DNA of 64,000 nt, from assembly GCA_002794775.1 (NCBI GenBank), contig NBAY01000078.1, positions 62,001 to 126,000 on the forward strand. The letters run 5' to 3'. The notes under the pieces are model-generated. The model ran no database searches, was not told where the DNA came from, and saw only the letters and a program-made list of their open reading frames with translations. A program made the translations under genes and the position numbers. Position 1 is the stretch's first letter. Every line of letters begins with the position of its first letter. Below, piece by piece: positions 1 to 64,000 of this stretch. Origin of the DNA: Porodaedalea pini. Taxonomy: Eukaryota > Basidiomycota > Agaricomycetes > Hymenochaetales > Hymenochaetaceae.

Positions 1-463
1 ATCATAATGATAGAACGTGAACCCGAAAAAAGGATAGAGCGTCAGCTGGAGATGGAACGGGAGAAGAGGTACGACGGTACGCACTGATGACGGACTGGGC
101 GACCTGCACAGATGCGATAAGGGAGTGCTCGCCGAATGAACTAGCGGCGTAGGTCAGGTAGTAGCTCGTCGTCTGGCCATCGAGCGAATAGATGTATGAC
201 GCGAGTCCGAGACTATGTGCGCTGGCAGTCAGCATCGGTCATCGAAAGACAAATAGAGAGACATACGAAATGAACAAGATCCACTTTGAGTAGCGTCCAT
301 ATACCTTTTCTGCTGCTTGCACACGTTTGACTCCGACATGGGCGTCGATCTCCTTTGCGACTTCGTGCTGCATTTTTGCGTCGAGGACGGGTGCGCCGTG
401 AGACGCGACACCACGCTCGCAGTCCACGTCACGGTCCTTTTTGTCGTATTCCGTCGACATCGC
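1..463 (-). CDS. Siderophore-iron MFS transporter, 5' part (runs off the window)
   Basis: Start ATG is at 463-461. Exon 1 (463-267) encodes a hydrophilic N-terminus (MSTEYDKKDRDVD...) and the beginning of the first membrane segment. A 45-nt intron (266-222, GTATGT...GCCAG) must be removed to keep the frame. Exon 2 (221-85) reads LGLASYIYSLDGQTTSYYL followed by a stretch ending SVQVAQSVIS. This order, an acidic N-terminus then TM1 with Y-x-L-D-G, then a Q-V-A-Q-S helix, matches fungal siderophore-iron transporters of the major facilitator superfamily (Arn/Sit/Mir type), which import ferric-siderophore complexes across the plasma or vesicle membrane with protons. A second intron opens at 84 (GTGCGT) and its acceptor is not convincingly inside the window, so about 85% of the protein is missing. 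Family call is by residue pattern; a general MFS transporter is the alternative. Confidence 0.72.
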
Positions 464-1524
464 GCGCTGATGAGACGAAGGATGTGGAAAGGGGAAGAAG
501 ACCCGCAAAGCTGAGCTGGATCATAGTCTGTCCGTTATATATGTGGAGGTGGGCGGAAGAAGAGAGGGACATGTCTGATTAGATTCGTCCCCCCATCTAA
601 TCAGATTATCTGATACCGGTACCGGTCTCTTACGCTTTTTTCATTCCTTTGTCTTCACTTTAACCGACCAGTGAGATGGTTCGCTGCAAAGCCGAAGTCC
701 GAACGGCGCGACTCGGGGCTTGCTTGTGTAATCACACCGCTCTTGGCAGAACTCTATCCAAATTCTCGTCAGGGACACGCTGGAGCTTCTCTCATCTCCC
801 CGTCACGAACAAGTTTGTCGCATTAAATCACGCCCGCATAGTCTTTGACTGGCCGCCGTGCAGTCCTGCCTATCAGCCGTAACGCTTCTTTCTCACGTGT
901 CCAAGCTGTCCGCTGCAGTGGCAGTGGCCTCGATAAAGTCAGGCTCGAACCGAGTTCCCCAAAAAAACGAAAGCGAAAATGAAAATGAAGTCGCCAAAGT
1001 GTGAATCAAACTCACAATTCGATTCAATTTACTTCACACATAAATTGAATGAGCTACAGATGTCTTTGCATTTCTCGTTCATAGTATCCTACTTACGCAT
1101 TCTCTCCTTTTACTGCAGGTAACTGATATCCGTCCCTTTGACTAGCTGTATCTCCTAAGCAAAACCAAGTCATGCTCATTATACTACACTTGAGTCGGAC
1201 TACAAAATGGGCAATTGGCACTGACACTCAGCATAGGTTCGCCACACACATTATAGCTCCTACCATTGTAGCGATTAACCATCACCTACGCGCCGGCCGG
1301 GTCTTTCTCCCCTCACTTACACTACTCCTTTGAATCCCTTTACCGGCCGCCAAACTTTACCATTTATTCATTCATAATCGGCGGCCAACTCTTCATTATA
1401 ATTCTTGGTATGGACACGATCGGACAGAGGGATGTTGCACAAACTCGATCAGCACATGGACGACCAACTCTCGTGGGGACAGGTGGAAAGAATTAGGCAA
1501 GTAGGACAAGGATGTGGGATATGG
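464..1524. other. Intergenic, no gene recognised
   Basis: Upstream region of the minus-strand transporter. It carries pyrimidine-rich and CCGGTACCGG-like short motifs near 612-625 and several short open frames, none with recognisable motifs or credible splice structure. Nothing further is supported. Confidence 0.5.
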
Positions 1525-2072
1525 GTGTGCAGTGGTGGGAGACAAAAGAGCAGGTTGGGCACTCCAACATCACTCCATGACAATCGGCTGCATGATGTGC
1601 GCAGACCGATCGCCGACTCACTTTCACATCCATTCACACAGACTCGGCTGAGTCTTGCACCGCTTTCTCTGCTTCAGTTTAGTATAAATTTGCAGTAGTT
1701 TGTACAGACAAAAAGACAGAGATAGGGAGATACAAGACAAGTACAGAGACAGACAGTCCCTTCTCCACCTCTAGACCGCAATCTACTACATGCATTACTA
1801 TGCACTACTTGCCCGACTCTCATTCTGAAACAGTATACACTGACTCTGTCACCGACTCTCAGAACTCCATCACCCAATCACTGAACGCCCTCAGCCACTG
1901 CCACAAGTGCCAATTCTACCTGCCCGAGTCTTGGTCCAACTGGGATCCCACAGGTATCCATATCGCTGAGTCTTCATATCTTGAACCTCGCTCTACTTAG
2001 GTTGTCCCTCTCGGTATACTGAGTCACTGCAGTCCCCCTTGGGTTGATCATGAGCCATAGCCCAAATCACCC
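1525..2072 (+). repeat. Dispersed repeat, copy 1 (about 550 bp)
   Basis: This stretch is closely similar, in the same orientation, to 46086-46620 inside the giant element. Shared landmarks are the AACATCACTCCATGA block, TTCAGTTTAGTATAAATT, the polypurine run after it, CCACCTCTAGACCGCAATCT and the end near CCCAAATC(A/G)CCCTT. It has a TATA-like GTATAAATT near 1681 and could be an LTR or a promoter-bearing fragment of an unrecognised retroelement. No clear terminal TG..CA or target duplication was found. Confidence 0.7.
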
Positions 2073-2156
2073 TTCATCTGCCCTCCTTACACCATTCATT
2101 TCTTTTTGACATTTGAGTACCTCTATTCCGATCCTGTGACCAGATCTGCATGCATC

Positions 2157-2705
2157 TCACTTGCTCAGATGAACTTTGAGATGCTCAGATGTCCTCATCT
2201 CTCGCAAGCGAGTAATGTGAAGTGCATCTTGCAATCCAAGGCATTCCACCTCTTTGTCTGTCAATGGTTCCGCGCATTCGACCAGTGCTTTAACAGCCAG
2301 CTCAAACCATTCCTCTATGATGAAATCTCGAGCAATCCTGATAGTCTGAATGGGAACTCGTTCAAAGGAAAGCAGCTCGGTTGCTGCCAAGCGCTTGATC
2401 TCAACAAACATCCACATGTGGGCCAGCTTGAGCACGTGCATCCACGACTCCTCTGAAAGTATTACATTTCCAAGATACAACCTGTCGTTCTCACAAGGTT
2501 ATGTAGGCGATAAAGTGAGACCACATCTGAGACTCACGGTGCATTCATCACTGTAAGAAATGCACGGAATTCCTCAATTGTGATTCCATCAAGGTGAATG
2601 GGATGCTCCTCATCAGAGCCTTTGGTTGCCACTTCAATGTCCCCTGCCGGCAAAGAGAACATGTCGCAGAAGACTTCAGAATGAGTTTCAAATGGTTTCC
2701 AATTA
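2157..2705 (-). pseudogene. BTB/POZ-domain gene, 3' part, split by transposons
   Basis: Exon (2705-2538) reads ...KPFETHSEVFCDMFSLPAG and continues to IEEFRAFLTVMNAP; a 56-nt intron (2537-2482, GTGAGT...GACAG) restores frame to LYLGNVILSEES and then LKLAHMWMFVEIKRLA. The protein ends at the stop at 2157 after a C-terminal helical region with PLTDKEVECLGLQDAL. This is the layout of the large basidiomycete BTB family: a BTB fold followed by a helical tail with PLTxEExxxLGLxxAxRI. BTB proteins mediate dimerisation and often serve as Cullin-3 substrate adaptors. Toward its 5' end the exon is cut by a MITE at 2706 and then by the giant element at 3798; the remaining 5' coding sequence lies at 48381-48450. 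It cannot be expressed as one protein in this allele unless both insertions are removed. Confidence 0.75.
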
Positions 2706-3778
2706 CTGCCCTTTTCAGAAGTATTGTCACAAGTGATTTCACTGGTTTTTGTGCCACAAGAGCCTCAAAACACAAACATTTTCATATCTCAACCAAAAGT
2801 TGTCCTTTTTGCATCATCTAAGTTGCTAAATTCATTTTTTTATCTCATCTTCATCTTTCAACAAGAGTGATAAGAAATAGTCAATATTTGAGTCCAAAAC
2901 AGCAAAAATGCTGTTTTTGAACCCATTTCCCTTGTTCATTTTTTCCTGCACTCACATTTCACTGTACAGTGCTCCAGACAAGCCTAGAATTCCAGTATTA
3001 GTCTATTATGAATTTACAGACTAATTTTGAGATGTATTGTGAGGTAGATGTGCTGAATTGGTGCATGCCTAAAACACACAAATCCCCTCTGTTTCTGAAA
3101 GCTCCCCAGCCCCCAGGAAAAATTCTTCTCAGCTAATTTCATGCATGTAAATTCATTCAAAGTGTAATGGAAGACATTTGAGCACCATCCAGGGCTCTAG
3201 CAACAACCAGTGAGCTGAATTGAGTACCAGATTCTGACTGTATGCACTATTCTTGTGAACATATCCCTGATTTATGAAGCAAGCCTGTATCCATGGATGT
3301 TGCTCAAATGTCTTCCAATACACTTTGAATGAATTTACATGCATGAAATTAGCTGAGAAGAATTTTTCCTGGGGGCTGGGGAGCTTTCAGAAACAGAGGG
3401 GATTTGTGTGTTTTAGGCATGCACCAATTGAGCATATCTAGCTCACAATACATCTCAAAATTAGTCTGTAAATTCATAATAGACTAATACTGGAATTCTG
3501 GGCTTGTCTGGAGCACTGTACAGTGAAATGTGAGTGCAGGAAAAAATGAACAAGGGAAATGGGTTCAAAAACAGCATTTTTGCTGTTTTGGACTCAAATA
3601 TTGACTATTTCTTATCACTCTTGTTGAAAGATGAAGATGAGATAAAAAAATGAATTTAGCAACTTAGATGATGCAAAAAGGACAACTTTTGGTTGAGATA
3701 TGAAAATGTTTGTGTTTTGAGGCTCTTGTGGCACAAAATCAGTGAAATCACTTGTGACAATAATTCTGAAAAGAGTAG
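2706..3778. mobile_element. Foldback Tc1-like MITE (1,073 bp) in the BTB exon
   Basis: Flanked by TA on both sides (2704-2705 and 3779-3780). The left end begins CTGCCCTTTTCAGAAG and the right end, on the other strand, begins CTACTCTTTTCAGAAT. The two arms (about 2706-3190 and 3305-3778) are inverted copies of each other around a loop near 3190-3300, so almost the whole element can fold into a hairpin. It has no transposase. The first ~28 bp match the ends of the Tc1-like element at 23918 and 10260, so a Tc1/mariner transposase probably moved it in trans. Removing it with one TA restores a continuous BTB reading frame, which supports the boundaries. Confidence 0.85.
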
Positions 3779-3864
3779 TAATGTTGAATAAACAGTCCAC
3801 TTCAGGCTAGCCCTAAAAGTAGACCTATTAGGCTAATTCTTACACACAGATAATTAGCCTATTA

Positions 3865-4060
3865 GGGGTCAGGTTTGGGTGTACCCAATTTTCTGGGTGT
3901 GCCCAGTGGGTGTGAGCTGGGTATACCCAATTGTTATTACTGTGGGAAAATTGGGCCTACCCAGCTTCTAGGGCACTCCCAACTGGGCCTCCCCAATGTT
4001 CCTAGGTGGGCATGCCCTGGGTGTACCCAGATATGTCACTGTCACTGACTGTCTGGGGGA
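3865..4060. repeat. Subterminal TGGGTRTRCCCA motif cluster (left)
   Basis: Within 75-260 bp of the left end of E the palindromic core TGGGT(A/G)T(A/G)CCCA and degenerate forms such as TGGGCCTACCCA recur several times on both strands. The mirror cluster lies at 48120-48315. Arrays of short motifs just inside transposon ends are commonly transposase binding sites; that role is inferred here. Confidence 0.65.
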
Positions 4061-5189
4061 CTTTTGGGCACATCCAGAAAATCATCCCCCCCTTCCCTTT
4101 TATTTTTTTATTTTCTTCTTCAGCTGCATACTTCTAATGGCTTCATAGATGCATATATAAATATAGGTTGCATGCTGAGTGTGCATCTGCTATTTTAAGT
4201 TCTGTATATAGCTTGTAGACATTATAAAGAATGAAAGTCAATTATATTGACATCTGAGCTTGCTATTGCAGACTACCCATTGTCAAGTGCAAATAGCAAG
4301 CTGTTTGATTAAGCTTTGAGCTCAGTTTTGAATATATCTTGACCTCAATCAAGCTCAAATTTTATTCATTTAATTTGGGACTTCATTCTACTTCAAAGTT
4401 CAAATCTCAATTCTATTGCTATATTTTTTTCTCCCTTGGGTCATAACAATCAAGCTAGAACCTCATGATTGATTCTTGAGCTCTACATTCATTCTCAAAT
4501 TGAGCAGCTTCTGTAAGCTCACTAGAGCATTCTTAATACATCTGACTTAACACCAACTGGCTGGACATCATGTCATGCCTCTGAGATACTGAGCTGCTGA
4601 TATTTCAAGATGCACAAACTCCAGAAGGCCACCATATAGCTGTACCATGGCTGCACTGAGTCTGAGCCTGAAACTTGGTGGCAGCATAGCCTCTGGACAT
4701 TTGGAGCATAGCACATTATATTCTATTTATATTCTTTTCATATCCACTTCACTCCCTAACTCATCCAAAGCTAATATGAACTCATTCAAAGCTCATATGC
4801 ACTTGCACTGAGTCAAGTGATCCTTTAGCAGACATATACCAAAGATTTACATATTCTGAGAGTAATTCTCAACAGATTCCTTTCAGACTGGTATTGTATA
4901 GTTCATATTATATAATCCTTTCTATTTGAACCCTTTCTGATGCCTTTGTTGCCTCAGTCTCTCTGACAGCAACAAATATTGTTTTGTCCTGTCTGTCTTG
5001 TGGGCTCAAGTGTTGGCACTATCCAGGTGCCTTCTATATAGGATCAATTTATTACTGCAAAGAGAAATAAGATTAGATACTACTGAGATAAAAAGGAGAG
5101 CCTGACTAAGAGAGCCTAGATGTTTTAGGTATATATAAAGATTTTGAGATGTCCAGTTAGATGTGCCTAAAACATTTGAGAGTGTCTAG
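4061..5189. other. AT-rich non-coding arm sequence
   Basis: No coding frame or family resemblance. Between the two motif arrays of the left arm. Position 4310-4311 is the TA that in the other arm is the target of block T. The rest of the outer arm, 5353-5658, is likewise without recognisable features. Confidence 0.5.
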
Positions 5190-5352
5190 CTAGGTATTCC
5201 CAGATATGTTGGGTGTGCCCAGTAAGGCACTCCCAACCATCTGGGTATGCCTAGTTGGGCACTCCCAATTATTTGGGTATGCCCAGTTGGGCACTCCCAA
5301 TTATTTGGGTATGCCCAGTTGGGCACTCCTAACTATTTAGGAATACCCAGTT
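5190..5352. repeat. Tandem ~32-bp subterminal repeats (left)
   Basis: About four units of the form TTGGGCACTCCCAATTATT followed by TGGGTATGCCCAG, with the same palindromic core as the outer cluster at 3865-4060. Mirror array at 22875-23037. It probably belongs to the same recognition-site system of element E. Confidence 0.7.
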
Positions 5353-5658
5353 AGGTGTGCCCAGCTACTTATTGTCTTTTTTAATTCCTGTCTAAGATTT
5401 TTTTTCTTTTTTTGAGAAGTAAAAACTGTTATGTCATAAAAATCAAATGGGTCTAGAATAGAAGCCTGGAATATTCTATGAAGAATTTCTCAATCATTAT
5501 ATTCTAGGCTCTGAATCTTAGCTGCCTTGCTCTGAAGACCAATCAACACACTACAAGTCACTGCAGGTCAGATGACAATGTTGTTTGATGTGAAAGCAAA
5601 AGAAAGTAATGTTTTCTGTGCACTGAGCACTGCATGTTGGTGAGCTACAATGACCATA

Positions 5659-6687
5659 CTAGAACATGCTCCAAGGGTCAGCAGCATCATACTGATCATG
5701 TTGGTACAGAGCATAGCTTGGGGAGTTGAACTGATCCGCCAGGAAAATGAGCAAGTTCATAGTAGCAGTGTACTTGTTGAGGCCATGGTCACTGTAGTTG
5801 AAAAGTGAAGTTGCACCCTGAATGTACATGTGCAAAAAACCACTGAGGTTCAAGTTTGGGTTGTTACTGAGCATACCAAACTCTAAACCAGTTGCTGACA
5901 CAAGCAAAGAGGTCATCTCAGACTAGCCAGTCATTCTGAAGTACCAATAGTTTGCTGTCTCCACCCACAAACCATCATCTGAGACAGCAATGCAGTTCTC
6001 CTTCACATTCACAACAGTAAGAGGAAGAAGCTGCACTATGTTTCCAGTCATGTCATCACCAAGGATGGTGAGAGATGCCAAAGTGAGACTACCATTGCAA
6101 ATACAGTTCTAGTTACCCTTAATATTGGCATCTGACCACCAGCCATTTGTGCCCTGTGTCAGAGCAGCAATGCCAAGGGACAGACCATACTGGTTCAAAG
6201 TGGACCAGATCATCTCCTTCTTGTCATCAGCCCACATGTTGTAAAGCTAGTTGTAAGCAATACCAAAAGTGGCAGACATTTCAGTAGTGTCAAGAAAATG
6301 AGCAGGACTCCACCTGTCAACAGCAGGATCCCATGAGGTTGAGCCATTGCCAGCAGCATTCTGCAAGTATAACATATCAGCATGTATGAGGATGCAAATT
6401 ATATAATGAGCCAAACCTGGAGCTCTAGCCAGGTACAGTCAACTCACGATGAATCATTTGTCATGTGGTAGACATACACAAAGGCCTTATGCACTCTTTG
6501 ACTTGATGGCAGGCATCAAGGATACCACTGGTGCCATCCATGAAATATAGGGCAGGGTTCATGGCCTTCCAATCAGAGGCATTGCCAAAGATTGTCTGGT
6601 TCCAGCTGCTGAAGTAAGAGTCATGTGCAATAAGGTTAGGCAGCACTTCCCACTTGAAAGCTGGCTCAATGAGACGCAGCCAGAGTG
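5659..6687 (-). pseudogene. Heparinase II/III-like fragment, left-arm copy
   Basis: Exact inverted copy of 21540-22568; see that entry for the residues and splice site. Read on the minus strand from 6687 to 5659, it has the same in-frame stops as the other copy, so both are non-functional. It shows the fragment was already decayed before the arm was duplicated, or that the arms have been homogenised since. Confidence 0.7.
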
Positions 6688-7066
6688 AAAGTAGCATGTC
6701 TTCCTCACAGTCTAGACCTGGTTCTTCTGCATGGTGATGGTCATGTTGATGTGATGCTCTGGGATAAATGCACGGCTGCATCATCTAGCAGCATCACAGC
6801 ACATCTAAGTGCCCTGTTTGCCATGCCTGCCTTCATCCTCACATGACCAAACTCCGGGCTTGCGCCTGCATCTGAAAAGGGTGGACTTGGGAAGTGCATC
6901 ACATTGTGCACTGCAGAGACCAGAGACAATCCAAATGTGCTTGCACCCTAGCTTTTCATGCATTGCATGCCATGTGACTGCTCTTCCTGCAGCGGCATAG
7001 TACTCTTGCCGACCCAGAGACATGGTCCTAGGGCATCACCCAGTGCACATTCATGGCATCCAACCA

Positions 7067-8005
7067 CATGTGATGGGACCAGAGAGATTCACCCATGTTC
7101 AATTTGAATAGCATCGATCCTGTAAGAATTTTGATATGAGAGTGAGTGCGGTGACAAAAGTGCACTGCAGGTGAAGAAGCGGCAATGACAGAGGTGACAG
7201 CAGTGTGAGCAGTTTTGCAAGGATCTTACAATGCTTGTCATTAGGCTGCCTTTGAGTCTGCATCTGCTGAGTGGATGGAAGTGAAGCATCCATCTGGTAG
7301 GCTGTTGGCACATGCAATCTGTCAGAGGGGTCCATTGACATCAGCTCTGTCGGAAGACCACAGGGGTTGGATGTGTCCAAAGAGGTATTCACCTTTGATG
7401 AGAGAGACACCTCACCTTCCCTCTTATCCAACTCTGGCTCACCCCATCACCTTTCCCCGCACCGCCCCGGTGCAGCAGAGCACTGACTGCAGGATGCTAC
7501 ATCTCGTGCATGAACAGTGAGGCAAGTGCGATGCAGCACATATACGACAAAGTGTGCAAGCGTATTTGGTATCACTGGTGCCCCTCTTGATCCTACCATT
7601 GTGGTAGCAGGGGGCACGTGAGATGACTGCAGTTGAGGATGATGTGGAAGAGGTGGAGGATGACAGAGGAAGGATCTTGGGGCAGTTGAAGGTATGGCTG
7701 ATGAAGCACACACAAAGATTGCTGGTGTCTTCATGCCCATAGTAAGTGTTGACTGCCGGTGGGGGTGCTGCTGGTGCAGGGTGGTGTGAGTGGTGTGCAC
7801 GCAGGACTGCCAATGTCTGTTTTTTTGTCAAATGTTTTCGGCGTAGTCAGAGGGAAAAAAATGTGATAGAGAAAAAGACACCGATCAACAGCCGCTCATC
7901 ACTCAAGTATCAGAGATTGGGGGGAAAGAGGGGGGATGCTTACAGAACCTGAGGTAGATGCTGCAGCAACAGCGGACACAGAAGATGATTTTGCAGGTGG
8001 AGGTG
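7067..8005 (-). other. Unrecognised coding-like block, left-arm copy
   Basis: Inverted copy of 20222-21160. The longest frames are 130 and 110 codons on the minus strand, rich in Ser, Pro, His and Cys. I do not recognise the protein; see the right-arm entry. Confidence 0.35.
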
Positions 8006-8025
8006 GGGCATACATCATGTGGTGC

Positions 8026-8420
8026 TGTTAGGCAGGAGTCTGGGAGATGACTCGGACTGGGCAAGCCTCAGCTGACTGTTGTCTGGGATGTGCTATACTC
8101 AAGCAGGGACTCGGGACACACTGTACTCAGGCTAGGTCATCGTGGAGGTAAGAGGATTAATACAAGTCTAAGCTAATACAAGGGGGACGAGTCTCACCTA
8201 GGTCGTCACAGAGATAAGAGGAAAAGCAGAACAAGGAGTTCATGCGATTCCTGAGACCTTATATAGCGATGACCATGAGACTATATTACCTAACATTACA
8301 TATGGGTGGGAATGGAACAAATGAAGGTCATCTGGAAGGGGCGTGGGAAGCAATTGGAAAGATGATTAAATATAATGAACAGGGGCGATTAAAAGAAAAG
8401 AGGAAGTTCGAGTCCTAACA
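8026..8420 (-). repeat. Solo gypsy LTR in left arm
   Basis: 395-bp LTR of the same family as gypsy elements A-C, here in reverse orientation. It is an inverted copy of 19807-20201 and is flanked by the same GCACC duplication in mirror form. A shared insertion site in both arms means it inserted before the arm was duplicated. Confidence 0.85.
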
Positions 8421-8806
8421 GGTGCACGTGCTGGAAGGGCAAGTGGTTCAAGCTGGCACTCGATGATGATATCAAATGCTAATGCAGATGAGGGTGGGGA
8501 TAGCATGGGGTGTGGACGGTGGCCATACTTGCTGCGGTGGGCTCTCTGGCTCTGGGCGTTGATAAGCATCTGTGAGCATCAAAGGACAGGTGGAGTTGAT
8601 GCATGAGAAGAGGTTGCTGCAAATGTTTTGATTGGAATGAGATCCTTCTTAGACACAATGGTTATGTCACGTTCACCAAAGTGAGCAGTGAGAAAGGCAG
8701 TTGGGAAAATGGCTGACGTCGATGCTGAGGCATGTGGAACATTGGCGGGGGCAGAAGGAAGAGGTGAGGAATGTGTCCCAGGTGAACAGGGCAAGGGAAG
8801 TTGAAC

Positions 8807-9186
8807 CACTCGACAGTTTCAGTAGATGTCGCCAGTCCCTCCCTGCCCAACAATGACGAGAGAGAGGACAGTGATGTTGTGACCGATGATGCAGCCATGG
8901 ACCGGCTTGCACCTTCTCACCAGTGCGGCAGAGATGGTAGCAAGAGTGACCAGCAGAAAGGAGAAGGCAAGCAGTTATGAATGAGTACACCCTGCTTCAT
9001 CGGGAAGTCCTGCTCATCATTTCTACCAGAGATGCAGAAGACATAGCCTCTGAACTCATCACCAAGCAAGTCGCTAGGGACACCTGGGACATCTTCTTGC
9101 CATGGAAAATGTGGTAACGATGCTCATCATTGATGTTGATTATCTTTTGCTGGCCCATCACCAGGTCAGTGATGTCAACACTTCAT
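8807..9186 (-). pseudogene. Ribosomal protein eS6 gene fragment, left-arm copy
   Basis: Inverted copy of 19041-19420 with identical sequence; the evidence is given there. The same frameshifts are present, so this copy cannot make eS6 either. Confidence 0.7.
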
Positions 9187-10259
9187 GGCCAGTGGTGTCT
9201 TGGTGAGCTCGTCATGTTCTGTCCCTTCAGGCAAGCAAAAAAATGCTGAGAAGTAATTATTAGTATATTTAGATAGGTTTTATGATTTTTGTTTGTGCTT
9301 ACCTTGAGTGCGTGGCTAGTGGGACACCTGAGCTCATTGTCGATGGTGGAGATGAAACAACATGAACAATGACAACGCGTTGGTTGTGTTGCCTGATTTG
9401 GCCGATCAACACATCTTAAACAAGCAATCAAAGCATTCCGAGTCTTTCAGACATCTCGAAAGTCTCAGCTGTTGGCCTCAAAACAATTCTACAGATGTGT
9501 TTAAAAATAGAAAAAAATATGGAATAGTTTTATTATGTATGTATCTCTAGCATATCCAAGAATTACATGTCCAACACATTTTTTTATGGAGTCATAAATA
9601 CAACAGTAATCTTGACATGCAGTACCAGGCCTCCAGAAGCATACACAAAAGTAAAATATATCCTGAAAGGCCTGACAACTAATCTGCCATGAAGTAAGTG
9701 TTACATTGTGTATGTATGCAAGGTTTCAAGCCAATCAGACATGAACTGACTTCATAATAGAGAAGGAGGTGACTTCATGAGATCTCCTGAATCTGAGTGT
9801 TTTGTATATCCTGTTCCCATTTTTTACTTTGATGGCACATAAAATATTGGGCATATCCAGAATGGATATATATATGTTTCTGAAAATTTACAAGTTTCCA
9901 TCCTCAATGGTTGGAGCTGGGTGAATTGCAAAACATCAAAAATCACAATTTTTAGAAGTTCAGAGAAAGCATATATTCATGTTTTTGGTTGGTTCAAAGT
10001 ATGAGAAGCTCAAGAAGAGTAGTTGATTGTATTTAAGTATGCTCCAAGAAAGATATCCAGTCCTTAGTTTTGTGGGTGAGGGAAAAGTTCGGAATGGGGA
10101 GTGAAATGAGAGGTGATACAGTTCATGCTTCGTGAAACTCAACACAAATCCAAGAAACATACAGCAGTTTTGCATGTATTTCCTCTCCCCCTTCAGAACT
10201 TTCCTCTAACTCCGAGATATAGCACCTGATTACATTTATTGTAGTCATTAAAAGTATTA
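9187..10259. other. AT-rich arm sequence without recognisable genes (left)
   Basis: Mirror of 17968-19040. It contains a 62-codon and an 82-codon frame on opposite strands, the latter holding an intron-like GT..AG segment just upstream of the eS6 fragment, but neither has motifs I can name. Confidence 0.45.
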
Positions 10260-10965
10260 CTGCCCTTTTCAGAAGTATTGTCACACATCAAATTCATGTG
10301 GTTTTGACACGTCTTGTGGCATAACTGCAGAAATTCGAGTAAATGACAATTTACTGTGTCAATTCCTCATGATAAATGTTCACTAAGCACTCAAAAAAAT
10401 GTACTTGCTCATCTGAATCTGAATCTGTAAAAATATCTGGGGTTAGATGAATTTTTTTGTCAAAATAAGTCAAACAATGTCGACCAGCCCTGTTTCAACA
10501 CCTCACCCTCACTAATGCAAAACTCATACCCCTTTCCTCTCATCCCATAATTTTTTTTTCTCCACCTGTAAATTAGGTTTACATGTATGGCAATCCCATG
10601 CATAAGTTTGGTGTCACTCTGTGCACCATTCGTGGTGTAATGGGGATGTTTCTGTTCTTTGGACACCTGCTCTCACCTGGGTTTGGACAGTCCATTTCAT
10701 ACAGCTCTACCAATTTGACAGGTAAAAATACAAAATTTCTTGCATTACATAGACAATCCTATCTACTACAGCCTGGGTTATTTGGGGGCCCCTCCACCTT
10801 GATTTGACACTGTAGCGGTGATTTATTTTTGACCTGCATGCCATAGCACCATGCGCCATCTGCACATCTGAAGTATAGAAGTTGGGAACAACATTTTGCT
10901 TCATAAGTACTACTCCATCTCAAGAAGAGATGGCCACAGATATCTCACTGGCATACCAGGTGAGC
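10260..10965 (+). mobile_element. Tc1-like element end, 5' fragment
   Basis: Begins CTGCCCTTTTCAGAAG after a TA (10258-10259) and is closely similar to 23918-24630, including the block around TGTATGGCAATCCCATGC and the block ending GGCATACCAGGTGAGC. Only the non-transposase left end is kept; similarity stops near 10965. The inner breakpoint of E's left arm (10775/10776) lies inside this fragment. Confidence 0.8.
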
Positions 10966-12000
10966 ATATCAGCTGCATCGACACCGCATGGTGTGACAGC
11001 AGAGACGGCAACAAGCTGTTCCTGTGGTACAGGTAAGCCAGCCTTGCCAGTGTCTGGAATCCTGGTGCAGGATCCACCATTGCTGCAGCCACCGCAGACA
11101 ATGGCTGAGGTGCATATGGTGACTGTTGGATATCTGCATGATGCGTGTACTCCTGGTGCATCGGTGTGATAGGTGGCATGCCGTACCCATACATTCCTGC
11201 CACTGCTGATGCCGACGATTGTCCAGTCGTTAGGTGCCCATTTGGTGACTTTGTCCGCTCCCGTTCACACTTGGCGTGCACCTATTCATAGGAAGGCCAC
11301 GCAGATGGGGTGTGGCTCGACTGGCGCAAGCTGCGGGGCAAGGGCAAATGTGCCTGCGCCTGCATCACTGTCACTTTCCCCATACCCACACCAGCACTGT
11401 CATCGACACAAAGTGTGTCACTCCACTCAAGCAGGCAGTGCACCTGCACTGGGTGCAGCATCTGAATCTGTCTTTGCTCCCTGTCTTGCAAACTCTGACA
11501 TCTGTTGAGCGGCCTGTTGAACTTGTCGGCACTTGCACTCAAGCTGCTCAACGACTCTGATGAGGACAAGTCATCTAGCGGTGGTCACTCCCGTTCTTGG
11601 TATGAACTTTGATGCTGGCGTTGGCACCGTTGTTGGGATTGCTGTTGGGATTGCTGCTGGGATTGATAATACCGACGCATGTCCCCTGGCTCCTCCGTGA
11701 TCCCGGATATCCCAAACCCTGCAAAACTTGCATTCTGGTTCTGGCTTGTTGCCATAGCCATCGCTGGTGGGCCATGCATTGGTCAGGCACAGATGCATGT
11801 CTTAAAGCCTCATCTCATTCTTGCCCTCGCTTGTGCACAAAATGCGCCGCAGACTCTGGGTGGACACCATACTCCTGCTGCTTGCTGTAGTCATCTGCAG
11901 GTGCAGAGCGATGGGACTGTGATTGTGACTTTGCACTCCCCTTCCCCTTTGCCTCACGGTCCCAATCACACTCAGATGACCCAGCACGTTGTCAGGTGCG
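10966..12000 (-). pseudogene. Remnant of a Gln/Ser-rich protein gene
   Basis: Several minus-strand frames look like pieces of one decayed gene. The upstream piece (about 11779-11585) reads MAMATSQNQNASFAGFGIS, then EEPGDMRRYYQ and a run of QQQSQQQSQQ. Next (about 11569-11282) is an SSSESLSSLSAS segment. Then (about 11281-10966) comes a region with MYGYGMPPITPMHQEY and PLSAVAAAMV. The low-complexity Gln/Ser/Pro composition is that of a regulatory or scaffold protein, but no domain is recognisable. It sits in the unique centre of E, next to the Tc1 fragment. The frames are separated by shifts and stops, so I treat it as a pseudogene of unknown function. Confidence 0.35.
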
Positions 12001-13691
12001 GTGCCTGTTTGAGATCAAATTATGCAACTATGATATTAGGATTCTTAATCACATTCACTACACTAAAGCAAGCAGAGTAATTCTAGACATCCAAGTGGTG
12101 AAGGGAACCCCTATGCATATGATTCAGAGACTCAGATATAACAAAAACAATACAAAGAAAGAAAGAAAGACACACTCAGAAGGCGAACCCAAGTCAGGAG
12201 GGGACATGTGGACTTCTATAGAAACTTCCACCATAATTCTGATCACGATGTCAAAATGTGTGTGCAATAAGTAATCTGATGACTCATACCTTATATGTAA
12301 TGGAACCTCATTAGATGGCTAGAGTGGTCTAGACCATAACTCAGCCAAGCGGTCATGCAGCATAGAGCAAAGAGCATTAATGTTTAGAAGATAGAGTGAT
12401 GGCATGGCAGATTGCTGATAATTAGTGAATATGAAGACAGAAACCAGTATTTAACAAGTACAATTTTCTCAATATTGTCAGTCTGTGCAGATGCATGCAA
12501 AGACAGAGTTGTTTTCAGGAACTCACCGAGTGATGGAAGCACAGTCATGAATTCTCTGTCATTAGTGCTGATCCATAGAAGAAAAGATCAGCCAAGCCAT
12601 TTAGCAGACAAATGGAAGCACAAAGAAGGTTATGGAAGAATTAGAAGGTCAGGGAATGTTATAGAACCCCGATGGAATTGCATGGAACAGTATAGATTGT
12701 TGATGGAATATCTTAATATTGAACCGACAAAGGCCCTTTTGCCCACAGCCACCATCAGAAATGACAAATTCTGACAAATTCTGACAAATTCTGACTAAAA
12801 TTTGTCAGAATTAGTCACTATTAGTCACTATTAATCAGCCTTCTCTCTGCCGCTTTTGCACCTTTTATTACAGCACCCCCCCAAAGCAGCAACTACAGCT
12901 GCAGATCACAAAATACCCTCAAACCGGCATCTCACAGATCACTCAAGCTGGCAACTCTGCAAATCGCTCAAAGCGGCAACTCTGCAGATCACTCAAAGTG
13001 GCAGCATACACACAACACTTTGAGCTCAAACAACCCATTTCTCACTTGAACAAAATCGGAAAAATCATTAAAAATTTAAATCTAATTAGAAATTTAATAT
13101 GCCATCTTCCCCATGAGTATTGGTGTATAAATTGCCACATCACATCAACTAATTTGAGCTTTCTTGATGATGAAAAAATAGTTTGCACATATAAGACAGC
13201 ACAGAGCCTTTATGTTATATTAGGACTCACTCCAATGGATGTCCCAAGGAAAAATAAGGTGATACATGAAGCTGAGAACATAGGAGCATAACTTGCAGCC
13301 AGACTGAAGATTGCAGTGAAGTACAATATAAGGTTGAAAGCAGTACTCTGAGTGAGTAAGTCAGAGCCTCCAGAGAAAAAGTCAGCAAGGGAAATCTTTG
13401 TTTAAGCATTGAATTTCTACATGATCCTCATCCTACAACACTGAGCATCATTCCAGAAAACATTGAGGAAGAGAGATCTACAATATGACTACCTATAACT
13501 GTAGAAGTTGCAAGTTAAGCAGAAATGTGCAAGAACAAAAAAAAGGATATATATTAGTAATAAGCTTACTACACCTGTTCTTACACATGGGCAACTGACA
13601 TAATGTGACAACCAATATTGTATTTAGTGGGGCTTTAGTGTAATTATAATTTCACAATAAAGTTCAAGTTTCTTCCAGACAGACTAAGATA
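12001..13691. other. AT-rich centre of E, no gene; short tandem repeats
   Basis: No recognisable gene. Two small repeat patches: near 12760-12830 direct and inverted copies of TTCTGACAAA / TTTGTCAGAA with repeated TTAGTCACTA, and 12895-13010 three to four copies of a ~25-bp unit CGGCAACTCTGCAGATCACT. Scattered frames up to 120 codons (12412-12774) show no motifs. Confidence 0.5.
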
Positions 13692-13796
13692 ATACAGGTG
13701 GGTGTAAGTGAAGTCTAAGTCATGTGCACCAGTTTGGCTGGGAGTTGCTGCATAAAGCTTGCACATGACTCAGCTATCACTTATACCCACCTGTAT
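13692..13796. mobile_element. 105-bp two-stem hairpin (possible MITE)
   Basis: Ends ATACAGGTGGGTGTAAGTGA (13692-13711) and TCACTTATACCCACCTGTAT (13777-13796) are near-perfect inverted repeats. A second nested pair, AGTCATGTGCA and TGCACATGACT, lies inside. Size and structure fit a miniature inverted-repeat element; no target duplication was established. Confidence 0.55.
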
Positions 13797-13834
13797 ATTG
13801 CCTGTAGAACTCAGATAAAGCTAGAATAGATATG

Positions 13835-14307
13835 TGTTAGGACTCAAACTTTCCACTTATTTTGATTTTAATCCATCTCCCTTTTCCTTTAATATTGCGC
13901 ATTCATCTTAATCACTTTCCTTTCAATGCCAATCCATGCTATATAATAAGTTCTCATGCTTATGTCAACCACAATCCTTCCCACACTCACTCCTTCAGAT
14001 GCGACCTTCATTTGTTCCATTACATAAACTATATAGTTCTTAGATAATATGGTCTCACAGGTCCTGAGCTTAAGAGGGAAGCAGGAATCATATGAACACC
14101 TGTTCTACTTTTCCTCTTACCTCTATGACAATCTAGGTGAGATCGTGTCCCCCTCCTGTAGTAGTATATGTTATATTAATCCTCTCACCTCCACGACAAC
14201 CTAGCCTGAGTACAGCGTGTCCTGAGTCCTTGCTCGAGTATAGCATGTCCCAGATGATAGCCAGCCCAGGCCGTCTCGCTTGAGCCCACCCAAGCCTCCA
14301 CCTAACA
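13835..14307 (+). repeat. Solo gypsy LTR in the centre of E
   Basis: 473 bp, TGTTAG...CTAACA, same family as the other gypsy LTRs in the window but diverged. Flanked by the 5-bp duplication ATATG on both sides, so it is a clean solo LTR left after recombination between the two LTRs of an element. Confidence 0.88.
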
Positions 14308-14330
14308 ATATGAGCACTGTGTTTAAACCC

Positions 14331-14635
14331 AAGTCCTGGTGAAGCTAGGATGGATCTAAGCATTGCATTTAAAAAAGCAAGTCCTGGCAAAGCCAGGATG
14401 GATCTAAGCATTGTGTTTAAAAAAGCAAGTCCTGACAAAGCCAGGATGGATCTAAGCATTGTGTTTAAAAAGGCAAGTCCCGGCAAAGCCGGGATGGATC
14501 TGAGCATTGCATTTAAAAAACAAGTCCTGGCGAAGCCGGGATGGATCTGAGCATTGCATTTAAAAAACAAGTCCCGGCGAAGCCGGGATGGATCTAAGCA
14601 CTGCGTTTGAAGCGAAGTCCCGGCTTCGCTGGGAC
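14331..14635. repeat. ~48-bp minisatellite, about six units
   Basis: Units of the form AAGTCCTGGCAAAGCCAGGA followed by TGGATCTAAGCATTG and a T/A-rich spacer. Each unit contains a small inverted repeat (TCCCGGC...GCCGGGA). It starts just after the solo LTR. The long minus-strand frame over it is only a translation of the repeat. Confidence 0.88.
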
Positions 14636-15306
14636 TTCAGCTGGTGTTAGAATATCAGAGAAGGTTCTAGAACTTAGTCACCATAGTTACCAAATCTATA
14701 AATATACCACTGTAGTCTATATAAGGAGGGCCTAGCCCCCCCACATTATAACGATTTTACTTGTGATTTATTGTGTGATTAGTCTGACTTATTTTGTTAG
14801 GACCAGTGTTGGAACAGGTGACTAATCTGTCCAATGTACCGGAACTAGTAGATGTCCTTCTCGAAGACTCTAGGTAAGCGTTCTTGAGCTAGTTGTATGG
14901 AAGGGTGATTGGCTTGTTGAGCGCTTGGTCTTAGCAGGAGAATAACAGTAATAGCAGCGAGCTGTGGGCTCAAGCTGAACTAGTATTGAAGACGTGTCAA
15001 GGGCAGAAGAATTTTGCTGAGGAGACAAGGGCGCTCCTGCTCGCCTCTTTATAGAGTTTGGGTTCTTCAAACCTTAGCTCCACAGCTAACCTAATTCTAA
15101 CTAGTCGGGAAATGACTTCTCCACTTCTCCCGTGATCTGCAGTAATTCGTAGAACCTTCCGCTCCACTATGACATCGTTGTGTGCTATAAATAGCCACTT
15201 GCGCCACTTGCTCCAAAGTTCTCATGCTTTACTCCACCGTTGTGGAGTATTGCATCATGGTGATGTCACTGTGCTATAAATAGCCACTTGGTTCCGAGAG
15301 TCTCGT
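14636..15306. other. No gene; promoter-like TATA segment
   Basis: Contains TGTTAGAATATCAGAG near 14646 and TCTATATAAGG near 14719, an arrangement like the start and TATA of an LTR, but no partner copy or end could be found. Two near-repeats of TGTGCTATAAATAGCCACTTG occur at about 15180 and 15268, each a TATA-like box followed by the same 10 bases. Confidence 0.4.
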
Positions 15307-16152
15307 CTATTCCCTTTCCAGGGATGAGTCATCCATCGGTTGATCGGTAGATTCGGTGGTGCCTGTCTGGCTTCCTCCTGGTGCAGGGACTGGTAGTGGG
15401 TTTCCTTCACCACTTCTATCGTCCACTAGTCTGGTTGCTGCCATTAGGCCTTCTTTGTAAGCCCAGGTGTATCCCGTTGTTAAGCCAACTTCACTGGGCA
15501 CTACATCGATGCCAATTACCACTTTGAGTTGTACTCCATAATAGGTTTGAGTAGCACGGCGGTCTACTGTTAAGTAACTGTCGAAGCCCCTTTGCCATGT
15601 AGTGATGAGGTCATCGATGATTTCATCTCTGAGTTCCCAGAGTTCGTGCTGCACTTCTTGTTGTGTCTGGCGGGTAGTGATTGGCCAGTCAAGGAGAATT
15701 GCCCATTGGCCACATTGTCGGTGGTGTTCCCTTTGTGTGATCCATATTGTAAGGCCTGCTAGTGCTGCGTACATTTGTTCATCTGCTAGCCACCATTTGA
15801 GCTCATACATGTATGCCGTACTCGTCCTTCCCTGCATAACTGGCTCCTGCTGTTGTTTGCTGAGTGGTCTGTGCTGTGAGGCAATGAGCATTGTGTTCTG
15901 TACTGACACCGCCTCCAGAACGCATAGGAAGATTTGCTCATGTGCTGCCCATGAGTAATGGTACAGCTCCCAGCAGAAGTTGCACAGCTCCATTGACTCA
16001 GGTAGGTGCATCTTATCGCTTCAGCATGGCCATGCTGTTCGATATACTTCTTGCGCTCGCTTCCTGGCTTTGTCATAGATTGTTGTGGGTGCCTCCTGGC
16101 CGAATCCTGGCTGGTAGGCGAATTGGTTTGTTGTTGATCCTGTCGATCCCAT
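15307..16152 (-). pseudogene. 282-codon frame of unknown function, one in-frame stop
   Basis: Reading from ATG at 16152 the frame opens MGSTGSTTNQFAYQPGFGQE, has a single TGA at 16023-16021 (codon 44), and continues open from MHLPESMELCNFCWELYHYS to a stop at 15307. The protein is rich in Trp, Gln and aromatic residues (for example WWLADEQMYAAL, ELWELRDEIIDDLITTWQRG) and ends in a Gly/Pro/Ser/Asp tail. The length and the coherent composition on both sides of the stop argue for a real gene with one nonsense change. I do not recognise the family. It lies in the unique centre of E on the minus strand; a Gag-like retroelement protein is one possibility. Confidence 0.45.
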
Positions 16153-17451
16153 GTCGATCTGCTGATCCTTCCTAAAATAGCAATTTCCTGTAACATATTT
16201 AGTAAGAGCTTAAGCAAAAGGCTTAAGCAACTAGTGAATTTACTGATCTTATTGTGTGTTAAGACTGACTCATATAGTAAAGCTTAAGTAAGGGGCTTAA
16301 GCAACTAACGCAGTAGTTTAGCATTCATTACGTATTACATTGACGTGTACTTAGCTTGAGCACCTGGCTTGAGCACTTAGTGAAATTATCTGAGAAATCT
16401 GAGCTCTAGAAGATCTAGAGCAAACTGCTATTTGACACCTTAGAAACTAAATAACATACATCTCAGCCTCTCGACAACCTGAGAAGACGTTTGACTCAAG
16501 ACAAGTCCAACTGACTCAGTGGAAATTGTGATTGTGAATATTACACTGTTTTATTTCATTACACTTTCCAGCACGACAATGTCGTGTGCCATCAATCCAC
16601 GCATGCGGTCCATGCTACTGTGTTCTTTCTTCTGTTCTTTCGTTGCTTCTTTCGCCTTCTCCTTCACAGGCCATGCAGCTGTCAGGAAGATATACTCTCC
16701 TCTCCATCCTCTCCCCCCTCTTCATCCTCTTCCCCCTCCTCTTCATCATCATCATCGTTGTTGTCGTCGTCCACAGGATACCAATAATCATACCATTCGC
16801 TCATTCTTCTCAGGATTGCTTGCACTGTCCATGCCATCCCCATCGCAAGTGCATCCACAGGGAGCATCCTTGCACGCTGCATCCCCCAAGCCTGTGCATG
16901 CCCCAGGCCCGTCATCACTGCACTTGCATGCTGGCAAGGTGCAGCCCCAGGGAGTGTCTGTGCACGGCTCACCATCGCTGTCATCTGCACGGCCAAGGCT
17001 GAGGCAGAAGGGTAGCAATCAGCGGATTCAACAGGTACGCTTGCCCGCCTGCCATATGCATGAGACAGTGGGCGATGATGCCTTGCAGCATGGCTGCTGC
17101 TGCTGTTGGATGTCTGGCCTGGCATCTGCACCTCTGGATAGGCAGTATACTGTGCACCACCCGCAGCATCTCATTTGCGGTGCCAAGGCTGGGCAGGGCT
17201 TGGTGCATGCATATTCAGGTGCAATTTGGATGGGGCGAGCGTCACTTTCGTGCTCGATTTTGGTGGGTACAAGTTTCGCTGGGTGATGTCTGACGTGCAT
17301 GAATACAAGGACAATGAGGGCATGCGGGACATGCCGGCATTCACACTAATGCTCTCCTTTATTCCCGACTCAGCTCTACATTCCATGAATTTTAAAAGAA
17401 GAAAAAAAAGGAAATTCATGAATAAGTCTTTATTCACACCACACTATATAT
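16153..17451. other. Centre of E: GCTTAAGCA repeats and an acidic-tail frame
   Basis: Between about 16205 and 16310 the motif GCTTAAGCA recurs in a loose tandem array. A minus-strand frame (17131-16682) ends in a strongly acidic tail after RRMSEWYDYWYP and could be an exon of a decayed gene; opposite-strand frames overlap it and nothing is recognisable. Inner right-arm boundary at 17451/17452. Confidence 0.35.
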
Positions 17452-17967
17452 CAGGCTGTAGTAGATAGGATTGTCTATGTAATGCAAGAAATTTTGTATT
17501 TTTACCTGTCAAATTGGTAGAGCTGTATGAAATGGACTGTCCAAACCCAGGTGAGAGCAGGTGTCCAAAGAACAGAAACATCCCCATTACACCACGAATG
17601 GTGCACAGAGTGACACCAAACTTATGCATGGGATTGCCATACATGTAAACCTAATTTACAGGTGGAGAAAAAAAAATTATGGGATGAGAGGAAAGGGGTA
17701 TGAGTTTTGCATTAGTGAGGGTGAGGTGTTGAAACAGGGCTGGTCGACATTGTTTGACTTATTTTGACAAAAAAATTCATCTAACCCCAGATATTTTTAC
17801 AGATTCAGATTCAGATGAGCAAGTACATTTTTTTGAGTGCTTAGTGAACATTTATCATGAGGAATTGACACAGTAAATTGTCATTTACTCGAATTTCTGC
17901 AGTTATGCCACAAGACGTGTCAAAACCACATGAATTTGATGTGTGACAATACTTCTGAAAAGGGCAG
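17452..17967 (-). mobile_element. Tc1-like element end, inverted copy
   Basis: Reverse copy of 10260-10775, ending CTGAAAAGGGCAG followed by TA. It is cut at 17452, inside the element, which marks the inner breakpoint of the inverted duplication. Confidence 0.8.
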
Positions 17968-19040
17968 TAATACTTTTAATGACTACAATAAATGTAATCA
18001 GGTGCTATATCTCGGAGTTAGAGGAAAGTTCTGAAGGGGGAGAGGAAATACATGCAAAACTGCTGTATGTTTCTTGGATTTGTGTTGAGTTTCACGAAGC
18101 ATGAACTGTATCACCTCTCATTTCACTCCCCATTCCGAACTTTTCCCTCACCCACAAAACTAAGGACTGGATATCTTTCTTGGAGCATACTTAAATACAA
18201 TCAACTACTCTTCTTGAGCTTCTCATACTTTGAACCAACCAAAAACATGAATATATGCTTTCTCTGAACTTCTAAAAATTGTGATTTTTGATGTTTTGCA
18301 ATTCACCCAGCTCCAACCATTGAGGATGGAAACTTGTAAATTTTCAGAAACATATATATATCCATTCTGGATATGCCCAATATTTTATGTGCCATCAAAG
18401 TAAAAAATGGGAACAGGATATACAAAACACTCAGATTCAGGAGATCTCATGAAGTCACCTCCTTCTCTATTATGAAGTCAGTTCATGTCTGATTGGCTTG
18501 AAACCTTGCATACATACACAATGTAACACTTACTTCATGGCAGATTAGTTGTCAGGCCTTTCAGGATATATTTTACTTTTGTGTATGCTTCTGGAGGCCT
18601 GGTACTGCATGTCAAGATTACTGTTGTATTTATGACTCCATAAAAAAATGTGTTGGACATGTAATTCTTGGATATGCTAGAGATACATACATAATAAAAC
18701 TATTCCATATTTTTTTCTATTTTTAAACACATCTGTAGAATTGTTTTGAGGCCAACAGCTGAGACTTTCGAGATGTCTGAAAGACTCGGAATGCTTTGAT
18801 TGCTTGTTTAAGATGTGTTGATCGGCCAAATCAGGCAACACAACCAACGCGTTGTCATTGTTCATGTTGTTTCATCTCCACCATCGACAATGAGCTCAGG
18901 TGTCCCACTAGCCACGCACTCAAGGTAAGCACAAACAAAAATCATAAAACCTATCTAAATATACTAATAATTACTTCTCAGCATTTTTTTGCTTGCCTGA
19001 AGGGACAGAACATGACGAGCTCACCAAGACACCACTGGCC
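17968..19040. other. AT-rich arm sequence (right)
   Basis: Mirror of 9187-10259. A plus-strand frame at 18796-19044 contains a plausible intron (GTAAGC near 18925 to CTTCTCAG near 18980) upstream of the eS6 fragment and may be part of the same or another captured transcript; not recognised. Confidence 0.4.
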
Positions 19041-19420
19041 ATGAAGTGTTGACATCACTGACCTGGTGATGGGCCAGCAAAAGATAATCAACATCAATGA
19101 TGAGCATCGTTACCACATTTTCCATGGCAAGAAGATGTCCCAGGTGTCCCTAGCGACTTGCTTGGTGATGAGTTCAGAGGCTATGTCTTCTGCATCTCTG
19201 GTAGAAATGATGAGCAGGACTTCCCGATGAAGCAGGGTGTACTCATTCATAACTGCTTGCCTTCTCCTTTCTGCTGGTCACTCTTGCTACCATCTCTGCC
19301 GCACTGGTGAGAAGGTGCAAGCCGGTCCATGGCTGCATCATCGGTCACAACATCACTGTCCTCTCTCTCGTCATTGTTGGGCAGGGAGGGACTGGCGACA
19401 TCTACTGAAACTGTCGAGTG
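19041..19420 (+). pseudogene. Captured ribosomal protein eS6 gene fragment
   Basis: Pieces of the 40S ribosomal protein eS6 (RPS6) can be read in order across several frames. After ATG-AAG at 19041 come [16 protein letters not shown] (eS6 consensus GQQKxxEIDDE) and [16 protein letters not shown]. Next are [11 protein letters not shown], then [14 protein letters not shown] (consensus DGHSCYRPRRTGE) and GCIIGHNITVLSLVIVGQGG (consensus RGCIVGxDLxVLxLVIVKxG). Homology ends at a stop near 19397, so the basic C-terminal half is absent. At least three frameshifts separate the pieces. eS6 is a small-subunit ribosomal protein, so this is a host gene fragment picked up by a transposon. It lies between an AT-rich block and a solo LTR within the arm, with an identical inverted copy at 8807-9186. 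Confidence 0.78.
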
Positions 19421-19806
19421 GTTCAACTTCCCTTGCCCTGTTCACCTGGGACACATTCCTCACCTCTTCCTTCTGCCCCCGCCAATGTTCCACATGCCTC
19501 AGCATCGACGTCAGCCATTTTCCCAACTGCCTTTCTCACTGCTCACTTTGGTGAACGTGACATAACCATTGTGTCTAAGAAGGATCTCATTCCAATCAAA
19601 ACATTTGCAGCAACCTCTTCTCATGCATCAACTCCACCTGTCCTTTGATGCTCACAGATGCTTATCAACGCCCAGAGCCAGAGAGCCCACCGCAGCAAGT
19701 ATGGCCACCGTCCACACCCCATGCTATCCCCACCCTCATCTGCATTAGCATTTGATATCATCATCGAGTGCCAGCTTGAACCACTTGCCCTTCCAGCACG
19801 TGCACC
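19421..19806. other. Frame continuing past eS6 homology, unassigned
   Basis: Three overlapping plus-strand frames run through this stretch (for example one containing FSQLPFSLLTLVNVT). Sequence composition is coding-like but not recognised. It ends at the solo LTR. The mirror copy lies at 8421-8806. Confidence 0.3.
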
Positions 19807-20201
19807 TGTTAGGACTCGAACTTCCTCTTTTCTTTTAATCGCCCCTGTTCATTATATTTAATCATCTTTCCAATTGCTTCCCACGCCCCTTCCAGATGAC
19901 CTTCATTTGTTCCATTCCCACCCATATGTAATGTTAGGTAATATAGTCTCATGGTCATCGCTATATAAGGTCTCAGGAATCGCATGAACTCCTTGTTCTG
20001 CTTTTCCTCTTATCTCTGTGACGACCTAGGTGAGACTCGTCCCCCTTGTATTAGCTTAGACTTGTATTAATCCTCTTACCTCCACGATGACCTAGCCTGA
20101 GTACAGTGTGTCCCGAGTCCCTGCTTGAGTATAGCACATCCCAGACAACAGTCAGCTGAGGCTTGCCCAGTCCGAGTCATCTCCCAGACTCCTGCCTAAC
20201 A
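19807..20201 (+). repeat. Solo gypsy LTR in right arm
   Basis: TGTTAG...CTAACA, 395 bp, flanked by GCACC on both sides (19802-19806 and 20202-20206). It retains the LTR landmarks TATATAAGG and GTTCTGCTTTT seen in gypsy C. Inverted copy at 8026-8420. Confidence 0.88.
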
Positions 20202-20221
20202 GCACCACATGATGTATGCCC

Positions 20222-21160
20222 CACCTCCACCTGCAAAATCATCTTCTGTGTCCGCTGTTGCTGCAGCATCTACCTCAGGTTCTGTAAGCATCCCCCCTCT
20301 TTCCCCCCAATCTCTGATACTTGAGTGATGAGCGGCTGTTGATCGGTGTCTTTTTCTCTATCACATTTTTTTCCCTCTGACTACGCCGAAAACATTTGAC
20401 AAAAAAACAGACATTGGCAGTCCTGCGTGCACACCACTCACACCACCCTGCACCAGCAGCACCCCCACCGGCAGTCAACACTTACTATGGGCATGAAGAC
20501 ACCAGCAATCTTTGTGTGTGCTTCATCAGCCATACCTTCAACTGCCCCAAGATCCTTCCTCTGTCATCCTCCACCTCTTCCACATCATCCTCAACTGCAG
20601 TCATCTCACGTGCCCCCTGCTACCACAATGGTAGGATCAAGAGGGGCACCAGTGATACCAAATACGCTTGCACACTTTGTCGTATATGTGCTGCATCGCA
20701 CTTGCCTCACTGTTCATGCACGAGATGTAGCATCCTGCAGTCAGTGCTCTGCTGCACCGGGGCGGTGCGGGGAAAGGTGATGGGGTGAGCCAGAGTTGGA
20801 TAAGAGGGAAGGTGAGGTGTCTCTCTCATCAAAGGTGAATACCTCTTTGGACACATCCAACCCCTGTGGTCTTCCGACAGAGCTGATGTCAATGGACCCC
20901 TCTGACAGATTGCATGTGCCAACAGCCTACCAGATGGATGCTTCACTTCCATCCACTCAGCAGATGCAGACTCAAAGGCAGCCTAATGACAAGCATTGTA
21001 AGATCCTTGCAAAACTGCTCACACTGCTGTCACCTCTGTCATTGCCGCTTCTTCACCTGCAGTGCACTTTTGTCACCGCACTCACTCTCATATCAAAATT
21101 CTTACAGGATCGATGCTATTCAAATTGAACATGGGTGAATCTCTCTGGTCCCATCACATG
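20222..21160 (+). other. Unrecognised coding-like block, right arm
   Basis: Overlapping plus-strand frames of 130 codons (20396-20788) and 110 codons (20796-21128). The first reads TLAVLRAHHSHHPAPAAPPP then NTYYGHEDTSNLCVCFISHT and a Ser/Thr-rich stretch; the second opens MDKREGEVSLSSKVNTSLDT. A possible intron separates them. It may be another captured host gene fragment, as with eS6 and the heparinase on either side, but I cannot name it. Confidence 0.3.
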
Positions 21161-21539
21161 TGGTTGGATGCCATGAATGTGCACTGGGTGATGCCCTAGG
21201 ACCATGTCTCTGGGTCGGCAAGAGTACTATGCCGCTGCAGGAAGAGCAGTCACATGGCATGCAATGCATGAAAAGCTAGGGTGCAAGCACATTTGGATTG
21301 TCTCTGGTCTCTGCAGTGCACAATGTGATGCACTTCCCAAGTCCACCCTTTTCAGATGCAGGCGCAAGCCCGGAGTTTGGTCATGTGAGGATGAAGGCAG
21401 GCATGGCAAACAGGGCACTTAGATGTGCTGTGATGCTGCTAGATGATGCAGCCGTGCATTTATCCCAGAGCATCACATCAACATGACCATCACCATGCAG
21501 AAGAACCAGGTCTAGACTGTGAGGAAGACATGCTACTTT

Positions 21540-22568
21540 CACTCTGGCTGCGTCTCATTGAGCCAGCTTTCAAGTGGGAAGTGCTGCCTAACCTTATTGC
21601 ACATGACTCTTACTTCAGCAGCTGGAACCAGACAATCTTTGGCAATGCCTCTGATTGGAAGGCCATGAACCCTGCCCTATATTTCATGGATGGCACCAGT
21701 GGTATCCTTGATGCCTGCCATCAAGTCAAAGAGTGCATAAGGCCTTTGTGTATGTCTACCACATGACAAATGATTCATCGTGAGTTGACTGTACCTGGCT
21801 AGAGCTCCAGGTTTGGCTCATTATATAATTTGCATCCTCATACATGCTGATATGTTATACTTGCAGAATGCTGCTGGCAATGGCTCAACCTCATGGGATC
21901 CTGCTGTTGACAGGTGGAGTCCTGCTCATTTTCTTGACACTACTGAAATGTCTGCCACTTTTGGTATTGCTTACAACTAGCTTTACAACATGTGGGCTGA
22001 TGACAAGAAGGAGATGATCTGGTCCACTTTGAACCAGTATGGTCTGTCCCTTGGCATTGCTGCTCTGACACAGGGCACAAATGGCTGGTGGTCAGATGCC
22101 AATATTAAGGGTAACTAGAACTGTATTTGCAATGGTAGTCTCACTTTGGCATCTCTCACCATCCTTGGTGATGACATGACTGGAAACATAGTGCAGCTTC
22201 TTCCTCTTACTGTTGTGAATGTGAAGGAGAACTGCATTGCTGTCTCAGATGATGGTTTGTGGGTGGAGACAGCAAACTATTGGTACTTCAGAATGACTGG
22301 CTAGTCTGAGATGACCTCTTTGCTTGTGTCAGCAACTGGTTTAGAGTTTGGTATGCTCAGTAACAACCCAAACTTGAACCTCAGTGGTTTTTTGCACATG
22401 TACATTCAGGGTGCAACTTCACTTTTCAACTACAGTGACCATGGCCTCAACAAGTACACTGCTACTATGAACTTGCTCATTTTCCTGGCGGATCAGTTCA
22501 ACTCCCCAAGCTATGCTCTGTACCAACATGATCAGTATGATGCTGCTGACCCTTGGAGCATGTTCTAG
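21540..22568 (+). pseudogene. Captured heparinase II/III-like gene fragment
   Basis: Exon 1 reads ...WEVLPNLIAHDSYFSSWNQT, then MNPALYFMDGTSGILD and, one frame over, RAFVYVYHMTNDSS and TWLELQ. An intron (about 21809-21866, GTTTGG...CTTGCAG) leads to NAAGNGSTSWDPAVDRWSPA, then HFLDTTEMSATFGIAYN. Later segments include LGDDMTGNIVQLLPLTVVN, SDDGLWVETANYWYFRMTG, FLHMYIQGATSLFNYSDHGL and a final DAADPWSMF before a stop. This order matches fungal heparinase II/III-like polysaccharide lyases, including the W-x-ETANYWYF and the ATSLF.YxDHG segments of the catalytic region; such enzymes are normally secreted and cleave acidic polysaccharides. At least four in-frame stops and a shift, a lost N-terminus and a truncated C-terminus make it non-functional. 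The conserved splice site points to capture from genomic DNA, not cDNA. Inverted copy at 5659-6687. Confidence 0.72.
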
Positions 22569-23917
22569 TATGGTCATTGTAGCTCACCAACATGCAGTGC
22601 TCAGTGCACAGAAAACATTACTTTCTTTTGCTTTCACATCAAACAACATTGTCATCTGACCTGCAGTGACTTGTAGTGTGTTGATTGGTCTTCAGAGCAA
22701 GGCAGCTAAGATTCAGAGCCTAGAATATAATGATTGAGAAATTCTTCATAGAATATTCCAGGCTTCTATTCTAGACCCATTTGATTTTTATGACATAACA
22801 GTTTTTACTTCTCAAAAAAAGAAAAAAAATCTTAGACAGGAATTAAAAAAGACAATAAGTAGCTGGGCACACCTAACTGGGTATTCCTAAATAGTTAGGA
22901 GTGCCCAACTGGGCATACCCAAATAATTGGGAGTGCCCAACTGGGCATACCCAAATAATTGGGAGTGCCCAACTAGGCATACCCAGATGGTTGGGAGTGC
23001 CTTACTGGGCACACCCAACATATCTGGGAATACCTAGCTAGACACTCTCAAATGTTTTAGGCACATCTAACTGGACATCTCAAAATCTTTATATATACCT
23101 AAAACATCTAGGCTCTCTTAGTCAGGCTCTCCTTTTTATCTCAGTAGTATCTAATCTTATTTCTCTTTGCAGTAATAAATTGATCCTATATAGAAGGCAC
23201 CTGGATAGTGCCAACACTTGAGCCCACAAGACAGACAGGACAAAACAATATTTGTTGCTGTCAGAGAGACTGAGGCAACAAAGGCATCAGAAAGGGTTCA
23301 AATAGAAAGGATTATATAATATGAACTATACAATACCAGTCTGAAAGGAATCTGTTGAGAATTACTCTCAGAATATGTAAATCTTTGGTATATGTCTGCT
23401 AAAGGATCACTTGACTCAGTGCAAGTGCATATGAGCTTTGAATGAGTTCATATTAGCTTTGGATGAGTTAGGGAGTGAAGTGGATATGAAAAGAATATAA
23501 ATAGAATATAATGTGCTATGCTCCAAATGTCCAGAGGCTATGCTGCCACCAAGTTTCAGGCTCAGACTCAGTGCAGCCATGGTACAGCTATATGGTGGCC
23601 TTCTGGAGTTTGTGCATCTTGAAATATCAGCAGCTCAGTATCTCAGAGGCATGACATGATGTCCAGCCAGTTGGTGTTAAGTCAGATGTATTAAGAATGC
23701 TCTAGTGAGCTTACAGAAGCTGCTCAATTTGAGAATGAATGTAGAGCTCAAGAATCAATCATGAGGTTCTAGCTTGATTGTTATGACCCAAGGGAGAAAA
23801 AAATATAGCAATAGAATTGAGATTTGAACTTTGAAGTAGAATGAAGTCCCAAATTAAATGAATAAAATTTGAGCTTGATTGAGGTCAAGATATATTCAAA
23901 ACTGAGCTCAAAGCTTA
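22569..23917. repeat. Right-arm subterminal region with motif array
   Basis: Mirror of 4310-5658. The ~32-bp tandem array with TTGGGAGTGCCCAACTGGG units is at 22875-23037; the remainder is AT-rich and non-coding. Ends at the TA (23916-23917) where block T is inserted. Confidence 0.7.
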
Positions 23918-25144
23918 CTGCCCTTTTCAGAAGTATTGTCACACATCAAATTCATGTGGTTTTGACACGTCTTGCAGCATAACTGCAGAAATTTGAGTAA
24001 ATGATGATTTACTGTGTCAATTCCTCATAATACATGTTCATTAAGCACTCAAAAAAATGTACTTGCTCATCCAAATCCGAATCTGTAAAAATATCTGAGG
24101 TTAGATGAATATGTTTGTCAAACTAAGTCAAACAATGTCGACCAGCCCTGTTTCAACACCTCACCCTCACTATATGCAAAAATCATATCCCTTTCCTCTC
24201 ATCCCATAATTTTTTTTTCTCCACCTGTAAATTAGATTCACATGTATGGCAATCCCATGCATAAGTTTGGTGTCATTCTGTGCACCATTCGTGGTGTAAT
24301 GGGGATGTTTCTGTTCTTCAGACTCTTGCTCTCACCCAGGTTTGGACAGTCCATTTCATACAGCTCTACCAATTTGACAGGTAAAAATACAAAACTTCTT
24401 GCACTATATAGACAATCCTATCTACTACAGCCTGGGTTATTTGGGGGCCCCTCCACCTTGATTTGACACTGTAGTGGTAATTTATTTTCGACCTGCACAC
24501 TGTAGCACCATGCACCACCTGCACATCTGAAGTATAGAAGTTAGGAACAATGTGTTGCTTCATAAGTACTACTCCATCTCAAGAAGAGATGGCCACAGAT
24601 ATCTCACTGGCATACCAGGTGAGCGTATCCACCATGCAGAACCACTAGTAGATACACAAGTGTATGTTCATGCAAACAGACTCGAAGACGTCCTTTCAGA
24701 TCCAGAACAGCAACAGCTGGCAGCCTCTTCTTGGTCAAGAGCAAGGCATAACCATTGTTGCCCACAGTCTAGACAGAAGAGCAGATGGCTTTGCTGAAGA
24801 GAGGTTGGTGTGCTACAATGGTCAGCAGTATATGCAGATTAGGGGTTGGCACGTGAACACATTCACCAGGAAAACACCCTTCTCTCCCACCACAATGACA
24901 TGTGGCAAGGCCCTCTCGAATGATGTGCAATCCATTCTCTTCAAGCTGCACCAATCCGATGAGTTCACCATGGACCATCTTTCTGCATTGATGGACATCA
25001 ATCATTGAACAATCTATCGGATCATAAAAGACTGGGAGGCTACTGGGGGCATCGAGAGAGATGGAAAGAGGACTGGCCGGCCAAGGCTGTTGGACTATCT
25101 GGATGTACAGGTGAGGTGTAGTGTGCCAGCGCTGACAGACGTTG
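23918..25144 (+). repeat. T left inverted arm (1,227 bp)
   Basis: Inverted copy of 46640-47866 (positions add to 71784), identical by eye except a few bases near the inner end. Contains the non-coding Tc1 end and the start of the transposase. The first ~700 bp are also related to 10260-10965. Confidence 0.88.
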
Positions 25145-26011
25145 CTCATCAGGATTCCATTTGCCACCAGTATCTCCTCAGTTCAGTCAATCAACGCAGG
25201 GACCTATTCCTTGACGAGCTGAGGCAGAAGCTCAGCGCGTCTTCTGGTAAATATGTTTTGGACTCTACAATATGGAGGACGTTGAAGCGGGCTGGATTCA
25301 CTATGAAAAGGGTATGGTCTTTCATTTTCAACTAGTCAAGCCCAAATCCAACCTGGTTGAAGATTTCAAAGAAGGCACACAAATGCAGCAAGACTGCGTG
25401 AATACAATATCGTCTCAAAATCGGCAAGAAATATGAAGCTGAACAGCTCATGTTTGTTGACAAAAGCGCTTGTGACCATCACACTTTCTTGAGAAAAAAG
25501 GCATGGGCTTTACACAGGCATCAAGCCAGCTGCAAACAGTTTTTTGCCAGGGGAAAGAGGTACACGTAGTCCTGTCATACCTCAGGGTGTCATATGTCAA
25601 ACTTCCTCCAGGTATTCAATCCTTCCAGCAATCTCTCTTGACGGAATGCTTGACTGCATCATCTTGGAAGGCTCATTCAATACAGAATCCTTTACTGCTT
25701 TCATCACACATCTCCTCAATCATATGGAACCTTTTCCAGGACTGAACTCAGTCATTGTCATAGACAACTGTGCTATCCACAAGTCAAATGAAATTTGTGA
25801 ATTGATTGAATCCAGGTGCAGTGCTTTTTCCTCCCATGCATCGCTCCAGCACTGATGCATTCTGTAATCGCGTGTCTAGCAGCATGAAGCTTGAATTCCT
25901 TCCTGCATACTCTCCAGATTTCAATCCAATCAAATTGGCTTTCTTGCTACTCAAAACTCAACTTTGACAACTTGCCCTGCCAGAAGAAGGAGGAGATGTT
26001 GTGGTGTATGC
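24860..26011 (+). pseudogene. Tc1/mariner-type transposase, broken
   Basis: An N-terminal helix-turn-helix region reads ALSNDVQSILFKLHQSDEF then, past a stop, TIYRIIKDWEATGGIERDG and GRPRLLDYLDVQ. Removing an intron (about 25111-25168) joins it to YLLSSVNQRRDLFLDELRQK and STIWRTLKRAGFTMKR, the second helix-turn-helix. The DDE domain follows in pieces: MFVDKSACD near 25450 (first Asp), RYSILPAISLDGML, EGSFNTESFTAFITHLL, SVIVIDNCAIHKS near 25750 (second Asp), then a second intron and YSPDFNPIK near 25910. The last catalytic residue, Glu in the usual NPIE, is Lys here. Several stops and shifts are present and gypsy A cuts the 3' end at 26012. The cut-and-paste enzyme is therefore inactive; the start codon is uncertain. 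Confidence 0.8.
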
Positions 26012-26370
26012 TGTTAGGACTTGAACTTTTACCTTTTCTTTTATTTTCTTTTTACCATTTCTTTTCTTTTAACCGCTCCTTTTCATTATATTTAATTGTC
26101 TTTTCAATCATTTCCCACACTCCCTCCACATGACCTTCATTCGTTCCATTCTGTTCATTTATGTAACATTAGATAATATAGTCTCATGGTTGCCACTATA
26201 CAAGGTCTCAGGAATCGCATGAACTCCTTGTTCTGCTTTTCCTCTTACCTCCACGATGACCTAGCCTGAGTACAGTGTGTCCCGAGTCCCTGCTCGAGTA
26301 TAGCATGTCCCAGATGACAGTCAGCCAAGGCCTGCCCAGTCCGAGTCATCTCCCAGACTCCTGCCTAACA
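26012..26370 (+). repeat. Gypsy A 5' LTR
   Basis: TGTTAG...CTAACA, 359 bp, followed directly by T-AAAAGCAGAAC, the self-priming site also seen in B and C. Inserted in the Tc1-like transposase gene. Confidence 0.85.
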
Positions 26371-26661
26371 TAAAAGCAGAACCCCACCCAGGCTCATCCC
26401 CAGCATACATCATCACTGTCAACTCACCTTCACTCAGTCTAGAGGAGCGCTCCCCTCGACGGACTTGACATGTAAACCCCCTAAACAACAACCCTCAACC
26501 CTGCCCAGACGTTTTTGGATGTTCGTGTATTACATAATACTGTCAACCTACTTTCCTGACTCTATCCGAAAGTCCTACCGAGTGTGCTTAGTGCTATCTC
26601 AAGGCAGATGCCAACAAGTCCGTCAGTGTCTAGAGCATTGTGACCAAAGGTTACCACTCAC

Positions 26662-27088
26662 TGTTAGGTGGGAGTCCGGGAGACGACTCGGACTAGGCAG
26701 GCCTCTGCTGACTGTCGTCTGGGACGTGCTGTACTCGAGCGGGGACTCGGGACATGCTTTACTCAGGCTAGGTCATCGCAGAGGTAAGAGGATTAATACG
26801 AGTCTAAACTAATACAAAGGAGATGAGTCTCACCTAGGTTGTCACGGAGGTAAGAGGAAAAGCAGAACAAGGAGTTCATGCAATTCCTGAGACCTTATAT
26901 AGCAGCAACCATGGGAGAATATTACCTATCAGTACTTAAAGGGAGTGGAGTGGACGAATGAAAGTCGCGTGAAGGGAGTGTGGGAAATGCTTAGAAAGAT
27001 GATTAAATATAATGAAAAGGGACGATTAAAAGAAAAGAAATGGTAAAAGGGGAAAATAAGAGAAAAGGTGAAAGTTCGAGTTCTAACA
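26662..27088 (-). repeat. Gypsy B 3' LTR
   Basis: 427 bp, on the pol side of B; on the plus strand it reads TGTTAGGTGGGAG... to ...TTCTAACA. Confidence 0.88.
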
Positions 27089-30000
27089 TTACCCCCCCCT
27101 CAAGGTTGGGCGTCCCGACCAACCAAGATCGCGGTCGTCTGGCTCTGTGTCGACGAAGCGTGGGCGTAGTCGTTGGCGAGGGATGTTGAGTTTTTGAGGG
27201 GCGCCGGGGTGTCTTTGATAGAATTCAGCGATTGCCTCCTTTGCGTTCTCACCAAAGTCCATCTCGGGCTGCCAAGTCGGTTCGTTGTAGCCAACCCACT
27301 TGACGAGGTATTGTAGCTTCCCTCGGTGCAGACGCGAGTCTAGAACTTCCTCGATCTCGTACTCCTCCTCATTGTCGACAATGTCAGGTGGTGGTGGTGC
27401 TGGTTGTTTCTGGCTCTCGAAGGAAGGTTCGACAGCGGGCTTTAGCAGGGCCTCGTTGAAGACTGGGTGGACCTTCTTCCATCGCTTGGGGAGACTGAGT
27501 TTGTACATGCTAGCTCCGACCTTGTCGACGATCTCAAAGGGACCATACCATTTGTCAGTGAGTTTCTTTGTTGGTGAATCTGTGCTGATGTTTCGCCCGT
27601 CGAGGAAAACCTTGTCTCCAGTCTTATACTCCACCGAAGTCCCTGCTGTCCGATCATGGTAGCGCTTCATGTCATCCGCCGCCTTGACCAAGTTGTCCTT
27701 CGCAACGTGATGAGTCTCCTTGATGTGCTTTGCGAATTCTTCCACCAACATGTTGGCAGACGAGGTTTGTGTTGTGTCAAAGCTCAAGGGGTGATGTCCT
27801 GTGTTTGCATAGAAGGGAGACATTTTCGTCGCCGAGTGTTCACGGTTGTTGTACACGAACTCCACGAGGGGGAGCCAGTCCTTCCAGTCTGATTGACGAT
27901 GGTTAACAAAGAGTCGAAGGTACTGTTCGAGCTCCTGGTTAATGCGTTCTGTTTGACCATCTGTCTGTGGGTGATACGCTGTCGATGGGTTGCCTTCGAT
28001 GTGTAGGAGTTTGTACAGTTCCTTCATCATCGACGTGTCAAACTGCGTGCCTCGGTCATGGATGATCTTCTTTGGCAAGCCGTGGAGGCAGAAGATGTGG
28101 TCACGGTACAGCTGAGCCATGCCTTCTGCTGACAACTTCGTCATTGTCAGGATAGCATGCATCTGTTTTGAGAACCTATCAACGAAGATGCAGATCGCGT
28201 TGTGCCCCTTGGAGTCCGGGAGCTCTCCGATGAGATTGACTGTGACGACTTCCCAAGGACCTTCTGGGACCACATTTGGGTGGAGTGGCCTTGACCTCGA
28301 CGCCCTTAGAGCCTTTGTTCACTGACAGCGATCACACCCTCAGACATACGCTCGGACGTCAGAGAACATCGACGCCCACCAAAAGTCTCGACGGACGAGC
28401 TCCACTGTTTTCGACGCTCCTGGGTGCCCAGCCAGTACCGAGTCGTGACATTCCCGTAACACGGCCTCCTTCATTGACGACGGCATTTACACCTTGCCTT
28501 TCATCCTCCACAACCCTGCAACTTCTGTCATACCCGTCGGCCTCTCCGACTCACCCTGCACCCTCTGTGCTTCACCCACTCGTCCTACCACCTCGTCGCA
28601 CGACGTTCGCACCACTCCATGGTTCAGCCACTTGTCCTTGATGAACACGACACCGTTGTTGTCATCCTTGCCCTCATCATAGCCCGCCTTACGCGACAGT
28701 AAGTCCACCTTGCCCATCGTCTTCCCCGACTTGTGTTCGAGGTGGAAGTCGAATTCTTCTAGTTCTGTCCGCCAGCGAGCTTGTCGATAGCTCAGCTTTT
28801 GCGCCGACCTGAAGTAGGTGAGGTTGGCATGATCGGACCAGATCTTGATAGGGTGACGGGCACCGAGGAGGTATTGTCTCCACTCCTTGAGTGCCGAAAC
28901 AATCGTGAGCATCTCCTTGTCATAGATCTCGTAGTTTCGTTCTGCTGGCAGGAGTGCTTCTGACCTGTAGGCGACTACCCTCCACTTGCCTTCCTGCTTC
29001 TGCAACAACACTCCTCCAAGCGCGAAGTTTGATGAGTCTGCTTCGACGCAGAAAGGGCCCTCATCGTTCGCGATGGTTAGGACTGGAGGTGAGCAGAGAC
29101 GTCGTCTCAACTCCTCGAACACTTCCTGCTGTTCGGTCTCCCATACCCAGTCCTTCTTGCCCATCAACAACGTCAGCGGATGGACTACCTTGCTGTAGTC
29201 CTTGATGAATTGTCGCAACCAGTTGCCCATGCCGAGGAATTGTTGCAGCTGTTTGACATTTCGTGGGACGGGCCAGTCTGTGATTGCTTCTGTCTTTGCC
29301 GGGTCCGCTCTGATCTTGCCATTGCTGACGATGTGGCCAAGGTACTTCACCACTTTGGCGTCAAACTCGCACTTCTCCAGTTTCAGGTATAGGCTGTTCT
29401 CTCGCAGGATCTGAAGGACACGTCTCGATGTCTCAATATGTTCCTCAAGAGTTTGTGAGAGGATCAGTATGTCGTCAAGGTAGACAATGATCAGGTTGTC
29501 GTAGATCAGTCCCTTGAAGATGTGGTTGACGAAAGCTTGGAACATTGCCGGTGCATTGCAAAGACCAAAGAACATTACTGTCGGTTCAAAGAGACCCATA
29601 TTCATACAAAAGGCTGCCTTCCACTCATCACCTTCGTGGATCCGGACATTGTAGTATCCCCAGCGAAGGTCAAGCTTAGTGATGTACTTTGCTTTCTTGA
29701 CCTTGTCGATGAGTTCGTCGATGAGAGGGAGGGGATACTTGTTCTTGATTGTACCGTCATTAAGCTTACAGTAATCCTGGATCGGGCGTAGTGATTTGTC
29801 GGCCTTCTTGATGAAGAAGAAAGGCAACGCCATAGGCGATATGGACCTTTGGATGCGACCAGACTTCAAGTTCTTGTCTAGGAAGTCCTTGAGTGACTGC
29901 TGCTCTGTTGGCGTGAGTGGGTAGATCTTGCAGTCACTGGGTTTGAAGTCGGGCTTCAGGTCAATGATGTGGTCCCATGGTCGGTGTTCAGGCAACCTCT

Positions 30001-30650
30001 TGAACCCCTTCTCTGAGAAGACGTCGGCATAGTCGTTGAGGTATGTGGGCCAGGACGCTTTGTCCATTCGCACCTCTCTCACCCTCCTTGTCTCTTTCAC
30101 ATCCTCCTTCTCAATCGTGCACTCCTCCGGGCAATGGGTGAATTCAATCAAACCCGCCTTCCAATTGACCTCCAGGTTGTGACGTTGAAGCCAATCGTAA
30201 CCAAGGAAGATGTTTGACGACACCAGCGACGTCACCGCAAGGACAATCCTCTCCCTGTGGTGCCCAATCATAAGCTCAACATCGACGTATTTCTCAATCA
30301 ACCTGGCTTTGTTGTGTGTGCCGTCAGCATTGAGTACGGTGAGGGGCTGAATATATTGTTTGGTCTCCAACCCATATCACTCGACGAACCTCACATCGAT
30401 GCACGATCCTGTGCATCCCAAATCTACAAGGGCATGCGCATCCACCTCTCTCGTCTCACCCACTACGCTGTGTCCAATGTTCAGGAGGAGGTCCAGCTGG
30501 CATCCGCCAGTTCCTCTCATGAACAACTTCTCTTTGATGCTTCCTTCGTTCACACCAGTGGGGTTTTCGTAGTCGGAAAAGTCATCGACGCCATTTGCAT
30601 CTAGATATTGTACAGGCGGTTGACTATATTTTAACAGATCTGAACTTGAA
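27089..30650 (-). pseudogene. Gypsy B pol (protease, RT, RNase H, integrase, chromodomain)
   Basis: Two long frames, 30370-28487 (RT with YLDDILILS, RNase H with CVEADSSNFALGG) and 28273-27089 (integrase core with HDRGTQFD and TDGQTERINQELEQ, then chromodomain with YLVKWVGYNEPTWQPE). Between them a Tyr codon has become TAA after GK-V, and at least two further stops lie in the zinc-binding part of integrase. In the protease the catalytic triplet DSG reads DLG and an Arg nearby is a stop. The enzyme set is that of a chromovirus; this copy cannot encode it. Confidence 0.88.
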
Positions 30651-30684
30651 ACCCTTGGAACTTCTCGGCCAGTCGCCCCAGTGG

Positions 30685-31764
30685 CTATGCCTGACCACTC
30701 GCAAAACCCTGCAAGTCGACGACCTCTTTGTCATCACCTTCTTCCTCCACATAGTCCTCCACTGTCGACCTCCGAGTGTCTACGACTTCCTCAAAGGCTG
30801 ATTCTTTCATTGCGCCTAGCTCATTGGCGAGGAGGTGACGTTCGTCGGGCACCATCATCTGCAGCATGCGCTGGATAATTGGCTTTCCTTGTGGGCACTT
30901 GTCCTTGAAGTGGCCCAGCCCGCCACAGATCCAGCATGCACGTTTTCGTTGCACCTCGTTCATTGAGACGTCCATTGGTTGACCAGCGCCTCCAAAGGTA
31001 ACGCCAGTTGCATCGCACTTGTCGACGTGGGGAGCTGCAAACGGATGACGGACGGGTGGCGCCTGCTGTTGCTGTGGGCGCATGGGGGGTAGTACATGGC
31101 CTCGTTGGATGGCATGGATCTGCTGTTTGCCACGATCGATTTTGATGGCCTTCTTCTTCCAGTCTTCGTACTTCGTCACGACCAGCATCGACCTTAGCAC
31201 TCCACGGACCACCTCGATGTTCATCGTGTGCTTTAGGCAATCGCAAATGACACTGTCGTCTGTCAGTTCCACTGCCTTGATGATTACGTCAAGGTCTTGG
31301 AAGAACTCGTCAGCAGAGAGGTCCTTCTGGATCTTTTCTTGGAATTTCTTCAACGCCTTCTCCTTTCTGTTTGGGTTGTTGAAGGAGGCATCCAGTCATT
31401 CCTAGAACCTTGCCCAGCTATCCGTGAAGCTCACAATGCCACTCGTTGTGAACTCCTGAATGTAGTTCTGCGCCCACGTCGATGCATTGCCCCCCTTGAG
31501 ATAGGAGAGTGCAATGTAGATCTTGCTCAACAACAAGGGGTACCTCGTGGGGTTCGCCGATACAAAGAGTAGGACTTCGCACTTGAAGTCGAGGTAATTG
31601 TCACCGCCAGCAAATTCGCGTGGCTGGGTGACGTCAATGTTGGGGGGTGGAGCATTCCCGGTTTGTGCAGAGGGGGCATTCGCTGCTTGCTGAGTAAAGG
31701 CTGCAGCGATTAATGCTGCGAGCTCCCATTGTTGTTGTTGAGTGAACCCTGTAGATGTTGACAT
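30685..31764 (-). pseudogene. Gypsy B gag
   Basis: Begins MSTSTGFTQQQQWELAALIA and aligns over its whole length with gag of C. Two stops close together (near 31400, in the segment equivalent to ERFQERLDAS) split it into frames of 120 and 222 codons. The C-terminal zinc knuckle CWICGGLGHFKDKC is intact. The slippery GGGTTTT sequence near the gag end is conserved in this copy. Confidence 0.88.
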
Positions 31765-32486
31765 TGTCGGTGCTGGCGTGCGGGACAGGTGTTCGGGAGG
31801 TGTTGGCGGCGATGAGTCTCTACGGGGCGTGCGATAACCTCCTGGTTCGCTTGGGAGGACGACCGACGATGTCGAAACAGTAGGTGATGATGGTGCACGA
31901 GGGGTTCTAGGTGCCCACCGAACTCGTTGAGCTTGTTCGTTAGTCGAGTACCAAGCATGTCTGATGTCGCTCCACCAGATGTTGTGGGTGACGTGCTCAC
32001 TGTTGGTTGCGACATATGAAGCGCGGTCGGGGTCAAACCACGACGATGAGGGTAGCGCCCGCTGTTGTTCTTCTGTGAGATCTATCTTGACTAGACCGGA
32101 GGGGGAACAGGGATGGGCTGTGAGTTTGATCCGGGGTTATGCCAACGTTGAATGGGTTCATCGGCGAAGTTGATGACGAGGCGGTAGGAGCCGAGTAAGA
32201 TCACAAACAAGATGGTCGTCGAGGCTTGTACTCATCTGGTTGCCCACGTCCACATCAGGTGCGTGCTCCACCAGAGGCTAATTCGGAGAGCCAGGGCCGG
32301 GAAAAGTTGGTTGAAGTGTTTATGTAATACACGAACATCCGAAAACGTCCGGGCAGGGTTGAGGGTTGTCGTTTAGGGGGTTTGCATGTCAAGTCCTTCG
32401 AGGGGAGCGCTCCTCTAGACCGAGTGAAGGCGAGTTGACAGCGACAATGTACGCTGGGGATGAGCCTGGGTGGGGTTCTGCTTTTA

Positions 32487-32913
32487 TGTTAGGTGGGAGT
32501 CCAGGAGATGACTCGGACTGGGCAGGCCTCTGCTGACTGTCGTCTGAGACGTGCTGTACTTGAGCGGGGACTCGGGACACGCTTTACTCAGGCTAGGTCG
32601 TCGCAGAGGTAAGAGGATTAATACAAGTCTAAACTAATACAAAGGGGATGAGTCTCACCTAGGTCGTCGCGGAGGTAAGAGGAAAAGCAGAACAAGGAGT
32701 TCATGCAATTCCTGAGACCTTATATAGCAGCAACCATGGGAGAATATTACCTATCAGTACTTAAAGGGAGTGGAGTGGACGAATGAAGGTCGCGTGAAGG
32801 GAGTGTGGGAAATGCTTAGAAAGATGATTAAATATAATGAAAAGGGACGATTAAAAGAAAAGAAATGGTAAAAGGGGAAAATAAGAGAAAAGGTGAAAGT
32901 TTGAGTTCTAACA
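32487..32913 (-). repeat. Gypsy B 5' LTR
   Basis: 427 bp. Just outside it (toward lower coordinates) the minus strand reads T-AAAAGCAGAAC, complementary to GTTCTGCTTTT within the LTR. Confidence 0.88.
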
Positions 32914-34100
32914 CTCACCAACCTTTCCTACCCTGGCTCTCTGCATCTCCCTTTGGTGGAGGAGCCACTTAACTTGGACGTGGGTAACGTTATGTGTGCA
33001 GTCGTCAACATCATTGTCAATTGTTATCTCTGCTGCATCCTTCCACCTCATCATCAACTTTGCCGATGAACCCGTCCAATGTTGGCATAACCCCAGATCA
33101 AACGCACAGCCCATCCCTGTTCCTCCACCATCTCAGACAAGATAGATATCACCGAGGAACAACGTTGGGCTCTCCCTGCATCAGCGCATTGGGACCCAGA
33201 CTGACCAGACTACGTCGCGACCAACAATAGCGGCGTCGTATATGACATCTGGTGGAGTGACATCTGACACAGTTGATATTCAACAAACAAAGAAGGAAGG
33301 AGAGCTAGGTGGCCCCCAGCCACTCCATCATCACCTGCACCGTCAACATCTACAGTCCTTCTACCCCCGACTCCAGGGCCATATCACGAGACCCATAGAG
33401 ATCTGTCACTGCCAACCCCCCCTGAACCTTCGACACCCATGCCTGAACTAACAATGTCAACAGGAGGTTTCAGCCAACAGCAAATGGAACAGATCACAGT
33501 GATCATCACAGGTGCTTTTGCCCATCACATGACAAACGCTCTGGCCGCCCCTGCTCCTGCAGCCCCAACTCCCAATATCGATGTCGCCCAGCCATGTGAA
33601 TTCACTGGTGGCAATGACTACCTGGACTTCAAATGCGAGGTCCTCCTCTTTGTCTCAGCAAACCCAAGCCAGTACCCGATGTCGAACAGCAAGATCTATG
33701 TCGTGCTCTCATACCTAAAGGGAGGCAATGCGTTGACGTGGGCACAGAACTACGTTGAGGAGTTCACGACAAATGGCGTCATGAGTTTCACAGACAGCTG
33801 GGCCAGGTTCCAGGAATGGCTGGATGCCTCGTTTGATGATCCAAACCAGAAAGAGAAGGCACTGGCAGAATTCCGAACCAAGGTTCAGAAGGACCTCACA
33901 GCCGATGAGTTCTTCCAGAAACTCGACATTGTCATCACAAGAGTGGACCTAACGGACAACAGCATCATCTGTGACTGCCTGAAATGAGCAATGAACATCG
34001 AGGTGGTACGGGGAGTGTTGAGGTCAATGCTGGTTCCGACAATGTACGACGACTGGAAGAAGAAGGCGATTGAGATTGATCACGGTGAACAACAGATCTG

Positions 34101-34514
34101 TGTTAGAACCTGAACTTTCACCTTTTCTTTATTTTCCCCTTTTACCATTTCCTTTATTATATTCGTCCTTTTTTATTATATTTACCCATCTTACACAATC
34201 ATTCCCACACTGCCTTCTTTCGTTCCATTCCCACTCATTATGTAATGTTAGGTAATATAGTCTCACGGTCGTCGCTATATAAGGTCTCAGGAATCGCATG
34301 AACTCCTTGTTCTGCTTTTCCTCTTACCTCCGCGACGACCTAGGTGAGACTCGTCCCCCTTGTATTAGTTTAGACTTGTATTAATCCTCTTACCTCCGCG
34401 ACGACCTAGCCTGAGTAAGCGTGTCCCGAGTCTACGCTCGAGTATAGCACATCCCAGACGACAGTCAGCCGAGGCCTGCCCAGTCCGAGTCGTCTCCCGG
34501 ACTCCCGCCTAACA
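34101..34514 (+). repeat. Gypsy C 5' LTR
   Basis: TGTTAGAACC...CGCCTAACA. Contains TATATAA at 34276-34282 and the presumed transcription start/R region from 34309. Confidence 0.95.
34276..34282 (+). promoter_or_regulatory. LTR TATA box of gypsy C
   Basis: TATATAA lies 27 bp before GTTCTGCTTTT (34309-34319). That spacing places the transcript start at or near 34309, which is needed for the self-priming model. The same arrangement is kept in the LTRs of A, B and the arm solo LTR. Confidence 0.7.
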
Positions 34515-34515
34515 T

Positions 34516-34526
34516 AAAAGCAGAAC
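34516..34526 (+). other. Self-priming primer binding site of gypsy C
   Basis: AAAAGCAGAAC, one base after the 5' LTR, is the exact complement of GTTCTGCTTTT at 34309-34319 in the LTR. In Tf1-type Ty3/gypsy elements the first 11 nt of the RNA fold back on such a site to prime minus-strand synthesis in place of a tRNA. Conserved in A and B. Confidence 0.75.
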
Positions 34527-35234
34527 CCACCCAGGCTCATCCCCAGCGTACGTCGTCGCTGTCGACTCGCCTTCACTCGGTCTAGAGGAGCGCTCCCCTC
34601 GACGGACTTGACGTGTAAACCCCCCAAACGATAACCCTCGACCCTGCCCGGACGTTTTCGGACGTTCGTGTATTACATAAACTAACACCCGACTTTTCCC
34701 GACCCTGGCTCTCCGCCTCTCCCTCTGGTGGAGGAACCATCTGACCTGGACGTGGGTAACACACCGTGTACAGTCATCGACGTCGTTGTCGATTGTGATC
34801 TCGGTCGCCTCCTTCCGTGTGGTCATCAAACTCGCCGACGAACCTGTCCTCCGTCAGCGTAACGTACATCCGGACAACCAACCCCTCCCTGTTCCTCCTC
34901 CATCATCAACATAGATCTCGACGAGGAACAACGCCGTGCTCTCCCGCCTCGCTCCTGGTACAACGAGGAACACCGTTCCTGGTTCACGATCACTCGAGAA
35001 GGCGTTGAATACGTTATCTGGTGGCGTCAAGAAAAAGGACTTTGGTATTCGACGCTTGAAGGAGGAAGGAGATTAAAGTGGGCTCCTGCATCGATAGACC
35101 AGACAACCCCGAATTCGCCATCGCTTTCGACGTCGACCATTCTCCCACCAATTCCAGGACCGTATAGAGAGGCGTGACGAGATTCGTCACCACCGACCCC
35201 CCCGGAGCAACAAACGGACACGTCTAGAACAACG

Positions 35235-36311
35235 ATGTCGACGGGAACCTTCAGCGCTCAACAGCTAGAGCAAATCGCGGCGATTGTAGCGGGCGCCTTT
35301 GCTCACCAAGCCGCAAACGCCCCAGCGGGCCCTAGCGCCGCTGCGGTACAAAACATCGACGTCGCCCGACCACGTGAATTCACTGGTGGCGACGACTACC
35401 TCGACTTCAGACGTGAAGTCCTCCTTTTTGTATCCGCGAACCCGAACCGATACCCTACGTCGGAGAGTAAAATTTATGTAGCTCTCTCCTACCTGAAGGG
35501 TGGTAATGCGGCGACGTGGGCGCAGAACTACGTCGAGGAGTCGACAACGTCGGGAATCGTCACCTTCACTGACAGCTGGGAGAGATTCCAGGAACGACTC
35601 GACGCCTCGTTCGACGACCCGAATCGCAAGGAGGCAGCGCTGAAGGAATTCCGGGAAAAGGTTCAGAAGGACCTCACCGCAGACAAGTTCTTCCAGCAGC
35701 TCGACGTCATCATTAAGCGCGCGGAGCTGAAGGACGACGGCATCATCTGTGATCGTCTCAAACGCGCAATGAACATCGAAGTAGTGCGTGGAGTCCTGAG
35801 ATCAACGCCGGTCCCGACGAAGTACGAGGACTGGAAAAACAAGGCTATCGAGATCGATCGCGGCGAACAACAGATCCGCGCGATCCAAAAAGGCCGCCCA
35901 TTTATACCTCAGCCTCGCCCACAGCAACAACAAGGACCCCCGGCTCGCCGTCAGGTAGCGGCCCCTCACGTCGACAGACGCGACGCGACCGGCGTCACTT
36001 TCGGAGGCGCTGGTCAACCGATGGACGTCTCAATGAACGAGGCGCAACGACGACGCGCGTGCTGGATCTGCGGTGGGCTGGGCCATTTCAAGGACAAGTG
36101 CCCGCAGGGGAGACCGATCATCCAGCGCATGCTGGAGCTAATGGCACCAGGCGAACGTCGCATCCTCGCGGACGAGCTCGGCACGATGAAGGAGTCGGCC
36201 TTCGAGGAAGTCGTAGACACTCGGAGGTCGACGGTGGAGGACTATGTGGAAGAGGAAGACAATGACGAAGAGGTCGTCGACTCGCAGGGTTTTGCGAGTG
36301 GTCAGGCGTAG
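35235..36311 (+). CDS. gag: Gypsy C Gag (capsid/nucleocapsid)
   Basis: 358 residues from ATG at 35235 to TAG at 36309. It forms the virus-like particle that packages retrotransposon RNA. The N-terminal third has Gln/Ala-rich helices (SAQQLEQIAAIVAGAFAHQA), the middle is the capsid-like helical region with SYLKGGNAATWAQNYVEE and WERFQERLDASFDDPN, then a basic Gln/Pro linker and one CCHC zinc knuckle, CWICGGLGHFKDKC, at about residues 276-289. The C-terminus is acidic (DYVEEEDNDEEVVDSQGF). Preceded by a 720-bp leader after the PBS. A slippery heptamer at 36287-36293, seven codons before the stop counting from the heptamer, probably directs part of translation into pol. The start is supported by alignment with the MST start of the gag frames in A and B. 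Confidence 0.95.
   Translation: MSTGTFSAQQLEQIAAIVAGAFAHQAANAPAGPSAAAVQNIDVARPREFTGGDDYLDFRREVLLFVSANPNRYPTSESKIYVALSYLKGGNAATWAQNYVEESTTSGIVTFTDSWERFQERLDASFDDPNRKEAALKEFREKVQKDLTADKFFQQLDVIIKRAELKDDGIICDRLKRAMNIEVVRGVLRSTPVPTKYEDWKNKAIEIDRGEQQIRAIQKGRPFIPQPRPQQQQGPPARRQVAAPHVDRRDATGVTFGGAGQPMDVSMNEAQRRRACWICGGLGHFKDKCPQGRPIIQRMLELMAPGERRILADELGTMKESAFEEVVDTRRSTVEDYVEEEDNDEEVVDSQGFASGQA
36287..36293 (+). promoter_or_regulatory. Probable -1 ribosomal frameshift site
   Basis: In the gag register the sequence is ca-G GGT TTT gcg, a canonical X-XXY-YYZ heptamer. Shifting back one base enters the pol frame, which is open from here to 39937 without a stop. The gag stop follows at 36309. The heptamer is conserved in B. 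Confidence 0.75.
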
Positions 36312-39300
36312 CCATCGGGGCGACTGACCGAGAAGAACAAGGGACTTCGAATCCGGATCCGCTAAAATATAACCAACCGTCTGTACAATACGTAGATGCA
36401 AACGACGTTGATGGTTTTCCCGATTACGAAGTCCCCACCGGTGTGAAAGAAAGTGAAGAGCACGAGCAGCTGTTCATGAGAGGAACTGGCGGACGCCAGC
36501 TGGACCTTCTCCTGAACGTCGGACACAGCGTGGAAGGTGAAGTGAGGGAGGTAGACGCGCACGCGCTTGTGGATTCGGGATGTACGGGATCGTGCATTGA
36601 CGTGAGATTCGTCGAACGATATGGGCTGGAGACGAAACGATATATCCGACCCCTTGCGGTACTTAATGCCGACGGCACACACAACGAAGCCGGGTTGATC
36701 GAGGAGTACGTCGACGTTGAACTTACGATCGGTCACCATAAGGAACGGATCGTCCTGGCGGTAACCTCTCTGGCATCGTCTAACATCTTCTTGGGGTACG
36801 ACTGGCTTCGACGGCACAACCCAGAGGTCGACTGGAAGACGGGGACGCTCGACTTCACTCGCTGCCCGAGCGAATGTGTGGTGGAGAAGGCTGTAGAGGA
36901 CGGCATGCGGAAGGTGTGGGAGGTGGCGGAAGAGACGGGGAGGATGAGAGAGGTGCGAATGGACAAGGCGTCCTGGCCCGCATACCTCGACGATTACGCC
37001 GATGTCTTCTCGGAGAAGGGATTCGAGAAACTACCGGAACACCGACCCTGGGACCATGTTATCGACTTGAAGCCCGACTTCAAACCAAGCGACTGTAAAA
37101 TCTATCCGCTCACGCCAACTGAGCAACAGTCACTCAAGGACTTCCTCGACGAAAATCTGAAATCGGGTCGCATTCGACGGTCGATATCGCCAATGGCGTC
37201 GCCCTTCTTCTTCATCAAGAAGGCCGACAAGTCGCTACGCCCGATCCAGGACTACCGTAAGCTTAATGACGGCACGATCAAGAATAAGTATCCCCTTCCT
37301 CTCATCGACGAACTTGTCGACAAGGTCAAGAAAGCGAAGTACATCACTAAGCTTGACCTTCGATGGGGGTACTACAATGTCCGGATCCGCGAAGGCGACG
37401 AATGGAAGGCAGCTTTTCGCACGAACATGGGCCTCTTCGAACCGACGGTCATGTTCTTTGGTCTCTGCAACGCCCCGGCGACGTTCCAGGCTTTTGTCAA
37501 TCACATCTTCAAGGAACTGATTTACGCTAACCTGATCATCGTATACCTCGACGACATATTGATTCTCTCGGAAACCATTGAGGAACATATAGACACGTCG
37601 AGGCGTGTCCTTCAGATCCTTCGAGAGAATGGCCTATACCTGAAGCCGGAGAAGTGCGAGTTTGATGCCAAGGTCGTCAAATACCTCGGCCACATCATCG
37701 GTAATGGCGAGATCAAGGCTGACCCAGCAAAGACGGAGGCAATTGCGAACTGGCCGGTCCCACGAAACCTGAAGCAGCTACAACAGTTCCTCGGCATGGG
37801 TAACTGGCTACGACGGTTCATCAAGGACTACAGCAAGGTGGTCCATCCACTGACGTCGTTAACGGGCAAGAAGGACTGGGTATGGGAGACCGAACAGCAG
37901 GAGGCGTTCGAGGAGCTGAGACGACGTCTCTGCTCACCTCCAGTCCTAGCCATCGCCAACGACGAGGGTCCTTTCCGCGTAGAAGCGGACTCGTCAAACT
38001 TTGCGCTCGGCGGTGTGTTGTTACAGAAGCAGGAAGGGAAGTGGAGGGTGATTGCCTATAGGTCAGAAGCACTCCTGCCCGCTGAACGAAACTACGAGAT
38101 CTACGACAAGGAGATGCTCGCGATCGTTTCGGCGCTCAAGGAATGGCGACAATACCTCCTCGGCGCTCGCCACAAGATCGAAATCTGGTCCGACCACGCT
38201 AACCTCACCTACTTCAGGTCAGCACAGAAGCTGAGCTACCGTCAAGCCCGCTGGCGAACCGAACTCGAGGAGTTTGACTTCCACCTCGAACACAAGTCGG
38301 GGAAGACGATGGGCAAGGCAGATTTACTGTCGCGCAAAGCAGGCTATGATGAGGGAAAGGATGACAACGACGACATCGTGTTCATCAAGGACAAGTGGCT
38401 AAATCGTGGAGTGGTCAGAACGTCACGGGAGGAAGTGTTGGAACGAGTGGGTGACGCGCAGAGGGCGCAGGACGGGTCAGAAAGGCCGACGAATATGATA
38501 GAGGTCGACGGGTTGTCGCGGATGAAAGGCAAGGTGTACGTGCCATCGACGATGAAGGAAGCGGTGTTGCAGGAGTGCCACGACTCGACCCTGGCAGGAC
38601 ATCCCGGATCGTCGAAGACGGTCGAACTGGTACGTCGAGACTTCTGGTGGGCGTCGATGTTCTCCGATGTCCGAGCATACGTCCGAGGATGCGACCGTTG
38701 CCAACGGACGAAGGCTCTGAGGGCATCGAGGTCGAGGCCACTTCATCCTAACGCAATCCCTGAAGGTCCCTGGGAGATCGTCACGGTCGACCTAATCGGA
38801 GAGCTCCCGGACTCCAAGGGACACAACGCGATCTGCGTCTTCGTGGATAGGTTCTCGAAGCAGATGCACGCGATTCCGACGACGACAAAACTGTCAGCAG
38901 AAGGCATGGCCCAGCTGTACCGCGATCATGTCTTCCGCCTCCACGGCTTGCCGAAGAAGATTATCCATGACCGCGGCACGCAGTTCGACGCATCGATGAT
39001 GAAGGAGCTGTACAAACTCCTACACATCGAGGGCAACCCGTCAACGGCATACCACCCGCAAACGGACGGTCAGACGGAACGCGTTAACCAAGAGCTCGAA
39101 CAATACCTCCGACTCTTCGTTGACCATCGGCAGTCGGACTGGAAGGACTGGCTCCCTCTCGCAGAGTTCGCCTACAACAACCGCGAACATTCGGCGACGA
39201 AGATGTCACCCTTCTACGCGAACACTGGACGTCACCCTAGGAGCTTCGACACCATACGAACGTCCTCTGCCAACATGTCGGCAGAAGAATTCGCGAAGCA

Positions 39301-39937
39301 CATCAAGGAGACCCATCGCGCGGCAAGGGACAATCTGGTCAAGGCAGCTGAAGACATGAAACGCTACCATGACAGGACGGCAGGAGCATCGGTGGAATAC
39401 AAGACTGGCGATAAGGTCTTCCTCGACGGACGAAATATCAGCACGGACTCGCCCACGAAGAAGCTTGCCGACAAATGGTACGGTCCCTTCGACATTGTCG
39501 ACAAGGTAGGAGCGAGCGCCTACAAGCTCAAGCTCCCCAAACGATGGAGAAAGGTCCACCCTGTCTTCAATGAAGCCCTGTTGAAACCTGCCATCGAACC
39601 ATCCTTTGAAAGCCAGAAGCAACCGCCGCCGCCACCGCCGAAAATCGTCGACGACGAAGAGGAATACGAAGTCGAAAAGGTCATTGACTCACGTCTGCAC
39701 CGAGGTAAACTACAATACCTCGTCAAGTGGGCCGGGTACAACGAACCTACTTGGCAGCCTGAGACGGACTTCGGCGAGAACGCGAAGGAGGCGATCGCTG
39801 AGTTCTACCTCAAACATCCCGGTGCACCTCGGAAACTCGACATCCCTCATCAACGACTCCGTCCGCTCTTTGTCGACACCGAGCCTGACGACTGCGATCA
39901 TGGTTGGTCGGGACGCCCAACCTTGAAGGGGGGGTAA
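36290..39937 (+). CDS. pol: Gypsy C Pol polyprotein (protease-RT-RNase H-integrase-chromodomain)
   Basis: Frame open from the slip site to TAA at 39935-39937, abutting the 3' LTR. Counting residues from GTG at 36443: aspartic protease ALVDSGCTG at 42-50; reverse transcriptase with YLDD at 368-371; RNase H beginning near EADSSNFALGG at about 514; integrase zinc domain ECHDSTLAGH...CDRC near 711-745; integrase catalytic Asp in TVDLIGE near 783, Asp in HDRGTQFD near 844 and Glu in GQTERVNQ near 879; chromodomain with YLVKWAGYNEPTWQPE near 1085-1107. The RT-RH-IN order is Ty3/gypsy, and the C-terminal chromodomain makes it a chromovirus, whose integrase tail is thought to guide insertion to heterochromatin. 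All catalytic residues I can identify are present. It is likely made as a Gag-Pol fusion by -1 frameshifting, since there is no separate upstream ATG in a good position. Confidence 0.95.
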   Translation, partial: FCEWSGVAIGATDREEQGTSNPDPLKYNQPSVQYVDANDVDGFPDYEVPTGVKESEEHEQLFMRGTGGRQLDLLLNVGHSVEGEVREVDAHALVDSGCTGSCIDVRFVERYGLETKRYIRPLAVLNADGTHNEAGLIEEYVDVELTIGHHKERIVLAVTSLASSNIFLGYDWLRRHNPEVDWKTGTLDFTRCPSECVVEKAVEDGMRKVWEVAEETGRMREVRMDKASWPAYLDDYADVFSEKGFEKLPEHRPWDHVIDLKPDFKPSDCKIYPLTPTEQQSLKDFLDENLKSGRIRRSISPMASPFFFIKKADKSLRPIQDYRKLNDGTIKNKYPLPLIDELVDKVKKAKYITKLDLRWGYYNVRIREGDEWKAAFRTNMGLFEPTVMFFGLCNAPATFQAFVNHIFKELIYANLIIVYLDDILILSETIEEHIDTSRRVLQILRENGLYLKPEKCEFDAKVVKYLGHIIGNGEIKADPAKTEAIANWPVPRNLKQLQQFLGMGNWLRRFIKDYSKVVHPLTSLTGKKDWVWETEQQEAFEELRRRLCSPPVLAIANDEGPFRVEADSSNFALGGVLLQKQEGKWRVIAYRSEALLPAERNYEIYDKEMLAIVSALKEWRQYLLGARHKIEIWSDHANLTYFRSAQKLSYRQARWRTELEEFDFHLEHKSGKTMGKADLLSRKAGYDEGKDDNDDIVFIKDKWLNRGVVRTSREEVLERVGDAQRAQDGSERPTNMIEVDGLSRMKGKVYVPSTMKEAVLQECHDSTLAGHPGSSKTVELVRRDFWWASMFSDVRAYVRGCDRCQRTKALRASRSRPLHPNAIPEGPWEIVTVDLIGELPDSKGHNAICVFVDRFSKQMHAIPTTTKLSAEGMAQLYRDHVFRLHGLPKKIIHDRGTQFDASMMKELYKLLHIEGNPSTAYHPQTDGQTERVNQELEQYLRLFVDHRQSDWKDWLPLAEFAYNNREHSATKMSPFYANTGRHPRSFDTIRTSSANMSAEEFAKHIKETHRAARDNLVKAAEDMKRYHDRTAGASVEYKTGDKVFLDGRNISTDSPTKKLADKWYGPFDIVDKVGASAYKLKLPKRWRKVHPVFNEALLKPAIEPSFESQKQPPPPPPKIVDDEEEYEVEKVIDSRLHRGKLQYLVKWAGYNEPTWQPETDFGENAKEAIAEFYLKHPGAPRKLDIPHQRLRPLFVDTEPDDCDHGWSGRPTLKGG
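39925..39934 (+). other. Polypurine tract of gypsy C
   Basis: GAAGGGGGGG lies just before the TAA stop and the 3' LTR start at 39938, where plus-strand DNA priming is expected. Confidence 0.75.
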
Positions 39938-40351
39938 TGTTAGAACCTGAACTTTCACCTTTTCTTTATTTTCCCCTTTTACCATTTCCTTTATTATATT
40001 CGTCCTTTTTTATTATATTTACCCATCTTACACAATCATTCCCACACTGCCTTCTTTCGTTCCATTCCCACTCATTATGTAATGTTAGGTAATATAGTCT
40101 CACGGTCGTCGCTATATAAGGTCTCAGGAATCGCATGAACTCCTTGTTCTGCTTTTCCTCTTACCTCCGCGACGACCTAGGTGAGACTCGTCCCCCTTGT
40201 ATTAGTTTAGACTTGTATTAATCCTCTTACCTCCGCGACGACCTAGCCTGAGTAAGCGTGTCCCGAGTCTACGCTCGAGTATAGCACATCCCAGACGACA
40301 GTCAGCCGAGGCCTGCCCAGTCCGAGTCGTCTCCCGGACTCCCGCCTAACA
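39938..40351 (+). repeat. Gypsy C 3' LTR
   Basis: 414 bp, no difference from the 5' LTR found by eye. Followed by the ATCTG duplication. Confidence 0.95.
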
Positions 40352-41041
40352 ATCTGCGCCATACAACAAGGTTGTGCCTTCCCACCTCCGCCACGCCCGC
40401 AGCAGCTGCAGGTGCCCCTGGCTCATCGTCAAATGGTAGCCCCCCATGTTGAAAAGTGCGATGCAACCAGCATCACCTTTGGAGGAGCTGGCCAGCCGAT
40501 GGACATCTCAATGAATGAGGCGCAATGGCAACGGGTGTGCTGGATCTGTGGCAAGCTTGGTCACTTCAAGGACATGTGCCCGCAAGGAAAGACAATTGTG
40601 CAGCGCATGCTACAGATGATGGCGCCAGGCGAATGTTGTCTCATCACCGACGAGCTGGGTGCGATGAAGGAGTCAGCCTTCAAGGAAGTCGTAGACACTT
40701 GGAGGACGATGATGGAGGACTATGTGGAGGAAGACAGCAATGATGAAGAGGTCATCGACTCGCAGGATTTTGCAAGTGGTCAGGCATAGCCACTGGGGCA
40801 ACTGACCAGGAAGAACAAGGGGTTTCAAATTCAGACTCGATAAAATATAGTCAACTGTCTGTACAATACTTAGATGCAAATGACGTCAATGACTTTCCCG
40901 ATTATGAAGCCCCCACTGGTGTGAATGGAAATGAAGAGTACGAACAGCTGTTCATGAGGGGAACTGGCGGATGCCAGCTAGACCTCCTCCTGAACATCGG
41001 ATACAACGTGGAAGGTAAAGTGAAAGAGGTGGATGCACATG

Positions 41042-42771
41042 TGAAAGGAAATTTTTGCACATTCGGAAATGTTGATCAAGGCAGATCATCGTCAATCATA
41101 CATGTGATACCGTGGTCACCTGATCTTGACGGATACTTGCCCAGGCAAAAATCCGTCAGTCACAGTCACACTACACTGTCACACCTTGTGACATGGCACA
41201 CAAACATCAAGAAAGCAAAGGACAACCAATGGAGGTTGACCCCCAATGCACCAAGTGCATGCTACTACAGAACGTAGCACAGAAGGTCCCGGAACTCCTG
41301 AAGACAATAGGACTAATGGACCAGAACGTCACATTACGATCACACAAGTGGGAAGGCCAATCCCCATACTTTGAAACAGGACAGGCAATCTACTATCGAG
41401 ATGCCAAGACATATAAAATGCACATCAGTAAAGAAGAATGTGGCATGGAGAACTACAAATGGGATACAGTTATCCAATACAATAAGGAGCCACACGAAGA
41501 ATGCAGGAACTGCAAGATGATGATATGAATACCTACCCCGAGTCCAGTACAAGGGAATGACATACCAATACATATAACAACAGCACTCAAGCACTGTTGG
41601 GCATACCTCAGGGACATAAAGCATCAAGGCACGATTACACTATACGAATTTGAGCACGTGTCAGGAAGACAAACATTCAAGATCACTCTAGCCTTAGGAG
41701 TACATGACCCACCGTTCACAATGGAGACATGTCTCGGTGGAGCAGCCCTATCACCGAGTGGACCTGACACTGAATGGTGAGCCAAGAATAACCCATGGAT
41801 CCACATGGTTATCCCCAATGGAATTGAATGGGAGGAATGACCATCCGAGCGCAGCAACATCACCCGATAGGCTATGCAGTGCCACAACCGAGGAAGACGC
41901 TTCAAGAAGCAGGGAAGTAAAGCCCTGATATAGAAGCACACAGGAGAAGCAGGAAGTTAATTAAACTGAAGCATGTGGAGAACGTGGGAGCCCGACTACC
42001 AAATCGGTGATGTACTCACCCGAGCACGCAGGTCATGACATCACATGACTCACACCGCAGTCTAAATTGCAGAATGCAAGAAAACCATTGGATGGAGTAC
42101 ATGTGCATACATCCCCACTGCAGCAGCCAAGTGCTGTGGCCACCTGAAACATAGGAAGGAGACGGAAGGGCATCTGGTTGGACAGAACGTAAAGAAATTA
42201 GAAATTCAGTAGGCTATATAAGGCCGAGTAGCTAGCACCCCAGATCCCCATTCTCTATCGCTTTAATTTCAGAAGGTTACAGAACACTGCTACTTCTTAC
42301 CCCCACCTCTACATCTATAACTACCACTGTGTAATATCCTCCTTGGTTGAATAACGAGTCCACCCCATACTGGGTTGAGGATTTGTCCCAAGTTGAATAA
42401 GGATTGACTTTGATTGAGTAGACCCTCGGCTACGCCATGCTTAGAAGGTTCCTCTCATTGTCCACAGAACCAAGTCTGGTTGAGTGCATCTCGGCTACGC
42501 CAAGCCTTGCAGTTTGCCTCCTAGACAACATCGCAGTATAACCAAACATCTCTCGACCCTCTAGGGCATTACCTCCCCTATCTGCTGTAACTAAGTGCTT
42601 TCAATACCAACCTCAGGTTCCACCTGATAAGGGAAGCGAAGGAGAAGCTGGTTACGGGATCGGTCGAAGATAAGTAAAGTCGTCTCGGTAATACACCACT
42701 CAGAGGACCATACAGTCTGGAAGGCAACCCCTTTGTGGTTAAAGAATTGGAATATTCGCCCGACCCTAACA
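41042..42771 (+). mobile_element. Insertion D (1,730 bp, TG..CA, 5-bp target duplication)
   Basis: Flanked by ACATG on both sides (41037-41041, 42772-42776); removing it restores the A pol reading VDAH-ALMDLGCTG. Ends are TGAAAGG...CCTAACA, as for an LTR or LTR-element. No internal direct repeat was found, so it is either a long solo LTR or a non-autonomous retroelement. It contains a promoter-like CTATATAAGG near 42212 and its own frame at 41193-41528. Confidence 0.75.
41193..41528 (+). CDS. 111-residue unknown protein within D
   Basis: ATG at 41193, stop at 41528. The sequence MAHKHQESKGQPMEVDPQCT continues with paired cysteines (CTKC and, near the end, CRNC) and a segment GQAIYYRDAKTYKMHISKEE. 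The next frame (41560-41800) continues with LKHCWAYLRDIKHQGTITLY and FKITLALGVHDPPFTMETC, so the original product may have been longer and later broken. Not recognised. It is carried by an LTR-like insertion and may be a Gag-type or accessory protein; that is a guess from context only. Confidence 0.4.
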   Translation: MAHKHQESKGQPMEVDPQCTKCMLLQNVAQKVPELLKTIGLMDQNVTLRSHKWEGQSPYFETGQAIYYRDAKTYKMHISKEECGMENYKWDTVIQYNKEPHEECRNCKMMI

Positions 42772-45660
42772 ACATGCCCTCATGGATTTGGGGTGTACAG
42801 GATCATGCATTGACGTGAGGTTCATCGAAAGGTACAGGTTGGAGACCAAGTGCTACATCAGACCCCTCGTGGTGCTCAATGCGGATGGCATGCACAACAA
42901 GGCTGGTTTGATCGAGAGATACGTCGACATCAAGCTGATGATTGGAAGTCACAAGGAAAGGATTGTCCTTGCAGTGACATCCCTAGCATCATCAAACATC
43001 TTCCTTGGCTACGACTGGCTTTGACGCCATAACCCAGAGGTCGACTGTCCAGAAGAGTGCATGATAGAGAAGGAGGCTGTGGAGGAGATGAGGAGGGTGA
43101 GAGAAGTGCGAATGGACAAGGCATCCTGGCCTGCATATCTCAATGACTATGCCGATGTCTTCTCAGAAAATGGATTTGAGAAGCTACCAGAACACCGCCC
43201 CTGGGACCACGTCATTGACCTGAAACCCGACTTCAAGCCTAGCGACTGCAAGATCTATCCGCTGACGCCGACAGAACAGCAGTCACTAAAGGACTTCCTC
43301 AAAGAGAACCTAAAGTCAGGCCACATATGAAAGTCGATCTCACCGATGGCATCACCTTTCTTTTTCATCAAGAAGGCTGACAAGTCCCTATGCCCGATAC
43401 AGGACTACCAGAAGCTTATCGAGGGAACAATCAAGAACAAGTACCCTCTCCCCCTCATCAATGAACTTGTCGACAAGGTCAAGAAGGCAAAGTTCATCAC
43501 CAAACTTGACCTCCGATGGGGATACTACAACATCCAGATCCATGAAGGCGACAAGTGGAAAGCAGCTTTTCGCACGAATATGGGTCTCTTCGAGCTGATG
43601 GTCATGTTCTTTGGTCTTTGCAATGCACCGGTGACATTCCAGGCATTCGTCAACCACATCTTCAAGGGACTGATCTACGATAACTTGATCATTATCTACC
43701 TCGATGACATCCTCATCCTCTCACAAACTCTTGAAGAACATATCAAGACGTCGAGGCACGTCCTTCAGATCTTGTGAGAGAACAGCCTGTACCTGAAGCC
43801 GGAGAAGTGCGAGTTCGATGTCAAGACCGTGAAATACCTTGGTCACATCGTTGGCAATGGCAAGATCAGGGCTGACCCAGCAAAGACAGAGGTGATTGCT
43901 GACTGGCCAGTCCCACAAAACCTCAAACAGCTGCAACAATTCCTCAGCATGGGCAACTGGCTGCAACAGTTCATCAAGGACTACAGCAAAGTAGTCCATC
44001 TGCTGATGTCACTGATGGGCAAGAAGGACTGGGTATGGGAGACCGAACAGCAGGAGGCGTTCGAGGAGTTGAGACGACGTCTCTGCTCACCTCCAGTCCT
44101 GGCCATCGTGAACGATGAGGGCCCTTTCTGCATTGAAGCAGACTTGTCAAACTTTGTGCTTGGAGGTGTGTTGTTGCAGAAGCAGGAAGGCAAGTGGAGG
44201 GTAGTTGCCTACAGGTCAGAAGCGCTCCTGCCAGTGGAATGAAACTATGAGATCTATGACAAGGAGATGCTCACAATCATCTCAGCACTCAAGGAGTGGA
44301 GGCAGTACCTTCTCGGCGCCCATCACAAAATCAAGATCTGGTCCGACCATGCCAACCTCACCTACTTCAGGTCGGCACAAAAAATTGAGCTATTGTCAAG
44401 CTCGCTGGTGGACAGAGCTCGAAGAATTCGACTTCCACCTTGAGCACAAGTTGGGAAAGACGATGGGCAAGGCAGACCTACTGTCGTGCAAGGCAGGCTA
44501 CGATGAGGGCAAGGATGGCAATGATGGAGTTGTTTTCATCAAGGAGAAGTGGCTGAACCGTGGGGTGGTGAGGACATTATGTGATGAGATGTTGGAATGA
44601 GTGGGTGAGGCGCAGAGGGTGCAGGATGAGTCGGAGAGGCCGATGGGGATGACAGAGGTCGACGGTTTGTGGCAAATGAAAGGCAAGGTATATGTTCTGT
44701 CGATGATAAAGGAATCTGTGTTGTGAGAATGTCACAACTTGGTACTGGCTGGGCATCCAGGAGCATCAAAAATGGTGGAACTCGTCTGTCGAGACTTCTG
44801 GTGGATGTCGATGTTCTCCAATGTCCAAGCGTATGTCTGAGGGTGTGATCACTGTAAGCAAACAAAGGCTCTGAGGGCATCAAGGTCAAGGCCACTCCAC
44901 CCAAACATGGTCCCTGAGGGTCCTTGGGAAATTGTTACAGTCGATCTCATCAGAGAGCTCCCAGACTTGAAGGGACATAACACAATCTGCATCTTTGTGG
45001 ACAGGTTCTCAAAGCAGATACACGCAATTCCAATGATGACAAAGCTGTCAGCGGAAAGCATGGCTCAGTTATACTGTGACCACATTTTCTGCCTCCACAG
45101 CCTACTGAAGAAAATTATCCATGACCGTGGCACGCAGTTCGACGCGTCGATGATGAAGGAGCTATACAAACTCCTGCACATCGAAGGCAACCCATCAACG
45201 GCATATCACCTGCAGACAGACGGTCAGATGGAACATGTTAACCAAGAGCTCGAACAGTACCTTAGGCTCTTTGTTAACCATCAGCAATTGGACTGGAAGG
45301 GCTGGCTCCCCCTCACAGAGTTTGCATACAACAACCACAAACACTCAGCGACAAAGATGTCCTCCTTCTACATGAATACAAGATGTCACCCTCTAAGCTT
45401 CGACACGATGTGAACCTCCTCTGCCAACATGTCAGCAGAAGAATTCACAAAGCACATCAAGGAGACTCACCGCATCGCGAAGGACAACCTGGTCAAGGCA
45501 GCTGAGGACATGAAACGCTACCATGACCGGACAGCAGGAACGTCAGTGAAGTACAAGGCAGGAGACAAGGTCTTCCTCAATGGGCAAAACATCCGCATGG
45601 ATTCACCAATGAAGAAGCTTGCAGACAAGTGGTATGGTCCCTTCAACATCATCGACAAGG

Positions 45661-46085
45661 TGTCAGGATTCAAACTTTTCTCTTCTTTTATTTTCCTTTT
45701 TATCTTTTCTTTTCTTTTAATCGCTCCTTTTCATTATAATTAATCATCTTTTTCAGTCATTTCCTACACTCTTTTCACATGACCTTCATTTGTTCCATTC
45801 TGTTTGCTTAGGTAACATTAGGTAATATAGTCTCACAGTCGTCGCTATATAAGGTCTCAGGAATTGCATGAACTCCTTGTTCTGCTTTTCCTCTTACCTC
45901 CGTGATGACCTAGGTGAGACTTGTCCCCCTTGTATTAGTTTAGTCTTGTATTAATCCTCTTACCTCTGTGATGACCTAGCCTGAGTATAGCGTGCCCCGA
46001 GTCCCTGCTCGAGTACAGCACGTCCCAGATGACAGTCAGCTGAGGCCTGCCCAGTCCAAGTCATCTCCTGGACTCCCACCTAACA
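45661..46085 (+). repeat. Gypsy LTR abutting truncated A pol
   Basis: 425 bp, TGTCAG...CTAACA, same family. It directly follows A pol at a point about 200 codons before the expected end, and its flanks (CAAGG and GAGAT) are not duplicated. It cannot be a simple 3' LTR of A or a simple solo LTR; a deletion or LTR-LTR recombination is likely. Confidence 0.75.
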
Positions 46086-46620
46086 GAGATGAGAGAGCAG
46101 GTCAGGCACTACAACATCACTCCATGATGATCAGCTGCGTGATGTGCACAGGCCAATCGCTGACTCACCTTCACATCCATTCACACAGACTCAGCCAAGT
46201 CTTGCACTGCTTTCTCTGCTTCAGTTTAGTATAAATTCACAGTAGTTTGTAGAGAGAGAAAAAGGGAGATATGAGACAAGTACAGAGATAGACAGTCCCC
46301 TCTCCACCTCTAGACCGCAATCTACTACATGCATTACTATGCACTACTCGCCCGACTCTCATTCTGAAAACAGTATACACCAACTCTGTCACCAACTCTC
46401 AGAACTCTGTCACCCAATCATCGAACACCCTTGGCCGCTGCCACAAGTGCCGATTCTACCTACACGAGTCTTGGTCCAACCAGAATCCTGCAGGTATCCA
46501 TATCACCAAGTCTTCATATCTTGAACCTCGCTCTACTTAGGTTGTCCCTCTCAGTATACCAAGTCACCGCAGTCCCCCTTGGGTCGATCACAAGCTGTAG
46601 TCCAAATCGCCCTTTGGATT
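46086..46620 (+). repeat. Dispersed repeat, copy 2
   Basis: Same-orientation relative of 1525-2072, roughly nine bases in ten identical by eye. It lies between the LTR at 45661-46085 and the inverted right end of T. Confidence 0.7.
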
Positions 46621-46639
46621 AGAAGAGTCTGCACCCCTA

Positions 46640-47866
46640 CAACATCCATCAGCGCTTGCACACTACACCTCACCTGTACATCCAGATAGTCCAACAGCCT
46701 TGGCCGGCCAGTCCTCTTTCCATCTCTCTCGATGCCCCCAGTAGCCTCCCAGTCTTTTATGATCCGATAGATTGTTCAATGATTGATGTCCATCAATGCA
46801 GAAAGATGGTCCATGGTGAACTCATCGGATTGGTGCAGCTTGAAGAGAATGGATTGCACATCATTCGAGAGGGCCTTGCCACATGTCATTGTGGTGGGAG
46901 AGAAGGGTGTTTTCCTGGTGAATGTGTTCACGTGCCAACCCCTAATCTGCATATACTGCTGACCATTGTAGCACACCAACCTCTCTTCAGCAAAGCCATC
47001 TGCTCTTCTGTCTAGACTGTGGGCAACAATGGTTATGCCTTGCTCTTGACCAAGAAGAGGCTGCCAGCTGTTGCTGTTCTGGATCTGAAAGGACGTCTTC
47101 GAGTCTGTTTGCATGAACATACACTTGTGTATCTACTAGTGGTTCTGCATGGTGGATACGCTCACCTGGTATGCCAGTGAGATATCTGTGGCCATCTCTT
47201 CTTGAGATGGAGTAGTACTTATGAAGCAACACATTGTTCCTAACTTCTATACTTCAGATGTGCAGGTGGTGCATGGTGCTACAGTGTGCAGGTCGAAAAT
47301 AAATTACCACTACAGTGTCAAATCAAGGTGGAGGGGCCCCCAAATAACCCAGGCTGTAGTAGATAGGATTGTCTATATAGTGCAAGAAGTTTTGTATTTT
47401 TACCTGTCAAATTGGTAGAGCTGTATGAAATGGACTGTCCAAACCTGGGTGAGAGCAAGAGTCTGAAGAACAGAAACATCCCCATTACACCACGAATGGT
47501 GCACAGAATGACACCAAACTTATGCATGGGATTGCCATACATGTGAATCTAATTTACAGGTGGAGAAAAAAAAATTATGGGATGAGAGGAAAGGGATATG
47601 ATTTTTGCATATAGTGAGGGTGAGGTGTTGAAACAGGGCTGGTCGACATTGTTTGACTTAGTTTGACAAACATATTCATCTAACCTCAGATATTTTTACA
47701 GATTCGGATTTGGATGAGCAAGTACATTTTTTTGAGTGCTTAATGAACATGTATTATGAGGAATTGACACAGTAAATCGTCATTTACTCAAATTTCTGCA
47801 GTTGTGCCGCAAGACATGTCAAAACCACATGAATTTGATGTGTGACAATACTTCTGAAAAGGGCAG
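46640..47866 (-). repeat. T right inverted arm with transposase fragment
   Basis: Inverted copy of 23918-25144. On the minus strand it carries the Tc1 end and the first part of the broken transposase (through GRPRLLDYLDVQ), then is truncated. Frames at 47015-46656 and 47542-47318 are mirror images of frames in the left arm. Confidence 0.88.
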
Positions 47867-48380
47867 TAATCAAACAGCTTGCTATTTGCACTTGACAATG
47901 GGTAGTCTGCAATAGCAAGCTCAGATGTCAATATAATTGACTTTCATTCTTTATAATGTCTACAAGCTATATACAGAACTTAAAATAGCAGATGCACACT
48001 CAGCATGCAACCTATATTTATATATGCATCTATGAAGCCATTAGAAGTATGCAGCTGAAGAAGAAAATAAAAAAATAAAAGGGAAGGGGGGGATGATTTT
48101 CTGGATGTGCCCAAAAGTCCCCCAGACAGTCAGTGACAGTGACATATCTGGGTACACCCAGGGAATGCCCACCTAGGAACATTGGGGAGGCCCAGTTGGG
48201 AGTGCCCTAGAAGCTGGGTAGGCCCAATTTTCCCACAGTAATAACAATTGGGTATACCCAGCTCACACCCACTGGGCACACCCAGAAAATTGGGTACACC
48301 CAAACCTGACCCCTAATAGGCTAATTATCTGTGTGTAAGAATTAGCCTAATAGGTCTACTTTTAGTGGTAGCCTGAAGTG
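47867..48380 (-). repeat. E right arm, outer part with terminal repeat
   Basis: Inverted copy of 3798-4311 with a few substitutions. It includes the subterminal TGGGTRTRCCCA cluster (about 48120-48315) and ends CCTGAAGTG before AACAGTC. Confidence 0.88.
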
Positions 48381-48450
48381 AACAGTCCTTGACCTTTCAG
48401 ACTCTAGATTTCAGTACGATAATTGGGCATCAGTAAATGAGAATATGCTG
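48381..48450 (-). pseudogene. BTB/POZ gene, 5' fragment of the interrupted exon
   Basis: Read on the minus strand, KVKDC here joins across E to LFNINWKPFETHSEVF at 3790-3779 plus 2705 and beyond, matching the BTB consensus (V-x-D-x-LFxV...PFExxSEVFxxMF). An AG just upstream of GTCAAGGAC could be the splice acceptor; further upstream, FSFTDAQL resembles the usual F-x-DG/A-x-I of BTB proteins but in a shifted frame. More 5' exons were not found with confidence. Confidence 0.5.
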
Positions 48451-48889
48451 ATGAGGAATACAATGTTTGAGAGACAAAATGAGTTGTCTCTTGTGTAAGT
48501 TTGTGCTTTAGCCATTCGCATAGAGCAGCAAAGCATGGGAAGATGGATGAAAGGAGGCAGGGGTAGATTATGAGTCGCAAGTCACTAACATGAGGCGTAC
48601 CAGTCAGTTATTTTTGACCTGTATTGATCCGTACGAAGCACGGCATACGTATGCACATCAATATATGCACTGGTTCCTCAGCTTAAGGTCTCTCTTCCAA
48701 GCAGCTTTGTGTCAAGTGCAAGTAACACTATCTTTGAATTGCCATGCTAGTGAGCTTTATTGCTTGTATTCAAGAGAAGGCCAGCAGATTGTACAGATAC
48801 GTCCAGACCACTGAATCAGGCTGCCATATTTGATTAGCATGAAGCTGTAGAGAACGAGCCAATATTCTGATTGCTGCTGGAATGTGTTT
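48451..48889. other. Upstream of the BTB gene, nothing recognised
   Basis: Only short frames (for example 48590-48814 plus) without motifs. It probably includes the original 5' region of the BTB gene. Confidence 0.4.
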
Positions 48890-49192
48890 TCACAAGACTC
48901 GTCTTGGTCTGCATTCCTGCACTGTACTGAAAGGGGATTTACGACAGCATAAGGGTAAATAGTATTCCTTACCTTTTTTTTGTAATTCTTTTGTCAAGTC
49001 CAATGACCTGGTCGGCTCGCAGCACGAGACCAGTTTCACTAGCATGTTAGGGAAGTAGAAGTGGAAGCTGGTAATGCAGGCGATAGCAGGGAGCTTGGCA
49101 AGCATTATTGAAGCTGTAAGTGAAATTCTCTTACTTTTTGAGTGTAGGTGGTGTTGTGAGATGACTTTCGCTGGTTTTTCCGCTCCTTCCAT
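48890..49192 (-). other. Short paralogous segment, unknown (copy 1)
   Basis: Minus-strand frame with KLPAIACITSFHFYFPNMLV and SLDLTKELQKK. It resembles the decayed minus-strand segment at 53100-53291 (IPAINCVISLFF...LNVLMKLLS...SLDLMQYLRK). The shared residues suggest a real, small, hydrophobic coding segment, but no family is recognised and exon limits are unclear. Confidence 0.3.
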
Positions 49193-49276
49193 TCAATTAT
49201 CCAAAGATCAGATATTAGGTCAATCTGCGGATGTCCCACAGGCACGGACTTATGCTCATATTCATAGAGGGCACTA

Positions 49277-50071
49277 GTGTCTGGCATTGGACTACGGCGC
49301 GCAAAGCCCAGACTGTTTCACTGTACGTCTTTTTTCTCTTTCATTTCATACCCAACCCATGTTGTCCATTTCACCCTGCTCAGATCTTCACCGCCTTTGC
49401 GTGAAGGGGTACGATGAGGTTACCGTGCTGGACCTAGATATCTATCATGTGCGTGTGCCCTTGCACGTGACATTGGTTGTTCCGTTTTTCTTCTCGGAGT
49501 CTAAAGGCAGTCACGAACGACTCGAACTTCCAATCCGCCAACATAAACAAATCACATTTTCTCAGAGACCACACGCATCCACACACCTAATCGTATCCTA
49601 CCTTGAAGTGAGTTTAGATATTGGTTTTTTTCTTTGTGATGCTTGACCTGGCAGATGCGCAAAGGGGCGGGCATCACCTTCTCCAACAACCAGCTCCGCG
49701 ATCTGGCCTCCAAGATTGCTGGCAAACCATTCACTCAAAATATCTCCGCCTTAAGCCGCTTACGTCGTACACTTGAAAGGAATGGTGTCGGCCTACTCTT
49801 CCATCACATCTTTCTCCCTGACGGCATGGACGATGACAAGGAGGAGGACGATAAGCGCCGCTGGATGCTCGTCTTACGCGTCAAAGCTCTTGAGCCTGGA
49901 GAGACGGTCTACAAGTTTTCCGATATCCCGTTCGATCAGACGGACGAGACGGTCGCGAAGGGCCTCAGATGGCTGGTGGGATTCGGTTATCCAGAGGACG
50001 ATGTGAAGGGTCGCTGGGCGACGTTCTCGTCGTGGAGCTTTAGGGAATCTGTGTTTACGACTTTTAACTAG
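49277..50071 (+). CDS. Unknown protein family X, copy 1
   Basis: Reconstructed from three exons: about 49277-49322, 49384-49607 and 49655-50071, with introns of 61 and 47 nt (GTACGT...CTCAG, GTGAGT...GGCAG). Exon 2 reads CVKGYDEVTVLDLDIYHVRV then VPFFFSESKGSHERLELPI and ends STHLIVSYLE; exon 3 starts MRKGAGITFSNNQLRDLASK and ends SSWSFRESVFTTFN. The C-terminal half has an acidic DGMDDDKEEDDKRRW stretch and PGETVYKFSDIPFDQTDETV. Not recognised; no signal peptide or membrane segment is seen. The 5' end is uncertain, as no good ATG was found upstream of exon 1. Related copies at 51871-52287 and 62000-61590. Confidence 0.55.
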
Positions 50072-50417
50072 TGATTTTCATATGCTTTCACAGAACTTCG
50101 TACCATGCTTCTCGAAGTGTGGCTATGCAGGGGCTCTGGGGATGAGCTGCAATGTAGAGATTATTAGCTGCTATTAGCTGTGAGCAATTGGCGGAAGTCA
50201 ACTAAAGATTGGACGTGCATGTACACCGTAACACTACGCCTTGGCTTTCGCGAATAACTTATCACTTAGCAAATACAATGTCGCCTGTCTAGTCCAATAT
50301 GAGTCAAAAGCGAGCGACGAAGCAAATGTTGAGATTACACGCTTGATTTCCATCACCCAAGCACATGTAGAATACTAACATCGAGATAGTTGACTGTGCT
50401 GTACAACATATATAAAA

Positions 50418-51153
50418 CTACTCGTACGGGCCCACAAAGTTGTTTGTCATCCACCCAGCATTCGAATCTCCCCAGTACTTCCTAGCAATGCTGAACAGCG
50501 CCTGCTTGAACGCAACACCGTGGGTAGCACCCAAATCAAAACTGACATCACGTTCTATGTCCGAATTGGGTTGCGTAGTATCGATGTGATAAGCGTAGCA
50601 ATGATTCCCGACAATCAAGAAACCCCACAGAATCCCAACTCTCCAGCGCTCGTTTCTCGCGCGCTCAAGATACCGCATAAGTTGATCTTCCGCACGATAT
50701 CGATCCTCGCCTTCGCGCTTCAGCTCCACAATGCATAAAATCCAGTCGTTGAAGAGCTGCTCGTGCGCGCGGACAACGACGAAATCCGGAAAAATCGGTA
50801 CGTCTGTCCCAGCAGTTCCACCGGACGTATTAACTTCGTCAGGTCCGAGCTGGAGTGATTCAATAGTCGCCCAGAGTAGCGCCTGCGGTTTGACCATAAA
50901 TTTTCTTGACAGTGGAAACTGGGTCGAGAGAAGTGCATTCATGACTCCATAAAGCGAGTATTCGAAAGGTGCGTGATGGACTGGGTTGAACTGGCTGACG
51001 AGACGCTGTTGCAGCCAGTCTTCGATGGGCAGGTGCCCATTCACCGGCTGCAAACAAGATATGAATGCATTAGCTTGTATAAAACTTTGATTTTCATGAT
51101 TAACAAACCTGAGGGGGTGTGACAGGAAGGGCGACAGGCTGCGGAACGTCCAT
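50418..51153 (-). CDS. PD-(D/E)XK nuclease-like protein
   Basis: Two exons: 51153-51109 (MDVPQPVALPVTPPQ) and 51047-50418, joined over a 61-nt intron (GTTTGT...TTGCAG); 224 residues. The core has FPDFVVV, then about 18 residues later ILCIVELKREGEDRYRAEDQ, the D-x(n)-E-x-K pattern of the PD-(D/E)XK nuclease fold, followed by a Gln-containing helix (AEDQLMRYLERA). Such small stand-alone nuclease-fold proteins are common and often orphan in basidiomycetes; the substrate and role are unknown. Located between the two near-identical copies of family X. ATG at 51153 is chosen because it gives an open first exon with a good donor. The catalytic assignment is by motif only. Confidence 0.62.
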
Positions 51154-51854
51154 GGGCAGGTTGCAATGAAAAGAAGTATGTGCTCAAGTGTGGTCTGAAA
51201 GCGAACGACTTCCGATGACCGTCATCGTCTGAACTTGAAGATTCATTTATAAGTTTTCGGCATAAATCTGAGATGAGTTAGAGATGAGTGCAATAGGACA
51301 ATAGGCTTGCTTGTCACTCAGCTCCGTCCTCATGCGATATCACGACCCATATGATGGTGCTAGAGATTGGTGGATTGAAAAGACGTCTTGAATGATTCGA
51401 ACCAGCACTTCTTCGATAGCACATACTATTGTCCGTAGTCCCATCCGACGTCTATAGCATCACGGCGGAGATAGGCATCACTTGAAAGGGCTTCACCGGA
51501 GTCATTTCGAGGTAGCATGATGTCTGTAGAAACCCATACCATGGCGCCATTATTCTCTACATGGGGATATAGGACGAAAAAGCCCTCAATAAGGGATAGT
51601 TTCAGAGCAGATGACTGCGCGTGATATCTGGAGACAAAAGAAAGCAGATATCTGTTCAGGGTGAGTCACGGCGAGGAGGTGTTCTCGGCGACTGTAGTCT
51701 TGCACGTGACTCTGTTCTGTTTTCGTTCTTAAGCGGTCACAAACTCTTGACACCACAAAACTTCAAAAGCATCCCATCCTCTCAGAGACCTCAGACATAC
51801 ACGTGTCCTGCCTTGAAGTGGGTTTACATATTGGTTTTTTCTCATACTGTTCTG
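51154..51854. other. Intergenic; decayed 5' exon of family X copy 2
   Basis: The stretch 51690-51825 aligns loosely with exon 2 of copy 1 (for example LHVTLF, then stops) but has in-frame stops, so the 5' part of copy 2 is degenerate. The rest shows nothing recognisable. Confidence 0.45.
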
Positions 51855-51870
51855 ATGCTTGACCTGACAG

Positions 51871-52287
51871 ATGCGCAAAGGGGCGGGCATCACCTTCTCC
51901 AACAACCAGCTCCGCGATCTGGCCTCCAAGATTGCTGGCAAACCATTCACTCAAAATATCTCCGCCTTAAGCCGCTTACATCGTACACTTGAAAGGAATG
52001 GTGTTGGTCTACTCTTTAGTCACATCTTTCTCCCTGACGGCATGGACGATGACAAGGAGGAGGACGATAAGCGCCGCTGGATGCTCGTCTTACGCGTCAA
52101 AGCTCTTGAGCCTGGAGAGACGGTCTACAAGTTTTCCGATATCCCGTTCGATCAGACGGACGAGACGGTCGCGAAGGGCCTCAGATGGCTGGTGGGATTC
52201 GGTTATCCAGAGGACGATGTGAAGGGTCGCTGGGCGACGTTCTCGTCGTGGAGCTTTAGGGAATCTGTGTTTACGACTTTTAACTAG
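51871..52287 (+). pseudogene. Unknown protein family X, copy 2 (3' exon intact)
   Basis: The 138-codon last exon is almost identical to 49655-50071 (two amino-acid changes: R to H and H to S), including the acceptor CAG before ATGCGC. The upstream exon is decayed. The near-identity runs on through the 3' flank to about 52584. It could still be translated from the internal ATG as a 138-residue protein, but that is unproven. Confidence 0.5.
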
Positions 52288-52584
52288 TGATTTTCATATG
52301 CTTTCACAGAACTTCGTACCATGCTTCTCGAAGTGTGGCTATGCAGGGGCTCTGGGATGAGCTGCAATGTAGAGATTATTAGCTGCTATTAGCTGTGAGC
52401 AATTGGCGGAAGTCAACTAAAGGTTGGACGTGCATGTACACCGTAACACTACGCCTTGGCTTTCGCGAATAACTTATCACTTAGCAAATACAATGTCGCC
52501 TGTCTAGTCCAATATGAGTCAAAAGCGAGCGACGAAGCGAATGTTGAGATGACATGAGATTACACGCGTGATTTCCGTCACCCA

Positions 52585-53565
52585 AAGTACTTGACGACAT
52601 AGCTATTAATATTGCCTTTCATCCTATCTATTTTTTAACAATCTTTTTGCAATAATCAAAGATGGTGACCTCCAGAAGCTTCCCGTTCCGGTTCTTTGAA
52701 GTGAATTGCCTCTCCGTCCGACTCAGTTTCGTCAGTTATGTTGGTGGCGACGCTGGAATCTGAGCCAAAGGGCTTGAAAGGATCGTAGGCCTATATTACT
52801 TCTATATCAATAAATTCGCCTAGACAGAGCAAGGAAATTAGCAGCTGCAGATACAGTACAGTAATCAAAATAACATGCGCTCGATGGTCGGCCGGCCTTC
52901 ACACAGAATTTTTGACACGTTTAGGTGTTTAGACTCGTAGACTCAACGCAATTTAGCACGAGGTGGGCAGCAAACACAGCTCGAATCCCTCTGGAATAAA
53001 TGCTATCCACGAGAATTCTTCCTAACACCGCAAGATCTCCAAGTGACGTACTTCAAGTTTATCAAGAATCATTGTCAAGCTTGCCACATTAGATTCTGCT
53101 CACGTGGTAGATACCTTTGACTGGAACAGTCTTTTCGTAGGTACTGCATCAAGTCCAGCGATCCAATCAGCTCGCGGTATGAGAGCAGCTTCATGAGCAC
53201 GTTGAGGGATCAGAAGAAGAGGCTGATGACGCAGTTGATTGCGGGAATCTTGGTGAGAGTACAAAATAGTCGCTGAGGAGAGTTGAATCACCCAGTCATA
53301 GATTTCTGACCAAATTCTAGCTCCTTAAAAGACCGCTTTTCAAATTCCAGTCAAATCTAACAAGACCCGATAATTGACGATCCCACCACAATCCATTCCA
53401 AGCCAGCTAATTTCTGCACGCTCAAAGAATTCTACCACCTTCAAAAATGTTCTGGCCTGGTGGGTGCCCCTACAGGTGGAAGAGAATCAGCATCAGCAAG
53501 CGTCTAGAACGAAGGGAAAGGGAACACGTACGTAGTTGTCAACATAGCTGAGATGCGGTGAAGGC
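52585..53565. other. Intergenic with a decayed paralogous segment
   Basis: 53291-53100 on the minus strand is related to 49192-48890 but has a stop in its centre. No other feature is recognised. Confidence 0.4.
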
Positions 53566-54209
53566 CTAATAGAGCGCTTCCCAGGGTTCTGTACTGACAG
53601 ACAGACCTTCGCTCTTCATACGATTCCACTGGAACGTCATGAGGCTGACCAGCTCATCCCGCATGGTCTTGTCGAGGTCGAAATCGGGTAAATCCATGAC
53701 ACGACGCATGAGTGTCTCGTTCGCAAAGAAAAGAAGGTGTCGCTTGATCGTGGTATCGTCAATGCTATAAGCTTTTCCCTCCGCGGCCGAGGTGGTCGGT
53801 GTCAGAATGTCCTGTGCAAGCAGAAGCTCGCGGGCAAAGTCTTTGAACTCTCGATTCTCCTGGCGTAGTCGTTCGAAGCGCATGAGGGCCTCGAGCCTCC
53901 ATGCCTCGGTGATGAACCGCTCACCGACTTGCTCAACGAATTTATGCCATGTCTCGAGTGTAATGAGAGTAGTGCGATTGGCACTCCACCACATCATCAT
54001 ATCCTCCCCTCAAGTGCCGTACCCGTGAACCGAATTTTAGCTTCCTCCGTCAGGGTGAAAGTCGGGTTCAGGAATTCAAAACTGGAGAACGAGTCCTCGC
54101 AACGTTTGAGCCAGGCAATGATATCCGGAGGGGAGGCGGGACCTCTGAAAAAGGGAACGATGTTGGTCGAGACGAGACCCATGAACGGGGTTTCGGCCTT
54201 TGTCGTCAT
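53566..54209 (-). pseudogene. Retrotransposon Gag-like gene with a frameshift
   Basis: The first frame (54209-53997) opens MTTKAETPFMGLVSTNIVPF and includes IIAWLKRCEDSFSSFEFLNP and KIRFTGTALEG. The second frame (54000-53566), one register over, continues MWWSANRTTLITLETWHKFV, then ERFITEAWRLEALMRFERLR, FKDFARELLLAQDIL, and ends STEPWEALY. This succession (W-x-x-x-x-E, A-x-x-WW, L-x-TW-x-x-F, F-x-x-F) is that of the Ty3-type Gag capsid region often found alone in basidiomycete genomes. About 214 residues in total. No pol, LTRs or zinc knuckle nearby, so it is a solitary Gag remnant or a domesticated gene with a sequencing or real shift at about 54000. Confidence 0.6.
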
Positions 54210-56526
54210 CTTGTTGTCTAAGTCGGAGTCCGAACTCGGGTGACTGAAGGTAAAGACGTAGGCCTAATAGATACCAAGGTAGAGCGAGAACGATAAAACG
54301 CAATGGACCCGAGACTGGAAATCCCTGGGTAGCGAGGTTCGCTGACGAAACGAAAGGCCAGTCTGACGAGTGAGCGTGCTGAAGGCCGCGCTGCGAGACA
54401 CTGTAGATATATGAACTGATGCAATTATCATACATTCTGGTGGACCATACCTTAAGCTCTCAATAATCTGCAATGAAAGGCTCGACAAGCTGTAGCTCGG
54501 AGACGTAGGGAAAAATGTAGGTTTCCAGGTGTGTAGTCGAGTTAAAAGTGACGGAGAGGAATCCCTTCGCGATGCATTGCTTCAACGTTGCTTCGTGCTT
54601 TTGAGCTTTCACCAGCGGAAGCTTAGATCATGTCCCACAGCTTTGCGCAGTCACATACCTCATGTGCTCCATCCATTCATCCTCCATCGAGCCGTGCCCT
54701 GATGGGCACCTCAGCCGATTCCATATTGTGATCACTGTATGATGCGAAGTCGGTGAAATGGTGAATGGTGAATGGAAGATGGAGACGCTCGGAAATGATA
54801 GGAGGTAAGGCAAAGCCGGGTGGAATATGGGTTGAAGTTTTCAGCCCATGCTTGCTCGGCTTAGACAGATTCCCGTGACATTGTTCTGTGATCGCTTCTG
54901 ATATCCTTGATTCTTGACCCTTCTATGAAGCAATCCATTCGGATTCAGCAGAAAAGCCAAAACAAAAAAGCTGTCTCACAAAAACTCACTCACAACGTCG
55001 TATCTTGTCGTATTCCATGTCATTCAGAAGAGCCAGCCTGCAGCAACTCAGCGAGCTCATAACGGAATCAGAGATCAATTATAGTTCCTCATGCCAACGA
55101 CCAAAGATGAACAAATGATAATAGCCAATCACCTTGAGACAACCTTGCATTCCATTCCGGTAGTCTTTCATTTCCAAGTTGAAGCGGGAAGAAACCAATG
55201 CCGAAACACGTCCGCCTCGATGAACAGTTTATCCTCCCGGTTGTCCGCAATCGTTACAAAGAAAGAGTTTGCTGGACGACGCCGTTTTCCGCTAAACATT
55301 TGCCACTTGGGACTCATCAGCGTTGTCAAAACCCATCAGATCTCTTGAGCGCGAATGGAATAACACATGAATCCCGCAGGGTCAAAAGAGTGTGATGGAA
55401 TCGTACTGAAGCGAAGGGGCCATTCAGACGGGATCATGTACTTGAACGGAAGGGAAGAGTTGAGCGACGCTTTGTTAGTAATTCCTCCTTCCCTTCCCCT
55501 CAGCCATTCTCTTCTGGGACATCACTTGTCCTGGGGATGGAGGGGAAGCTCGTTTTCAGAGGATGGCAGGGAAGCATACCCACAACGTCTTTGTGTTTGT
55601 GTACATTGATTATCTCATAAATATGCAAATCCGATTTCATATTTATGATAATATTTGATAGAATTCATTTTTTGAATATGTTATTGCATTTTTTTTTTTT
55701 TTTTTTTTTGAGTGCATTTTAATTTTCATAGTTTTGAGTAACAATTTATGTTTGATAGGTGCTTTTTTTTTTTTTTTTTTTTTTTTTATTTAAATATTTA
55801 CATTTTTATTATATTTTTTGTATTCACTGAAATGTGTCGATTCGAGAATTTTTTTTATGAGAATATTCCCTATGAGCTAATTCGCTATGAGATAATCACT
55901 GTACTCATCAAATCCCGTAGGCATGATAGAACTGGTCCGAGATACACGGGAGTCTATGGAAGCATGGTCAAGTTGGGCAGTTCAACCATGAGTAGGTCGA
56001 GAGGATAACTTCGAGTTTAGTAGCCGAACAGTGTCTTTGAACGACAGGGACGGGTGCCACGTTATGACACAGGTGAAACGGGTCAATGAGGAGCAAGCCA
56101 GTGAAGCGATGGCAATAGCTTAGACGAAGCCAACGATGGTTTTCACTCAGAGTCGTAAGGATTCAGAGAACTGGAGAGAGTGCTTGTAAGCACTACTCTA
56201 GATCTGCACTCGAGCATTGGTTCGGTCGAAGCTTGCGTGTGAAAGTAGTCAGTTTTTGATCGACGTGCCGATCAGCACGTTTGAACCACTGGCAGCTACT
56301 TCCAACTCTGCTCGACTATGAACCAAGACTCGCCGACTACAAGCTCTTGTCTTATGAGCAGGACGGTGGCATATCAAACTCAACGAGCGATAGGAAGCTA
56401 GGTGCATGCTGCTATGACTGGGGCACTGAGCCTCGCGGCCGATCCATATCATCAGAGGGATGCAGGGACCCAGGATCAAATCTACTGGTAAATAAAGTAT
56501 ATATGTTAACACCCGAAAGTACTAAA
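54210..56526. other. Mostly non-coding; possible orphan exon and poly-T runs
   Basis: A minus-strand stretch (about 54600-54474) reads KHEATLKQCIAKGFLSVTFN followed by HLETYIFPYVSELQLVEPFI, which looks like a real exon preceded at about 54690 by MEDEWMEHM, but no valid splice joins them and the family is not recognised. T-runs of more than 20 at about 55689-55709 and 55763-55787 are low-complexity. The rest has no recognisable gene. Confidence 0.4.
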
Positions 56527-58915
56527 ATGGCACCTTCGCTCTCAGTTCCACCCACCGCTCGCCCTCCAACCCTTCCTATTTTCGATCTCAGTGCACCCTC
56601 TGGCCAACAGCGTCTCATCGTTATGAACGTCAGCAACACCTTTGCCGGCACTGGTGGGACCAGCACGAGTACGAGCACAAGTACAAGCACTAGCGCAGGC
56701 CCTGGTGCCAGCACTAGCACCAGCACTGGGACTGAGGCTGGCATCACGCCAACTCAGACTGGGCCCGAAACTGGGACTGGGACCAGCACTACGCCAGCTC
56801 TACCTGAGGTTGGAACTGGAACTAGAGTCGGTACTGCACCAGCGGATCGTGGGACTGGGACCGGAACCAGTATCAGTACTACACCGACCCAGCCTGGAAC
56901 TACGATCGGTACTACGCCAGTCCCACCCAAGGCTGCGGCTGAAAACTCCGTTCCTAGCATAGCTCTCAGCCCACCTCATCCCAATATCGATATCAATACA
57001 CCCTCCGACCCACAGCGTCCCAGCGTTGGCATCAGTAACACCTTCGCCGGCACCGGTGGGACGAGCACGAGCACAAGTACAAGTACAAGCACGAGCGAGG
57101 GCCCTGGTGCCAGCACTAGCACCAGCACTGGGAATCAGACCGGCACTTCGCCCGCCCAGACTGGGTCCGGAACTAGGACTGGGACCGGCGTTGCACCAGT
57201 TCACTCTGAGTCCGGAGCTGGGCTTAAGGTCGACACCATGCCAGCAGAGGCTAGGACTGGAACTGGAACCAGGATCAGTACTACGCCGGCCCAGTCTGAA
57301 AATAGCGTCGGTACTACGCCAGCCCAGCCTGCAATTAGCGTCGGTACTACGCCAGCCCAGCCTACAATTAGCGTAGGTACCACGTCAGCCCAACACAAAG
57401 ACACCTCCCCCAGCATAGCTATCAATGAACCCTCGGACCCGCAGCGTCCCATCAGCATCACCATTAGTAACACCTTCGCTGGTACCGGTGGGACTAGCAC
57501 GAGCACAGGCACAAGCACAAGTACGAGCGAAGGCCCTGGTGCCAGTACCAGCACCAGCACTGGCACTCAAACTGGCTCCACATCAGCTCAGGCTGAGTCT
57601 GGAACTGGGACTGCGACCGGCACCGCCCCAGCGCAACACAAAGACGTCTATCCAGGTATCAGCTCTGAAACTCTCGTAGACAGCATGCGCGGGCGCGTTG
57701 TGCTCGTCTCTGGTGCCGGCCGTGGGATTGGAAGGTCCATCGCACTGTCCTTCGCACGCAATGGAGCTGCTGGTCTTGCTCTTCTGTCTCGTACATCCAA
57801 CGACCTCACTTCCCTCTCCTCCGAAATCTCTCGCCTCTACCCCAAGACAAAGACGGTCGCGTGCGTTGTCGATATCACGGACCGCGTACGACTTCCAGAT
57901 GCACTCACGGAGGTCAAGAGGAAGCTGGGCTCGGTGGACGTGCTGGTCGTGAACGCGGGCATTAGCCTCTTCCGTCCGTTTTCGAACACGCCGGAGGACG
58001 AATGGTGGCGTATCATGGAACTGAACGTCCGCGGCCCAATGATGCTTGCCAAGTTGCTGCTTCCCGGGATGCGGGTGCGGGGTGCAGGCACGATTGTGTT
58101 CATCTCGAGTCGTGCGGGGGTGGAAAGCATTGGTGAGCTATTTAGACCTGGGGAGACAATTTGTTCTGAGATTATGAACAACGTGTGTATAGCTGGGTCG
58201 TTGGCGTTTTGCGTATCCAAGTAAGTTCTTCTCTTCTACGAACGTATTTGCTCAGTCTTACTTAGTTGCTACTTGCGTGCAGGACCGCACTCATCCGCGC
58301 AGCCACTTGCCTTCAGCTCGAGCTTGACGCAGAGTCGGGCGGGTCTTCAGGCATACACACGTACTTGCTGAATCCAGGTGCACAACTTATTCATAATCTT
58401 AACGTTTTACATTCGTCACTCACGATCGTTTAAAATCAAAATCAGGCGACGTGAAATCTGACATGAATCTCGGCGCGTTGCACCCGGATGTCGAGAAGAT
58501 GGAAAAGGGGGTGAGCTCTTTCAGATTGTAAAGACTTGTTAGATTTTAGTGTACTGATGAACGCGACGCCGCCGCACGATACAGTTCAGCGACCGCATCC
58601 GCACGAGGTACAAGAACTTTGACTATACGTCAGTACCACCTCATCTTTTCTTCTTGTCAAATAAAGAAAACTATCTGATTCCTCCCGACATGATAACCCG
58701 CTTCTATACTCAACATATTTGATTCTGGCATGCTCATCGAACCAAGCCCGGAGCTCTGCGCACAAACGTGCGTGTACCTTGCGACCGGGCGTGCCGCGCC
58801 ACTACGGGGCCGTTACATCGAAGCTAGGGATGACATCGAGGATCTCGTCCGACAGGCGGACAGCATATACGACAAGAAGCTGTATGATCTTGGGGTGCGA
58901 GCATCTTGGAATTGA
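56527..58915 (+). CDS. SDR oxidoreductase with long Ser/Thr/Gly repeat N-terminus
   Basis: Exon 1 (56527-58132) encodes about 380 residues of low-complexity sequence with three copies of a ~30-residue block (NTFAGTGGTSTSTSTSTSTS...) before the SDR domain starts at MRGRVVLVSGAGRGIGRSIA. Cofactor motif GAGRGIG and NAG motif (VLVVNAGIS) are present. Exons 58193-58220, 58283-58377, 58446-58510 and from 58585 continue the fold. The active-site serine is in FISSRAG, but the YxxxK motif reads FCVSK, so the catalytic Tyr is Phe. C-terminus ...KKLYDLGVRASWN. Short-chain dehydrogenases normally use NAD(P)H to reduce carbonyls or oxidise alcohols. The splice joining exon 5 to FDSGMLIEPSPEL (about 58719) has no AG at the expected place, so the 3' end is uncertain. 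Start chosen at MAPSLSV; ATG at 56503 is possible. The open frame extends upstream to 56281 without a good start. Confidence 0.72.
56640..57570 (+). repeat. Intragenic Ser/Thr-repeat blocks in SDR gene
   Basis: Three copies (about 56636-56735, 57040-57137, 57468-57565) of GGCACTGGTGGGAC followed by hexanucleotide-like AGCACGAGTACGAGCACAAG runs. They are separated by shorter GTxxGTxx repeats such as TACGCCAGCCCAGCCT units near 57300-57365. Reading frame is kept throughout. Confidence 0.8.
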
Positions 58916-60387
58916 GGCCCGGATAATCCAGAACGAATGAGTTAAGAGGCTTTGAATTGCAGAGTTTTACCGAAAGATTCTGTAGATTCAGTCTTGTTAT
59001 CTATCTAGAATTCGAAATTATGACAAAGACATTCTACATTGCAAATCAAGCAAAAAGGTTCATAAAGTAGGAATAAAGGAAACATGATTATTACAATCAT
59101 CCGAGAGCCAAACAAGCTGAGAGGAGTAAGCGTGATGACGAAAAGTCTAATTCTGTGCGAGAACGAAAGCATGCGTATACGTCCAACGCATCAAGGGAGT
59201 AGCCGATCGACGGCACCTAGGGTACGTGTCCGAGAGAGTTACCACCAAGGATGATCAGCGGATCAGCCGCACATACACGGGTCGACGATATCAATGATAC
59301 TCTCCGCCGGGTCCGCGTACGCATAGCCCCCTTCTCGCCACGCACAGACGTTCTTGGACCCAACGTGCCAACCGACCTGCATGAGCCTTCGCACCCTCGC
59401 CAGCATCAATCAAGCTCATCCATAAATACACGCGCCCAAGCACACCCCGTCTAGACTTGGACTAGATTTCGACCCAGACTTTGATGGATATGTTCCAGCG
59501 CTCCCGGTGGCATGCGAGGTCGATATCCGAATCGCTGCTTGAGTCGTTGGTGTTCCTCGATGCTGGCATCATTCAAGATGGGATTCAGTTAGACGCGTCG
59601 TAGACTCATGCCTCTTCCTCTTAAGACCTCTCCGAGTCGGGGCCACCGATGTGACTCCTCTATTCTTGTTGTATCGAGTGCTCTAATTGCAGCAGCGTAC
59701 CGGAGGACGCCTTACGTGCACCGACGCCAGCCATCCCAGCCTCGATTGCTTCCCCCCATTCAGACAAGGTATGTATGGCAGCACTGTCCTCAACATGGTC
59801 AATGTCCAGCCTGATCGCTACGATCTCGCTAATCTGCATTCCACGTCCTCTCAAACAGACGTCCCGGGATCTTGCTCATTCAGCCGTTGATGCTTGGCTG
59901 TGGACGGAGACGAGAGAGAAGAGGCAATCGCAGTCGACATCACAGGAAATGTAGTGTCGTTTGTTCTTGTTCAAGGCGTAGATGACGCTGTGAGAGTTTC
60001 GTGTGCGGCCATATGAGTTGCTGACATAGGAGGTAGACTCGGCTCGTTTCCTGCATTACGAGAGCCTCGAAGGACATTGTACGCGTGGTGTCCGTGTGCA
60101 ACGAAAATCGGACTGCTGTGACGAGCGAGACGCTGTCATGCGTACTGAGCGCGCAGACCGAGCGGCATTGTATGCAGTTATGCTATTCTCCTCCAAAGCA
60201 TCAGACGGCGGGGGTGGCGAGCTCAAAATGAAGCGCTATAGAAAGACAAGTTGAAGCTGAGGTTCTAACGGATGCAGATCACGTGCTACTTTCGCGCGCC
60301 GTCAACATGAACTCTAGCGCAGAGCTCTGAGGTCATGGCTAATAGCGTCTACTTCTGCAATATGGCTAACTCCATAGAGGAGCCCGA
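58916..60387. other. Intergenic, no gene assigned
   Basis: Between 59451 and 59588 both strands have open, protein-like frames (minus: ASIEEHQRLKQRFGYRPRMP; plus: LDFDPDFDGYVPALPVACEV), which cannot both be real. No motifs recognised. The rest is without signal. Confidence 0.4.
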
Positions 60388-61090
60388 ATGATACGTCGTC
60401 TGTCCTCTCTCATTCCGTCCATCGCCATCCTACGCTCGCGCCACATCACAACTACTAGAGCCATGGCAAAATCCGATCTGAAGACATGGACGCAGGAACG
60501 CCTTACTGCACTTTACACAGCCCCGGACGACGACACTTTTCACTCTGCATTTGAGAACGCCTTCGCACCTGAAGGACGTGCCAGCGTCTCCGTCAACGGT
60601 GAGGACATCTCGCGTGAGAAGTTCAAGGAGGAGATCAAGGGACAACGGGCAGCGATGACGAAGGCGGATGTCAAGTTTGATGAGCTGCACGAAGATAAGG
60701 GAGCAACGAAGGCATTGAAAGACGAAGAGGGATCCCAGGTGAGTTTTTTTCCCTTCAGTCAGGACAGGTTTTGACTTCTTACTGCCTCCATTTCATGCTG
60801 TTAGGCCGGAATCGTGAAGGGCTCGTGGACAGTGACTCGCTCGCTCAAGTTCAAAGTTCGCGCAGCGCCGGCACAGATGCAGCGGATCAGCAACTTTGAG
60901 GCAACGTAAGCTCCCCTCTCTGGCTTCAAGTGTTTACAACATTCTAATCGCTAATGACAGAGTTGAGCCTATGGCGTCCGACTCGAGTGACCTCCGTATC
61001 GTGCATCTCACAGAAGCTGTCGAGAACAAGCACAAGCCCGTGGTGATCAGCCCTATCAGACACAAGGAAAGCGTTGAACCCCAGGACTGA
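60388..61090 (+). CDS. Small conserved protein, possible NTF2-like fold, with possible mitochondrial presequence
   Basis: Three exons: 60388-60738, 60805-60905, 60961-61090, with GT-AG introns of 66 and 55 nt; about 193 residues. The N-terminus (MIRRLSSLIPSIAILRSRHI) is basic and hydroxylated like a mitochondrial targeting peptide; a second ATG at 60463 (MAKSDLKTW) gives a 168-residue form. The body reads LYTAPDDDTFHSAFENAFAP, a basic-acidic helix EKFKEEIKGQRAAM, then after splicing AGIVKGSWTVTRSLKFKVRA and a C-terminal strand VEPMASDSSDLRIVHLTEAV. Helices followed by beta strands fit a SnoaL/NTF2-like protein, but the family is not confidently recognised. Splice phases and stop are consistent. 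Confidence 0.65.
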
Positions 61091-61589
61091 TTTCGAACAT
61101 CCAATGACGTACTCTGCGTCCCTTGTGTGAGGTAAGTTCGACCGACCCTTGAGACTTTGGATTCGCGCTAATTATGATCTCATATCTTCGAAGTTTATAC
61201 TGTCGGACTATTAGTGTATTTGCCTTGGAATGTACAAGTATGACTTCTCACTGCTCTCGGTCGAAGTTTGTAAGCCAGATCATTCTTCATTGTGTCGGCA
61301 TGCTTTGTTTAATCCCGCATTATTGACTTTCCCTACTCCCTCGTATATGCCTGAGGTTCGACTGTTGAATCTTCAATCAAAACTGCCTCTGAACCTGTCA
61401 GCGAGCGCTCTCGTCAATTTTATGTGTTTCGTTACATACATACAGGCCCGGCTATACGAGTGTTAATCATTTGCTTTTAAGCTTTCCTTGAGCGCCCGGA
61501 GGGTTGGGTGTTACTGGCACTGTTTAGGAATGTATCAATATATAATTCTTTGTTCATACTCCTTTGCGGCTTAAATGCACGACGGATCA
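61091..61589. other. Intergenic, nothing recognised
   Basis: Contains the 3' flank of the preceding gene and the end of the family X relic. Short frames only. Confidence 0.4.
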
Positions 61590-62000
61590 AAACTTTTGAA
61601 AAACAGACCCCCTTAAACTCCATGAGGAGAATGTCGCCCAGCGACCCTTCACACCGTCCTCTGGATAATCGAATCCCACCAGCCATCTGAGCCCTTGGCT
61701 GTCGCCCGGTCCGTCTGATCGAACGGGATATCGGAAAAGTTGTAGACCGTCTCTCCGGGCTCAAGATCTTTGACGCATAAGGCGAGCATCCAGCGGCGCT
61801 TATCGTCCACGTCCTCGTCGTCATCCATGCCGTCGGGAAGAAAGATGTGATGGAAGAGTAGGCCAACACTGTCTCTTTCATGCTGGCGGCGTACGTGACC
61901 TAAGGCGGAGACATTTTGGGTTATCGTTTTGCCAGCAATCTTGGAGGCCAGGTAGCGGGAGCTGGTTGTTAGAAAAGGTAAAGCCCGCAGCTTTGCGCAT
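61590..62000 (-). pseudogene. Unknown protein family X, inverted relic (copy 3)
   Basis: From ATG at 62000 (MRKAAGFTFSNNQL) it aligns with the last exon of copy 1. An extra C shifts the frame after CAGCTC, and a missing base near 61695 (within GGC-TCAGATGG) shifts it back, so the middle (ASKIAGKTITQNVSALG...FSDIPFDQTD) is read in another frame than both ends. The final SSWS segment is recognisable, but the stop of copy 1 is lost. Around 85% identical to copies 1 and 2 by eye, hence an older duplicate. Confidence 0.72.
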
Positions 62001-62214
62001 CTGTAGGTCGAGCCCCGAGTTAAGCGTTGTAAAAAGAAAAAGGGTGAGACTCGCATCGAAATAAGATATGAATAAGTTTGGAATACGTGCAGAGTAGACG
62101 ACGAGACTAAGGCAAGCGGCGGTCTCGTGCTGAAGCGCTCACGCGCCTACAGAGTGTGGGAATTAAATACTGACTACAACTCTAAGTCCTTCACTGCTTC
62201 ATCTTGACCTCACA

Positions 62215-62681
62215 ATGCCCGCGTCCCGCTTCAAGCTTGTTTTCTTCTGTCCAGTCAAAAACACGTCGGAGGTCTTGGATCGCTTGTTCAAGTCTTATCC
62301 GATACACGTCGGTCGAGTTGGCGAATACCAAAATTGCGCTTTCATGACTCCGGGAACAGGTATACAGCTCGATTCTTCAGCGAAGTAGCTGCCACTTGAT
62401 TAGGCTTCATTAATTGCAGGTCAATTCAAGCCTATGGGTTCTGCTAATCCAGCTATCGGAGAGGTCGGTCAAATAGAGAAGGTTGAGGAACACCGTGTCG
62501 AAATCTTAGTCAGGGACGAGGGCAAGAACGAGCAGATACGTGGGGCAGTGAGTGAGTTGAAAAAGGTTCGTCTCATGCCTCTCTCACAGAAGATCTACTA
62601 ACTGAAGTCTTCTGAATATCCTGCTAGGCACATCCGTATGAAGAGGTTGCATACGAAGTATATCGTATCGAAGATTTCTGA
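62215..62681 (+). CDS. YqfO/NIF3-like small protein (CutA1-like fold)
   Basis: Three exons: 62215-62359, 62420-62565, 62628-62681, all GT-AG, total 114 residues. MPASRFKLVFFCPVKNTSEV, then IHVGRVGEYQNCAFMTPGTG, QFKPMGSANPAIGEVGQIEK, VEEHRVEILV and a C-terminal AHPYEEVAYEVYRIEDF. The pattern K-L-x-F-F-x-P, G-x-x-G-x-Y-x-x-C, GTGQFxPxxGxNPxIG and AHPYEExAYxV is that of the YqfO family, related to the inserted domain of NIF3 proteins, which adopts a ferredoxin-like CutA1 fold. The biochemical role is unclear; metal binding or regulatory roles have been proposed. The motif set is complete at family length, so the gene is likely intact. Confidence 0.85.
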
Positions 62682-63147
62682 GCCGAATGGTACATAGATA
62701 TTACTGTGTTGCTGCATCTAAATGAAGTGATCGGCCACTCTCTATTTCTTTGGTAGAGCCTCAGATGACCCGCCTCTGATGACTTCCTTCTTATTTCCCA
62801 GATTTCGGTGAACATGGACTACTGAGTTGTCCTAACAATATGCAGGAACTAGGGGACAAGTAAAAACACATGCCTTCCTGGTATATTTTTCAGATGATCG
62901 TGGCTTTTAGGTCCAAGCGATCCGCTGTGAGAATGCTGATCTGGTTCTCAGACAACTGGTCACTTTTGTCCAAGGCCGCGCGCAGCACAGAAACGAAGTC
63001 ACGTCTGGCGGCAGGAATTCTGGCTGCAAAGAACAGTGGCCTGTGGCCAATCGCTTCCGGGCCTTCACCGTACAAGTATTTAAAATGCAATAGTGTCCCC
63101 TCTCTTTTCCTGTACCATCTCTCAACTCTCACCTCTCGCCGCCCGTC
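62682..63147. other. Intergenic / promoter of the F-box-like gene
   Basis: Both strands have open frames of 80-93 codons (62870-63151 plus, 63132-62890 minus), but neither has recognisable motifs or a supported start. Pyrimidine-rich sequence precedes the ATG at 63148. Confidence 0.4.
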
Positions 63148-64000
63148 ATGAGCTCCAGGCTGCTCACGCTCCCCAACGAGCTCAAACTCGCGATCGCCGA
63201 ATCGTTGACTCCCTTCATAATCGATTCATCAGACTATCATTATAGTGACTGTCGTACTATGGCAGACGATATCGAAGCCATGTCAACCTCGTTGCGGTAC
63301 CTCAGAAACTTTTCGATGACGTGCAGTGACCTGCAGGCACTCTGCAGCCACCTCGTGTTTCAAGGAATGGATCTGACCAACGAGGCATACCTCGAGCGTT
63401 TTAAAGAATGCTTGACCAACGGCACTCTGCCGGAACCCATTCGTGACGGCTCGAAAACTAGGTGAGCCAATTCTGCTTATAGCATGAGTTGCCGTGCTTA
63501 CAACTGTTTCTACTGCAAAATTTAAAAGGTTCCTTTCGGTTGGAAGTTTCGCTTCTCTCTTCCACTGCGATGAACATCGTAATTGGGGCCTTAATGAGCG
63601 GGACCTCATGATTTGCAAAGTCTTCACTCATTTCTCTTCCGTCACTACCTTAGATCTTGTCAACTTCCCCCTATCGCACGCGAACGTCTTCGCTCTTGGG
63701 TCACTGAAGGCTCTTCGAACGCTGTCCATACGTGATCCCGATCCTACATATGGCAACATCCATCACATTGGAAATTTCCGGGCCCAATGGCCGATGCCAG
63801 CCGTCGCCAACCTCAGCATTGTTGTCAGCGACTTTAAAGCGTGCGGTTCAATCAGCAATATCCTCAAGTTCCTTGAGAAGAGCATCACCGTGCTATCGAT
63901 ACGAAGTGAAAACAAAAGTGGCGGTATGAAGCGAGATTTCCTCGGACTTCAAGCCTTAGATCTCGATAGTACGAGGTATACTAATCTCGCAAAATTGAAG
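63148..64000 (+). CDS. F-box-like protein, 5' part (runs off the window)
   Basis: ATG at 63148 after a CT-rich leader. Exon 1 (63148-63461) starts MSSRLLTLPNELKLAIAESL, an F-box-like motif (LPxELxLxIxExL), and continues CSDLQALCSHLVFQGMDLTN. Exon 2 starts at 63529 after a 67-nt intron (GTGAGC...AAAAG) with RFLSVGSFASLFHC and stays open to the window end, with leucine-rich segments such as VTTLDLVNFPLSHANVFALG and LKALRTLSIRDPD. This layout, an N-terminal F-box then degenerate leucine-rich repeats, fits SCF ubiquitin-ligase substrate receptors, which are very numerous in Agaricomycetes. Substrate unknown. Confidence 0.7.

Follow-up and report, generated by a model that had tools for sequence, protein, structure and literature searches.

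The window, a 64,000-nucleotide stretch of one Porodaedalea pini contig (C78), contains a giant foldback DNA element at positions 3798–48380, with termini CACTTCAGG/CCTGAAGTG and mirror-image arms. The 7-bp sequence AACAGTC is found immediately to its left (3791–3797, plus strand) and again, identically, to its right (48381–48387, plus strand). The ends, the target duplication and the arms of the original prediction are confirmed. The left arm (3798–10256, plus strand), unbroken except for a solo LTR, pairs with the reverse complement of two separate segments on the minus strand: 17971–23916, the inner part of the right arm, and 47867–48380, its outer 514 bp. Across 6464 inner positions, of which 520 bp belong to the inverted ends of a central insertion, the arms show 0 differences; over the outer 514 positions they show 3. 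Homology continues across position 4311 in 9/9 family copies first fetched whole; thus, the left arm is uninterrupted and it is the right arm that is split. On the same grounds, 4312–10256 was ruled out as an insertion in the left arm.

Two later insertions account for much of the length of the locus. The insertion in the center (10257–17970) is 7.7 kb long and belongs to a TA-targeting family that has inverted ends (TTACTGCCCTTTTCAG...), and a 24-kb insertion of the same family, containing LTR-retroelement sequence, severs the right arm (23915–47869). Once both are subtracted, the element proper measures about 12.9 kb, and the figure of about 20.6 kb given previously still included the central insertion. 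Two internal features are mirrored between the arms: a 32-bp minisatellite of four to five units (5209–5352, plus strand; 22875–23018, minus strand) and a solo LTR (TGTTAGG...CCTAACA) with a 5-bp duplication, GGTGC (8026–8420, plus strand; 19807–20201, minus strand), which among the copies is found in the window copy only.

The element is adjoined from outside by a 1.08-kb palindrome with ends as in the TA-targeting family (2702–3782). An interrupted host coding sequence lies at 2534–2704 on the minus strand and resumes past 48388. The claim that this coding sequence joins in frame holds once the element and the adjoining 2702–3782 insertion are both removed, but the BTB label attached to it is weak, as the Pfam BTB score is 13.8 bits for the joined and 14.2 bits for the unjoined sequence against a cut-off of 20.5 bits. 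The element landed in a gene, perhaps a BTB gene. A protein search with the window ORF at 50418–51218 returned no match. After the element had entered the gene, two other transposons hit its center and its right arm.

The ends of the window element recur across the genome. A 17-base end pattern had 130 genome matches vs. 10 for a control, and a 35-base pattern had at least 40 vs. 0; the termini common to the family are CACTTCAGGCTACCCCT and close variants. Inward-facing pairs among 103 ends define at least 40 complete copies, and the family copy numbers are lower bounds, several genome searches having covered the best 40 candidates. With nested insertions counted, the 40 paired copies cover 655 kb of the 53-Mb genome. 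The boundaries recur as the original prediction required, with exact 7–8-bp target duplications at 26 of the 37 two-ended loci checked, a near match at 3 and none at 8; when the flanks of different ends were compared, 337 comparisons gave 1 match of at least 6 bases. The 3 loci with a near match and the 8 without a duplication are what inter-copy recombination or mis-assembly would be expected to leave. Ten copies read whole have the foldback structure of the window copy (palindromes whose long inverted ends hold internal tandem repeats) and arms of 6–8 kb, and the non-autonomous copies among those read whole are 12.6–15.7-kb palindromes with matched arms.

Two longer relatives, C2 and C28 (29.6 and 22.1 kb), share homologous termini with the family, have 8-bp duplications and end in 4.0-kb inverted repeats (97.3% and 98.3% identical). 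Both encode a KDZ transposase domain (E 8e-54 in C2 and E 2.4e-59 in C28), although introns or decay break up its reading frames in the fragments examined, so that the active transposase is a putative one. C2, on which the test was made, also has a CxC1 cysteine cluster (E 3.5e-6; 27.5 bits vs. a cut-off of 26.9). The outer 343 bp of the family is 87% like C2. Because C2 and C28 are colinear from end to end, KDZ is integral to both. The number of KDZ genes inside copies was set aside as evidence: 2 of the 40 paired copies contain one, which by itself is not beyond chance (0.63 expected, P 0.13); for close-clade KDZ, 0.21 was expected (P 0.019). The window contig holds 0 of the 77 KDZ matches found and the window copy encodes none, which agrees, for the KDZ domain that was searched, with the earlier statement that no matching transposase is present.

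The shared termini and the KDZ-bearing relatives place the window element in the KDZ superfamily, in a foldback branch that is non-autonomous, on the strength of a KDZ domain on elements with the same ends, 7–8-bp duplications and the CxC cluster of C2. The family is very probably mobilized in trans by the putative KDZ transposase of its relatives. The suggestion of a bona fide insertion of a giant foldback transposon that is undescribed or trans-mobilized is supported by recurrent ends, duplications and the two longer KDZ-bearing relatives; the KDZ superfamily itself is already known. Our literature search, in which subscription papers were thinly covered, yielded no description of such a palindromic KDZ family. 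That the family belongs instead to another superfamily with 7–8-bp duplications (P/Galileo-like, hAT or Mutator), with the KDZ genes of C2 and C28 as passengers, is very improbable. Parts of the literature do lend this some weight, as Galileo combines 7-bp duplications with long, internally repeated ends (PMC3573991) and rust-fungus hAT7 elements make 7-bp duplications (PMC12730594). However, C2 and C28 are colinear throughout, which makes KDZ, the one transposase type searched for, integral to both, and the available accounts of KDZ lineages give duplications of 7 bp (Kyakuja) or 8 bp (Zisupton and KDZ1).

Known KDZ elements resemble the family in enzyme and duplication and differ from it in form, as far as the accessible portions of the sources go. 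In Cryptococcus neoformans, KDZ1, KDZ2 and KDZ3 are about 9–11 kb long, and their inverted ends measure 241, 139 and 169 bp; they share the KDZ transposase with CxC1 and make duplications of 8 bp (KDZ1) or 4–8 bp (KDZ2 and KDZ3), whereas here the inverted ends of the transposase carriers measure 4.0 kb and palindromes make up most of the copies (PMC12810828). The Kyakuja and Zisupton elements of Agaricomycotina, selected in that study for carrying a TET/JBP gene, likewise have a KDZ transposase and duplications of 7 bp and 8 bp, respectively, and Kyakuja termini are CA..TG, the same as in the family here; unlike this family, the Laccaria Kyakuja families are presented in the available text without inverted ends (PMC12730594). 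The giant KDZ elements of Ectocarpus, up to 30 kb, also have nested insertions and transposase-less families presumed to be trans-mobilized, but the parts of that account available describe no palindromic form (PMC12477816).

The arms within a copy appear to evolve in concert and are closer to each other than separate copies are. Among nine copies compared, within-copy arm differences were 0, 0, 0, 0, 0, 1, 1, 2 and 21 of 4957 sites, so that eight of the nine have 0–2, the exception being C112 with arms 21 sites apart. The distance to the nearest other copy is 3–108 of 4957 sites; for the youngest pair, C37/C65, it is only 3, which makes within- and between-copy distances hardly distinguishable there. 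The window copy differs from the other copies at 365–387 of 4957 sites (about 7.5–8%). Minisatellite unit counts are equal between arms in 8/10 copies and unequal in C116 and C51. The private solo LTR of the window copy, a captured HSP90 fragment and minisatellite lengths are all mirrored between arms. Spacer orientation was dropped as a sign of flipping, since the element offers no other asymmetry for comparison.

Arm-to-arm gene conversion is the likeliest cause of the mirrored arms. We consider it probable that the window element is a copy of a non-autonomous, near-fully palindromic KDZ family, mobilized in trans, whose arms are homogenized by gene conversion. A transposase from a C2/C28-type relative would recognize terminal and repeated subterminal motifs, excise the whole palindrome and reinsert it elsewhere; one arm would serve as the repair template for the other through hairpin or cruciform pairing, and acquisitions by one arm would thereby be written into both. 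Weighing against this reading are the 8/37 loci without a duplication, the split KDZ frames, the 21 differing sites of C112 and the unequal minisatellites of C116 and C51. Private mirrored events expose arm-to-arm copying inside a single genome and offer a natural setting in which to study how inverted duplications avoid decay.

It is unlikely that the palindrome is instead remade in each transposition or repair cycle by snap-back (hairpin) replication, leaving the arms identical at birth. Near-identical arms even in strongly divergent copies (C59, C147 and the window copy), the mirroring of captured sequences and about 275 bp present in both window arms that form an asymmetric spacer in C65 would all fit such a process. 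It would require later drift, however, for the 21/4957 differences of C112 and the unequal arrays of C116 and C51, and continuing exchange better fits the 3 differences in the severed outer 514 bp against 0/6464 inside. We also know of no KDZ step that remakes a palindrome by snap-back, which counts against it.

Palindromic elements of this kind break and confuse genome assemblies. Six contigs stop 0.3–7.3 kb from a lone element end, which indicates that the assembler struggled and may have made arms look more alike; assembly smoothing may thus exaggerate arm identity. That the identity is mainly an assembly product, with reads of both arms collapsed or polished into one, is nevertheless highly unlikely. 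Such contig ends, the 8/37 loci without a duplication and the recurrence of the 100-bp flank of one copy at another speak for it. Against it, both flanks are unique and bear the duplication at 26/37 loci, differing arms do appear in the assembly (C112, C116 and C51), and collapse could neither erase the 8% divergence of the window copy from other copies nor readily mirror its private 395-bp LTR.

In size, the family stands apart from the foldback elements covered by the sources at hand, whose ends reach about 1.7 kb at most, and from KDZ elements with ends of 139–241 bp; here, the ends measure 4 kb in the transposase carriers, and the non-autonomous copies among those read whole form palindromes of 12.6–15.7 kb. 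According to the available parts of the respective papers, Drosophila Galileo resembles the family in its foldback form, 7-bp duplications, tandem repeats within the ends, a core common to subfamilies with different ends and chimeric copies that lack matching duplications, but it belongs to the P superfamily and its ends do not exceed about 1.26 kb (PMC3573991). Tetris and Tm1 are also foldback elements with internal tandem repeats (PMC4079207; PMC3169594). As further parallels, Tetris has ends in common with another element and gives hints of repeat homogenization, and Tm1 carries a histone-hairpin motif of possible host origin; the ends of Tetris, however, measure at most 1,735 bp (PMC4079207), and Tm1 is Mutator-type, its two ends averaging 93.15% identity and often differing in repeat number (PMC3169594).

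The claim of several host gene fragments in the arms is not supported for the window copy, which lacks the unmistakable HSP90 fragment found in its sister copies. Deletion of HSP90 from the window copy was rejected, since the fragment is missing from C35 at that point, too. In many family copies, the captured fragment is 1.09 kb long, introns included; it occurs in opposite orientations at at least 20 loci and in a single orientation at 2 more, and it differs from the host gene (C3:769757–771424) by 42 substitutions in 1089 aligned columns. A host fragment in several copies, with its parent gene in the same genome, corresponds to Pack-type gene capture. An HSP90 piece mirrored at at least 20 loci offers a testable case of transposon hairpin RNA vs. 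an essential gene. A more far-reaching proposal, which we regard as a long shot, is that KDZ transposition or break repair itself rebuilds the palindrome by copying one arm onto the other, making the element a self-correcting two-copy molecule. Host sequence caught by one arm, here HSP90, would then turn into a perfect inverted repeat, whose transcription, should it occur, would give dsRNA against the host gene. One sister copy also has a ribosomal S6e-like match, below the cut-off. The host HSP90 is closest to that of Hymenochaetales fungi.

In the assembly analysed (53 Mb, 201 contigs; the window is C78:62001-126000), the window copy has its termini at 3798 and 48380 with AACAGTC abutting each, exactly as the original prediction had located the ends and their flanking duplication. 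Self-comparison gives three inverted arm pairs: 4310-10775 with 17452-23917 (100% identical), 3792-4311 with 47867-48386 (99%) and 23915-25144 with 46640-47869 (99%). Because homology continues uninterrupted across position 4311 in all nine of the other copies first fetched whole, comparison with these nine identifies the left arm as whole (3798-10256) and the right arm as split (17971-23916 plus 47867-48380) by a 24-kb insertion that has inverted ends of its own plus a TA duplication. The 7.7-kb insertion in the centre of the element (10257-17970) has an end that matches the 24-kb insertion (94% over 0.7 kb). The size first proposed, ~20.6 kb, shrinks once this central insertion is removed too, and without both insertions the copy measures about 12.9 kb. 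Another foldback-like family, whose ends are TTACTGCCCTTTTCAG and whose duplication is TA, has three window members (2702-3782, 10257-17970 and 23915-47869; 1.1, 7.7 and 24 kb), the two larger within the KDZ element and one 15 bp outside it, and is also found at locus L047. The 24-kb member is filled by several related LTR retroelements (26012-46089), 70-90% alike and some inverted.

With the element and the 1.08-kb palindrome (2702-3782) removed, a minus-strand frame stays open across the insertion site, which bears out the in-frame join of the predicted host gene. Its BTB label fared less well: the Pfam BTB match is under its cut-off, joined or unjoined, so interruption of a BTB gene is at most plausible.

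The ends of the element recur across the genome. Its first 153 bp have at least 42 matches (40 of 94 candidates scored); a 35-base end pattern (up to 3 mismatches) has 40 matches versus 0 in a reversed control, and a 17-base pattern (up to 2 mismatches) 130 versus 10. Pairing 100 listed of the 130 17-base matches, together with three ends from the 35-base pattern, formed at least 40 inward-facing pairs (median 14.6 kb) covering 655 kb, nested insertions counted in. The ten copies read whole (nine plus that on contig C35) measure 12.6-15.7 kb and are palindromic around a centre that is short and asymmetric. Exact 7-8-bp target duplications were found at 10 of 15 loci in a first set and 16 of 20 in a second; at two further loci, the C46 duplication agrees at six of seven bases and C25 is without one. 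Overall, the predicted duplication is exact at 26/37 loci, near at 3/37 (C49, C46, C40) and absent at 8/37 (C112, C86, C90, C105a, C14b, C24b, C30b, C25). Left and right flanks of different ends, compared as a control, gave one match of at least 6 bases in 337 comparisons, with both ends on contig C105.

A search for a transposase-encoding relative led to two longer elements carrying a KDZ domain, the putative transposase. The genome has 77 KDZ-domain matches, one within C2:501266-530822 and one within C28:3533-25584. The C2 element (8-bp duplication; 4.0-kb inverted ends, 97.3%) carries KDZ (E 8e-54) and CxC1 (E 3.5e-6) domains, and the C28 element (8-bp duplication; 4.0-kb inverted ends, 98.3%) carries KDZ (E 2.4e-59); their KDZ segments are 86% identical. 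Two of 51 KDZ places, derived from the 77 matches, lie inside copies versus 0.63 expected (P 0.13), and restricting the count to 17 close KDZ relatives lowers the expectation to 0.21 (P 0.019). This count by itself does not prove a link between the element ends and KDZ; the link is drawn instead from the colinearity of the C2 and C28 elements end to end (one 11.9-kb block at 82%), excepting a 6.2-kb LTR retroelement that C2 has and C28 lacks. The outer 343 bp of the palindromic copies match C2 at 87%. The C35 copy matches the C28 ends over about 370 bp (87% to one end, 81% to the other), yet its inner arms match the C65 copy at 90-95%, and thus one core has been joined to two end types. Words of the TTGGG/TGGGC type in C65 cluster within the first 400 bp and the minisatellite, and might be transposase-binding sites. 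A second long reading frame adjoins the KDZ gene in both carriers (C2:519814-522018; C28, L107:744-2951); it has 735 codons in C2 and is split in C28, and its C2 pieces have no Pfam match.

The arms of a copy probably evolve in concert. Over 4957 gap-free columns in nine copies, the two arms of a copy differ at 0, 0, 0, 0, 0, 1, 1, 2 and 21 positions, against 3-108 to the nearest other copy and 365-387 to the window copy. With the edge of the centre included, pairwise columns give 0-11 arm differences (37 in C112). If the copies came from a single palindrome whose arms diverged freely, the arms would be expected to be at least as different as the copies. Within- and between-copy differences lie close together in the young pair C37/C65, only 3 sites from each other, and far apart in C59, in C147 and in the window copy. 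Minisatellite counts range from 4 to 33 in ten copies and are equal between arms in eight, the unequal ones being C116 (33/26) and C51 (20/18). In the window copy, the outer 514 bp severed by the 24-kb insertion hold 3 differences versus 0/6464 inside (Fisher p 4e-4); the inner length takes in 520 bp that belong to the ends of the central insertion, and the outer events are few.

Insertions are mirrored as well. Both window arms have a solo LTR, with its GGTGC duplication, at mirror positions, and the full junction was found at no other place among 40 scored of 463 candidates. About 275 bp that belong to the asymmetric centre in C65 are present in both window arms. Twenty loci carry an HSP90 fragment in opposite orientations, and a further 2, close to the ends of contigs, carry it in a single orientation; it is absent from C35 and the window copy, where 8 bp are replaced at the same point. 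The fragment retains introns and was thus captured as genomic DNA. Over 1089 aligned columns, 42 substitutions and 6 columns with gaps separate it from the host gene C3:769757-771424, the only close HSP90 gene of full length; C13 has a weaker relative. The host HSP90 is closest to Hymenochaetales (Coniferiporia 94%, Phellinidium 94%, Fomitiporia 93%).

Assembly smoothing may have contributed to the likeness of the arms. Six contigs (C74, C81, C88, C105, C129, C179) break off 0.3-7.3 kb away from an unpaired element end, and on C105 (L035, L036, L037) the element ends bounding an 80-kb stretch have a CCGGGTG duplication in common, as a circle or a mis-join would give; the outer flank on the left of this stretch is a repeat of the right-hand flank of the C65 copy. 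The contig ends and the repeated flank indicate that the assembler was in difficulty here, but smoothing alone cannot readily produce mirrored private insertions or the loss of 8% divergence.

KDZ elements are described as large, with 7- or 8-bp duplications (PMC12730594, PMC12810828, PMC12477816), giant KDZ families of a brown alga are presumed to be mobilised in trans (PMC12477816), and foldback elements are on record in other superfamilies (PMC3573991, PMC4079207, PMC3169594). Searches of an open-licence literature collection turned up no KDZ foldback branch with matched arms of 6-8 kb and a gene capture mirrored between them.

Elsewhere in the window, a direct duplication of ~0.8 kb (49551-50360 and 51771-52585; 94% identical) has a 0.4-kb inverted relative at 61599-62013. 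At 56260-58224 (plus strand), an open frame contains a short-chain dehydrogenase domain, upstream of which runs a repetitive, Ser/Thr/Gly-rich stretch made up in part of 33-bp tandem repeats.
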